From positions 1,240,001 through 1,304,000 of the forward strand of contig JBAJFG010000545.1 in NCBI GenBank assembly GCA_037903475.1: a DNA stretch of 64,000 nucleotides, given 5' to 3'. Origin of the DNA: Ancylostoma caninum. Taxonomy: Eukaryota > Nematoda > Chromadorea > Rhabditida > Ancylostomatidae. Of this stretch, positions 1 to 64,000 are shown in pieces. A program made the translations under genes and the position numbers. The notes below the pieces were generated by a model. It saw only the letters and a list, made by a program, of their open reading frames with translations, was not told the DNA's origin and made no database searches. Position 1 is the first letter of the stretch, and each line of letters begins with the position of its first letter.

Positions 1-734
1 ATGATACAAACCAGTAGTACTCTTTTTTCTCTTTCGCTTCCTTTCTCTGAAACTTTTAATGAACAATAAAAATATGATTTTAGAAGCAAGTCTACTATTT
101 TACATCCAGTGGGGTGCACAGTTCAGAACCATTGTTTGCAGATTAAGGGCTTTCACATCAAAGTCTACATACCTACTCATCCCTACCCTGGGCATATTTA
201 TTCCGACGCGATTTAGTCGCAGCGATCGGGTTTTCCAAAAGCGATCCAATCGCCGTGACTAACGTTCGCGACCGAAACCATTCTTCGTTCTTACTCCACT
301 AATAACTCACAACCTGAGCTTCAGCCACAGTTAAATTCTTTATTTAGCTTTACTTATCTGACATGAAATTCTTACTTAGTTGAACAAAAAACGCACGGCC
401 CATCATGTGAATTTTTTAAGTTCGCTATTGATAAATCTTGTATTTAATTATCACAATTGTCAAAGGAATTCCCACCAATGGATATTGCGGTTTGCCATTT
501 GTGATTTGTGGATTAAATTCACAGCCTCTGTTGCTGAGCAACATGCTCCTGGGCGAAACTTCCAAAGTGGGTGAGATATCTATTTGATTAGTTCCCTAAC
601 ATGTTTTCGCATCTTTTACCCCTAACGAGCATTCTTACTCAATGTTCCTGCTGATTTACTTTGAATTACCATGAGTGTCGTGTTGTTCTACCAGTTTATT
701 TGTATCCAATGTTGCGCGCATTCTTGAGGAATAT

Positions 735-935
735 AAGGCCATTTATTCCAGATGCGTACGTCAGTCGGGCATCAGATGCACGAACAATTTATGGAGAATT
801 TTCTATAAAGACGGGTCAACGCAGCATGTAAAATCTGGATGAAAACACCGCGACGCCGCTGCGAAAAGCCGCGATACCATAAATGCGTGCGTCTTAGCTG
901 CGTCTGAACGCGCGCATCAAGTATAGACCGCCGCC
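735..935. mobile_element. Degenerate Harbinger-like MITE copy
   Basis: This GC-rich stretch begins GGCCATTTATTCCAGATGCG, close to the terminal inverted repeat of the element at 7267-7515. It also keeps the internal signature (GGTCAACGC-GCATG, ATGAAAACACCGCG) and ends with a degraded TATAGACCGCC terminus. It is the most diverged of the four copies in the window. The flanking 1-734 shows only AT-rich sequence and short unsupported frames. Confidence 0.6.
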
Positions 936-1060
936 TCTAATAGTAAATTGATAAAATGATTGGCTGATTATGAGCGGATAGGTGTAGTCGTCATAGTCTC
1001 ACCGCCCACAATCAATACATATCAAAAATAAAGCTGCTGAGATGACGGCGATGCCTGGTG

Positions 1061-2277
1061 CTATACTACTCGAGAGTATACCAGCAGTCTTACAGAGAAC
1101 TCACTTTTCTTACGCAGCACAGTAAACAACACAGCAATAATTATCGCTGCGGCCAACAGAACACCTCCAGTTACTCCAAGAATAATAAATAGCATCGTAC
1201 TGAAAAAAACATGTCCTCGTCAGTGCTGAATGCTTAGATCACATCTGCTTCAACAACGACGTCTCTCGATTGAAATAAACCTAATTTCACAGTGTTCAAG
1301 AAAATTTTTGCTTCAAAAATATGTGAGCTCACTTATCGTTTTTGTTTTTTGACTTCTCCTGGATGTCCCGTAATCTCCGATTAGGTAAACCAAAACCACC
1401 TATGACCCTGAAAAATAACCACGTTCGTCGTCTGGTTACACACATACGCACCCCTACGCAAATAGTGATTCGCTCGGCAACCAATCAAAATAACATGTAG
1501 CTTTCTTGTAACGAAAACAAGTTAAGAAAAATTTAGACATATTAGCCGCTTTCGTGGTCCTCAACAAACTTCGGAATTCTTCCACAAGAAATTAGGGAAA
1601 AAGCTCGAAACTTTGAAGTTTGAAATTTGTAACAGTACAAAAACAGGTTACTGAAGAATAAAAAACTGCACATGCCACATACCCATCAATCTGCTCCGGC
1701 CCAGGTGTTTCGCTAGGTTTTGGAGAATCTGTTATAACCGCTTTTATAAATAACGCTGAAACAACATATAAGGTGCAGATTTTCTACAGTGCAATAACGA
1801 TTGTACTTCACCGTACATACAGTCTATTCGAAGCTGACGGGGTCACAAAACTTCGTGGCAGCATGGCTGCGGCGATCAGGGCTCCAGGGCTCCATGCGCT
1901 TGGGAACCCGAAATAGATGCCAGCCTGCTAATGGCGGTCATGAACTGTCAGTAAATCTGCTGCAGATTTATTGGCAGCTTCACTGAAGCCTTGCGTTATG
2001 CTCAACATTGGTCCCGCCTATAGGTGTTAACATGAGTCATTGCGCTTTTTTCGGTCCCGATTTTTTTGTCCCATCGCCATTTTTCCATGAAATGCCATAT
2101 ACCATCCGAGAGCGCTCTCCTTACTTGCTTACCCGATCACCGCCACGCTGGATCTCTTTCCGTACAAAAACACTTCCATGCACTGTTTGATAATTTTGAA
2201 TGTTTCAACAGAAAAGTTGTTCTTTCAATTTCTACGGCCTTCATTTCGTAGAGAAATAGACCTTTAGGTATTTTGTT
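1061..2277 (-). CDS. C-terminal part of a probable single-pass membrane protein
   Basis: Three exons join in phase on the minus strand: 1728-1683 (Ser/Pro-rich, SPKPSETPGPEQID), 1407-1333 (VIGGFGLPNRR, then a basic stretch) and 1199-1061. The last encodes a strong transmembrane helix (MLFIILGVTGGVLLAAAI and on) followed by an RKK stop-transfer. This suggests an extracellular N-terminus, a short stalk, one membrane span and a short cytoplasmic tail. Unspliced, the last exon stops at 1061. A good donor (GTGAGT) just after RKK at about 1106 would instead lead to an exon outside or near the window edge. A further exon, 2277-2141 (GLFLYEMKAVEIERTTF), is clean but its phase does not meet 1728 directly, so an exon in between is missing; 1970-1800 holds an open stretch (AGIYFGFPSAWSPG) that may be it. 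No family is recognised. Seen: exon phases and helix. Inferred: topology. Confidence 0.55.
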
Positions 2278-2335
2278 CTGTTGAAGCGGTTATTTCACTC
2301 CTGGTTTCACTAGTGGTCAGCAAACACATTTTACA

Positions 2336-2510
2336 TTTACGAATAGGTGGGAAGGTTAGAGGTGGGAAATAGAATGGGTCCGAGAGGATTCTGCCCCTGC
2401 AGGCGACTGTTTACGTGGGCAAGTGTAAGACAAGTGTATCAGCTTGGCGGATGTAGGCACGTTGCATAATTATGCGGAACGTTCACACTTACGAATAGGT
2501 GGGAAGGTTA
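2336..2510. repeat. Short direct duplication
   Basis: The string GAATAGGTGGGAAGGTTA occurs twice, at about 2341 and about 2492, each time preceded by TTAC or a close variant, 151 bases apart. It may mark an old insertion footprint or a small tandem duplication. No coding role is visible. Confidence 0.6.
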
Positions 2511-2711
2511 CAGAGTATTACAGAGTACAGCCGTCACAGTTCTCGGGGAGCCAAAGCTGATAAATAAGTGAGAGACCCGAAAAACTGACCTTGTCTTGCA
2601 GTCGAATCATTGAAATCCTACAAAAAAAATATGACATGCACAATACTTTTTTTCGACGATGCTTTAGGTTGTTGCGAAAATAATTGTCGTTTCGCGACAC
2701 ACAAACAAACA

Positions 2712-4207
2712 TTAATCTCCCACCCAAATGAGCAAATTAAAGCCAATTTGTATGATCATCTGGTAAGCCTTTTCCTCCTCTTTTAAGCGCTGCGCTGAAT
2801 ACCCTGCAAGCTCTTTCCTGCTGTACTTTACAGAGTCGTGAACAAATGAAGAGCCGTTCAAGTAATACTGATTGATGGCTTCATACTTGATCACTGTTCG
2901 CCGAATGTATCCGCTGATCCTGTGTTTGCTTTGGCTTAAAATTCCCTTCGCAGTGGGCAGTGAGATAATGGTTCGCAAACTTCTGCTCCGACGATTTTGA
3001 ACATCTACGACAACCGTGGTCGGGATTGCACTTTCTCCCTTGACGATCAGGTGTTGAGGACAGCCACGGAACGTAAACCAGATCCTACAATTTAACGATG
3101 AGAGCAGGGATAGGTGCTCACTATACTACAGTTTCAAAACATTTGACTTCAGTTGACGGGTAGGAAAGAGTGCGGAGGTGAACACCCACGATCTATCTTG
3201 ATTTTTAGACCGAAAGCGACCAATTTCCAGACCGTGTGATTACTGAAGCTGGAGCGTGGTTGCAGTGAAAGTAGCAGGGAACGCGAATGCGTATCGTAGA
3301 GGCCTTCTCCCAACCTTTAAGTTTTCCTAGACCAGATCTTCACCCTAGAAAGTCGGTGTCAGGAGTTTGGTGGTGTTGTAAGGGTGTGATCCACTGCAGC
3401 CGTCCCATATCTAGTCGAACATTGACAGCAGAATCAAAGTATTGTAATTTCGAATTGAGGTCAAAGAATCTACAACAGGTGTGATCGGCAGTGGGTAACA
3501 GAAGTAGATTTTCCTGCTCCTGGGTAACGCTAGGCTCCACACTATTTATCTCACCCGAAAAAACTGACGTAGTGAGGCACCGATGTTCTCTTCCAATGTC
3601 CTTGTTCCGTAGATCATTCCAGTGCTGCATATCCTTTTCCCGAGCTGCAGATGCAAACTTGCGACAACAGCAAATTGCTTATTCGGAGCACAGCAAATTC
3701 TTGTACTCTCAGTTTTGTTGTAGGAGCTTGGCATCTCCACTGAACTGTTGAGAAGGATCTACCGAGTTGAAGTGCTTAAATGAAAAACGAAATTGTGATC
3801 GGGCCGAGTTATAATAATTCGAACTAGAACGTCTATTTCGGCAATTAATTTCGTAACAACCTGATATCATAGGGCTGCCTATACACCTCAAGGAGTATAG
3901 AAGCTACTCAGGCACTATTGTAAGACCAGCCGCCCAGCCATTTTCACCTTTGTGGATCAGCCACGTACTCTGAACACGGAAAACGAAAGGCAAATTTCGG
4001 ATCGCATCTGAAACCAGCGCACTCAACTGCTTCCCATTTCTCCTCTCTCACGCGACTCGTAAGGTTTGGGAGCGTAGATGGTCCTCTAAAAGTGCCTGAT
4101 TCGCAGCGCTGTCGCCTGAGAGATTTCATATTTGACATGTGTTGATCCAACGATCCGTGCGCATTAAAAATGAGGCCGATGACGATGCTAGGTGTTCTAC
4201 TCCTCAA
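2712..4207 (-). CDS. Unresolved minus-strand coding segments upstream of the membrane-protein exons
   Basis: Several open segments follow one another on the minus strand: about 4207-3954 (Cys-containing, ending CSEYVADPQ before a GTGAAA donor), 3866-3710 (starts CYEINCRNRRSS), 3630-3340, and about 3085-2712 after a TTGTAG acceptor. The last has two competing frames: a Cys-rich one (CNPDHGCRRC) and a longer one of about 125 residues (PTTVVVDVQNRRSRSL). Their phases could not be joined, so this is either the 5' part of the gene ending at 1061 or a decayed paralogue. No domain is recognised. Confidence 0.3.
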
Positions 4208-4639
4208 GGAGAATATCCGCAGCTTAGGAGTTACAAGAGTAACCGTCGTTTACAAACGCACCTGTGCCAATAAAAGCTGAGCATATATTGTAGCTATTAA
4301 CAACAGCCGTAACTCCATACAAGGATACTAGTCAAATGAACCGTACTCTGACGCATTTGTTTGCCAGAAAATATCAATAGGTCCAGCATAACAGCAAGAA
4401 AATGTAAACACATTTCACTCAACATCATTCACTTATGAGTTGAGTGAGCACCGCCAGGTCGACGCCATTGTCGTGACCTCCTTTTGCCCTTATCTCAGTT
4501 TTTCGACGGTGTAAGTCACTTTCAAACATGACTTCAAAGGATTTCCAAATTAACCTCCCGGAACCAATTTTTATCTATTTTCGGAGTCAGTTTTTGCAGA
4601 AGTCCCACTCAGACACTTGGTGCGGTCGGCCCCCTGACC

Positions 4640-5040
4640 AGTAGGTGCCGACTGGCCGAGCGGCTGGCGTCCAGCCCATCACCGCAACCGCCCGGGCAGC
4701 AGCCCATCACCGGCCGGCCGCTCTACCACACCTACGATCGGCCGGGGATTCTTTCATGGCCGGCCGGCCGGTCGACCACTACAACCTTCCGGCCGGCCCG
4801 CTCGACTATGATAACCTTCCGCCCGGCCGATCGACTATGGCAGCATTCCAGCCAACCCGGTCGGAATAATAGTATAATAGTAAGGTAGTGATAAGGGATG
4901 AAGGTATCAACCGAGAGAGACAAATCAGAAGCACGGATGGCCGAGTGGATAAAGCAGCAGACTCTCAAACAGCCAGAAACAAAGGTCAGGTTGGTTCGAT
5001 TCCAATCGGTGGTAGAAGGAAGCTGACACTGCGAAATCAG
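4640..5040 (+). repeat. tRNA-derived SINE-like sequence with a GC-rich head
   Basis: Positions 4938-4948 (TGGCCGAGTGG) match a pol III box A, and 4993-5003 (GGTTCGATTCC) match box B at tRNA spacing; the T-arm stem can pair. The acceptor, D and anticodon stems are imperfect, so this is not a functional tRNA but looks Ser/Leu-tRNA derived. A second box A-like string (TGGCCGAGCGG) lies at 4653-4663. The interval 4640-4860 is unusually rich in CCGGCCGG-type palindromes compared with the AT-rich surroundings. It probably represents a SINE or a composite of two heads. Confidence 0.55.
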
Positions 5041-5345
5041 GTGAGGGATTTGCAAAGAGGCACCATTTCCGATTCCTGACGAGAATTTGCTGATTCGTTC
5101 TGCCTTTTTATCACTATGGATCCACAGCTGCGCAGAGCCCGGAGCTCTTCTGTGCGAGACCCTGTGCAACCGTAGGCCAAGCTGCCAGAGGTTGTACCAC
5201 TACTTGCTGCCATTTGAGGGGTAATCGTGGACAACTTTGCCCTGAGCACGCATATAAACCCGCTGTTTTCCCCTCCCACGGTTAAACATATTGGACACGA
5301 GGTCAACTTTGGATACCAGCCCTTTCAAAAATAAATACACCACTT

Positions 5346-5348
5346 CAG
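5346..5348 (+). promoter_or_regulatory. Probable trans-splice acceptor
   Basis: CACTTCAG ends at 5348, five bases before the ATG at 5354. A splice acceptor so close to the start, with no donor pairing with it upstream, is the usual sign of spliced-leader addition in nematodes. The leader RNA itself is not in the window. Confidence 0.5.
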
Positions 5349-5353
5349 GTGTT

Positions 5354-8039
5354 ATGTACACACCACTAATGTACTACTCGCAATTCTTCATTTGTGCTTC
5401 GCTTACAATCATAACTTATGGATGCAGTAGACGAAGAGTTTACGGTTCCGAAAAAGTCGAGACAACAAAGGTGATGTCTTCAAAATGGATTGATAACTAT
5501 TTCTACTGTTCAAGGTAATCTACAAATAAGTTGCAGAAAGATGTAGCAGCAGTAGCAAGCAACAGCACTTCGGAAACTCGTGAAACCCCCGTAGAAATCA
5601 CCGCCAAATCGGATCGCGCAGAGTGGTTTCCACAAGAAGCCCCCAAACTCGAGCTGCAAGAACGTAGAAAACCTAGTCTGCAGGAACAGCGAAAGCAAAT
5701 GGCGATGTATGAAGAAAGCAAGGGCCCACATGCTCCCAAACCCTTATCTATGGACTATTTTAAACTAAAGCCAACAACTGAGGGTGGTCCAAATGGCAAG
5801 AGAGCGGAACCCCCTGCACAAATAAAAAATGTGCTCATGAAAACAGGTAAAGGGAGTCCCGAGCTATCTTCAGCAGTTGTCAAATTTCAACATCTTAATT
5901 TTACACAATTTACAGCAATAATTGTTACTCCGAAGTCTGATGCCGACAAGTTTAGAAGCCTCAAGGTAGGAAATTATACTATTCAACTGCATTCTTTTTT
6001 TCTGTAACTAAATTTCGATTTCCAAGTTCCAATTTGTGAGCAGGCCGTTCCCAAATTTTTCGATTTCAAAATTTGCTAATATGCCCATTATACCCAGGAC
6101 CGAATATGAACTGGGTTACTCAACTTGTTCAATTGGTAATTCAGATCTCGGTCCAAAAAATTCAAACGTTCAGAAAAGACGAGCCCTGGCCTCTTCATTA
6201 TCATTCTCCAAGAGTTGTAAAGTATTCGCTTTTTTTTTCTCGAAAACCCAAAGTTTTGGAGTACTCGAAGTCCAGTTTTCTAATTCAAATTTACCTATTG
6301 CAGTTTTCGGTCCTAAATGTAGCGCCTTTTATGCTAATAATGACAACTAAAGCCGTTAGTTCTGAGGAAAAACACTGAACACTGGTTTGAACCATAACCG
6401 CTTCACGTTTAAGCCGAATCTAACTTCATTTACAGCTTGGGAGCGCATGCAGTTAACGTAGTCAAAATTTCAATTCAAATAAGCTGCTGGGATGCTGGGC
6501 CTTTCACACAGGTGGAACTTATCACCAGCCGAACAGCTATTTAATCACCGCAGCCGCTGATGTATTGATACCAGCACGGTGATGTGTATGAGAACGAAGG
6601 ATCATAGAATTTTGAAGGGTGTTGAGCGGTGCATAAGAAAGTATGATGTATCAGCTCTGCGATTGGCCAATTTGTCCCAGTGACCAACTGCAAATCTGGG
6701 TAGCAGCATTCTTCGCTGGTGCAATACTCCACACTCAATTTCAAACCATATCAAAAATTTAGCACAAGGGATGAGCAGGATTCCGAACTTCCGACTTCCT
6801 ACTTCGCAACATCCCGGTGTTTTCAGGATTTCTAAAGTCCAGATTCCGATTTGCAAAGTTTCAGATATTATCTCCGCTCAAACCTGCTTAGCAACGTGTA
6901 AAAACTGAAACTGTTAGATTTCCTACCGGGTGTGAGTCAGAATAAGGCGGAATGGGACGGGCCATTTTTCTCGGCTTGGGTTATTCATGGGTTATTCAGA
7001 AGAAAAACCAGTTACAGGAAAATGACCCGCTTCGTTTTGTCCCATCATGACCCACTCCCTTCTTCACGAGTAAAAAGTTTTCCTCCAGCTCAAACGAGAA
7101 GAATTCTATGCCCGATTTAAAATATGCTGCTGATTTTTCTTACTAATATGCTATGGCCTTTGTAGAACGTAGAGTTGAAGAAAACGCAGGAATGTGATTG
7201 GGTTAAAGAACGAAAAGGTCCAAAGAAACATGTATTTGTAGTAAGTTGACTGAAATCAACGCATAAAGGGTAATTTATACCAGCTGCGTGCGTCAGTCGC
7301 GCATCAGTCGCACGCATCCATTTGGAAAGGATTTTGCATGAAGACCGGTCAACACGGCATGCACATCCTCAATGAAAAGAACGCGCGGCCGCCGCGAGGC
7401 CGTGAACGCGTGCGTCTGAGCTGCGACTGCGATGCGACTGCAATGCGACTGGGCCCTATTCTTCATCATATAGACGCACGCGCGTCAGTAGCACGCATCC
7501 AGTATAAATTGCCCTTAACTTGTGCATACTTTTTTTTTCTTCCCTTGCAATTAAACAAAGTATGATACTTTTGCAGCTAGAACCCATAAGTTTCCTAGAC
7601 AGTGAAAATAGAAATGAAGAACTGAAGAGAGCCTCACAAGACGACGAAACTATCAACGATGCGCCTTCACTTGCAGTATGTCAAAGGACGAATACTATTA
7701 GGGGGAGTTCTTCAACTCTTTACCTTGGGTTTATTTCCAGAGAGTGAACATTTCAAAAGATTCCGAAGAAATGCCATCATCCCAAGGACAGATTAAAGCA
7801 AAGGCAGAAGTCGGAGAAAAGTTACCAACTGCAAAAGAAGTCTCACTTGATGAGTCACAACTATACCCACTACAGAAAACAATGGGAAGTGTAGGTTTTG
7901 CTGTAAAACGATGAAGCATAGGTGCACAAAATGAAAAAAAAGCAAAGAAAATTTGTTTCAGCAACGTCTGGAGGCAAACGAAATTCTGGCCCTAGATAAG
8001 ACTCCCTACCCAAGCAGTGAGGGGCGAGCTAACCAATAG
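5354..8039 (+). CDS. Small secreted charged protein of unknown function
   Basis: Six exons keep phase: 5354-5470, 5537-5846, 5916-5965, 7577-7675, 7741-7890 and 7962-8039 (TAG), giving about 267 residues. The first exon encodes a short N-terminus and a hydrophobic stretch (SQFFICASLTIITYGC) that fits a signal peptide; the rest is hydrophilic, rich in Lys, Glu, Gln and Pro, without recognised domain or cysteine pattern (ELQERRKPSLQEQRKQMAM; YEESKGPHAPKP). The 69-nt intron 5847-5915 has canonical ends but its length is a multiple of three, so retention would add 23 residues. The long intron 5966-7576 contains a MITE; exons could be hidden there. The frame MDAVDEEF beginning at 5419 was considered, but it meets a stop after splicing. 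Function unknown; probably secreted. Confidence 0.65.
7267..7515. mobile_element. Harbinger/Tourist-like MITE, 249 bp
   Basis: Terminal inverted repeats AGGGTAATTTATAC and GTATAAATTGCCCT bound the element and are flanked by TAA on both sides (7264-7266 and 7516-7518). A 3-bp TWA-type target duplication is typical of PIF/Harbinger elements. The inside is GC-rich, with NotI-like GCGGCCGC and three tandem TGCGACTG motifs at 7427-7450. It sits in the long intron of the secreted-protein gene. There is no transposase, so it is non-autonomous. Confidence 0.8.
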
Positions 8040-8104
8040 CGATTTGATATCATCTTTTAATTTATGTTATATTTTGACTTGAAACATATCTGAACAATAT
8101 TGCT

Positions 8105-8110
8105 AATAAA
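8105..8110 (+). terminator. Polyadenylation signal
   Basis: AATAAA lies 66 bases after the TAG at 8039, at a normal distance for the end of the plus-strand secreted-protein gene. Confidence 0.6.
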
Positions 8111-10290
8111 TGTGATGAGTTTGATATTGAAACACGTAAAAATTATAATTAACCATCGTCACGACAAGCCACTAAATTCCGGAAGAGTTCATGTCAGAAC
8201 TCTGGTGACTACGGCAGTGAATCGGAGCTGGTAAATTATAAATTCGTACTCTAACCGACTAGAGACTAGCTGAAAATAAACACTTGACTGGTGCTGGTAA
8301 TAGGTAATTAATTAATTAACTAATTAAAACAGTATACACAGTCCACTTCATTCATCTAGAGCAGTTCTATGCCGGAATTATTCATTAAGATTACTCTGGG
8401 TAAACGTTCTGACGCCAGTGTTAACGATGGGTAAATTCATGTGGTGCTAACCCTGGGTAGTCTCAATTATGCATACGGCACCTACAGAGTTGTAAATAAG
8501 AGCGGAATGTAGTTAGCTCATGCGTAATCTATCTGTGCAGAGCACTTTCGAATCCAGTGCCATTTTCTGGGTTCCATATTGGTGAAAATGATCCTTTTCA
8601 ATGTATACTGTGGCGAAGAAGTATTGAACGCTTTTAACTGAGCTGTCACCCTATCAATCATCATCACAAAGCACAAACAGATGCAGTTGAACCGACATTT
8701 CAATTTTTTGTTGTTCCAAAACACACTTGTATCCATTATATTTCTGAAGTTAATTTCACTGACATAAAAGCATTCATGAGCCGCGTGCACCATTGACAGA
8801 AGCCAGAGAAAACGTGTTAAAACCCCACAGAATTACCCATAGTTGGCATAGGATCAACACGCTTACCCTGGATAATCTCAATGGTGCGTCCAGGCTCATT
8901 ATTGCAAATGATTTCTACTGGCTCCGCCTGTGAACAGATCAATCGTTTATTTACGTGGGAAATTTCACAATCTTCGACGAAACACCCAATATCGTACTAA
9001 TTCTCTATCATAATTGAAATGTAATGATATACTAGGTGCTGAGGATTTCTCACCAGGGATTTCTTCATAATTGGGTAAGGAACCAACCGCAGATTTCGTG
9101 TTCATTTTTACTCTTTACTATTATCGACTCTGCAAAAAAAAACTCATGGCAACAAAAGGTTGATGTGAATGGAATTTGGAAGGACTAGGAAACGTCGGCG
9201 GTAAAATTCATGAACGCCCGGGGTGGAATCTAAGTTTCCCACTCATCCAGGCAGAAAGATTTTCAAAGAAAGAATCAAATTGATTTCAAATTCAGTGTCA
9301 CTAATTGTCATCCACTGCACAGGGTAATTTATACTATATGCGTGCGCTTGCGTCTATATGACGAAGGATAGGGTCAGTTGCATTGCTGTCGCATTGCAGA
9401 CGCGCGCATTCACGGCTACGCGGCCGCAGTGTTCTTTTCATTGAGGATTTACATATCTCATTGACCGATCTTCGTGGAAACTCCTTCACAAACGGAAATG
9501 CATGCGTGTCTGACCTGGGACCGCAAGCACTGAGTAAATTGCTCCGATAAGATCACATAAGTGCGAGGTTTTCTCCGAAATTCTTCCATTTTCTGCAAAC
9601 GGGATCGGGGAGAGGAGAGAGGCTAAGGGGGTGGATGGATCTCTTCGATAACGTCCATGAGCTCTAGTTCAGTTGAGAAGAGGTAATTTCATTGGTATTT
9701 CATATGAATCAACCTCATAGTGCATCACTTCGCAGAAGAGACTTCAACAATATTTTAAGGCAATCGATATAAATTCCCTATGCCGAGGTACTAATATCTA
9801 TGGTTTGAAGGGAGTGGTGGTGACAATAAACAATTGCCCTTTGTGGATCAAAACCAGTAAATCGTTCAAAATGAGCGTCCTCTCCTTCGAACATTCACAG
9901 ATCCCTTCCAACTGACAAGGCAAAATCTCCCTGTAGGATTTGTATCTTTTTATGATGAATTAAACCTTCGCATTTGGACTACATTGATAATTTTGTTTCC
10001 CCACTCCGTTAACTTTACTCTTGCAGGCTAATTGCAATAAAAATACTAGCATTAATGCCAGCGGAATTAACTTCATGCAGAGTTTTACAAAACGCGTGTA
10101 GTTGAGGAGGCGACCTTGAACAAAAGAAATCCAGAACCATCAGGGTCCGGATGCCTCATTGAGATTGCCAATTGTACACGTGTTGACGCACCCTGATTTA
10201 TCCTCTACCTAGCACCCATCAATATGTTTACCCACACGTGACGTTGTGGATACCCAGCCCTTATCATGGGCCTACTTCAGTGATGCATCC
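8111..10290. other. Mostly non-coding, with two candidate minus-strand exons
   Basis: Two minus-strand pieces look exonic. One is about 9131-9053: a TTTTTTTTGCAG acceptor, then an ATG at 9104-9106 (MNTKSAVGSLPNYEEIP) and a GTGAGA donor. The other is 8930-8870: a TTCACAG acceptor, EPVEIICNNEPGRTIEIIQ, and a GTAAGC donor. Their phases differ by one, so a direct join fails and a further exon would be needed. A degraded copy of the second piece occurs at 8449-8490. Otherwise only AT-rich sequence and a MITE were seen. Confidence 0.35.
9321..9546. mobile_element. Harbinger-like MITE copy, inverted and degraded
   Basis: The left end, AGGGTAATTTATACTATATG, matches the terminal repeat of the 7267-7515 element. 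The interior (GCGTCTATATGACGAAGGATAGGG, GCGGCCGC, TTCATTGAGGAT) follows it in the opposite orientation. The right end (GTAAATTGCTCC) is decayed. Confidence 0.7.
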
Positions 10291-10292
10291 TA

Positions 10293-10740
10293 CTAACCCA
10301 GGAAAATGTATGACAGGATATCTTGCTTGGCTATCCAACTAAAAGCAAAAAAATCCGCCAAAGCGAAGTGCGGGACCTCACTTGAGCTGTGAGGGATCAC
10401 CTCTCCGCAGCGTGGTTTAATCCCCAGCATCAGCCTTTCAACTTCGATGTGAAACAGATAATCCATGCTACCGTGCATGGCACATAACCTTGGGACAACA
10501 GTTAAGATATCAGAAACGTTCGTACCAACATTTTGCCAAGAATGGATACGCTTAGGACCAATCACTTGGATCTCGTTGTGTAAATGTTTGTACTCTTTGA
10601 GTTACACTAGGCTTTTTGTAATCCTTGCAATACCTTCTGCTTTCAACATATCAAACGGAAGAAATGTCTCGAACTTCATGACATTTTTTCTCGCCCAATA
10701 TTTCCTCACCTCACGAAGTGGAGAACACATAAGACCCTCT
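10293..10740 (-). pseudogene. Decayed coding sequence, unknown family
   Basis: One minus-strand frame reads through most of this interval with a single internal stop near 10600. The text before it (FETFLPFDMLKAEGIARITK) and after it (IGPKRIHSWQNVGTNVSDI; RLCAMHGSMDYLFHIEVERL) has protein-like composition. No start, splice structure or family was recognised. It is probably a relic of a transposon or of a retrocopied gene. Confidence 0.35.
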
Positions 10741-11454
10741 ATTTTCCATTCTCACTCATAGATCACAAAACTAGCACAGCAAAGTAAAAAATGAACAAGC
10801 TGCAATGGTCCTTTTCGTTCCATCTGAATCGTTTCCACCTTCTCATGTCTGCAACCAATACCAATTTCGTATCATTCGTGAGAGTTTGCTGTTCTGTATT
10901 AATCTGTTTAACATCATTTGGTGATGTACATTATTTATATAAACTGCACTGTGATGTATGAAGTGGACATGTGCAAACTGCCTCGTCAGCTTGATATTTA
11001 AAACCTTTACGAATTCACAAAGTAAAGACAAATAAGAGAAAAAAGGAGAATGGCTTACTTCATACATTATACATATGACAAATCTTAGAAGTGCAACCCC
11101 AGATAATCTCGAAGCACATCTTTAGGCGCTTCTTTTCAGCGATAGTCATTTTACTTACGGAATTTCAACAAGCTTCCTGAGGAGAATCAACAATCCTCAG
11201 TCTTCCAAGAACTAACTCAACAAAAAACGATATAAGCTAATCAAACGAAACGCTACCGGCAACAAACAAAAGAAATAAATTTATGTATGAACAATCTGAT
11301 GCATAACAGCGGTACAGGTGTTTAAAAAAACCAAAAATAGAATATAACAACGGATCACATACCAGCGATGAGAAACAGCACATCTCCACGAAATGGCGGC
11401 TTGCCGTAGTAATGACATGGCTCGTCGACCTCTCCTACTAGATCAGAGTGGCCA
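10741..11454. other. Intergenic stretch / 3' flank of the SPOC gene
   Basis: AT-rich sequence without a supported coding frame. Its upper part should contain the 3' untranslated region of the minus-strand gene that stops at 11455. No clear AATAAA was found on that strand close to the stop. Confidence 0.5.
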
Positions 11455-14400
11455 TCAAAACATGCCACGAGGACGATATGGTGGTGCACCTCGAAGCGGG
11501 GGACCACTTCGTGGCCCACCTTGAGATCCATAGAAATCCCCACGACCAGGGAATGGACGCATGGGTGGCGGAAAGCCACTGCGCGGTGGTGGTGGACCAC
11601 CACCACCACCGCGACCAACAGGCGGTAAACCACGTCTAAGATTGGGCGCACCTCGGACACCGCGCATCGGGGGTGAAAAGAAACTGCCACGGTTGGACGG
11701 GGAAGGTCGTGGTGGTTGAGGAGTCATGAAGGCAGCTCGTCCTGGATGTTGAGGTGGCCCACCTCGTGGCGTCACGGGAAATGCACCACGTCCACGCGGT
11801 GTTGGCGGCATCGCGCGATGTCCTGCAACGGGACCATGCAGGATGGCAAGATGTGCTTATCATCCAAGAACTGTTTCAATTAATTTCGCGCAATAACTCT
11901 AGCCTGATGCTTAAAAAAACACTGAGAAAAAGAAACGAAATATACAGATCAATCTTCATAAAAGTCATAACGTTTTTGGTAGAGTGAGCATCGGTAAAGC
12001 TGACGAATTTGCGGACTTGAGGGTAAGTTGTAATAGGACAGGCCGCGTGCTGGAATCTCTATATTGTGCTACCGTAGTGGCTAGATGTAGCGATATTCTT
12101 TTTTTTTGCAGCGATGTTCAATCGCAACGATTAGCCACTAGGGAAGAGCAAGACTGCGAGAATCCAAAGCGTGGCGCAGTCGCGCCGCTGTGATCGCCCA
12201 AGTCCATAGTCTTCAGCTTCATTACCGCTCACTCTATATAAGCTACCCCAAAAAACATTTCACGGTTCAGTATCACCTCGCGTATTGAAGAATTATGAAA
12301 AAGATATAAAAGAAAAGGGAATGAAATTAAAAAAATACACTACATGCAATGACAGTAGCTAACCTCGAGGTGTTCCATGAGGCATTCCGCGCATTCCCGG
12401 TCCAGGAGCTCCTCTCGCTCTGCCAGCTGCTGACCAAGGCCCTCTTCCTGGCCGATCTCTCACCGTGTCATCAAAGTCACCATATTCACCTTCTGATTCG
12501 CCAGCGTCTATCTCCATTGCATCGCTGTCACTCGCATTACCTGGAATTAGCTAATCGAAATCCTTCATCTACACGTTCTAAACTATTGCCACCTCTAGAT
12601 GACGAAGGTTCATGCGCAGAGGACGAACTCTTTGCTGTGGAACCGTGCCAAGGTAGTGGAGATCCTGACACAAACAAGAGAATTACGAGGTAGAAAGAGA
12701 GAGAAGAAACAGAAACCAAACTAACCATCACGTTGCGCGTTTCTGGGAGGTCCTTTGCCTGCCTGCAAGGAAAGAGAAAATTGCCCCGAACAGCTCATTT
12801 AATAATGTCTTGAAAACTTCCAACGGACTTAAATCATACCTGGAATCTCATCTCTTCAAGATCTAATCTTGTTTGAAGCTCGATTTCCCGTCTGCGCACG
12901 GCGACATCATTTCTTAACCTTTCGAACGCTCCCTCACGATCACGTTTCTTCAGGAAATCTGGGCTGGGTGTTCGAGGCCTGCAAAAAGAAATGACACTGA
13001 CTTGATTTTCTATCTTTGTTCCCACAAAGTACATCGGTGTTAGTCGTCTGGATACGCACCCATTTCTGCTTCCGGGAGGTCTTCTAGGAGGCGGAGAAGG
13101 AGCTAAAATTGACTACTTTCATTGGTATTCCGAAGTTCTCTTGAGAAGAAAAGAAAACGGGAACAATTTCATGGCCAATATGACAGGACTAATAGATGAT
13201 AGAATTTGATGGCCAAAAGCAAAATCGAAGAAAGCTTACGTGGGGTGGGTGTTCGCGGAATCAGATCCCGTTCGGTGAGAGCACGGCCGAGGCTCGGGAT
13301 GATTCCAGTTGGCAGAACTCTGAACGAAAGAGCTACGAAACATGTGGACGGTTGACGAACGAAAAATGAGAAGGGATGACTTGAAAAGAATAGATAAGTG
13401 TCTCCTCTTTTCTTTACATCCAGATAATTCACCTTTTTGGGGTGACCTGAGTAGATGCAATTTGACTAGGCAGTGGTGCAAGTTCTGACGTTGTTGTGGG
13501 TGGCTGAGGGACAGCACGAGGAGCTAGAAAGGCAAGTGTGCAAACAAGCCAGTTAAAGTGTTTCCATAAATGTTTAAATACCACTGCCAAGAAATCCTGC
13601 AGCTCCATGATTTGCGGGCAATGTCCCAGCAATAGCGCTGGGTTGATCCTGCGGGATATCCTGAAAATGGGATGCTCAAAAACTTCCAAAGCGCAACATT
13701 ACTACAACGCTTACCATTCGAGGCGGCGGTTGTGGCACCTGCGGGAAACCAGGCGGTGGGCCATGCGGAAACCCAGGTCGCTGCATTGTTGGGATAAACT
13801 CTTTACGTTCGTCGGGATGCCCAGACGGTTGTCCTTGAGGTGGCATTCCAGACGGATGCATCGGTGGTGGTGGCATCCCACCTGGTTGCGGATATGGGCC
13901 TCTAGGAGTTGCTGGCATGCCTGACATCATCGCAGGAACAGGAGGCGGTGGTGGAGCGCCCATAAAAGCTGGTGGGTGGAATCCTGGCGGCATCATGCTA
14001 GGCATTGGCGGCATGGGAACAGGATGAAACATTCCTGGAGGTGGTGGAAGAGGCATTTGTGGTCCTGGCTGCAGTGGCATCGTTGAAGGAACGCTTTGCG
14101 GGACAGCTAAAACACGAACGACCTCAAGAAATGATCTCGAGTTTATGACGAACATGCCTGCGGCTACAACGTTAGAAACCTTACTCAGCACTGGCGGTGG
14201 TGGTGGAGGAGCAATGAAAGGCTGCTCAGAAGTTGAAGACTGCTCGACAGTATCCACTTTGTCATTTGAGATATTTGGTGGTGGTGGGGGAGGGGGAGGT
14301 ACGGAAATATCTGGATGACCTGAAGAGTTAGAATTAGTATCGCATATTTTAGCCTTGATTTTTGTTAGCACTTACTTGACACAATTGGGGGCGGCGGAGG

Positions 14401-15034
14401 CAATGGTACAACGTTGAGATTAGGAAACGGAGGTGGTAGTGGCAGACTCGGAGATTCCCCAGCATTCTTGCTCTCGCGATCTGGTGGAGATTCTAAAATA
14501 ACTACAGTTTGTGAGAGCAAGCTGTCCAAATTTACTGAAAATACTAAATCTGACGGATGAAAAAATATAATGGAAAAAAAGCAGAAAAAATTCTGGTGCA
14601 TGTTTCTCCCACAGCTTTTAACTTGTGCAGATTGGAGGCTTCCTCCGAAATCTCCTTAGCACTTAAATAAAGCAAATGAACCATAAATGGACATACCACT
14701 ATCAGAAGAGTCGTTATCACCATAGACTGGAGGCACTGGAGGCGGCCCCGGTAGCATTTCACTACACGATAGAGCATTCTGATCTTCTTCCTTCATCTAA
14801 ACAAGAGAATGGGAAATGGATCATTCATCTCATCAGCATAAACGCAGTTCTCTTGCTGCCATCAAAAATGAAAGCAACCTTCTTCGTTTCTTCGTCCGGT
14901 TTCACCAAATCCTGGAATTCGTCCAGCGGAGGTGCAGGCGGAGGGGGAGGAGGTGGCGAAGGAGGCGGACCAACCGCAGGTTCAAGCTCTTCTCCTACCT
15001 GAATGTCCTTGAAATCCTCACTGGGACTTTCCAT
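11455..15034 (-). other. Proline-rich and RGG-rich tail of the SPOC protein
   Basis: Exons from 15034 downward carry polyproline runs (SPPPPPPPAPPL; VPPPPPPPPNIS), a Met/Pro/Gly-rich block (14107-13720) and a last exon (11822-11455) rich in RGG and PPPRG (GRGGGGGPPPPRSG). A short charged helix (RDREGAFERLRNDVAVRRRE) lies between them at 12978-12842. Such tails bind RNA and SH3/WW-type partners and favour condensates. Exon 12687-12595 may be skipped, since its neighbours join in phase with or without it. Confidence 0.7.
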
Positions 15035-18000
15035 CTCAAAAACTTCTTTATATTACCTGCATCAGAAGATCCTTCACACCTTCACCAACAAAGCTGGATA
15101 GTTGATTCAAAGAGTCAAGGTCGATGCTATCAATATTTAGTGATTCCTGGCTATCATTTACTGGTTCTTTATCCTTCTCTTCTTTCGGCTCTTCTTTAGC
15201 AGTAGTGGTGTCTCCACCAATAGGAGTGGCAGGTCTGAATCGCAAAGATCGTTCAACCCTGTATTAGCAGCCCTTTAATTTACTCAAGAGACGGTTTCAC
15301 CTTCTGCTCTGTGCTTTTTTCTTCTTCTCAGTCGAGATTTTCTCCATGACCTTCCTTCTTATCAATTCTCTGTCATTGTCGGACAACGTCGGATTCATCA
15401 TAAATCGAGCAACGACTTCCTTGATTTCCCCTTAAATGAAGCGTATTTTCCATAGAGAAAATCCATGAAAGCTGTGAATGAAATACTCACTAGGATTGCT
15501 ATTTAGCTGGATATACACTAGCAAATCTGGTAGGGTATCGATTTCCTCAGCGCTAGGAATCTTTGCGGGCTCCTTGGCAGCTTCTTTGCACATCGCGAAG
15601 AACCTGAAGCATACACTTGATTTACGAGGGAAAAGGATATGAAAAGGTACATTAGAAGGAGGAGGTCTACAATTCATCGAAGTGCTTCACAAAACAGAAG
15701 ATCCTCTTCCCAAAAAAAAACTCTTGGAAAAAAAAGTAAGGAAGGAAGAACAAAGGTTGAACACAATATGATCTCACTTTGATGGTAAGAGGCTGTCTGC
15801 CTCGCACACCGGTGCGAAGTTAACTTGAGCTGGATCAGGAGGAGTACTGGCAACCGACTGGCTCTGCGGTTCACAAGGTGGGCATTCCTCAACATCCAAA
15901 GCCGAAGCAGCGTCGTTCTGTACACTTTCGGGTTCCGGCACCTCTTTCTCGGACGCAGGCACTGGAAATATCTATGGTTCACGGTACTCATCGCGATACT
16001 GAGATTAATAAACATTTTCTGAGTTTGTTCTTACTTCATTCTGATACAACACACGCTATTATTTCATTTTGAAATACCATTCATATTTCATTTTGATATC
16101 CCACACCATGGATTTACCTTCCTCTTCTAATTCTCGTTTGACGGGAACTGCTTGTTCTTCTTCTGGTGACGTAGCTGATCTGAAAAAAAAATCATGTTTC
16201 ATTTATTCTAATCATATGCAAGAAAAAGGTAAGATAAAGTCAGTTCTCGAGAGTGAATTCAAAAAAAAAACAGTGCTTAATTGGCTGATCAAGTGTCAAC
16301 CCCTTTTTCACCACTACAATGTGTGTTTTCTACCAGCCTTACTGGACTGTGCAATAGAAAACTTTGATATTCACAGTATAGAAACGATCAGCAATGAAAA
16401 TAAAGAGCTCAGCACATGTGCGCATCTACTGGAACAGTTACAAGTCAAACCGTGCATAACTTGATCACAGGAACTGTTTCCCGAATATGTGGATACCTGA
16501 TATTTTCACATTCAGCAGGCGAAGCAGAATCCGCTCGAGACGGCATGCTGGAACGGCTGTGACAGACAGATGGATCTTGTGGACTCCTCCCCAGTAAGGC
16601 GTCTCTTGGGAAGGATTTTCTAAAAATGATGGAAAAGACTTACATTAAAAAGTACTAAGGAGAATTACTGACTGGAGGTTAGGTGACCAAGCTCGACCAG
16701 AACCGTAGACGACCATTACGCAAATGATCATTGGAGGATGCCTTGGAGGGATCCCTGGTCCATCGAATGGAAGAAAAATCGCTAAAGAAAAAATTTAGTT
16801 AACAATTCTTTCACGGATGAAGTCTCACTAAGAGCTACAGAATTACCTGGCGGTTCTTCTCCAGGTGGTAATGGCATAAGGTACATGTCTTTGAAACATG
16901 AATCGTGGGGCACCTCAATGGCGAAGTACCGTCCTTTCCGGATCATATCTTCATATAGTGAGAAGAATCGCTGTTCTCCTTCGTAGTCAACTAAAAACAA
17001 AGTGAGTAGTGAATAAAAAAAGGTAGTCGAAGAAGTGCGAGTTTTTAAGAGAATATGAGAATATAAAATGAACCAACTCACCAGGAGCAGTCAACCGCAG
17101 TACACAAACGTGGTGCTGTCGATTCTTCACTATACCATGGACGTAATCAAACACAATAACAGGCACAATTCGACCCTGAAATCAAAAAACTGCGATGCGA
17201 TGCGAAGCTAGTTCAAACGCGGTTTTTTAGCTTACCTTAATTCGAAGTACAGATGGAAGTTCAGGAGCTACTCGATATGCTATAGGATTAGAGACTAGAC
17301 ACAAAGACGTCATCACCATGGTATTATTTATGGAAATTTGGCCATTCCACACTGTAGTGCTTGGACTGCAAAATTGTGGATCTTATTTTTGGGCTTACTG
17401 AATTAGTTAGTTAACGATAGCTGATTTCCTCACCCACTCCTCACTGGCTCCATAAAGTTGGATTCTCTGCGGTCTCGCCAACCCTCCGAAAATCCCCTAA
17501 ATGCTCACATGATCAGAAATACCAAAACTCTGATACGGTATGGTACGTATCTGATAAGGTTTCATATCGTTTACATGGTCATACCACAGCAAAACTCACC
17601 GTGGCTCCGAAAATGGGATCGCCGTATCACCAAAACCAGGCGACTCGTTTCCTCCACCCCCATATGAACCAGCGTACTCTTCGTCAGAAGCACATGCTGC
17701 TCCAGTGCTTTCCGGAGTTTGTACTCGTTTATACTATAAATAAAGCCATAAACACTGAGCCAACGGTTTGCCTAACTTTTGAACACAACGATACTGCAAT
17801 AACCCCTCGAGTTCGACTAGCATTATAACGCTAAGAAGATGACGAAAATTCCATAGAATGAGCAGCTAAGCCTAGAAGCGCGGTCGATGGGCTAAGCTGC
17901 CTTGATAGGCTCTACATTCCCTATGAGAAAACAGATGAAAAGGAACAGAAACGACTTTTCATTGTAAATCACGGAATTGAACCCTTCCTCCTTTCACCGC

Positions 18001-21000
18001 TCCTTCACAGTATGACAGGACCTGGCCAGCGCCTGGGAAGCCTCGCTTTGTAGCAAGGCAGAAGGATTTTTTGAACTTCTTGTGGATATTGCACTCTAGA
18101 AGATAGGTACACAAGAAAAGTAGTTAGCAGAAAGAGAGATCAGAGACTGAGGGAAGAAAAAAGGAGAAGAAAGGGACGGAAAGGCGGGGAGAGCGAAACC
18201 TTTCGGAGCGGAACCTTTTTGCTTGCCAGATTCTCGCGAAAACTATTCATGTAAATCCTAGACCGGTAGGACCGCAACAGAACTTCACTAACTTCGATGA
18301 CACGTTTAGCAACTGCATATCGAACAAAAAAGAATACGGTAAAACAAAAGGGATCGAAACCTGTCAAAAACAATAGCTCTGACGCGAAAGCTAGAACAAA
18401 TAAGGAGAAAAGCAGCAAAATCTTAAATCTGCAAATCCTCACCTCATCAAAGCTCTGGCGTGATGATGCTAACGCACTGCTTGGTTCGTCAAGCATCATC
18501 GACTCATTTGGTGCATAGCCGGGTCGACGATTCAGCGGTATCATCTGTATGAAGAAAATCTAGCATGGTCGAAAAGATATGGTACCTATGTTACTGATAG
18601 ATTTCAAAATATATAAAAATTCCATCTCAGAATCGATTTCCGAAATGAAAACAATTTGCGATTAGGAGCACCTACGATGAAACCAACTACTACTTCCAAC
18701 AGATAAAACAACTAATCACCTCTCTAAATCTCCTATCCTCCTCTCGCTGCTTTTCCTTCTCCTCCCTCTCCTTCCTTTCGGCTTCAGCTTGTGACTTCTG
18801 CTTCGCTAGACATATACTACAGTTCACATCGTAGAAATGACTCAAGTGCTGTTCGGTAGTGTCCTTAGCACCGTCACCAAGAATTGCGTCTATCGTAGAA
18901 ACTGCAGCAGGCTTTTGTGAATCCGACCTTCTCGTAGCCCGTTTCGCAGGCTTCACATCCTGTTTATTCTGAGCACTTGAGGTGGTCTTCGATGGCGTCT
19001 CTTTCTTCGCTGAAGTCTTCCTTGAAAGGTTCGCTTGCGAAGCAGAAGCATGACTGTCTTCGTTTTTAGCAGATGGTTCCTTCATATCTTGTGTCTTCTC
19101 TTCTATCTTGGCGTTATTTGACGTGGAGGCGGATGAATTCACATCTTCAGATTTAGCATTCGGCTTTTCCTCATCTGCTCCATCCGCTAAAAAAAAACTC
19201 GTTAACATCGTCGAAATCGAGAGAATAGAAGTGTCGCAAACGAACCTTCCATAGGCGCAGAGTACTCTGATTTTTTCATATCATCCCCATCCAGTGTAAC
19301 AACTTTATGCACCGAGATCACACCAGTCAATACGCGATAGTAGAACGCCTAAATTCAAAACCATTCAAGGAAGAGACTTGAGGAAAGGCGAACTTCTCTC
19401 GAGCAGTACTTTAACTAATAACAACAAGAAGTACAGAAAGGTAACAGAGAACTGGCAGTAATTAAAGAGAAAAATAGTGAAAATAAAGTGAGAATTAAGG
19501 AGGAACTCCAAACCTTATTACGACAATCTGCCACATTCTCTATGAATGTCTTCGTCCAACCCTTATACTTTGGCGAATTCAGATTTGACTCGCACATTTT
19601 GAATAGAGCCGCCTCTACTCCTTCAGCGGCATCCTTGCAGAGTTTCATAGCAGATTTCACTTTATCCATCTTAGCCCTGGAAATCACTATATGATACCGC
19701 AACTTGCAATAGACTATCTCAGCTAAAAATGAGTGATAGGCATTAGATCCGAATTTGAGAAAAAAAAGAATAATTATGAGAAAAGAATTATTAAATGTGC
19801 ACGCGAATTACAGGAAGCTAATGCAGTCATGGAAAAAAATTTGATAGGGCCATCCATTCAATACTCACTCAAAATAACGGCATATGATTCACTTAGCGGA
19901 TTTTGATTCAGAACAAAAGGGTCATTCTATGGAATGAAGCCATCTTCTATGTATAGCCTAGCAGGCCATACGTGGCTTTGCGTCAAATTGTTCCGGGGTA
20001 TGGTTAGTAAAACTGAGACAATGGATCCTAATGGAGGGGAAAATACTGGAAAAAGAAAACCACATCATGAAAATAGAATGCTGGTTCCCAGAATGGTTTC
20101 TAAAGAATTAAACCCTATGAAAGCGCTTTTATGATCTATAAAAATCTACGTGGCGATGACAACTAATAATAAAATTTTTGTCAAAAATATGGATAAGAGA
20201 AATCTGGACAATTAGGAGCATCGAAGAGTGGCCGCGCTGCTCTTTGCGTTAAGAAAAAGGACTAAATTGGGAGATAGAAGCAATAATACAAAGAGTGATG
20301 GAAACCTAAGTTATCCGGAACAAAGCCATCCGAGCATTTTGGGGAAAAGAATACAAACTATTCTTCCGAATATAGCCACCAATAATGACAGTAACAACAA
20401 ATGAGCAGAAAAGGACAGAAGAGAACCTACCTCTTCATCAAAGCATCTGAAAATGCTCTTCTTACATTGAACCGAATCCTATCCGAATCCTTCGACAAAA
20501 TCTTGGGATTCGACTTCTTCGAATCAGCCACTTGCTCTGAAACACAGCATTATTTGAAGGATTCCTACAGAAATCTAGATGAAAAAAAAGAAGATGCCAG
20601 TCACACCATTCTTCGCAGTAGACTTCTTCTTCGCGACTGGTAATACAGGTTCATATTCCGGGTATTTATAAATGAACTCCGCTAGATTCACTAGTGTTGG
20701 TCCTGTTGTAAGGAGTTGCCCATCGCCTCGTAGCAAGGTCAGTGCTCCGTAGGTTTCCGGGAGTACCTTAAGGTCGATGTGTAGGATAGAATTTGAGAAA
20801 TAGGATCAGTTTTTTGAACTGGCATAAGAGAACTAATCATCTTGACTTCATAAAGGAAAATGTGACCCCTTCCAGATAAAAGGTGAATGTCCTTTACGAA
20901 ATGCACCAAGTCGAATAGGAATTCCGAAAAACAGACGTGAGAGATCCTAACTGCAAGCGATAAGAGCACCTAAAAAGATAATGAAGAACTAATTAACGTT

Positions 21001-24000
21001 CTTCCACAGTTGCCCTTGACCTTGCTTTATCGTCCACTTAAATGAACAACAGTGCCAACAGCAATGAATGGATAAGGTAAGAGGAATGAAAAAAGGAATG
21101 CAATGATAGTCCGTTGAAAGCTATTCAGTTGATAAGCCTTCCATCCCATTGAAGTAAAACTAACGAACAAGAACATTATTGAATAAAAGAATGAAGTTAT
21201 CAACGGAATGAGGTGAGAATGATTGCAAAATTTTACCTCATGAGCCCTCGCAACTCTTCTTTCTATACATTCTCGTGAGCACCATACGGATGATGGTCCC
21301 AGAGCTTCCTTCCATTCCATTATGCAGTCATCAAGCCAGCGGCCGCATTCGACGCACGGTCTAAATACCGCACAATTCATACATGAACATAGCAGAATAT
21401 AAATATGCGACCAAGTGTAGTGAAAACCAAAGGAACGAAGAAGCAGATTCAAAGAAGTGAGTAGTTAAAACCCCGCCCTTTCTCATTACGGTTGAGTAAT
21501 ATTTGCAAATGTTCATTTAATGCCGATCGAGAAGTAAATCGGTGCAATATTGAACTATAGTCTGCGCTTAAAAAGAAGGAAGTTATAACCCGAAATGGCG
21601 GGTGCATGACAAACAAAGTACGTAAGAGTCTCGAGTAATAGATGAATAAGTGATGAAAATGTAGAAAACATGTTATGTCTAAGAATATAAAATATAACCT
21701 CTCGCTATGCGCTTTCTTCTTAACCGTGGTCTTTGCCTGTGAATTCCGTTCCTCGTCGGACTCATCAGATCTAGGAAAGATGACATTTACATTCATACAT
21801 TAAAAGCGCTATCAAGTTCATTGTGTTAGGCAGGAATTTTTCGCCAAATGAATATAATTAATTGTAAAAAGTCGCTGCACATATTGCTGCATATGGCTCA
21901 CCAGGTATAGAAAGCTATAAAAGATCAAGTGGAATTTGAAACAGAAAACGAAAACTTACGAACGATGCCGTGAAGAGGACGCGCTTGAGCAGGAAGAAGA
22001 CGAAGAAACCGAACGTTTCCGTTTTCGATTGTTCTTCTCCTCAGGCTTAACTTCCACGTTCTCCTTGTCCTTTTCGCTGTCTGGTGCGATACCTGACTCA
22101 ACAGCACGTTGTTCAGCGGATTCAGCAACACTTTCTTCTGTAGCTTTTTCTTCCTTGGGTTTTTCAACAGCTGCTGAAATGGACAGATGCAACATTCGCG
22201 AAATACCAGGGCACTCAGCAAAATATTCAAAGAAAAAATTTACGCTGAGAGCTTGTCGATGGTTGAAGCTCATGATGCGGAAAGTCCGATATATCTATGG
22301 TAAATTCCTTCAGTTTGAAATACTCGACGATTTTCTCTTTGGACCATCCTTTTATATTGACGGACGATGATACTTGCTCCTGGAATTCTTCGATTTATTG
22401 TTGAAAATATAGAAAATGTATATAATATAGTACATATAGCTAGCGCAACCTAAAATTTAATGCTAACAAACTATATCTGCACTGAAACTAAGGAGCAAAT
22501 AGAAGAACGAGCCTGATCCTATGCTTACCTTCGTTGGTGTTTCCACTAGTTTTTCAGCCGTGGCAGAGTTCGCTTCTATAAACAAGCCGATCGAAGGAAA
22601 GGAAAAAAAACATAATGAAAACAAAACACGGGAACATTCTGTATGGGGAAGTATTCATTTAACAAAAAAAACGAAGCTAACATTAAATTAGGCGTCCCGG
22701 AAATAAAAAGATAAATAAATAAAACTGTGAGTTGGAAAAATGGGAGAAAGTAGACTCTAATACCCTTGATCCAACTCATCTATGATCAAAGCAAAACGAT
22801 GAGAAATAACCAACCCTCAGATGGTGATGGAGTTCCCCTGGATAACGTGCTCAGGCTGAATTTGCCTCCATTGACTCCCTGAAAATTTCACTTCTTTCAC
22901 GCTCCGACAAATGAGACAGTTAGACTGATGAAATGATGAATCATACTTAAATCGAATCATATAAGCATTCGAAAGAAATAATGGATAACAAAAACTCTCT
23001 TAGTATTTGTTGCAACCACAAATTAAAAAAGCACCTTGTCCGCCGGTGTTGGGGATCTCTCCTTTTTCTCCTTCTTCTTCTTTTTCTTTGATGGCTCAGG
23101 AGTTTCCTTGCCGGTTTTCTTGGTCTTTTCGCTTGAGTCAGACCGCTGTTCGCGATCTTTAGGTCGAGACTTTTCCTTCGATTTTGGCGGTTCCTCAGTT
23201 TCCTTAGATCTTTTCTTCCCAGCACTTTGCTTTGTCGGTACCGTGACAGTTTCAGGTGCTGGTGCTGAGGATTTCCGTCCTTTCCTCGATATACTCCTGG
23301 CTTCTTCACGTTTCTTTATCGCAGAGGAAATATCTTTGAACTGAAAAATCCAAATACTATGCAGTAACATACAGTCAATGCAAACAGAACGGAGGAAATG
23401 GGGCACGAACCGTCTGTGCCGTGCTTCCAGCTATTTCCAAAAGGTTTTGCGAATCAATCTTTGGCAAGATTTCGGGACTGCTACATCGGAACCGAAGTGC
23501 AAACGTATACGCATACCTCATCTCAGGTAATGATGTAGTTGGCTGTAACTGAGTGACATTAATAGCAAGAATGACTAGGAAGTATTGTCAAATATTCTTT
23601 AAAGTGATAGAAAAAAAGCAAAAAAAAAGTAGGATCCGTCGCGGACAAAATCTGCGGAAATTCTGTGATTTGCCAATTTTGGTTTTTAAAGCCGATTCCG
23701 ATGTGTATTTGATAAAACTGCACTCTAAAACAACCACCATATTTTGGCTTGATGGAAGTTGATAGATTTGCTATAATAGAATTGTCTAGAATCATGAAAA
23801 GAATCAGGAAATTCCAATCAAAGAAAGTGACTACGATCAAACTAGAATCATGAAAAGAATTGGGAAATTCCAATCAAAGAGAAGAGAGTGACTATGCTCA
23901 CAGCGTTGCACGAAATGCTAGTGTTTTTGCGCGTTCGTCCATCTGCTAACAATAAGAGGTCGAGCAGCGATTTGACTTGATAGGATGAATAAGCCTACAT

Positions 24001-25297
24001 GATCCATTTCATGAGTAAGAGTAAGAAAGGGAGCGAAGAAGAAAATAAAGAGAAAATGTGCATGGCATTCGGAGAGGCATGAGAGAAAGACAGGTACAAA
24101 GGCTCAGCCTTCCTTCTTTTCGAGGCTAGCTTTAAAATAACAGCGTTATCTTGAGATGTGGTCCTTATACTTTGGTTTGTATACTTTGGTTTGGTTCTAG
24201 GAAAACTTTGGTTTTGCCTTTAAATCGCGATAGTGAGAAATAATGGAAAATTGAGGGAGCTTATGTTGTGATCTATTTGAAGGAAGGGACTTGAAAAATG
24301 AGTTGGCATTATAAATTGTGAAAGTTGAGCAGTAGTTTGCTTCGCCTGGTCACAGGGAGCAAGAATAAATTATGCTCACAAGTGTTCGTCGAGAAGAAAG
24401 TAGGTGGCTTTACCACAGGCAAAGGAGGCAAACATAAAGAGAAACAAATGGGGCACAATGGCCACAAATTTATGGCTAAGGGCCGACAAAAAATAGGAGA
24501 AGAATTGAAAAAAATCAAGATCCATCTCAATAAAAACAAGGAAAGGCATAAGCCTAGAAAGAACCAAGGTAAACAATAATAAAATGCTGAAAAAAGTAGG
24601 AAAAACAACAAACCTCATCGATTTGCCCACCATTGTTAGCAGATAAGCTATTTCGCACTCTTTTTAAGCGATTTCTCCATGTATTGCTGAAGAATATAGT
24701 ATGAAATATAAGACATCACAAACACAAGCGTTTTTGCCAGAGGAAAAAATTAAAATGGAGGTTTTTACAGGACTACCACAACACGAAAATACTTTAGAAT
24801 CCATCATGTCTTGAATAAACCAGCAATTAACAAAAGAGCAGGATGCTCTTGTCACTCACCTCTTAAACGCAGGCCATGAAGAAACTGTTGGTTTGCCACT
24901 AACAACAGAATATCCATCTAAAAGTAATGATATGAAATAAAATAAATATGAATGTAATAATAAATGTAATATAAAACTATGAAATTCATATGAAATAAAG
25001 CACCAAATATTTTACAGCAGCATCATATTTCGGAGTGGCAACAAACTCACCTATTACAATCTTTTCTGACTCGACTATGCCTGATCCACTTGCTTGGGAA
25101 GTGTGCTAAATCGTATAAATTATACAACATGCAAAATAAACATATGAAGCCAAGTGAATAAAAGGCCGAACAAAGAAGCTCGAAGTGCGTTTTTCGTAGC
25201 ATAAAGACGGAAAAAAACAAAGCAAGTACATAATCACCTGATCATTCTCCTCAGATACTTCCATCTTCTCACCAGAATCTTGGCCTACATCGCCCAT
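11455..25297 (-). CDS. PHF3/DIDO/SPOCD1-like transcription regulator (TFIIS-M + SPOC)
   Basis: More than 40 exons run from the ATG at 25297 (MGDVGQDSGEKMEVSEE) to the TGA at 11455, giving about 2,000 residues. Order: acidic start; basic, Lys/Ser-rich low-complexity regions (exons 23340-23033 and 22181-21960); a Cys4-type motif (21360-21237); a TFIIS-like central domain (20536-19246); a charged linker ending in a Lys/Glu coiled coil (19186-18720); SPOC (17365-16673); then Pro-rich and RGG-rich tails. Proteins with TFIIS-M plus SPOC (mammalian PHF3, DIDO1, SPOCD1; fly Pps) bind the phosphorylated RNA polymerase II tail and act in nuclear transcription elongation and RNA processing. The domain order is seen here; the role is by family. 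No PHD finger was found at the N-terminus. One junction (20431 to 19926) is off by one phase, so a small exon is missing. The 3' neighbour lies 3.4 kb away on the other strand. Confidence 0.85.
16673..17365 (-). other. SPOC domain exons
   Basis: Exons 17365-17236, 17175-17082, 16990-16847 and 16781-16673. The signature is VWNGQISINN at the start, RIVPVIVFDYV in the middle, then RYFAIEVPHDSCFKDMYLMP and PFDGPG near the end. This order and spacing match the SPOC fold of PHF3/DIDO/SPOCD1, which recognises phosphoserine in the polymerase C-terminal repeat. Whether the basic binding patches are kept cannot be judged without an alignment. Confidence 0.85.
19246..20766 (-). other. TFIIS central-domain-like exons
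   Basis: Exons 20766-20607, 20536-20431, 19926-19869, 19722-19514 and 19348-19246. The domain starts at RIRFNVRRAFSDALMK, continues through a helical part (DAAEGVEAALFKMCE, YKGWTKTFIENVADCRNK) and ends AFYYRVLTGVISVHKVV. This matches the family pattern of a helical bundle followed by a Phe-Arg-x-Val-x-x-Gly-x-Ile segment. In PHF3-type proteins this domain works together with SPOC on RNA polymerase II. Confidence 0.8.
21237..21360 (-). other. Cysteine-rich zinc-type exon of the SPOC gene
   Basis: This exon reads PCVECGRWLDDC, then WCSRECIERRVARAHE: CxxC and C...C spacing with a final CSxEC, as in the C-terminal zinc motifs of CFP1-type and MYND-like modules. It probably binds zinc. It occupies the place where a PHD finger would be expected before the TFIIS-like domain in animal relatives. 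Confidence 0.6.
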
Positions 25298-27613
25298 TTA
25301 GATATTATAAAGAAAATAATAAATTTCTGTAAAAATGCGACTGAATACCAAAATGAGGCAAAAATCACGGAACAATGCGTCTAAAAAAAGAAGAAACATG
25401 GTCGCACAATGGAAATGCCCAGGATACCAAGCGTTCGATTTCCAAGCTAAAGGACAGAATTATAGTATGCAAGTGCCCGTAGAGCGCGGTAACCGTCGTT
25501 GGATTGAGCTCCAGCCAATGATGGACCACAAAAATTAATGAATTTACACAAGGAATTTGTCAGCTCTGGCAAAAAATAGGTTAAAGAGTTTGAATTTACC
25601 CGTTTGGAACTTTGTTTACCAGCAGAGTTTTGTTTTTACGCAAAATGGGTAGGTTATTACAGAGACTTCAAGGCTCCCTAGAACGCGCTGCAGCGCATGC
25701 TGCGTGATGCCCTGATCGTCTGCGCATCCACACATTTCAATTACTCGGTATTATTATAACGCTAGAACACTACACAGTTAAGTTATTCGAGGTGTTCATT
25801 TTCGAATATTATACTCATTCTGTACAGTGACCCTATTATTGCACGGTTAGGGTGGAGAACGGTACAGGTGTCTCACAGAATCCTTCCAAATTTTGTGTAG
25901 AGATGTAATTTGCTGTGGATCGTCATCCGCGAAAGATGTGGCACAACCGAGCTCTGTGATTGGTTAAGTGAGCGAAATGACTAATCGAAGATCATGGCTG
26001 GGGTGTGGGGCGTTATGCCTGAAGTGGGAGGTGCTGACGGGTGCTGCAATTGGCCGATTAGGTGGACCCACCAATCGCCTCGACCACAACCCTTCGCGCC
26101 ACACTGTCATGGCTGCGTCACATTGACTGACTGGCTGATTGCCCGAACTGACCAATCGTGAATCTTGGCCCCGCCTCTCCCTCTAGGAGTCCTTTGCATG
26201 ATAGTGCAATTTTCTGCCGAAATCAGCAATTCCTCTCGGTTTCCTTCAATGATCCTATTTTGAAGTGTCATTCGATTAATAATCTATTTTGAGGTCAACT
26301 AGTAACTTTTATGGTTTTTTCTCTCCTTCCAGTAAAAAAAAAATTAAGAACTTTTGAAGGCAAATGTCTGCAAAGCGGAACTCATAGAAAAGCTGTTGGT
26401 CTGCAATTAATCTCTCGCGCAATGGTGGGGAAGCCGCCCTACTGCCTCTAATTGCTGCAGTCTTTATGGTTTCTTCCCGAAATCCTTAATCTGCTTCGGA
26501 ATGTCGCTACAAATAAATGGGATTCATGATGCAAAATCAGCAGGTGGGACTGCTTTGTTGGCTGTATGTTGCTGTGTGATTCTACATATGAGGCAAACGT
26601 CAAATGACGGTATTGCTATCCATAGCGAGTGCAGGCAGGATTATCGATGCAAAGCAATTACACACGACTGATGCCTTTCTGCATTGATAACTCCTATAGA
26701 GTAAGACAGGACGATGAGCGGCTTGTTGACAGACGTCAAGGAGCTTTCTCCTGATTTGTCACGTTCTAGGAGGGACAGGTCGTCGATAAATGATTTCTGT
26801 GTGCTTAAATGCTTAATGAATAGTTGAAGATCCATACACATCCGTTTAATATCCACGTCCATGAGAATGCTTATCCAAGGCACTACGCATCATTGGAAGG
26901 ATATGTTATCTCATACCCAAGAGTATAATTACCTATGGGTAAAAACTGGCCACGTGTGGACAAACATGTAGATAGGTCCCGGGTTAAACGAAAGCTTGAG
27001 CATGGCAACGCCTTTACCATGGATAATCCCGATGATGAATACGGAACCAACAAGAGTCGGTCAACCAGTCAATTGGTTAGCTGGGTAATTTGTCAGGGAG
27101 AAATTATAATATTTAAGTAACTTGTAACAGAACGACAAGTTAAGTGTGTGGTTGAGTGCACAAATGTTGCCTTCAAAGGTTTACAGCGCACCGCGAAGTG
27201 TTGTGGATGCTATTTTGAAGCTTTAGAGACAAACGAAAGTAACTCTGAAAGTAATGAAAACGAAACTGAAAGAAAAATTGAAACAAAAACCCCTTGAGAA
27301 TATTCCAGCATTCAGTGGGATCTGATCAAATTCTGAAATAGTCAGCGAGAGAAAGTACATATTCTGTGGCCTTTCTAGCCACTGTGTGAAAAAAATCTGG
27401 AAAAGTTTCCTGAATCTAAGTGGGTTGGACAAGACTCCTAAAGGAGAGTATATGTACATCAGGATGGAGAAGATTTTTAATGAGTTCTAGGAATCTCAAC
27501 ACGGCTATAACAAAATTGTTTATTCAAAATTAGAAAATAAAACATCCCAAATCCAATCCAGAGTTTTAGGAGAAAAAATGCCAAAAGAAGGATTATTCAC
27601 TGCTCCTCTTTGT
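25298..27613. other. Intergenic stretch between the SPOC gene and gene A
   Basis: No supported gene. Positions 25900-26170 carry short inverted segments with a GATTGG-type core, similar to the small elements near 30840 and 35400. An open minus-strand stretch at 26883-26641 (DVDIKRMCMDLQLFIKHLS) has protein-like composition, but no splice sites or start support it. The 5' region of the SPOC gene should lie just above 25298. Confidence 0.4.
27519..27524 (-). terminator. Polyadenylation signal of gene A
   Basis: AATAAA on the minus strand, 90 bases after the stop at 27614. Confidence 0.6.
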
Positions 27614-28838
27614 TTAGAATGCTTCCAGGATCTTGTCCACTACCTCGTGAACGTTCTTACTCCTGAACTTGTACGGGACTTGAACCGAGACGCTTGGCGT
27701 TAGTCGTATAACTTCGGTTACGTCAGTATCTGAATTAAACTATTTGAATCCGTATATTTAGGGGCGAGGCACTTTTTCAACTGTGAATTAAAATAATTTT
27801 GTTGAAAGACGTAGCGATTTTTTGTCTTACTGTCGAATCCAACCACTACGATTCGATTCCACCACGGAATGAATAGCCTTGGCACATGTTTTGTGTTTTG
27901 CCTGAATAGTAAAGGAAGTTAATTTCTTATCAAAAACTTTTGAAAATATTAATCGATCCCTTCGAATAGACCAAAAATTCGATTAGTTGAAAGTGAAGCA
28001 CGCTATGTCCTAATGAAGAAGAAAGAGCTCCTGGATAATAACACTTTGAAGAGGCGTTATAGTTGCTTTTCTTTGTTCCTCCTACATATAAGTAAGTGTA
28101 CTATTCATATAGATACAATCTAGTGATGAGATCTTGTTTTTCTGCTGTTGGTGAACATCAGGCTTCTTTTCAATTACTGATTATGAGCAGTAGCTCAGTT
28201 CTCCTGACCATCTTAGTGTTACTGGGGAACAAACGAAGGAAAAATAACTATAGTGTTCTCCCACTTTCATAAACACGTATTTTTTCAAAACAAAATCGAT
28301 TGAAAGGAGACTTAACAACGAAACTAAGCTCATTTCTATGTATTCATACTTTTCTTCCATAGCTTTTTATAATATGTTTTAAATCAGCTTTTGCGGTAGT
28401 TCATTATCCGGTGTCATTTCTTCCATCTACACAAAACAGTCTGTGAAAGGCTCATTCTTATTTTGTTTTACATCTTTTTTCTTTCTTCCTCTCTCTCTCT
28501 TTTTGTTGATCACCCACCCTTGAGCTAAAGGGATATCCTGCTTCTGATGTGCCTGATACATTCAAGCCCTTCTCACTATTAGAGGCCATAAATGCCACAA
28601 ATCTTCTTAATTCTGCCAGCCTCCGAGACAAAGGCCTAATCATTAGCTGTCAACTCAGGTGCTGAGAAGCAGGCTTGCGAATTCCTTTAGAATTTTATTA
28701 TTAGGGGCAACACACATAACAGAAATGGATCGTATTCTCCATTCTTACAGATCTTACCATTAGAGAAGAGAAATCAAGTTAACTAGTGAAATTGCTCCAT
28801 TTACGTTACCCCTCATCGTTCCCAGCTAGCGGCCATAT

Positions 28839-28877
<39 letters not shown>

Positions 28878-31251
28878 TTGAACACGCACGTAGGCGTGCG
28901 TGACAGTTAGCAACAAAATTAGATTAAAACAATAAAAGATCAACCAAACGAACAACCAAACAAAGACCAACGGAGGACATTGGATTAAGGATTAGTAATT
29001 TTGGGATGAGAGGAGTAGGGCTTAGGAATGTTTTATATACTGATGTGTAGTAACTAAAGGATATGTAAAGGACCAGGTGCGGTTCAGAGCCGGAAGTGCA
29101 ATTGTTTATCAATATTTTTCATTTTTATCTTTTCCTACATTTTTGTGCTACTTAAAGGACTCACTGTGCTGAAATGAAGACCAAGCAGTTGGCGCGTCCC
29201 TTCAATTGCTTGAATACATTTATTTCATAGAGAGCCCTAAATAGGAAATGCGACCAGATAGTGGGGAGATCGTTATATCGAAGGATTTCCAAGTCCTTTT
29301 GTGAACTGTCAGCCAAACTAACTGTGCAGTATTCGAGTGTTCGTTGGTGCTTCGGAGCTGTGTGTTCGGTTCCAGATTTTTCGCAAACTCATCGTAGGAG
29401 ACAGCCATTCTGTCGAGGGCCTTATTCAGATTGATTGGTAATTCAGGCACGTAACCATATGTAGCAATTCCCATTGTCGACACGTCGGTCCTTTCGAAGA
29501 AGCGCGAGGCGACAAATTTTATAAGACGCCTCTCCTGAAAGGCATTGGTCCAATAGAATTCCGAAACCTGGGCCGTTCATTCAAAAGAAAATAATGTTAA
29601 GAAGCAACTGCTTCAATGCACTACCACGTAAATTTAAAGGCACCGTTCTCCATCTAAACTGTCTCGAGATTTTCTATGCGGAGAAATTTACGGGGATCAC
29701 AGTGATATAGGTGTTTTTGTGCAAAACTGCCAAAGAATTATTTTTGGAGCCCTAACTTTCGGGGAGCTAGTGTGCGGAGCAAACCCGGCAATACAGACTT
29801 CTTGCATTTTGCACTCCCCTGCTGCTCATACATATAGCATATTTCCTATCCTATTACGGAGTGGATGATGAGGAACGCTTACGAGAAGTACAATTTTCCT
29901 CAGAAGGAGCGCTCCCGGGAGGGCCTTATCCCGAAATCTCGTCCTTCCGCGTTGCCCCCCCCCCCCTGTTTCACCCAAAAGCTCCCTAGATATTAGGGCT
30001 GGAAAAGGTGTTGTTGGCAATTTTACAAGGAATCAACTCTATCTTTGGGATAAACAGTTTCTGGGTGGAAATGTGAACATTTCAAAAAGGATCAGATGCT
30101 AGTGACGAGGCCTTATTTTGCATGCGTATTGATTTTGAAGGTGCATTCATATCCACAATCAATATATATGAAAAGTGAAGTCCCGAGCTAGGGCTCAGGC
30201 AGCCTAGAACTTTCTAAATGACACTTTTAAGTACATTCATTGTGTCAAACAGAAGAATAGATTTAGCTGTATGGAAAGCTACGGAGGTTTACATCACCAT
30301 CCCTCATTGCTAGAATGTGACAAAAATTTTTACAAAATCACTCGAAAGTATCCTCGAATACTTAGGGATATTACTGCTTTTTCCGTTACTGCTTCTCTAA
30401 CATCTCATTCTTGACAACTTAAATCTGAATTTGACCATGAATTGTGTGTGTGTTTTTGGAATTCAAGGGACCAGCTCTTTTTGCAAAAGCTCAGCTTTTT
30501 TCTTAGCCGTTCTCTCCTCTCTTTCCTTCATCTGCTAACACCTCTAGCAGGAATGAAGATTGAAAACACCTTTTCTTACTGGTTTTCCACGATCACTGAT
30601 GGATTAGTAAGCAAACCGAAATTTCAACTAAGTGGAGCGCTATTTCGATGCACAAAACCTTCAATCCAATGCATTACAAGCAATGGTAAACGCTGGCCTT
30701 ACCTGTGCATATCGGGTTTCATTCTTTCCAAAGTTGTAAAGATCGGCAACGACAAGACAATTAACGTTGTCCTTTATCGGCACTAAAACGATAGGTTTTA
30801 CCTACGTCACAACAGTTACAGAAGGACGGAGCGTTTTACTGGAATAAAGCGATGCTCGGCCGAGCCCTGCGATTGGCCAATAGCTCAGCAGCAGCGATCT
30901 TCCTCGTACAACGCTCCACATTCTACGGGATGATTCCCAACAAAGCTGTCTGATGGAGATTCGCGGCCCAACGAGAGAGATCTTGGCGGTTGAATTTCCC
31001 CTAATTCCATTTACCAGATGAAGGCTTAGGAAGAACTTCAATGATTTGCTTTCGATTTCTTCCATTTCCTTAATTTATTTCAGACCTCTGTTACGAATAG
31101 GAAGAGTGAAGTGCCTATTGTTGGCTAATAATTATTTCGAGCACTCACCTACATCCTTTAGCACATCCTTTTGTTTTTTATTGTTTGTTGGAACTGGTTC
31201 AGAGACAGTAATGAAAATGGCTAGAATTGCACAGCTCAGGAACATATGCAT
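27614..31251 (-). CDS. Gene A: secreted degenerate vWA-domain protein, 217 aa
   Basis: Six phase-consistent exons: 31251-31149, 30782-30703, 29534-29323, 29236-29165, 27901-27831 and 27729-27614 (TAA). The first encodes a signal peptide (MHMFLSCAILAIFITV). The rest follows a von Willebrand A fold: strand NCLVVADLYNFG, a helix, strand STMGIATYGYV, helix, GRANCLVFISA, RIVVVGFDNTDVTEVI and the final VHEVVDKILEAF. The metal-site motif DxSxS is replaced by DLYNF, so divalent-cation adhesion is unlikely. This is the plain member of the family: no repeat exon lies between signal peptide and domain. It runs on the same strand as genes B-D. Probably a secreted, possibly host- or cuticle-facing protein; the exact role is unknown. 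Fold assignment is by pattern, not by search. Confidence 0.8.
28840..28880. repeat. ATTT microsatellite
   Basis: About ten tandem TTTA units in the fourth intron of gene A, between the exons at 29236-29165 and 27901-27831. Confidence 0.9.
30838..30932. mobile_element. Small inverted-repeat element, GATTGG family
   Basis: Bounded by GGAGCGTT and AACGCTCC, with an internal CTGCGATTGGCCAATAGCTC. The element at 35399-35524 has the same ends (TGGAGCGTTATA) and core (GCGATTGGTCAA), which supports a common MITE family. It lies in the first intron of gene A. Confidence 0.45.
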
Positions 31252-31255
31252 TTCT

Positions 31256-31257
31256 CT
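31256..31257 (-). promoter_or_regulatory. Probable trans-splice acceptor of gene A
   Basis: CTTCATTTCAG stands four bases before the start codon at 31251. The same arrangement occurs in genes B, C and D. Confidence 0.5.
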
Positions 31258-34200
31258 GAAATGAAGTTTGACTTGTTTGCTCCAGCATCTACTCCAGAAC
31301 ATCCCTTGCTTTGAAAGAATGTTCTTGGTTACGTCGTAGCTGTACAAAACTGATTTGATAAGAGGAACTTACAACGTTTTCAAATGTTTTTGCCAAGTTC
31401 CCTCCAGATGTACACAACGTGTACTTTAGGCTTCGCACACTCCATTTCAGTAAACTATTTAATCAGTAATTTTTAGGTTCTTTCTCAAAATAATGTTAAG
31501 GATAACACATTATGTCTCTGTCACCCAAAGATCGTTTCCATGATTTTCATAGGGAACGAAGCGTCAGGCGAAGTCGGGCATGCGTTCTTCCTAATAAAAG
31601 TCCAGAAAAACATGTTTTTGAGCCACATCTTTTGTGGAAGATTTCAAATGTACAAGGAACAAGACTGTAAAACTGATGATATCGATCGTTCGCATTCATG
31701 TGGCAGATGTCTCAGTATACAGCGGAACTCTCCACAAAAGATGGAGCTCAAAAACGGGTTGTTTGCACTTTTGTGAAGGATTAAATGTGCCACTGCGATC
31801 AGCGCCTCGTGAAGATTTTGTTCGCATAGAAGTTTCGGGAACGATTTCTAGTTGACACACAGCTCTCAACACTTGAAGAAGTTTGGAAATATTCGAAATT
31901 CCGAGCATTACTGGCCGCTTTTGTGAAACACTATTCATTTTAGAACGAAAATCCTGACATTACACATATTTCAGACATTACTTATCGAGGAGTATGAGTA
32001 CTTTGACACAAAGGATTGCAGTACAGGATCCAACACTAGCAATTCAAACTGTCCGTCTTCTATCTAAAGTGCGCTTACATCCTTGCGATTTACATACAGG
32101 ACAAATGTTTTTACTGTGTCAAGATTATGATCGCTCCAATAAAAGAGTAGCGCAATGCCTAGTGACCGCACTGCTTTAGGAAATTTCGGGATGAAAAATG
32201 ACTATGAAAATTCTCCTATTAGGTTTTATATGATGTTTCTTCTGTGGCACACAGGTTATTATAAGGACACATTTATTTCATCCTTGTGTTTCGACTGAAT
32301 GTCGTCTTGAAAAGCCTAAAAGTGATGAAAGTGAAAGCCTGAAAGCAAGAAAGAAATCTTCTATTTGGCTTGAAAAACGTTCCTATTTTGGACACTAGGC
32401 TGGACGTGACGAAGTCGTCACTGACGGAATGGACAAGTACAGCAAATCTGTTTTACCTATGCTTACACCGTTTAGATAGAAGATTCTAAGCGAAAATAAA
32501 ATGGATTAGTATTTTGTTGACATGTGCAATATTTTCTGTTATTGGGTATCCTACGCTCGAGATGTTGTTTTCAAAAGGACGGGTCATCCTTCTTTTCATT
32601 AACCCCACCAAGGGGTAGAGCTAGGAAGCTCTGCACTTTTTTGAACGAATGCATCAATATTAGGGGCACGGAATAAGATCAGAAGAACACAGACGAATGA
32701 ACAGAACTACAACTACTTGTGGTTTGACTGTAAAGAAAGCCTCCCACATGACCGCTGAACATGGCTATCTGTGGCCCCAACGTTGCAGCGCTACGGAATC
32801 TACTTATAATAGTCTGAAAGAGCTTAACCAGGTTATGCAAGTTAAGCACAAGGATTGGGAGGGAAAAATGACTCATTTAATGATGAAAGGGAGAACGGCG
32901 GTGACAAAAGCTAAAGATATTCTATTTCACGTCTGCTCTTCGAGTCTTTATCAACGAATAGATGATTAATAAACGCATAGGGGAAAGGGCGGGCCCTACG
33001 ATAACATTTCGGTGACACGCTTTCGAATGAGTCGCTCCGATGGCAGATGCGCTATGACTGCCTAAGATGTTTTATTTTAAATCGTCTGCTACGAACTTTT
33101 ATCAACGAATAGCTAGCTCATTAAGCTCCTGAAGAAAGAATTTCGAGATGATATTTCAGCGAAACGTCATTTTTGTCCCAACGAAAACGGAACTCAATAA
33201 CAAAACAGATTTTTTTAGTGCGTAATATGATTTGTATTTGAGCGAATCGTCCAGAGAATGTCATACATATTTTAGTACATAGAATAATAAATTTAGCTGT
33301 GAATTCGCATCTGTTAAACTCCGGAAAGGGCTGTGGAATTATCGTCTTCGCCAAAGTGTCGAAATGCAAGGCAAACTGTAATTCATCCTCTGAAGCAGCC
33401 CCTCCTTCCACGGAGTACGATCCGACACAAAAATTGGTGAGAGGGAAGCTCAAAATGACAAGATTGCTGGCTGCGAGCAAAACCGCTCTACTCTCCTACC
33501 AATGAATCTGACTGCGATGGTTGAAATCTGCAGTTTTTTGTACTGACAGCTCATTGATCACGACGACGCTCCCCAGTTTTTTTACTTGGTTTTTTTTGGC
33601 TTCCTCTGTAATCTGGCAAAGCGTGATCCGAAAAGTCTCTAATGTTTTATGAGCTGCTATTTTGCAGTTTTTCTCAGTGTCCAGCTGATGTTCATATTTG
33701 CATCTGCCTATGTTGGTTATTGGGCTTGCTGCTTGTAAGGCGTTGTTGCAGGTTTCAAAGCGAATTCAGATGAATAACTGAAAACCTGTCAAAATTTGCC
33801 TGCAATAGGTGCTAAAGCTTGTCGACAAAAAATGTGTCCCAACTAAGGATGAGCGGAACTCCGGCCTCGCAAATTTGGATATTCCTGAATTCTGGCGTTA
33901 GGCAGATTTCTTGCCTCTAGGATTCTGGAGGATTGACAGTTCTTGAAGTGCGTCAATTTATACATGCTGTTTTTATCGCTCCAAATTCTGTTGGATTGCG
34001 AACTTCCTCCACCTTCTGACTTTCGACTTTGGGTCTTACGCAATACTTCCGTTCATCCCTGATCTCAACGTTAAGAAGTAGTCATCAAAGAACACCTTAA
34101 TGGGCTTATTTACCTTGTATGCCCATCCAGGTAATCCCTGTTATGGAGATTTTTGAGAAAAATTGAATCTTTCGGGGAAAACCTCGTTTTCTTCTCATTT

Positions 34201-34901
34201 TCTCCCTAGTGCATGCAATGGGGCATCCAGAAAGTTTTGCAGGTCACTGAGGCGCGTTACTTCAGAATATCGTGTACGGCACCTTTGAAAACATCTGACA
34301 CTCTTCTTACTATGTATTAGTACATAGTTCTAACCGCAGAATTACGATGATAACCAATTGAAAATACGTGCCCTAATCTTCCACTGAATAATACTCCTTC
34401 ACGGGATCTTCGCTACTTGGCGAACCTTGAGCGAGCTGTTTGGCTCTGCCCAACTTCCGGAACATCCTGGGGCGATCCCCTCTCGAACGAGGGGGGGGGG
34501 GGTTCATCGTTCTTTGCCTGCTTAATTTGCTATTTGCAGCACACCGATTTGGCCTTTTTTCGATCAAAGCGGCTTAGGGAAAGTGGAAATTCAGTTGAGT
34601 CTTGCAGGAATCAAACATTAATGTTTCGACGTTATCAAATATCCATTTTATCATTCATACTTGAACAGCAGGCGACTCTATCGAAGCCCGTAACAACTTT
34701 CAAAATGTTTTTTGCATTATCTGAACAACTAGCACTAAAGCACGTTAGGGGCTCGTCGTGAAGTTTTCACATTTCACATTCGTTTACTATGAACGGTATG
34801 TAAACGCAAACGTATTATTCAAAATTCATTCTTACAATCCTCTGAGCGACTCGAAAATAGAGCCCAGGGATGATACAAGGACTTTGTTCAAATGTTTCAC
34901 A
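31258..34901. other. Intergenic stretch between genes A and B
   Basis: No complete gene is supported. A minus-strand stretch, about 33490-33290, looks like an exon of a secreted protein (LLAASNLVILSFPLTNFCVG, then GGAASEDELQFALHFDTL), but has no ATG and no clear donor. A 15-base repeat (TTTATCAACGAATAG) occurs at 32948 and 33098 in similar contexts. A G14 run lies at about 34490. Confidence 0.35.
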
Positions 34902-37900
34902 TTAAAAAGCAGCCAGAATATCATCGACGACGAGCCGTACATGTTTTTCTTCGTAATGGTGGGGCACCATGAGTGAGGTCCCTTGCGGCGATTCCACCAG
35001 GTTGCTGAGGTCCGTGTCTGGAACATTCAGAGACTTTGTTGATTCTTCAGGATAGATGGCTTCCACAATGGGAACCTTTTTTAATGGTTTGTAAATCAAA
35101 AGAAATGTCGTTCCCACCATTAAATCCAACTGCAACGACTCTTTCCCACTCGTGACCAAGCTTCAGGTACTTGGAATTGCTAAAATGAGTACGATAAGAA
35201 TAGTCGGACGTGAACTTTTCTACGATAGAGAAACCCAATCTGTACTTCTAAATGAAGTAAGTGCGATTTTTTTTAGTGTACGAGTTTTTGTTTAAAGCTT
35301 TCTTAAGATATCAAAACAGCATCGGACGAGTTAACTATCTATGATCACCCGATTCGTTGTGGGTCTCACCAAGAAAAGCGAATAACCTACCAGATTTGGG
35401 ATGTGGAGCGTTATATGTACCTGGAGAGGACGGCACGCCCAAGCTTCGCGATTGGTCAACTCACGCAAGAGGCCAGTAGCAGAGCACGGCCGTGTCGCCC
35501 TTTCAGGTATAACGCTCAACATACTAAATTATTCGGTTCCAAATAAATCAAAGACCAAAATATCCAAAAAAGGAAGAACTCTTGAATCTTTGGGGGAAGG
35601 AAGGAATTGCTGTGAAGTACGTAATTTCTCATATTGGCTTCAAGAACTTACATTTTCTGAGGAGAAGCAATTGATTTGTCCGCTGAGAAGAACACCAAAC
35701 AATTGGCTCGACCTTTCAGATCCTTGAATTTTTTGAGCGCACACAGGGCGCTGGAATGAGAAATCTTTGAAAAATTTAAGCATCACAGATGCACTATTAA
35801 CTCAACTCACTCTGATGTAATCGAATGTAGGCGATCGCTTCGGAGTTCGGTGTCTATCTGTACATTCTTGGCGAATCCCCTGTGGCTAATTGCCATTTTG
35901 TTCAGTGCTGGATCAAGATTGATTGGCAGCTCGGGTACGTAGCCGTATGCCGCAATGCCTGCCGTCGAAACATCGGTGCGTTGGAAGAAGAGCGAGCTGA
36001 CTTCCCTGATGAACCTCTTCTCCTGAACTTGGTTTAGTTACGATTGATTTATTGCGGAGTATTCAGGCATATTAAACTGTACGTAAACAATTTATTAAAC
36101 AGTACGTGAACAAATGGATATAGAAATAAAAATGAACAGCAAAAAACCACATGATAGTAGGCAATGACGAGTAATAAATGGTTTCTTCGTGGCCTTACTC
36201 ATCATGCATCACTACATTGCTACAGTACCTTCAATTACAATCTTCTATCACAGAATGTCGTCCATCTGGCTTGCCGCGCCGCACCACTTGCGTGAAGCGG
36301 CAAACCAGCTGGGTGCTGGGTTGTCGGGTGTTATCGATATTGATTTTTTGCGGATGTTTTTACTCGAGCATCTCGGAATGCTGACCAAGACACAGAGGAA
36401 ACGGTGGAAAACACTGCCCGATAACAACGGCGTCCAGCTGGTCTGCCGCGCTACGTAGGGGGTGCGGCGCGGCCGACAAGACAGGAGTATTCTTTGCAGG
36501 CGTGGTTGACTGGCACCTTATGTCAATAGCCTTTCCTGCATAGGAGGTCTCTTGAGCAGTACTATACCGTCAGTTTAGTACACTTAAATTAACCATACAC
36601 CACTAGTTCGGTTCGACTACACGTCCAAGTCCGTTCTCCGCCCGGTTAGAACGACATGAAAAGTTGTGCATATAACCTTTTTCATTATTCAATTTTCTGA
36701 AATGCCTTTTTTGTTCATTCTGTTTCTCACCTGTTCATAAAGCTTCTCATTGTGACCATAGCTGTATAGATCCGCTACAAAAAGACAGTGAACACTGTCC
36801 TTCAACAAATCTGAAATGGTCCAAAAAGTCATGAATCATTGTGAAGAACTCTTCAAGAAAGAGAACTTATATAACTGGGTGAATAAGCACAGAGCCTATT
36901 ACTGCTTGAAATTATTTCGAAACAATGGCAGAAGCATGCTGCCTTCAGAATCCTATGCTTTGTGTAACTGTCAGGTTCCTTTTTCTTCTACCAACTTTTT
37001 ACAAGAAGTTGCAATGAAGTTTCGAAATCTGGCAGTTAAATAATACACGGGATCAAAGCCGTAGTAAAAAAAGGTTAAAATATACCTGCTGTAGTGGTTG
37101 GTGTTTGCGTTGACGTTGTCGGCAATAGAGTGCCTGTGGTTGTAGCTGCAGCAGTTGACATGCTTGAAGACGTAGAAGGTGAGTCAGTCGTCGTTGTGTT
37201 TTCTTTGACATGGGTTGTGGAAGAGATGGAGTCACTTGCTGTTCCTGCAGATGACGTCTCTACGGTCGTGAAGCCTGTAGTCGAGGTGAACGACGGGTCA
37301 GATGTCGTTGTGTCTTCTCTGACATGGGTTGTGGAAGAGATGGAGTCACTTGCTGTTCCTGCAGATGACGTCTCTACGGTCGTGAAGCCTGTAGTCGAGG
37401 TGAACGACGGGTCAGATGTTGTTGTGTCTTCTCTGACATGGGTTGTGGAAGAGATGGAGTCACTTGCTGTTCCTGCAGATGACGTCTCTACGGTCGTGAA
37501 GCCTGTAGTCGAGGTGAACGACGGGTCAGATGTTGTTGTGTCTTCTCTGACATGGGTTGTGGAAGAGATGGAGTCACTTGCTGTTCCTGCAGATGACGTC
37601 TCTACGGTCGTGAAGCCTGTAGTCGAGGTGAACGACGGGTCAGATGTTGTTGTGTCTTCTCTGACATGGGTTGTGGAAGAGATGGAGTCACTTGCTGTTC
37701 CTGCAGATGACGTCTCTACGGTCGTGAAGCCTGTAGTCGAGGTGAACGACGGGTCAGATGTTGTTGTGTCTTCTCTGACATGGGTTGTGGAAGAGATGGA
37801 GTCACTTGCTGTTCCTGCAGATGACGTCTCTACGGTCGTGAAGCCTGTAGTCGAGGTGAACGACGGGTCCGATGTTGTTGTGTCTTCTCTGACATGGGTT

Positions 37901-40842
37901 GTGGAAGAGATGGAGTCACTTGCTGGTCCTGCAGATGACGTCTCTACGGTCGTGAAGCCTGTAGTCGAGGTGAACGACGGGTCAGATGTTGTTGTGTCTT
38001 CTCTGACATGGGTTGTGGAAGAGATGGAGTCACTTGCTGTTCCTGCAGATGACGTCTCTACGGTCGTGAAGCCTGTAGTCGAGGTGAACGACGGGTCAGA
38101 TGTTGTTGTGTCTTCTCTGACATGGGTTGTGGAAGAGATGGAGTCACTTGCTGTTCCTGCAGATGACGTCTCTACGGTCGTGAAGCCTGTAGTCGAGGTG
38201 AACGACGGGTCAGATGTTGTTGTGTCTTCTCTGACATGGGTTGTGGAAGAGATGGAGTCACTTGCTGTTCCTGCAGATGACGTCTCTACGGTCGTGAAGC
38301 CTGTAGTCGAGGTGAACGACGGGTCAGATGTTGTTGTGTCTTCTCTGACATGGGTTGTGGAAGAGATGGAGTCACTTGCTGTTCCTGCAGATGACGTCTC
38401 TACGGTCGTGAAGCCTGTAGTCGAGGTGAACGACGGGTCAGATGTTGTTGTGTCTTCTCTGACATGGGTTGTGGAAGAGATGGAGTCACTTGCTGTTCCT
38501 GCAGATGACGTCTCTACGGTCGTGAAGCCTGTAGTCGAGGTGAACGACGGGTCAGATGTTGTTGTGTCTTCTCTGACATGGGTTGTGGAAGAGATGGAGT
38601 CACTTGCTGTTCCTGCAGATGACGTCTCTACGGTCGTGAAGCCTGTAGTCGAGGTGAACGACGGGTCAGATGTTGTTGTGTCTTCTCTGACATGGGTTGT
38701 GGAAGAGATGGAGTCACTTGCTGTTCCTGCAGATGACGTCTCTACGGTCGTGAAGCCTGTAGTCGAGGTGAACGACGGGTCAGATGTTGTTGTGTCTTCT
38801 CTGACATGGGTTGTGGAAGAGATGGAGTCACTTGCTGTTCCTGCAGATGACGTCTCTACGGTCGTGAAGCCTGTAGTCGAGGTGAACGACGGGTCAGATG
38901 TTGTTGTGTCTTCTCTGACATGGGTTGTGGAAGAGATGGAGTCACTTGCTGTTCCTGCAGATGACGTCTCTACGGTCGTGAAGCCTGTAGTCGAGGTGAA
39001 CGACGGGTCCGATGTTGTTGTGTCTTCTCTGACATGGGTTGTGGAAGAGATGGAGTCACTTGCTGTTCCTGCAGATGACGTCTCTACGGTCGTGAAGCCT
39101 GTAGTCGAGGTGAACGACGGGTCAGATGTTGTTGTGTCTTCTCTGACATGGGTTGTGGAAGAGATGGAGTCACTTGCTGTTCCTGCAGATGACGTCTCTA
39201 CGGTCGTGAAGCCTGTAGTCGAGGTGAACGACGGGTCCGATGTTGTTGTGTCTTCTCTGACATGGGTTGTGGAAGAGATGGAGTCACTTGCTGTTCCTGC
39301 AGATGACGTCTCTACGGTCGTGAAGCCTGTAGTCGAGGTGAACGACGGGTCAGATGTTGTTGTGTCTTCTCTGACATGGGTTGTGGAAGATATGGAGTCA
39401 CTTGCTGTTCCTGCAGATGACGTCTCTACGGTCGTGAAGCCTCTAGTCGAGGTGAACGACGGATCAGATGTTGTTGGCTCTTCTCTGACATGGGTTGTGG
39501 AGAGAAGGGGAGTTATAGGTGGATCAGATGATTTCGTTGAAGGAGTGGGCGTAGAATCTTCATTCGGCTTCGTCACACATGTAGTGTTTGTGATTTCCTC
39601 CGTGATTAACATTAGCACATATTTAGAAGAGGTGTTCTCTTCTTCCTCGGTGACTACAGAAGATGATGCGTTCCTCTTGACCTTTGAAGTAAATGTTGTT
39701 GTCGTTGTTGTACAGAGCTTGTCTTTCGAGATGAACGTCGTTGAAGTTGTGCTATTGGCTCTTGTTTCTGACAGCGACTTTGTCGAATTCGCATCACCAT
39801 AGCACATTCCCTCTTTCACGTTGCTTGCTCCAGTGTGGATTGAAACTGCCGCAGGAAAGGCTGAAAACAAGATAGTTTTTATTGTTACTGACTCGATGAA
39901 ATTTCTTTCGAAGGTCTATTGTTCGATCAGATTAAAATATCTATCCTCATAATTTCCTCTGACACCATGTGGATCATCTATCACGGTTAGAATGAGTGCG
40001 TAGATCTGCCCTGTAGTCACAAATAGTCATGCGCATGAAAAATCTTCAGAATTTACTCATACAAACTTTCCGAAACCCTCAACAGCTAGGCTGAATCCGA
40101 CAAAATTTTCACCAATTGCATCATAGTAAAAAGAGGAAAGTTAGGTCTGGAAGATAACATCAGTAGTCCCAGAAAGCAGACAAGCGAGCACCGAGCGAGT
40201 AAGAAGGAAGCTTGAAAGGGTCAGAGTGAGCATATTTCCTCTCCCTCAGCGTTTTCCCTATTTCGTTGCGAGGTCCGCTTTGCTGATCTTTTGACGCCAC
40301 GTTACTCTGTCGTGGTCCTGGTCGAGATGGATCGTAACCAACTTGAAGTCGGTGTGCGGAGTGTGAAGCCATCGTTGTTTCAGTCGTTCTTTTGGTCGCT
40401 TTCCTGGTATATCTAGAAGCCAATCCTACTGACTTTATCGCCTCCCGGAGGAAGGACGTAGTAGGTAGTAGTGGGTGGTAGTGGTAATAGGATGTGGGAT
40501 CTGACAGCTATCACGTTCTCTTTTAGTCTCCACCTGATCCGAACCGCTCATTCCTTCCTTCAGGAATTTCTCACCGGTATCTGACTCTACACATTCCAAG
40601 TACATTCCACATCATAGAATTCTAAAGCTGAGATGATTGTGAGCTGACGGATTCCAACAGGCATAGAGGACGACGAAGAATGAGGAAACTCCGCAAAACA
40701 ATTCCTTTTTTCGCTGTGATAGGTGTTCAAGTGAATGAATAAAAAACTGACCTCCTGTATCATTTCTTGTAGCTGACGCAAGCACTGGGATGACACCGCA
40801 AAAGCAGGCCACTAGAATTACGCCAATCAGGAGCCTTTCCAT
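34902..40842 (-). CDS. Gene B: secreted mucin-like repeat protein with vWA-like domain, ~1,144 aa
   Basis: Seven phase-consistent exons: 40842-40752, 39860-37086, 36810-36731, 36022-35811, 35750-35652, 35179-35118 and 35017-34902 (TAA). Exon 1 is a signal peptide (MERLLIGVILVACFCGVIPV). Exon 2 holds a Cys-containing Thr-rich domain (FISKDKLCTTTTTTFTSK) and then 20 tandem 38-residue repeats, about 55% Ser/Thr, which should be heavily O-glycosylated. Exons 3-7 form the vWA-like domain (HCLFVADLYSYG; STAGIAAYGYV; GRANCLVFFSAD; RVVAVGFNDTDLSNLV; VVDDILAAF). The DxSxS metal motif reads DLYSY, so it is lost. Start 40842 was preferred over the ATG at 40857 because a CTTTAG acceptor falls between them. 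Plausible roles, by analogy only, are surface-coat or secreted adhesin-type mucin. Confidence 0.85.
35399..35524. mobile_element. Small inverted-repeat element, GATTGG family
   Basis: The ends ATGTGGAGCGTTATA and TATAACGCTCAACAT pair over about 15 bases with two mismatches. The core contains GCGATTGGTCAAC. It lies in the intron of gene B between exons 5 and 6. Confidence 0.6.
36240..36500. mobile_element. GC-rich inverted-repeat element
   Basis: Both ends carry GCCGCGCCGCACC...GCGGCA(A/G)ACCAGCTGG in inverted orientation around a short unique core. The same modules recur at 51115-51372. It lies in the intron between exons 3 and 4 of gene B and is markedly GC-rich against the flanks. Confidence 0.6.
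37207..39490 (-). repeat. 20 x 114-bp tandem repeat inside gene B
   Basis: The string GACATGGGTTGTGGAAGA recurs every 114 bases from 37207 to 39373, with a variant start at 39487. Each unit encodes 38 residues on the minus strand (TTHVREDTTTSDPSF, then TSTTGFTTVETSSAG).  Only a handful of substitutions separate the units (for example at 37307, 37870, 37925, 39010 and 39238), so the array expanded or was homogenised recently. Because 114 is a multiple of three, the opposite strand is also open over the array; that is a by-product. Confidence 0.97.
40235..40420 (-). mobile_element. RTE-type LINE 3' fragment
   Basis: A minus-strand frame reads IPGKRPKERLKQRWLHTPHT and goes on to DQDHDRVTWRQKISKADLATK. 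This is the conserved C-terminal end of nematode RTE reverse-transcriptase ORFs, the same segment as at 58571-58760. It is strongly 5'-truncated and inactive, and lies in intron 1 of gene B. Confidence 0.8.
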
Positions 40843-40847
40843 TGCTC

Positions 40848-40849
40848 CT
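40848..40849 (-). promoter_or_regulatory. Probable trans-splice acceptor of gene B
   Basis: ATGACTTTAG ends five bases before the ATG at 40842. It removes the upstream ATG at 40857 from the mature message and so decides the start. Confidence 0.45.
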
Positions 40850-41731
40850 AAAGTCATAATAATAACTTCGTGGACTTTTCCAGCATAGTCAGCTTTGACG
40901 GAAGTGCGTTTTTCCGGAATCGGGAAACACGCGGCGCGAGCGGATCTTTCGCATTGGAATCCTCGCCATGATAGCCAACCATGGGGGGTTTTTAAAATAT
41001 TTATTTAGTTTTCTTGACAGTCGACGAAAAACTATCGGGAAGACCCTGACTTGCTATTATGGCGGTGATTCCAAAGCGAGCGGCGCGGTCGCGTCGCGTG
41101 CTCCCCGAGTCCGCAAAAAACGTACATCGATCTCCGCTTACATGCATATTGAGGCAATAATTGATTAAACATTTCAAAAATAAGTACTGTACAAAGGGCT
41201 GGTCTACAAACTTCAGCATGCTCGGAGAAATGAGTGATATCGTCTTTTCCTCACCAACACGTTGACAAAGGTAGAATTGATAGAGTTGTAGTGACCTGTT
41301 AGGAAAGGAATAAAGCGTTAAGAAGCACAGTTGAAGCTGTCGAGACGTTGAAACAGCTACAGAAGCTTTTTCATCTAAGTCCTCGCTGTCAATTTTCTAG
41401 GGCTGACTAACAGTTTAGAAAAAAGCCTTACTGTTGTTCGGCACTGTGATAACGTTTCGGTGACATCTGAACGAAGTTGACATCACCAGAACACAATATT
41501 GGGTAATATTACTGATAAAACACAAAGAGCAAACTTCTGTTCCTTGCGACATATCGCAAAAAAAAGAGCTGATCGCATGAAATCGCATGAATCTTGAGAT
41601 CGGAAGAGTGGACGAGTTTTACGCGGTTTTTTAACCATTTTGAATGGAATTTTTATTTTAAAATTAAGTTTGATATCTACATACCTGGCGTGCAGTCATC
41701 AAACCAAACCCTAGGTAGTGGACTAAAGTCT

Positions 41732-41959
41732 CTGTACAGTATAGTTGCACATTTATTCGACCGTTTGAATGTCGAATATTTCGAATATTCGAATGACCGA
41801 ATAAATTCGAATATGAGAGAAAAAAACTTTCTCCATCTTCCGACTTAGCCCAGAAAATGACGTTTTTGAATATGACAACTTTCGAATGAATTCGATCACT
41901 TGAATGAATCATTCGAACAATCGGATTCATTCGAATAAATGTGCAAGTATAATGTACAG
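41732..41959. mobile_element. AT-rich MITE built of TTCGAAT motifs
   Basis: The ends CTGTACAGTATAGTTGCAC (left) and GTGCAAGTATAATGTACAG (right) form inverted repeats that extend inward through CATTTATTCGA. The inside is nearly all permutations of GAATATTCGAATGA. TCT flanks both ends, a possible 3-bp target duplication. Confidence 0.7.
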
Positions 41960-43944
41960 TCTTTTCGGAACAGTTCTCAACTCGGTCTGAAACTGTTGGA
42001 ATCAGCAAGGCGACTGTAGCAAGGTGACTCGGTTTAATTTTTTCCTTAGATCAGGGTTTTTGCCTATATCTGCCCCGGAAATCTCGCAGGTGAAATTCTT
42101 ATTGGTGGAGGGGATTGTTTGACGTGTTTATAGCCAAAAAATCACTCATTCCGTATACTAATGCCATTTTCATTGGGTTACAGTAGGATCAGTGTAAAAA
42201 ATTGGAAGAAAATGCCACTTACTCAAGGTATTGAGAATTTAATGAAAATGTTCGCAAAGTTTGGGAAAAAAGCAGAACAGATTCTTTCCATCAGAAAAAG
42301 GAAATATCAAGAAAATTGGCAATTATGTATAATCTCAGTGAAGATAAAATTTCACTGTAGTTCTTTTCCATTGCTTTCTGATAAATTTCTTTTATTTCAT
42401 CACATTGAAGACAAGAAATGTGATGATTTTACTGCATTGACTGTCATCATTTATTGACCACTGACAGGCTGCATTGATAATCAGAGTATGGGCGAAAAAA
42501 TCAGGTAAATGACGTTTTATCTTTCGATAGAAGACATTTCCTGGTCTATTTACGACTTAAGCGATTTCTTCTAACTGTAGGGTTCTAGCACAACATTTAC
42601 GACATTTATAATGTCATTCATGGTGAATGAGGACGGGAAGATGACAGCGACACCGTGCGGAGGTTTAACCAGCCGGATTAAAGGTTATTGCCTTAAGAAA
42701 TCGGAAAACACCGAAAATGATGGGGAAGATCTTGTTCGAGGAAATGCACTTAACGGCGTTAAAGAATTGAATTCAAATTTTGAAAAAAATTCAATAGTAT
42801 TGATTTAATACTATCATTAGATTCCACAGCCTCCACCTTACGCCAAAGCTTTTTAGGATATGTTTTATAAGTGGCAAGCCAGTCGTATTCCCTCTGAACG
42901 AGATCTGAGTTAGCTGTAGAGATGCAAGGACACCTCTTATGTCAAATATCGAAGATTATGTATTGCTATCCACACAACTGTAGTTACGGCTTCAAGTCAG
43001 AAACTGGCGTCAGAACACACTTCCTCAATGCCGATTATGCAAGCGTCCACAGACACTTACCCCCCCCCCCCCCTTCCTCTCCTCTCCCGCGCGGCGTCAG
43101 GCCACTTTGCCTCCTTGAATATGAGAAAAACAGCCAAGCGCGGTTAGAAAGACGCATTTCAGGGCCTTATTGATCATACTAGAACAATACTGAACCGTCA
43201 TTCCTGGGAAAACATCGGAAACACCTTTTTTACGCACTGTCCGACCGGAACCTGCCACGTGTGTGTGGCAGGTGTCCGATAATCGAAAGCTCAACCCAGG
43301 TGGTGCTAAGGCCAACCTTGTGAGGACGTGAATGATATGAAGAGAAAAGGAAATAGCGACTTACTACTTTGAAAAGAAGATGAAACAGTTAAGCGCATCC
43401 TTCAATCGTGGACACAATGGTTCTGTAATGGATCCTTTTCAGCTGCTGGTGCTGATGGATGGACTACTGCTATACCTCACGCGGAATGTAGCAGCAAGCA
43501 CCTCGGGTGACAATGATTTCGATGCATATTGATTATAAGGCCGTGCTGCAGCGCCATCGAAGATACGCTGTCGAAAATAGATAGGTAGCGAAGTCGATGT
43601 CGCCGAACTACGTACGTTACTCAGGATGCTACACTTCATGTGGAGTATGGAGGTAGGCAGAGGTGTAATATAGTAAGAAAAGAATGTGTAAAGGAATTCA
43701 TTGATTTCATTCTTGATTTCTCTGTCCCGGCAGTATTTCTAGTATCGATCGAGCACGGTCCAAATCAATTACTAATCTAAGGACCACCTCTTAAACTCGA
43801 ATATTTGGGAAAGCAGGCTATATCCAGAACTTCTCCTCGTTTCCACAAGGTTGCATCGCTCTCTGCTATCCGAGCAACCAATTTTTTTGCACGTTATTTC
43901 AACATGGAATATTCGATATCTGGCCGGTCGATTCTCTGATATAC

Positions 43945-44008
43945 GTGGTGCGGAATGGCTCAGCTGACGGGCGGTACAGCGTGAGGCAAGGATTTTTGAG
44001 AGAGACTG
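43945..44008. mobile_element. Solo end of the mariner-like MITE
   Basis: The sequence from GGCTCAGCTGACGGGCGG to TTTTTGAGAGAGACTG, followed by TA, matches the right half of the 53376-53519 element. The left half is missing. Confidence 0.6.
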
Positions 44009-44143
44009 TATGTGTACTTTGTTCTAATGTTCCTTAAGAGATATTGAAGAGCTTGTTGTTATCCATCATGTTATTCAAAGCGGCGTCACAACGAATGCAG
44101 TGATTTGCAACACACGCAACTCTTTCGACAGAATGCGACAGCT

Positions 44144-45389
44144 TTATTTAACGAGATTTCGACAATCCACGAACAGTATACGAACAAAGCCATAGGTGCG
44201 AAGTCCCGGTTTTGAACTATTTTTATTTCCGAAGAGGTAGTGGCTGATGTACTTTATGAGCTCCGTTTCCTGAAAAACAAAATAGAGAATGTTCACAAGT
44301 CTCATGCATGGTTCAGGATTGCTTCTATAAGCAGAAGTAAGCATTGCCTTTTTTTCTTCGAACTTAGGTTTATAGAGTTGACAGAAAATGCCGATTCCAG
44401 CACGAAAATAGAGGTGACATGTCAAATTTTGACCCTTTTGCGCAAATTTTGAGAGAATTCTCTGAAGTGCCATATCTACGACATGCTTATCGTAATCTTG
44501 CTAAAATGGGGTTACGGTGCAGGATGGGTACGATATTCCTCCATCCCCAAATTCAGAGTTTCAGTGGAAGAAAATTGAAGTTTTTTCTCGTTAATGTGGA
44601 ATAGTGCCGGCAGAGTTTTTAGAAACAACAGTGCTTTTTTTCTGGCTTTTTCACTCAATCAGGGGTATTTTTGCTAGTTTTTTATTACTGTTTTTTATTT
44701 GATGGCACGTCACTTTGTGAATTAGTGTAGCAGACCAATATTATAATTAAATGGGTTGAAAATGATTGATATCTTATGAGAAACCTAGAGGAAATTCACC
44801 GAATAGTGATGTTGCTGAGTCCTTCTGCGTTGATTTTATGTTCGGAGTAGCATGTGCTGCGGCAGAACCTCCGTTCGGTTTCTTGGCTGGTACAGTATTT
44901 GAGACTATGTGCTTAGCTGTGATAGTTTCGTAAGTGACAGTTGTCTTGACGCCATTTTCTGTTTCCTCCATAGAAGAACTATTTCGTTTTGTTTCCATAA
45001 CGAATGTTTTCACTGTTGTTTCACATTTTTTGTCTTTTGACGTGAATTTTTTCACTGAAGAACAGTTACAGCTGCTTTCGTGAGTAGATTCGTCTGGACT
45101 GTAGGTCATCAGCGGCGCTTGACACTTCAACTCTTTTCCTGTGTCCGGCAGTTCTACGCTGAGCTCTGAAAATTCACAATGTACATTGTTAAGGAGTGAG
45201 GAGAACATCCAGAAAAACGCAAATCTACTATCTACTTCTCTCGATTTACAATGGGGTGAGAGCCTAATAACGACGTAGTAGAAGTGAAATTTACAGTAAC
45301 CAACCCACTGCAGGACCACTTGATAGCGTTGTCGCGAGAACGACAGCTTCAAGAATGCAGAACGCTGTGAGATGCCTGGAACTTGTCAT
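44144..45389 (-). pseudogene. Gene D: broken paralogue of genes A-C
   Basis: Exon 1 (45389-45305) is a signal peptide (MTSSRHLTAFCILEAVVLAT). Exon 2 (45165-44800) is a Cys/Thr-rich N-terminal domain clearly related to gene B (FTSKDKKCETTVKTF; METKRNSSSMEETENG) and ends in the same phase, but has no tandem repeat. The conserved 80-nt vWA exon was not found. The next vWA exon is recognisable at 44269 (ETELIKYISHYLF, then GLRTYGFV) but runs into TAA at 44144, and later vWA exons are absent. The gene is either dead or makes only the secreted N-terminal domain. It is on the same strand as A-C and between B and C. Confidence 0.7.
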
Positions 45390-45394
45390 CTATC

Positions 45395-45396
45395 CT
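45395..45396 (-). promoter_or_regulatory. Probable trans-splice acceptor of gene D
   Basis: GATGTTTTCAG ends five bases before the ATG at 45389. Confidence 0.45.
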
Positions 45397-46401
45397 GAAA
45401 ACATCAATTTTTATTCTCGTATCCAGTGGGTTGCTATTAAGGACAACAGCTATTCGCAATGCACTATTTTTTTGAAACGAAATTCATTGGGATGCCTATA
45501 GACGACGACTTTTCAGCGAATAACTTTTGTTCTATACCACCTCGATTTTGTAGGCTACTAAAATTCAAAAACAATCGCATAGAATCTGAGGATCGCTAGA
45601 TCTCTCATCCGCAGGGTAGGGTAGCCGCGTCCCTATCTTTACAACGTCAAAAACATAATAAAACCACTAAAGACTAGTGTAAGTGTTGGAAAGGTGTGAT
45701 GAGAAACTAGGCGGGACCGCTGGTTCATGATTGGTTGATTCAGACAACTAGCCCCTCATCTCGCTGTCAACCTATCAAATGTTCGCGCTGCATGAAGACA
45801 AATATGAGACTCATTCGAAAACGAGTAAGGGCGAGCTGACAAGAAAAAACTGAGAATTTCTCCATTGCCACTGCTGTTGACCATACAACAATGAAGAACT
45901 CTCAAAAAAAAAAGGAAGAGCAGAGGAAATAACAGGTCCTTTGGAAATTAGCTTCTTTGGTGATTCAGAATAGCCAGAGTATGGCCTTATCAATGTCAAT
46001 ATTGATAATCACTCTGAAAAAAGTCTAGGTTTCTGATGATAACATTTCATTGAAACTCCAGTGATGTCATTTTCTTTGAAACTTCTAGAGCTAACCAACA
46101 CCATGAGAAGGGGGACTTTAGAAATATTTCAGTGAAGCTCCTACTAAATATTGACGGGCAGTAATGAATACAGTTGAATACATTGAATACAATATTCAAC
46201 GAGATGCTTCAGATATACATTGACAAAATCAGTGAACCATACCTGCGCGCGAAATATTCTCTGGTTATACCAATTACATGGACCTTGAAGGCAGTTCGTG
46301 TATGGAATTTATCATCGTGTGAACAAAGACAGTTTTATTCCTGATATTCTCAGTGTTGGACCTACATTTAAACCGGTTTGACAAGCCAGTTTTAACATTA
46401 A

Positions 46402-46862
46402 AGGCAGCAGGAGCTGAAATTCTCGACTCTGAGCTGAGCTGCGGGTGGTGAGGTACAGACTCGGCACATCATAAATGTGAAACGAACACAGACAGTGATG
46501 GCTTACCTGCAGAGAAAATGGAACATTCGTCGAGAACACGCATGGCTGTGTTCGTGCGCGGACAAGTTTTCCCCGGCGCGAAAGCCATTGCGGCGCGTGG
46601 TTTCGGCCGAGTCCCGCCATGAAACCCTGTGAATTGAATGCATTTCATTTCCCTTTGCGCCAAACCACGCACCGCAATGGCTTTTGCGCCGTGGAAAATT
46701 CGTCCGCGCGCGAACACGGCCAGGCGTGTTCGCGACGAATGTTCCATTTTCTCTGCAGGTAAGCCATCATTGTCTGTGTTCGTTTCACATTTATGATGTG
46801 CTGAGTCTGTGCTTCATCACCCACAGCTCAGCTCGGAGTCGAGGATTTCGCTCCTGCTGCCT
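46402..46862. mobile_element. 461-bp palindromic element flanked by TTAA
   Basis: Two arms of roughly 200 bases are inverted copies (AGGCAGCAGGAGC at the left end, GCTCCTGCTGCCT at the right end), with a small unique centre near 46620. TTAA stands directly on both sides (46398-46401 and 46863-46866), as expected of a piggyBac-type target duplication. The arms include GTGAAACGAACACAGACA and GGAAAATGGAACATTCGTCG-type segments. No coding sequence is present. Confidence 0.8.
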
Positions 46863-47054
46863 TTAAGTAACTAGTACAATTGCATAAATGGAACACAATA
46901 TTGAAGGACAAAATTTTGCTGCTGGAAAGCAAACCTACTTAACCAACATAACATATCACGGATTTGTGATGTATTTTATCTCTTGTATGGTGAGGCCGAA
47001 AATTACCCATGCACATACCTTGAATCGAATAAAATTCTGTACAAGGACTCTGAC

Positions 47055-47107
47055 TCCTCCATGGAAGAACTATTTCGTTCTGTTTCCATAACGAATGTTT
47101 TCATCGT
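47055..47107 (-). pseudogene. Fragment of a fifth family member's N-terminal exon
   Basis: About 53 bases (GAAGAACTATTTCGTTCTG, TTTCCATAACGAATGTTTTC) repeat the piece of gene D exon 2 at about 44968-45020 with only a few differences. No other part of the gene was found nearby, so this is a relic of a duplication. Confidence 0.65.
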
Positions 47108-47669
47108 ATTACTGGCGTACACAATTCAGATATTAGATAGCTCTCATGGAGATAGTACAATTGTTGTGGATTAAATTTAATTGTGCCAGCTCATCACATA
47201 GAGTTAAGGACTTCCAAACACAGTTTTACAACAAACACAGACCATCCTTAGAATTCTGATTCCACATATGAATATTGGAAGCTGTATGAACAGCCCTGCA
47301 CTTAGTATAAATTGCCCCTACATCACGTTTATCGATGTGCTGGAAGTTGGATATTGTACTGTCGGTTCCACGAATTTTGTCACTTGGCCGTCCGCCAAGA
47401 TGAGGTAAGTCTCCCCACATTGTTACAGATGAGACACGTTTTGGTGCGCTTCCAGCTCGGCGATTGAAAGCTGACTATCGTTGCGGATAAATGAGTATCA
47501 CTTGAAGACCCGCATCTTATATTGTCTACAGTCTGCAGACCGCATAAGGATGTGTAAGGCAAGAGTCACCAGTGATGGACAAGCACTTGTTCCAGTTGTT
47601 CATGCTTGAGCTCCTAGTCGCAATCCAGAAGGCTTCAAGTACTTGTTGGATATTATAATCATTCATGTG

Positions 47670-49260
47670 CAGGGTCAAGCATGACGATAGGAAAAACGGA
47701 CCCTCAATACGACCCCCCCCCTATTCCCTCGTCCAATCCCCACCTTTTCACGACCCCCCCCTCTGCTCTCGAATGTTTCTCTGTCCACTGAGCACTCAAC
47801 GAAGAAGACACAAAAGAAACACATTGAAAGCACAAAATTAGAACTAAAAGGAAGTAAAACAATCTTGAGGTCGATATGCATCCTTTCTTATCCGATAGGA
47901 CTAGACAGCCAGCAAGAGCGATCACGTCATCATGTGTCAAAACAGGACTGCTTGGGAGCGCATAGCTCGGTTTCAGCGCCAGCATTTGCGCGGCCGCGGG
48001 TTCGATCCCAAAAAATTTTTGCACGAGTCGGAACCGCTTCAGAATTTAGTGTTGAGTAGAGAGGATGGAAAGATTTGAAAATGAGGTGAGGGAAGCGGAA
48101 CCGATCGATTACACATGCGAGAATTTGACTGTAGGGCCCGCCATTTTGTGGAAAAGGGTGAATTATACCTTGTACTGAAATTCTCTGACACCAAATCAAC
48201 AGATGCTTTTCAGTGTGTGCATAGAGGACAATCAGTCCTATATTTTGCCAGAGTTTCAATTTTCTATGTGTTCATACTTTTTTGGGAGCTCGATGGGAAA
48301 TCGATGGGAAATTTGCCGATCTTCCCATCGATTTCCCATCTAAATTGTGGGAAAACGAGCGAGCTTCGTGGAGCTAGATTCTGTATTCAAATGGGGAATT
48401 TCCTCGCCTAAAACTCGTAACAGGAAAGTTTCCTTGATTTTTGCAAATTGCTTCTCAGTGGTTTCCCAAACGGATTTGCTCCATTTTCACCATCTGTTCA
48501 AATTGCGAGGTTTTCACTTCTTCAACTCCTATGAAGAGAATTTGCCTTTTACCAAAATTTCATTACCTTCACGTGATAGAGCTCCAAGCATTCATTCTTT
48601 GTCCCCATTATCGCGCCCCAATATTTGCTCCTGCTTCAGTGAGTTAGATGGGAAATTTCCCCTCGGAGACCCGAAAATTTGGAAAATTTCCCATCGAGCT
48701 CCCAAAAACAAATGAAGCCTTAGAAAATTGAAACTCTGGCAAAAGATAGAGCTGATCATCCCCTATGGATATATCGAAAAGCGTTCGCTGAATTTGAGTC
48801 AGAGAACTTCAGCACGAGGTCTAAGCACCCTACTTTTTCACGTTCTGACGGGCCCTGCAGGCGAATCCTCGCATGTGCAATCGATTGATCTCGCTACCCA
48901 CACTCTATTTTTTAAACATTCCCGTCCTCTTCACTCCACACTTGATTTTGAAGTGATTTCGACCCGTGCAAAAATTTGTTGAGGGGGCCGGGAATCGAAC
49001 CTGTGGGTGCGCCAAAGCCGATTCCTCTCATGCGCTGCCAATCACTCCTGTTTCAACACGTAATGACGTGATAGTTCCTGCTGGCAATGGTGGACCGTCA
49101 TTCATAATGTCATAAAACAGTCACGAATTTACGTTCAATGGTCAAACCACCCCTCTACTTACCCCACCCCCACCTCTCCAAACGACCCCTCCCCCTTTCC
49201 CAACCCCCCCCCCCCCGCACGACCCCCTCATGGGAAGTTCCCATCGGACGCTTGACCCTG
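47670..49260. mobile_element. 1,591-bp foldback hAT-like element
   Basis: The ends CAGGGTCAAGC and GCTTGACCCTG are perfect inverted repeats of the CAGGG type seen in hAT elements. They are flanked by a perfect 8-bp duplication TTCATGTG (47662-47669 and 49261-49268), the hAT hallmark. Two long inverted arms (about 47900-48300 and 48650-49090) enclose a short centre of repeated CGATGGGAAAT motifs. Poly-C tracts lie near both ends. No transposase is present, so it is non-autonomous. Each arm contains a tRNA-like segment with a box B (47998-48008 on plus; 48991-49001 on minus). Confidence 0.85.
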
Positions 49261-49958
49261 TTCATGTGTTTCTTTCAGTGTATCTGAGCATAAACCAGGA
49301 TCAAGTATGGCCCACGTGTAGCAGTGCTGATGGCTGGCCTCCAAGTATTTCCACTGCAGTTGTGTGATTGTTTTATAGACAGGAGAACCATTCGGATACA
49401 GGCCATTTTGTACTACAAGCTTCAACAGAACACAAGATTGGTAGGTTTCAAGCCGCTCCACCCGTGTGAATGTTTTGTGGTCAACTTTTCCACGAAAGAG
49501 TGGCTGCAGGAAAATCTAAAACAACTGCTAAGACGAGCGCTGGTCTTTACCATGGTATACAGGAAAATTCAGCATTTCACGCAGCTAAAATTTTCACTGT
49601 ATGCAACGAATACTTCTGCATTTTCATTCATCGATATGAGAGAAACTTCGTCCGATATCAGGGAATCAGATTTTGTTTGTTTTGGACTGGAAACTCATTA
49701 CAAAAATAGTGGCCATAATCGATTTGATAGCGGGAACTTCGGTTACACAACAACATCACTCAACAGAACAAAGAACTATCAATAACTAAGGCACTTATTT
49801 ATATCACAGAGAGTCAAAGAACAATCGTTGCCAGAAGTTGTCTAGCTAGCCATTAACCCTGAAGTGTAGATAAAGTTAATAAGATAGAACCACAAGGGCC
49901 TGTTCAGGCATGACCACAGTTACCCAACAAACTCAACGATTCTTGCACTGATGTTCAA

Positions 49959-52900
49959 CTAAAATGCTTCCAAAATGGCATTGACGACGTCGTTTACGTT
50001 CTTCTCCGTGAACATGTACGGCACCTTTACGTAGACTCCTAGTGGCGCTTTAACGATGTTTCTCAAGTCAGCATCTGAAAAAGTGAATAATCGAAGTGTA
50101 GAAATAAGTGGAGAAAGCGCCTAGTTCACTAGGAAGCAAATAACATTATGTACATTCAAATACATGAATGTCCGAGAAAAAGTAGCAATAGAATCCAGGA
50201 GGAAAGACAAGGAGGGCAATATACCTCTATCTTTCGCGAACATTTGGACTTCCGTTTCGGTTTGTTATTTTTGAATCAGTTATTAAATTTTTAAATCAGT
50301 TAGTAAATTAAATAATTTGATCAGTTAGCTCCGTCTAAAGTATGGACAAAATGTAACTTCAACACTTTACGTACTGCTGTATCCAACGGCAACGATTCTC
50401 TGGAACTCCCCGCGTCGAGGATTCAACACAGGCAGATCTTTTATATCTCGCCTAAATTGTATATAATATTATAGTTATTCACAATGCGACACTGTCTGTT
50501 GTAACCATTGCCTGCACAACTTTCCAGGACGTGCACCGAACAAAGAAACTGCCGAAATGACCATATAACGGAATACAGACAACGGATAGGCACAGGCTCG
50601 TATCTAGCAGATTTTACCTCTATCTAGTTGCATAAACGCTAAGCTATGTATGTAAACGAACTCATGTGAAGCTTGTTCTCGTAGCTGTACAGCACGAACA
50701 TGGCCTGAACAACGTGATACGTTGATATCAAAATCTGTTGACACATCCCCTTGGAGGAGTGGAGCTGGAGTTGATGAAAGGTTGGGAGGAAGTGGGAAGG
50801 TGTGAGGGGAGATAACTTCATGCTGTGTTTCTGCTGTAGAGTACTTGTTTCAGCCCGCTTTTCTGGGTCATATCACCGATTTTTTTCAGCTAATGTGGTA
50901 TGTGATTAGTTCATGAAAGTTTCTGCACATCCTGGTTATTTCTATCTAGATCGCATACCAACAGAAGGACTTACTCCGCCGATATGAATACCAAGCAGTT
51001 TGCTCTTCGTCTCCAGCGGAAATCGTTGAGCTCATCGATGGCTCTGGAAAGGAACGGCTCATCTAACGAAGGTAGAGGGGAATACATGTAAAGTGCCGGC
51101 CAATCACTCCTGCTTCACGGAAATCGCCGTCTGATCTGTCGCGCCTAGCCTAGCCGCCCGACGTATCAGCTCACCGCCTCGCGAGGGTGGCGCGGTGCGG
51201 CAGACCAGAAGGCAGATTTTAAAAAAACAGGAAAGAAGCCAAAGGAGTCAAACGACAAAAAAATCAATGTCGTCGACGACCAAACGTCTGACGATCACAA
51301 CGCCCAGCTGACCTGCCGCGCCGCGTAGGTGGTGTGGCGCGGCAGACTAGGCGGTCGGTATTCTGTGATGCAAGACTTCATTGCGGGACATTTTCTCTCA
51401 TAAATATTTGTGTACGTTGCCGATAGCATATTGAAATTTTCAGTACTCATTATCTATCAATGTTCTACAGGGCCAATGATGCTAGCGATTCGCGCATAAT
51501 CGGTTCGCATAGAAATCACTACAGGGGCTCTTTAACACTCTGATACAGGGAAATCCAACTGCCTAGGCTTGCAAGACCCAGTACTATTCGTCACGGCGCG
51601 GCTAGCTTTATCCACGGAACGAGGCTAAAGTGAGCATGAGGTGCACTCCAAGCGTTACGAAGACGCGCTGCGCCCATAGGTACCGCGCCGCGTGGGCCCT
51701 GACAGTTGGAGTTCGTTGTGCTGGTTCAAAAATGTGCCTAAAGTAAAAATACATGGGAAACGACTCACTCAGCTGTAGTGGATGGATCATTCGTGTGTGT
51801 TAATTCGGTGTGACCTTCCATATACCTTGTGAACGTTTCGTGGGAACGCTTCATTTCACTGACTGCTGTTTTCAGATCCATTGGTGGATTCGCCACAAAT
51901 CCGTACGTTGTGACTCCCATAGCAGAGTTTTCAGTCCTGTCGAAGAACTGGGCGCTTATGTTCTTCATCAACCCCCTCTCCTAAATAGAACCAGCTGTTA
52001 TAAAATCTATCAAGAACTTTGACATCTATCGAAGATTACTACTGCATTTGTTCCCTAGGAATCATCCTCGTGTGAGATGTTATAGTGTCCGACTCAGCAG
52101 CGTTCTTTGTTTTCCAAATCTTTAATTATATGCAGAATCAGAGAATATCTCTCACCTTGTCATATAAAATGCTGAAGCTGTTGAAGTTGAGTAGGTCTCC
52201 AACAACTAAGCAGCGAACGTCCTTCTTGAGTGGTCCTAAAATCAGACGGAGTTTCCGCTGTCCATCTTTCACTACATCTACCTCACTTTTACAAAATTAG
52301 ACATTTAATCTCATTGAGTCTTATCTAATCCTAACAGGATGTGGAAGAGATGGAGCCGACGCAAGAACATGATCTCTGTGCTGGGTAGGTACGAGCTGAC
52401 CGAGCTAACATCTCAAAGTCAGATACTCGTCGGCGTGTATCCAACAGGAAAATTCATCATATCGCCCATGCCGGTTCATTGCTGGAGCAAACGAGCCTAC
52501 GTTCATCCGTTTATGCTCTTTATCCTATCCGTTGATAATACGCTGACCCATCCTCTACGAGATATATGAAAGCAAAAGCAGTAGTAACTGTGTTATAGCT
52601 GCAGGTCAACCAGGAGATTTGACCTGCAGCTGTGCATTTAATAACTGGATGCCTTTATGACCTTGGAACGCTCTGAAATTTTTTTAACGATCGTTAAACC
52701 TGAAACAAGAGGCAGCTCAGACAAAATTTTATATGAACGTTCAAAAACAACTGTTAGATGTGCGGGATTCACATGCCCTGCTGGTTCTTCTTACTTATCA
52801 TTCAAGTCCGGTCCCATCATCTCTCCTCCAAGCTTCAGCTTTTTCAAGCGCATGGTCTCTAAGCGATTGCTGACCAACCAGTTGAGATGTCTATAGACGT

Positions 52901-55900
52901 TCTGTTATTGAGTTTCAGTTTCTGTCTTTGTTATCTCTTTTCAATGCCGTTTTTCATTTCATGTGTGACTTAAAGGCGCGGTCCCATCTCACATTCGTGG
53001 TTGGAATAATGGGAGATTCTGCATCTCCTCAATACGCTGAATCCAGCGGTATAGGTACATTGTCTCGAAACCGTCTTTGAACCCGTCTTCCGGTCCAGGC
53101 CCCAGCACAGGTCTTCGTGGGGGCAAGCTGGGCTTCGTGAAAGGGTCAAACAGTTTTTTTTTTTGTCGTTTTGCTGCGACAATTACAGCGCAGAAAAACG
53201 CCCTGCTTGACAACAATTCTCTAACATACATTGTTTTTCTGTGTGGCGCTGCTGGCATATGTGCCGTACAGCCCTCTTTACTGTGACATGGCCCACTCGG
53301 TACTTACCGAAACTTATCGAGTAATAAATGTTTGTTTCTCCATCAACAGCTTCATGATGCTGCAAAGATTAGCTACAGTCTTTCTGAAAAATTCTTGCCT
53401 CACGCTGGACCGCCCGTCAGCTTAGCCACGTCACACCACGCATGATAATGCATAGGTGATGCTGCGCGGCTTAGCAGATGGGCGGTGAAGCGTGAGGCAA
53501 GTATTTTTGAGAAGGACTGTACATTTGTAATTTGGAGAAGCTGTGCAACCATCCTAGCCTATAGGCAAACAGAAACGTCAGGCACCACTGTATTGAAATG
53601 GTCATTACCAGATAACATTTCAAGTAGGACTCACTTTCTGTTTGAGTTGTGGCAACAGTTGAGCTCGTCGTATGAGATCCTGGTGTGCTTGACTGCCAAA
53701 TCGCAGAGCTATGCGGAGGAGTTTCACTGAAAGACTAAGGACTGATTTTGAAAGTCTTCCAATGAGTATTCCTGATAGTCGTACCTGGTAAGGGAACCCT
53801 TCGCTGATGTAGTGTCTTCATAGTCAAATTTGGTGGTGGGCTCCTTCGTTGTAGACTTTTCCCTGTCAAACCTGGTGGTGGGCTCCTTTGTTGTAGATTC
53901 TTCCCAGTCAAACCTGGTTGTGGGCTCCTTCGTTGTAGATTCTTCCCAGTCAAACCTGGTGGTGGGCTCCTTTGTTGTAGATTCTTCCCAGTCAAACCTG
54001 GTTGTGGGCTCTTTCGTTGTAGATTCTTCCCAGTCAAACCTGGTTGTGGGCTCCTTCGTTGTAGATTCTTCCCAGTCAAACCTGGTTGTGGGCTCCTTCG
54101 TTGTAGATTCTTCCCAGTCAAACCTGGTTGTGGGCTCTTTCGTTGTGGATTCTTCCCTGTCAAACCTGGTTGTGGGCTCTTTCGTTGTGGATTCTTCCCT
54201 GTCAAACCTGGTTGTGGGCTCCTTCGTTGTAGATTCTTCCCAGTCAAACCTGGTTGTGGGCTCTTTCGTTGTAGATTCTTCCCAGTCAAACCTGGTTGTG
54301 GGCTCCTTCGTTGTGGATTCTTCCCTGTCAAACATGGTTGTGGGCTCTTTCGTTGTAGGTTCTTCCCAGTCAAACCTGGTTGTGGGCTCCTTCGTTGTAG
54401 ATTCTTCCCAGTCAAACCTGGTGGTGGGCTCCTTCGTTGTAGATTCTTCCCAGTCAAACCTGGTGGTGGGCTCCTTCGTTGTGGATTCTTCCCTGTCAAA
54501 CATGGTTGTGGGCTCTTTCGTTGTAGATTCTTCCCAGTCAAACCTGGTTGTGGGCTCCTTCGTTGTAGATTCTTCCCAGTCAAACATGGTGTGGGCTCTT
54601 TCGTTGTAGATTCTTCCCAGTCAAACCTGGTGGTGGGCTCCTTCGTTGTAGATTCTTCCCAGTCAAACCTGGTTGTGGGCTCCTTCGTTGTAGATTCTTC
54701 CCAGTCAAACCTGGTTGTGGGCTCCTTCGTTGTAGACTTCTTCCCAGTCAAACCTGGTTGTGGGCTCCTTCGTTGTAGATTCTTCCCAGTCAAACCTGGT
54801 TGTGGGCTCTTTCGTTGTGGATTCTTCCCTGTCAAACCTGGTTGTGGGCTCTTTCGTTGTGGATTCTTCCCTGTCAAACCTGGTTGTGGGCTCCTTCGTT
54901 GTAGATTCTTCCCAGTCAAACCTGGTTGTGGGCTCTTTCGTTGTGGATTCTTCCCTGTCAAACCTGGTTGTGGGCTCTTTTGTAGATTCTTCCCAGTCAA
55001 ACCTGGTTGTGGGCTCTTTCGTTGTGGATTCTTCCCTGTCAAACCTGGTTGTGGGCTCTTTCGTTGTGGATTCTTCCCTGTCAAACCTGGTTGTGGGCTC
55101 CTTCGTTGTAGATTCTTCCCAGTCAAACCTGGTTGTGGGCTCTTTCGTTGTAGATTCTTCCCAGTCAAACCTGGTTGTGGGCTCCTTCGTTGTGGATTCT
55201 TCCCTGTCAAACATGGTTGTGGGCTCTTTCGTTGTAGATTCTTCCCAGTCAAACCTGGTGGTGGGCTCCTTCGTTGTAGATTCTTCCCAGTCAAACCTGG
55301 TTGTGGGCTCCTTCGTTGTAGATTCTTCCCAGTCAAACCTGGTTGTGGGCTCCTTCGTTGTAGACTCTTCCCAGTCAAACCTGGTTGTGGGCTCCTTCGT
55401 TGTAGATTCTTCCCAGTCAAACCTGGTTGTGGGCTCTTTCGTTGTGGATTCTTCCCTGTCAAACCTGGTTGTGGGCTCTTTCGTTGTGGATTCTTCCCTG
55501 TCAAACCTGGTTGTGGGCTCCTTCGTTGTAGATTCTTCCCAGTCAAACCTGGTTGTGGGCTCTTTCGTTGTGGATTCTTCCCTGTCAAACCTGGTTGTGG
55601 GCTCTTTCGTTGTGGATTCTTCCCTGTCAAACCTGGTGGTGGGCTCCTTCATTGTAGACTCTTCCCAGTCAAACCTGGTGGTTGTTTCGAGCCCATCTGT
55701 TGTACGGTCATCGTAGTCAAATGTGGTGGTTGGTTTGGGTTCCGCTGTTGTGCGATCATCGTAGTCATGCGTAGGGGTGGGCTTGGGCCCCTCTGTCGTA
55801 CGCTCATCGTAGTCAAATGTGGTGGTTGGTTTGGGTTCCGCTGTTGTGCGATCATCGTAGTCATGCGTAGGGGTGGGTTTGGGCCCCTCTGTCGTACGCT

Positions 55901-56945
55901 CATCGTAGTCAAATGTGGTGGTTGGTTTGGGTTCCGCTGTTGTGCGATCATCGTAGTCATGCGTAGGGGTGGGTTTGTGCCCCTCTGTCGTACGCTCATC
56001 GTAATCAAATGTGGTGGTTGGTTTGGGTTCCGCTGTTGTGCGATCATCGTAGTCATGCGTAGGGGTGGGTTTGGGCCCCTCTGTCGTACGCTCATCGTAG
56101 TCAAATGTGGTGGTTGGTTTGGGTTCCGCTGTTGTCCGATCATCGTAGTCATGCGTAGTGGTGGGTTTGGGCCCTGTGGTGGTTGGTTTGGGTTCCGCTG
56201 TTGTGCGATCATCGTACTCATGCCTAGTGGTGGGTTTGAGCTCCTCTGTCGTACGCTCATCGTAGTCAAATGTGGTGGTTGGTTCGGGTTTCTCAGTGGT
56301 ACGCTTGGATTTAGCTGTTGTAGGTTCACTCGTTATCGGCTCCATGGTTGAAGTCTTTACTGCTACAGCACTAGTTGTAGGTAACGTACTACTACTAATT
56401 TTATAGGGTGGTTCTCGTCTACGTTTGGTGTTCTCGGTTATTTCCATTATGAAGGTTCTCACAATCCTATGAACTGTTGTGTTTCCGTCTGGATTTTCTA
56501 TAAAATATGAAGTATCTCTTACTTCTTCTGTCGTGACATTGCTCACGGATTTCACATACGCTTTTCTTTTTATAGTGGAACTCGACACAATCGATGTGTT
56601 GTTTAATACTTCCGAGAAGAAGGTTGCGTTCCCTGGGCACGCTCTCTTTTGCAGCCATTCTGCAGTTCCATTACAAATTGTTATTTTTGTTGTCGTTATT
56701 GGTGGTTGGTTGGCGACAGATATCTCTGCAATATCCTACGCTTTTCATCTGTTTCAAGTATTGACTGATGCTGCTCTCCACTTTCTCTTAGTAATTGATC
56801 ATTGATGGAACCAGACTTCTTGAACCACTCCCCTACGTAGAAATTCAACATTACCTGCTCCACCAGTATTTGCAAGTGGAGCTACGTGCAAGACAACTTC
56901 AGTGATGAGTGTTGCGAGGAGAACAAGGTTTATCAGGTTCGACAT
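49959..56945 (-). CDS. Gene C: secreted Thr/Asp-rich repeat protein with vWA-like domain
   Basis: Exon 1 (56945-56855) is a signal peptide (MSNLINLVLLATLITEVVLH). Exon 2 (56659 to about 53785) starts with an N-terminal domain related to B and D (ACPGNATFFSEVLNN; HRIVRTFIMEITENTKR) and continues into two repeat arrays. The vWA-like exons are 52235-52156, 51980-51769, 51043-50975, 50451-50375 and 50074-49959 (TAG): RCLVVGDLLNFN, SAMGVTTYGFV, RRANCLVFISAE, RIVAVGYSNADL, VVNAILEAF. The metal motif reads DLLNF. Two problems remain: a one-base gain near 54735 and a one-base loss near 54589 put a stop in the repeat array, and the donor after the array does not match the phase of 52235. The gene may be intact with sequence errors plus one unseen exon, or a decaying allele. 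Confidence 0.75.
51115..51372. mobile_element. GC-rich inverted-repeat element, second copy
   Basis: It carries the same modules as 36240-36500: GGCGCGGTGCGGCAGACCAG on the left and CTGCCGCGCCGCGTAGGTGG on the right. It lies in the gene C intron between the exons at 51980-51769 and 51043-50975. Confidence 0.55.
52989..53258 (-). CDS. Short open frame inside a gene C intron, unknown
   Basis: An 89-residue frame starts at an ATG and ends FQPRM-stop. Its second half (FDPFTKPSLPPRRP; GPGPEDGFKDGFETMYLYRW) looks like a real conserved protein end. The A-rich run before it could be an artefact or a poor splice region. It may be a retrocopy or exon of a small housekeeping gene. No family name is certain. 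Confidence 0.35.
   Translation of the reverse strand: MPAAPHRKTMYVRELLSSRAFFCAVIVAAKRQKKKLFDPFTKPSLPPRRPVLGPGPEDGFKDGFETMYLYRWIQRIEEMQNLPLFQPRM
53376..53519. mobile_element. 144-bp Tc1/mariner-like MITE
   Basis: The ends CAGTCTTTCTGAAAAATTC and GTATTTTTGAGAAGGACTG are inverted repeats that continue for about 50 bases through TTGCCTCACGCT and ACCGCCC. TA stands on both sides (53374-53375 and 53520-53521). A half copy lies at 43945-44008. Confidence 0.75.
53830..55690 (-). repeat. About 44 x 42-bp tandem repeat in gene C
   Basis: Units encode 14 residues, TTKEPTTRFDWEES, with W/R and R/M variants. One unit at 54978 lacks three bases and stays in frame. The local frame is broken between about 54589 and 54735 by opposite one-base changes. 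Confidence 0.95.
55690..56290 (-). repeat. 96-bp tandem repeat in gene C
   Basis: The string CGCTCATCGTAGTCAAATG recurs every 96 bases at 55801, 55897, 55993 (one change) and 56089, with degenerate units on both sides. Each encodes 32 residues made of two related 16-residue halves (TTAEPKPTTTFDYDER and TTEGPKPTPTHDYDDR). Confidence 0.9.
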
Positions 56946-56950
56946 CCTGC

Positions 56951-56952
56951 CT
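56951..56952 (-). promoter_or_regulatory. Probable trans-splice acceptor of gene C
   Basis: CTCCTTTGCAG ends five bases before the ATG at 56945. Confidence 0.45.
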
Positions 56953-57339
56953 GCAAAGGAGATCTTTGGAATATATCGCAAACTGTGAGGATGTTCGTTG
57001 ACACATATCACACTGTGTATTTTTGTAACGTATATTTATTTATCAACAAAAGGGTGATGATCAGGTGGCAAGAGTTTGTTCATACTGAACTGATATTTTG
57101 GTGAGCAGTGATGCAACAAAGGATGTAGCCTTACAAAGATTGTTCCTTATATCGTGGACGTTTCCATCCATTTCTAGGAAGACGAAGGTTTGAAAAGAGA
57201 GAAAGACTAATACTCATAAATGCAATAGTTAGGGTCTTTCCTCAACGTATCCCTTAAGAAGTTTTCGCCATTTGATTATCATTATCTCTTCTTTTATGTC
57301 TTCTTTTTAGGAACGAAATTTGTCAATGATCTGTGGATT

Positions 57340-57905
57340 AAAACGGCAGCACACACGATAAATTTCGCCGAGACCTTGAGTTTTTCGCTCTCTGATTGTC
57401 CCAATAATTCTACGAAACTTGCATGGACATCAGCATTCTCGAGATATAGAAGCGTAGACGGGTACCCGCCTATCACTAGGAAGCCAAATCCCAAGGCATT
57501 TTCTCACAGAGTTCAAGCTAGCTATTTGTTTATACGCCGCGATACTAGGATTGTATGTGCTTCGCCTATTTGGCACCAGTCAAGAAGGGAATTTTTAAAT
57601 TGAGCCTTGGGAAATGAAATTCACTAATAAAAGGTCTGCAAAACGCCGTTGTTTCTATGTAGGAATGACCATTATTCTTCTTTCACAGCACCTGGATGAA
57701 TTGAAGCGTGGTAGGGGATCGGTGGTTTGTTTCCTACCACCGCATTTCTCTCATCCGGATGAGAGGCGGATACTCATCCACGCTTCCACATCTTGAGAAT
57801 GATGATGTCTACGACGATGCAAGTTCCGTAGAATTATTGGGACCGTTGTTAATGAACCGAGAGGTACAAAATCTCGGCCATAAAAATGTTTGTGCGTGCT
57901 GCCTC
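57340..57905. repeat. Inverted duplication with protein-coding remnants
   Basis: Arms 57340-57490 and 57755-57905 are diverged inverted copies. On the minus strand the left arm reads GGYPSTLLYLENADV, and on the plus strand the right arm reads GGYSSTLPHLENDDV, each followed by SFVELLG or SSVELLG. Either it is a foldback element or a head-to-head duplication of an unknown coding exon. Confidence 0.6.
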
Positions 57906-58570
57906 TATATGTGTGAAACTTCAAGTTCATATATCTGTTCGGACTGGATCGTATTCATACCAATTTTTGAAAGCGAACCTATCTAGTGGAGATTATAGAA
58001 GGAACGAATGTCTCACACCGCTTGTGCTGAACCTAGTAGTTTCTGAAAAAGAAAATATGCTGGTTAAACTGTATACCAAATGAGTCCGTTCATAAGGGAA
58101 AGAAATTCAAATACTCATTCGGATCAGTGTCCAACATGACCCGTTCGTGTAGTAGCTATCTTCTGCTAGAATTCGATCGAAAAGGAGACGTGGAAAAACT
58201 ATGGATAAATCCTCACCTCCCGGTTGTGCTCCAAGACAATTTGTTCCCTGAAATATGTTTGCATAATCATATATTGTCAGCACTCTTCGATGGCACTTTG
58301 AAGCATCGACAACGAAAATTTCTAGCGGTTCTGCGAGAGTCGCATAACGAGAAATGAAGAACATTAGGAGCCGAACGGTTAACAAATCTGGAGTTGAAAC
58401 CTATCAACAAGTACTTAACCTGCAATGCTCTACTCTGGGACAGGGTGATACTACAGACAAGCTAGTGGGTTAGCTATAGGACAGTGACTAGCACACTCCT
58501 CAGCCATTGCCTTCATGTAGAAAGTGTAGAATTTCGTGCTAGAGCGCAAGCCTATACATTCTTCTTGTTC

Positions 58571-58987
58571 TTTAGCGTTTGTCCCGTTCGTTGGCGGGGT
58601 CCACTTTTCTGATCTTCTGACGCCATTTAGCTCTATCGTGAGCCTGGTCTGGGTGGGCGCCCACATGCTTCAGATCCGCATGCAGTGTGTCCAGCCACCG
58701 TTGCTTCTGCCGCCCTTTTGGTCGTTTTCCTGGCACCTCGAGGTCAAGGCCTACTTTGCAGACGGTGTCTTTGTTGGCGCCCAGTACGTGACCGTACCAT
58801 CTAAGGCGGGTTTCGCGGAGCTTATCGTGGCGATGCCGAACCGCTCTCGGATCTTTTCATTGCATATGCGGTCCACACGCGTAATACCAGCCATCCATCG
58901 TAACATTTTCATCTCCATCATACCCAGGCGGCGTTTCATTTCCTTGGTGGCCGGCCAGCATTCTGCACCATACAGCTTATACATTAC
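58571..58987 (-). mobile_element. RTE-type LINE, 3' end of reverse-transcriptase ORF
   Basis: Two minus-strand frames give LYGAECWPATKEMKRRLG, MLRWMAGITRVDRICNEKIR, then after a one-base shift near 58820 RLRWYGHVLGANKDTV, GKRPKGRQKQRWLDTLHADL and DRAKWRQKIRKVDP-ANERDKR with a stop at about 58571. This is the conserved C-terminus of nematode RTE retrotransposons. It is 5'-truncated and frameshifted, so inactive. Confidence 0.9.
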
Positions 58988-59732
58988 TTCGCTAAATAGA
59001 TGGTTGTTGCATTGAATGTCTTACTCAGCAGGGGTGGTCACATGCACCTATCTTTTTCACCAGCACTACTTCGATATGGAATTTAGCAGGGAAAACCTCA
59101 CAGAAAACTGGCTGGGTGTCGTCACCCCAGCAATAGGAACATCTTGGTTTACTACCTTTCTGCGCACCTCTGGAAAAAGGAAATCTATCACAACCAACAC
59201 GTTTGGGATAGCTGCAACGCAGCATCAGACGTCCTAGAACGCGTGAGTTCCGAGAATCTGGACCGTCATGTTACGCAGACCGGTAGATACCCTTGCTGCA
59301 CTCAGTCACAGCACAGCGAGAACCTTTGATTTGGGATGACAACACCAAATTCTTTTTGGTCTTCCATTCACCTTAGAGAGAAAGAGAGCAACAAAGTCCT
59401 CGCATATCTCTGCAGAGTGGAAATCCCAGAGCCTGTTAGCGTTGCATACATCCTACCCAGAAACCTCCAAGAGTAGGTGGTGTGACACAGGGCTTTCCAC
59501 CTCCCTGTAAAACCCTCAGCTACGTAGTTTGTTGTTTGGGCAGGGAAGAAGACTATGCTACCTGTAGAGTAATCTACTGCATAGCTTGCAATTCTTGTGG
59601 GGGAGTGGGTTAATGGAGGAAGATGGCGCGAATCACTTGTTCGGATTAGAGAACTTTTAGAGGGCCAAATTATCCTAAACTTTCTACACCACTGAGAACT
59701 CATCGTGCATCACAGCAGTACTCCATCTCAGC

Positions 59733-59906
59733 AGTACAAATCTTGGCCGGTGCACCACTAGCCCCCACAGTATTGAAGCCAGAACAAGTTATGATAAACG
59801 AAGTTGCCGTTCAAAAGTCACAGTCTCAAAAAATCGTAGACCTTGTAGACCTCGATGTACGAGATATTAGATATGGAATTGTGGCTTCGGAAGAGAAACA
59901 CTTATA
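59733..59906 (+). CDS. Isolated candidate exon, unknown
   Basis: After a CATCTCAG acceptor, one frame reads AGAPLAPTVLKPEQVMINEV, then QSQKIVDLVDLDVRDIRYGI, and ends at a GTAAAA donor after HLY. Composition is protein-like, but no partner exon was found on either side. It could be a fragment of a lost gene. Confidence 0.35.
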
Positions 59907-62900
59907 TGTAAAAGTTTCTAGGCATCACAACTTTACATTTTAGGAATCAAAAAAAAAAACGGGGGGTTAGAAAGGAGCAACATTCATCCTTACATATACA
60001 TTTTACTTACTACATAGTTTTACTTACAACGCCGCTGTACACATGGGTCATTCGACGAGATTCTGCCTTCAGGAGCAGCGCATACATGCAATGGACTTGC
60101 CTGCATGTTCATCAAATTGTAACACATTTGAGAACCTGTGAACATAATTGTGCGTTGATTTTACCGGCATAATAAGCAGTACAACACCGTCGAGGCTTTG
60201 AAGGCGGCGACAATGAAAGCTTGGGATCAAAATGACACCGTCATCCTACAAAACCTTGTAAGCGACTTGTGATTGTTCAGTTATGATCATGAAATTGTTG
60301 AAATATGTGAATGGGACACATATGTAGTTATGATACAAACAAGAAATTCCATCTGCATTGGGATGTACTGGAATACAAGAGTATAAGACTTGAGCATTCT
60401 AGGGAGAATTCCCTTCTGTAGGAAGCAATATGAGTCAAAATAATGGCCGACTTACATACGGTGGATACATAACTCTGATACTCGCTCTAGCCTTACTTTA
60501 GGTGGCGTTAGAAAGCGTTTCACCAAAATGTAGCTCTAATGTCGAATTATATGCTTCATAAGTGTGAGGAAAGACTGATATGACTGACTCGAAGCGGCTT
60601 AATGCATTGTTTAGGGCAGCCGTAATCAGCCATTTTTCTTCTTAATATATGTTTCTAGAAACGCTTTAGATAACGCTTCACCGAAATATGGTTGATTCAT
60701 TGCATGTGGATACAAACTGCTTTCTAGCCCTTGTCAGTCGCTTAAAAACTGATGCAGGAATATGTTCGGCAATTTCAGAACAGATGAAAATCGAAACTTA
60801 GGGAAAACTCTTAAAGACATCTAAAAATGAACGATTCTCATTTCCACATCCTAAGTACCTTCCAATATTGTGTGCACTAACTACTACCGTTGGTGTAAGG
60901 AAAGAAATAAGAATTTTATCTTAACAAGCAGGTTTCTTTTGGAGAAAAAAATTCCCTACGATCTTCCTAATTGTGCACAAACAGAAGCGGCAGGCGTTTC
61001 AAATACTAAGTGCGAACACTAGTTCGTATGGTTTTCCTAACATTACGATCTCCCTTCCTATCATTACCTTATCACTAAGTACTGTCCAACGTCAAAAATT
61101 CGTTTCTTTATCGTCAGAACTGTACCACAGGTTGATTCCCAAACGTGAAGATTTTCAGTTCCTGCTAAGAAAAGAAATTTATCGTCTACGGATTAGCGGC
61201 CTTATCAACACTTGCCCCGCCCCTTCCTCTTGTTCCCATTTCGGACTTTTAGACATGCAAAGCTCTTTGAGGGACCTGTTCCTGGTGCATATAACAATTA
61301 TAATAATAGCACACTTTATTCGTGATCTGATAAAAAGAAGTAATAAACAAGGGCAATGACGTGACCTAAGGAGAATTCAGGATAGGTACATAGTGTCTGC
61401 AGCACAAAAATTTGTAGTACCGACAAATATATATTTGTAAACAGGGCGCGCAAGAGGTCTTTGAACAATGTCTTTGCTAGCTAAAGCGTAGAAAGCGAAG
61501 TGAACGAGCTAGTAATTAGTTGTTTTCATTGTCTTCCCCCGTCCCTATAAACTCTTTTCCAGCCTTCAAGGATTCCTTTTGTATAAGGATCAGGAGCCTG
61601 AAAAATAAAGTGGACATGCCGACTCCGGCACGCAACTTATGATGTCGAATTTTTCAATAAATCCTGGCTCTCCTGGAAGGATGGAAAGTTTTTGTTGTCC
61701 AAAAAGTAGGAGGTAATTAATCCAGTAATTAATCAAGAGCCGAGAGAAGCGGTCGTTTGCGCTATTCTTTGCTCTAGGAAATGTGCTCATTCAACAAAGT
61801 CAAAGAAAGATGTTGCTGACAAAAAAAACGGGCAAGAAATAGAGCTAAAAAGAGGAGATTCACACCTATGCTGTGATTTCGGCGTTTGCGCAAAAAAAAA
61901 CTTTCCACCATCTCGAAAAAGGGGATGGTAACCACCTAATCTATACACTTCCTCTCTAAAGCTTTTTATTGAATTTTGGAGTAGAAAACTTCTTGAATCT
62001 ACTCCAGGAATTTGAATTATCAATTCTAATATTTATAGAAGTTGAGCAAGAAGATCTTCGTCAACCTTATGAGCATCAGGGTCTTCCTGCCACCAACACA
62101 GAATTATCTTAGGAATAAACCATAAGAAATTAACATATCGTCAAAGAAAAATCGTGCCAAGCAGTTTGCGGAACTTTTTGTGTAGCCAATAGGAGTCAAA
62201 GAGTAAGTAAAGCAAATAGAGTTGGCTGGCAAAGTGGTGAGGAACTCGTGAAATACATTTCGACCACGCGGAATGAGAGCTCTCCATCTACTCCAGTTTC
62301 CTCTTCAAACCTTCAAGAAAAAGCACAGTGGGTCGGTTGTGTTGAAACCAGTGCGTAGTAGACATTTTACTCGATATCAAAATGCTGATATCGAGTAAGC
62401 TCACGTTCTTTTTATTCCAACCCGTTGCGAAGCTCTACCTAGATCTTTGCACCGACTCGAATTTTGAGACAAGCAGCGAATATTCGAAGAATGAACCAAG
62501 TTGCGAATATTCGAAGAATGAACCAACGCCTATCGCCCAGACCTTGTCTTTTGTCTCTAAACACTCTAGTAGCGGTTACCTTACAGAAATACTCTAGAAA
62601 ACGACGAAATTGTCGATTATGTAGCTCATTCCCTACCCTCTAAGAATATTAATTACTATTCTACATTCATTATTTCAATAACTACTTCCAAGTAAGTATG
62701 TATTTTTATTTACTCACACTTTAACAAAATATTTCAAGCCCTTATTTTTGAAACTTATTCCATTCCGGATCCTTTTTCGAATGCCTAGAAGAGCGCGTAC
62801 ACTTTGCTAAGGATGACAAATTGCTGGGATGAGATTGGTAAAATAATACTGGATCTCACGATGGGTTAACCTCCTCCTCTTACACAGCTTCTTTTCTTCC

Positions 62901-63460
62901 CTCTTGCGCTTCCTTCCTGTGTAGATAATCCCAGAAGATTAAGAAAATCCTGTCACAAATTGACAGAAAACAAAGTAGGAGTCTACTACTGCAGTATTGA
63001 ACGAAACTCCTTTTCTGATCTGGTTCTTGGACCGCAGGAATATGACGTGAGGTATGGTCATGAGATAGTGTTTATTGCAGGTACTTCCTGTACTTTCCGT
63101 GGCATCTAGCTGTTTGATAAAGGGCCATCGAGCGATGACATCATGCAGATTTGGGAACATCCACTCCAGTTCCAACCGCCTATCTTATCTTAACAGCTGT
63201 GTGTGTTCTTTAGAGCAACAACAAGGAAATTTTTCGATAGTACACTGAACAACTCTTTGTATGAGCACGAATTTCTTTTATTCGCATCTTCGAAGGTCCA
63301 TAACTGATCGGGCTTGCCCCTTCTCGAGTATGAATGCCTGTAGTGGTCTCAGTTTCAAACTTTGAAAAAAAAATGATGACACTGCAGAGAGATACAAAAA
63401 TCGAGCAGTCACTTACAAAGATGGGTTTCTTGCCATTTTGCAGGTTTTTTTTTCAGATTT

Positions 63461-63748
63461 CTAAAGAATATGGGTGAACAAAATAAAGCTAGGCCAGTTT
63501 TCAGCTTGGCAGGAGCGGTTGTGTTTCCTGCATTTAGCGTTACTGGTGGATTTCACTAATGTGGTCACATATTCCACCACATTTTCAGCAGAGATATTAG
63601 AGCGAAATATGTCGTAGGCTTCCTTGACGACAACGAATAATGGAGTTCCCTCAAATGAGCGATTTTGATTCACGGTGTACCCACTAGCAAATAAATTTGT
63701 ACATTTCAGGATTGTCAGGAGAATAAGTTCAATAATAGCGATTTTCAC
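63461..63748 (-). CDS. Possible small secreted protein, exon only
   Basis: An open stretch begins KIAIIELILLTILKCTNLF, a good signal-peptide core, then YTVNQNRSFEGTPLFVV and NISAENVVEYVTTLV, and ends in a stop at 63461 after a Cys-containing tail (CRKHNRSCQ). There is no ATG in frame, but a GTTATAG acceptor directly precedes TG, so a start codon split by an intron is possible. Later exons were not resolved. Unknown family. Confidence 0.4.
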   Translation of the reverse strand: MKIAIIELILLTILKCTNLFASGYTVNQNRSFEGTPLFVVVKEAYDIFRSNISAENVVEYVTTLVKSTSNAKCRKHNRSCQAENWPSFILFTHIL

Positions 63749-63877
63749 TATAACAGGTCGAACCTATCTTATTGGTATATCTATCAGATGCAACTTTCAC
63801 GAACAGACCTGTCCAAAAGCACAGTGGAACTGTGCTGTATGTTCGCCTTCCTAGTAAGAATTTCAGGAAATCAGAGA

Positions 63878-64000
63878 AGGGCAATTTATACTGGATGCGT
63901 GCGACTGACGCATAATAATGGAGCGCGTGCGTCTATACTATGAAGAATAGCGCTCAGTCGCATCACAGTCGCAGCTCAGACACACGTGTTTACACGTTCA
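63878..64000. mobile_element. Harbinger-like MITE, cut by the window end
   Basis: AGGGCAATTTATACTGGATG at the left end equals the right terminal repeat of the 7267-7515 element in inverse orientation. The following GCGTGCGTCTATACTATGAA and CAGTCGCAGCTCAGAC continue the match up to the last base. Confidence 0.75.

What the first reader, a model, noticed from the sequence alone, without database searches (positions are those of the whole stretch)
27614..56945. A same-strand cluster of secreted vWA-like genes that differ by one repeat exon
Genes A, B and C have identical exon lengths at three of five vWA-like exons (80, 212 and 116 nt) and identical phases, yet the exon between signal peptide and domain is absent (A), carries 20 x 38-residue mucin repeats (B), or carries a 32- then 14-residue acidic Thr array (C); D has the N-terminal domain without repeats. 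This is seen in the sequence. Inference: a modular locus that generates rapidly varying secreted mucins on a conserved scaffold, possibly host-facing. I do not know of a described family with this architecture.
Basis: partly seen in the sequence, partly recalled or inferred. Interest (0 to 1): 0.9.

Follow-up and report, generated by a model that had tools for sequence, protein, structure and literature searches.

The report
Hookworm mucins on conserved vWA modules
Three clustered genes of the dog hookworm end in the same protein module, predicted to fold like a von Willebrand A domain; two of them carry a long threonine-rich repeat block in front of it, and in the one gene compared between two hookworm species that block has changed far more than the module, so the locus likely makes quickly changing secreted mucins.

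Summary
The window is Ancylostoma caninum (gene A = ANCCAN_04591, 217 of 217 residues). A, B and C share five GT-AG-bounded exons (80, 212, 69-99, 62-77 and 116 nt) with equal phases. B inserts a 2,775-nt exon (20 x 38 residues, units almost identical); C inserts a 2,941-nt acidic Thr-rich repeat exon plus a 92-nt exon; A has neither. D keeps an N-terminal exon and a decayed module. As assembled, C's array has a local frame break with three stops. The module has no Pfam match; its predicted structure (pLDDT 86.6) is a vWA fold without the metal-site motif. Same-phase modules stand at four other loci (24 exon-2 matches in 160 kb fetched around hits); all named homologues found are strongylids. 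The A, B and C lineages each have a Necator member. Between A. caninum and A. ceylanicum, B's module is 78% and its N-domain 69% identical, but repeat unit, copy number and charge differ. Best reading: fast-changing secreted mucins on a conserved, metal-independent adhesion module. Secretion, O-glycosylation, partner and host contact are untested. My paper searches found no description, though UniProt already labels some members VWFA. Closest analogue: Toxocara TES-120 mucins.

The parts
31149..31251 (-). gene A exon 1: predicted signal peptide plus short linker, ends in phase 1
   Evidence: identical to the start of P0001
30703..30782 (-). gene A module exon 1 (80 nt)
29323..29534 (-). gene A module exon 2 (212 nt)
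29165..29236 (-). gene A module exon 3 (72 nt)
27831..27901 (-). gene A module exon 4 (71 nt)
27614..27729 (-). gene A module exon 5 with stop (116 nt)
40752..40842 (-). gene B exon 1: predicted signal peptide, ends in phase 1
37086..39860 (-). gene B exon 2: N-terminal domain and mucin-type repeats, 2,775 nt, phase 1 on both sides
37193..39505 (-). gene B tandem array, 20.3 x 114 bp (38 residues)
36731..36810 (-). gene B module exon 1 (80 nt)
35811..36022 (-). gene B module exon 2 (212 nt)
35652..35750 (-). gene B module exon 3 (99 nt)
35118..35179 (-). gene B module exon 4 (62 nt)
34902..35017 (-). gene B module exon 5 with stop (116 nt)
56855..56945 (-). gene C exon 1: predicted signal peptide, ends in phase 1
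53785..56725 (-). gene C exon 2: N-terminal stretch and acidic Thr-rich arrays (2,941 nt); frame broken for three units in this assembly, stops at 54707, 54665, 54623
53808..55679 (-). gene C array of 42-bp (14-residue) units, 44.6 copies
55691..56174 (-). gene C array of 96-bp (32-residue) units, 5 copies
52156..52235 (-). gene C module exon 1 (80 nt)
51769..51980 (-). gene C module exon 2 (212 nt)
50975..51043 (-). gene C module exon 3 (69 nt)
50375..50451 (-). gene C module exon 4 (77 nt)
49959..50074 (-). gene C module exon 5 with stop (116 nt)
44800..45165 (-). gene D N-terminal-domain exon (366 nt, phase 1 on both sides), related to B's N-domain
44183..44269 (-). gene D module exon 2 remnant: 29 residues align, then frame break and stop
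43370..43408 (-). gene D possible module exon 3 remnant (E = 0.5, weak)
42577..42681 (-). gene D module exon 5-like stretch (E = 0.13, weak; open to a stop)
47049..47103 (-). 55-bp fragment of D's N-terminal exon, 51 of 55 bases identical, lying between C and D

Best explanation
Genes A, B and C end in the same five-exon module, predicted to take a vWA fold without its metal site, and B, and less clearly C, carry in front of it a long Thr-rich repeat exon that likely makes them secreted, O-glycosylated mucins. Shown by sequence: the exon structure, the shared phases (the insert between signal peptide and module is entered and left in phase 1, so it can be gained, lost or resized without disturbing the rest), the family of same-phase modules elsewhere in the genome, and the much greater divergence of B's repeats than of its module between two hookworm species. 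Inferred: the module is a metal-independent protein-binding head that fixes the mucin to a partner in the worm's surface coat or secretions; near-identical units mean that unequal exchange or slippage keeps rewriting the array; and the changing glycan-bearing stalk faces the host or the host gut.
Against: No transcript, peptide, glycan or location evidence for these genes in any call. Signal peptides were judged by eye and a hydropathy window only. C is interrupted in this assembly, its repeat exon is only 32% Ser+Thr in the 642 residues read, and D is decayed, so the locus may be partly relaxed from selection. The repeat comparison rests on one gene in two species, and the A. ceylanicum model contains an extra stretch inside the module that is probably unspliced intron. 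Fast repeat change can be neutral.
Confidence: 0.5

Rival explanations
1. The proteins are worm-internal matrix or reproductive mucins (cuticle, gut lining, egg or seminal coat) built on the same module; repeat turnover reflects mating or matrix evolution, not the host.
For: Nothing in the calls places them at the host interface. Reproductive and matrix mucins also evolve fast (recalled). The family's other branch starts with a hydrophobic stretch, as membrane-bound worm proteins would (by eye). One von Willebrand-named A. ceylanicum secreted protein stands in what appears to be the male-only table, but it is not mapped to this family (passages of PMC9865600).
Against: The named homologues found are all parasitic strongylids, though the searches were limited by shared words.
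Confidence: 0.3
2. Only the module has a function; the Thr-rich arrays are near-neutral spacers that expand and shrink by slippage.
For: B units are almost identical; A works without a repeat exon and has relatives in three Ancylostoma species and Necator; C's array is out of frame for three units.
Against: Both B orthologues keep 55-57% Ser+Thr while the order of residues changes, as selection for glycosylation would; such arrays recur at several places in the family.
Confidence: 0.25
3. The repeat exons are separate genes or false exons and are not spliced to the module.
For: No cDNA was available; the A. caninum public model of B keeps only the tail of the repeat exon.
Against: Matching GT-AG junctions in phase in B and C; the A. 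ceylanicum model holds N-domain, repeats and module in one protein; a Cylicocyclus protein holds repeats and module together.
Confidence: 0.05

Closest known systems
Toxocara canis TES-120 mucins (MUC-1 to MUC-5)
   Same: Small family of nematode secreted mucins; Ser/Thr-rich stretches beside a conserved flanking domain; linked to a shed surface coat (passages of PMC3611597).
   Different: Flanking domains are ShKT, not vWA; no ShKT match here in the proteins scanned; shorter (176-316 residues in the passage seen); no shared exon module known to me.
vWA domains of VWF A1/A2, collagen VI N2 and CMG2
   Different: 6-15% identity in the rows shown, no Pfam VWA match, metal-site motif replaced by D-x-(Y/F/L/N/S)-(N/S)-(F/Y).
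Apicomplexan TRAP-type adhesins (vWA plus repeats)
   Same: vWA head on an extended repeat-bearing protein (recalled); the TRAP vWA is among the structure matches.
   Different: Metal-loaded vWA (title of 4f1j); different phylum and neighbouring domains (recalled).
Unnamed multi-module strongylid proteins (Aduo_006814, Y032_0073g734, ANCCAN_01926)
   Same: Same module; A. caninum loci with related modules have the same exon phases; Thr/Pro-rich linkers.
   Different: Hydrophobic N-terminal stretch instead of a signal peptide (by eye); four to six matched module stretches; no large array of the B or C kind in the sequences read.

Membership tests
von Willebrand A (vWA) fold | Alternating alpha/beta vWA fold | tested here: met
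   predicted model
von Willebrand A (vWA), Pfam PF00092 | Match above the family cut-off | tested here: not met
   no PF00092 match for A, B, C modules at E<=5 nor for six relatives at E<=1
Metal-binding vWA / I domain | DxSxS metal-site motif | tested here: not met
   second Ser 0 of 27, first Ser 2 of 27 beta-1 motifs that have the D
Secreted nematode mucin (kind) | Signal peptide and Ser/Thr-rich tandem repeats | tested here: met
   B: 55% Ser+Thr repeats; C weaker, 32%; signal peptide by hydropathy only
Secreted nematode mucin (kind) | O-glycosylation of the repeats | not testable with these tools
   needs protein
Toxocara TES-120 mucins | ShKT domains flanking the mucin stretch | tested here: not met
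   no ShKT match in the modules, N-domains or relatives scanned
Strongylid vWA-like module family described here | Five exons with fixed phases and the RANCLVF-type strand | tested here: met
Strongylid vWA-like module family described here | Restricted to strongylid nematodes | tested here: inconclusive
   26 of 27 proteins found bear a strongylid name, one (P0013) none, but the search needs shared 5-residue words

The most novel reading that the evidence does not exclude
Hookworms and their kin own an undescribed two-part coat system: membrane-bound strings of metal-free vWA modules act as tethers, and secreted single-module proteins (A, B, C) dock on them through the same module, carrying exchangeable phase-1 mucin exons that are rewritten species by species, so the worm renews a changing, sheddable glycan surface on an unchanging anchor.
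Probability: 0.25. Interest if true: 0.8.

Novelty: new variant of a known kind. Interest (0 to 1): 0.58.

Why it matters
Which hookworm molecules form the surface coat, and how they change, is an open question (my judgement, no call). This locus gives concrete, testable candidates: a conserved module that can be expressed and solved, and a repeat exon whose length and sequence can be typed across isolates. It would also add a metal-free branch, so far seen only in strongylids, to the vWA fold, and a clean example of a phase-symmetric exon carrying fast-changing repeats on a fixed scaffold.

Tried and rejected
Pfam on modules, N-domains and six relatives: nothing above a cut-off. PDB by sequence: nothing meaningful with A alone or the 19-row profile. 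PF00092 search of the own genome listed 16 matches, none in the window. N-domain structure: pLDDT 57.9, pTM 0.41, not interpretable. N_C as a relative of N_B or N_D: not supported (z 1.3 and 1.2), though z = 3.3 against the A. ceylanicum B N-domain leaves it open. Fold search: families not among the 50 rows shown are not excluded. Paper searches for hookworm vWA, mucin or locus names listed no description of this family; I saw listings only, apart from passages of the papers named here. Haemonchus secretions hold von Willebrand-named proteins, said to be mainly soluble, not mapped to this family (passages of PMC10785392). PMC12193031 and PMC10735188, passages only: nothing on this family. Seven long ORFs of the window outside the locus had no Pfam match at E<=0.01.

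Rows dropped: domain matches of 90 bits or less were left out (35 kept plus C); of these 36, three under 100 residues were left out of the tree (33 rows). In some searches overlapping matches were collapsed to the best one and only stretches around known hits were fetched. One exon-2 match of 24 (C56:305596) is partial with a stop and is the phase miss.

Full report
What is there. The window comes from Ancylostoma caninum, the dog hookworm: gene A spliced at GT-AG sites equals the public protein ANCCAN_04591 in all 217 residues, and B ends in the whole of ANCCAN_04592, 214 residues. On the minus strand lie, in order of transcription, C (56945-49959), D (45165 to about 42577), B (40842-34902) and A (31251-27614). 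A, B and C end in five exons of 80, 212, 72/99/69, 71/62/77 and 116 nt with canonical acceptors and donors and equal phases: in at 1, then 0, 2, 2, 1.

The variable exon. In A the signal-peptide exon joins the module directly. In B an exon of 2,775 nt stands between them, phase 1 on both sides: an N-terminal domain and 20.3 units of 114 bp. In C an exon of 2,941 nt and a second one of 92 nt stand there; together they also run from phase 1 to phase 1. C's array has 32-residue and then 14-residue units; in this assembly three units lie in another frame and give stops at 54707, 54665 and 54623. Whether that is an assembly error or a real break cannot be told here. C's exon is acidic and 32% Ser+Thr over the 642 in-frame residues read, B's repeats are 55%. 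B is open over 1,144 residues. D keeps an N-terminal exon related to B's (shuffle z = 11.0), but its module exon 2 loses the frame after 29 aligned residues, exons 3 and 5 are weak remnants, and I saw no convincing exon 1 or 4 (the list was cut in its exon-3 rows). A 55-bp piece of D's N-terminal exon, 51 of 55 bases identical, lies between C and D.

The family. Word-based searches of 5.8 billion proteins listed 8, 22 and 5 proteins, 27 different ones in all. Twenty-six bear names, all of genera that I know as strongylids (Ancylostoma, Necator, Cylicocyclus, Cylicostephanus, Cooperia); one, P0013, has none. Four (P0023, P0024, P0026, P0027) carry two to six matched module stretches, some partial, behind a hydrophobic N-terminus. 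Others have Ser/Thr-rich repeats before the module (P0009) or after it (P0011). In the window's own genome a search with exon 2 of A gave 12 matches at E<=1: 3 in the window, and 9 weak ones (E 0.06-0.9) that the exon-by-exon comparison with relatives then bore out. In 16 stretches (160 kb) fetched around them on contigs C56, C632, C11 and C240 there were 24 exon-2 matches: 17, 4, 2 and 1. The two stretches flanking the window gave none. Intron phases are fixed across these modules: exon-2 acceptor 23 of 24, exon-3 acceptor 21 of 21, exon-4 18 of 19, exon-5 20 of 20, exon-1 donor 21 of 23, exon-3 donor 21 of 21; donors of exons 2 and 4 at the exact place in 18 of 24 and 15 of 19; the exon-1 acceptor varies in place but mostly not in phase. 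So equal exon lengths follow the family's rule and are not a peculiarity of this locus. On C632, Ser/Thr-rich repeats follow one module and stand between two others along the contig; gene limits there are not settled.

History. In a tree of 33 modules, rooted only for drawing, one well-supported split (99/96) sets A, B, C, their relatives and the Cylicocyclus protein (11 rows) apart from 22 others. A, B and C lineages each contain a Necator protein: RB195_020982 (95/81), NECAME_19681 (98/93) and RB195_020984 (99/97). The three genes thus seem to predate the split of the two hookworm genera. Neighbouring locus tags suggest that A and B are adjacent in three Ancylostoma species (inference from names).

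Turnover of the repeat exon. The A. ceylanicum orthologue of B (ANCCEY_00756) keeps the N-domain (69% over 113 columns) and the module (78% over 165; 88% over 24 residues of the first exon), but its repeats align at only about 31% over about 377 columns, not far above the best off-period self-agreements of 23-28%. Unit 40 against 38 residues, unit-to-unit agreement 51% against 97%, about five recognisable units against twenty, net charge -1 in 270 residues against -78 in 760; Ser+Thr stays at 57% and 55%. In A. caninum 19 of 20 units differ from the consensus by 0-1 base and the first by 8, the usual mark of unequal exchange or slippage. The A. ceylanicum model also holds an extra stretch inside the module, probably unspliced intron.

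How it likely works. Shown: architecture, phases, fold prediction, loss of the metal-site motif, repeat turnover in B. Inferred: secretion, O-glycosylation, docking of the module on a worm partner, exposure to the host. The boldest version is that membrane-bound multi-module relatives are the partners. Rivals are worm-internal or reproductive mucins, or repeats that are only spacers.

Known relatives. Toxocara TES-120 mucins are the nearest functional parallel: Ser/Thr-rich stretches beside conserved domains, linked to a shed coat (passages of PMC3611597), but with ShKT domains. I found no paper on this hookworm family; subscription papers are largely missing from that library.

Noticed in passing
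46398-46866: A stretch of about 470 bp between C and D matches its own reverse complement at 86%, like a foldback or MITE-type element; smaller such palindromes at 53374-53521 and 48292-48340, the former sharing about 55 bp with 43956-44010.
   Followed up: partly
48009-48301 and 48686-48981: Inverted pair of about 295 bp, 77% identical, between C and D.
   Followed up: no
47049-47103: 55-bp fragment of D's N-terminal exon (51 of 55 identical), suggesting a small duplication or lost gene copy.
   Followed up: yes
L035 and L036 (contig C11, 2.2-2.7 kb and 30.4-30.9 kb): Two partial modules with the same protein sequence in opposite orientation near the end of the contig: a duplicated segment or assembly artefact.
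   Followed up: no
4930-5014: ARAGORN calls a tRNA-Leu (CAA) here.
   Followed up: no
11355-24000: Several minus-strand ORFs, some proline-rich; the six scanned here had no Pfam match as single exons.
   Followed up: partly
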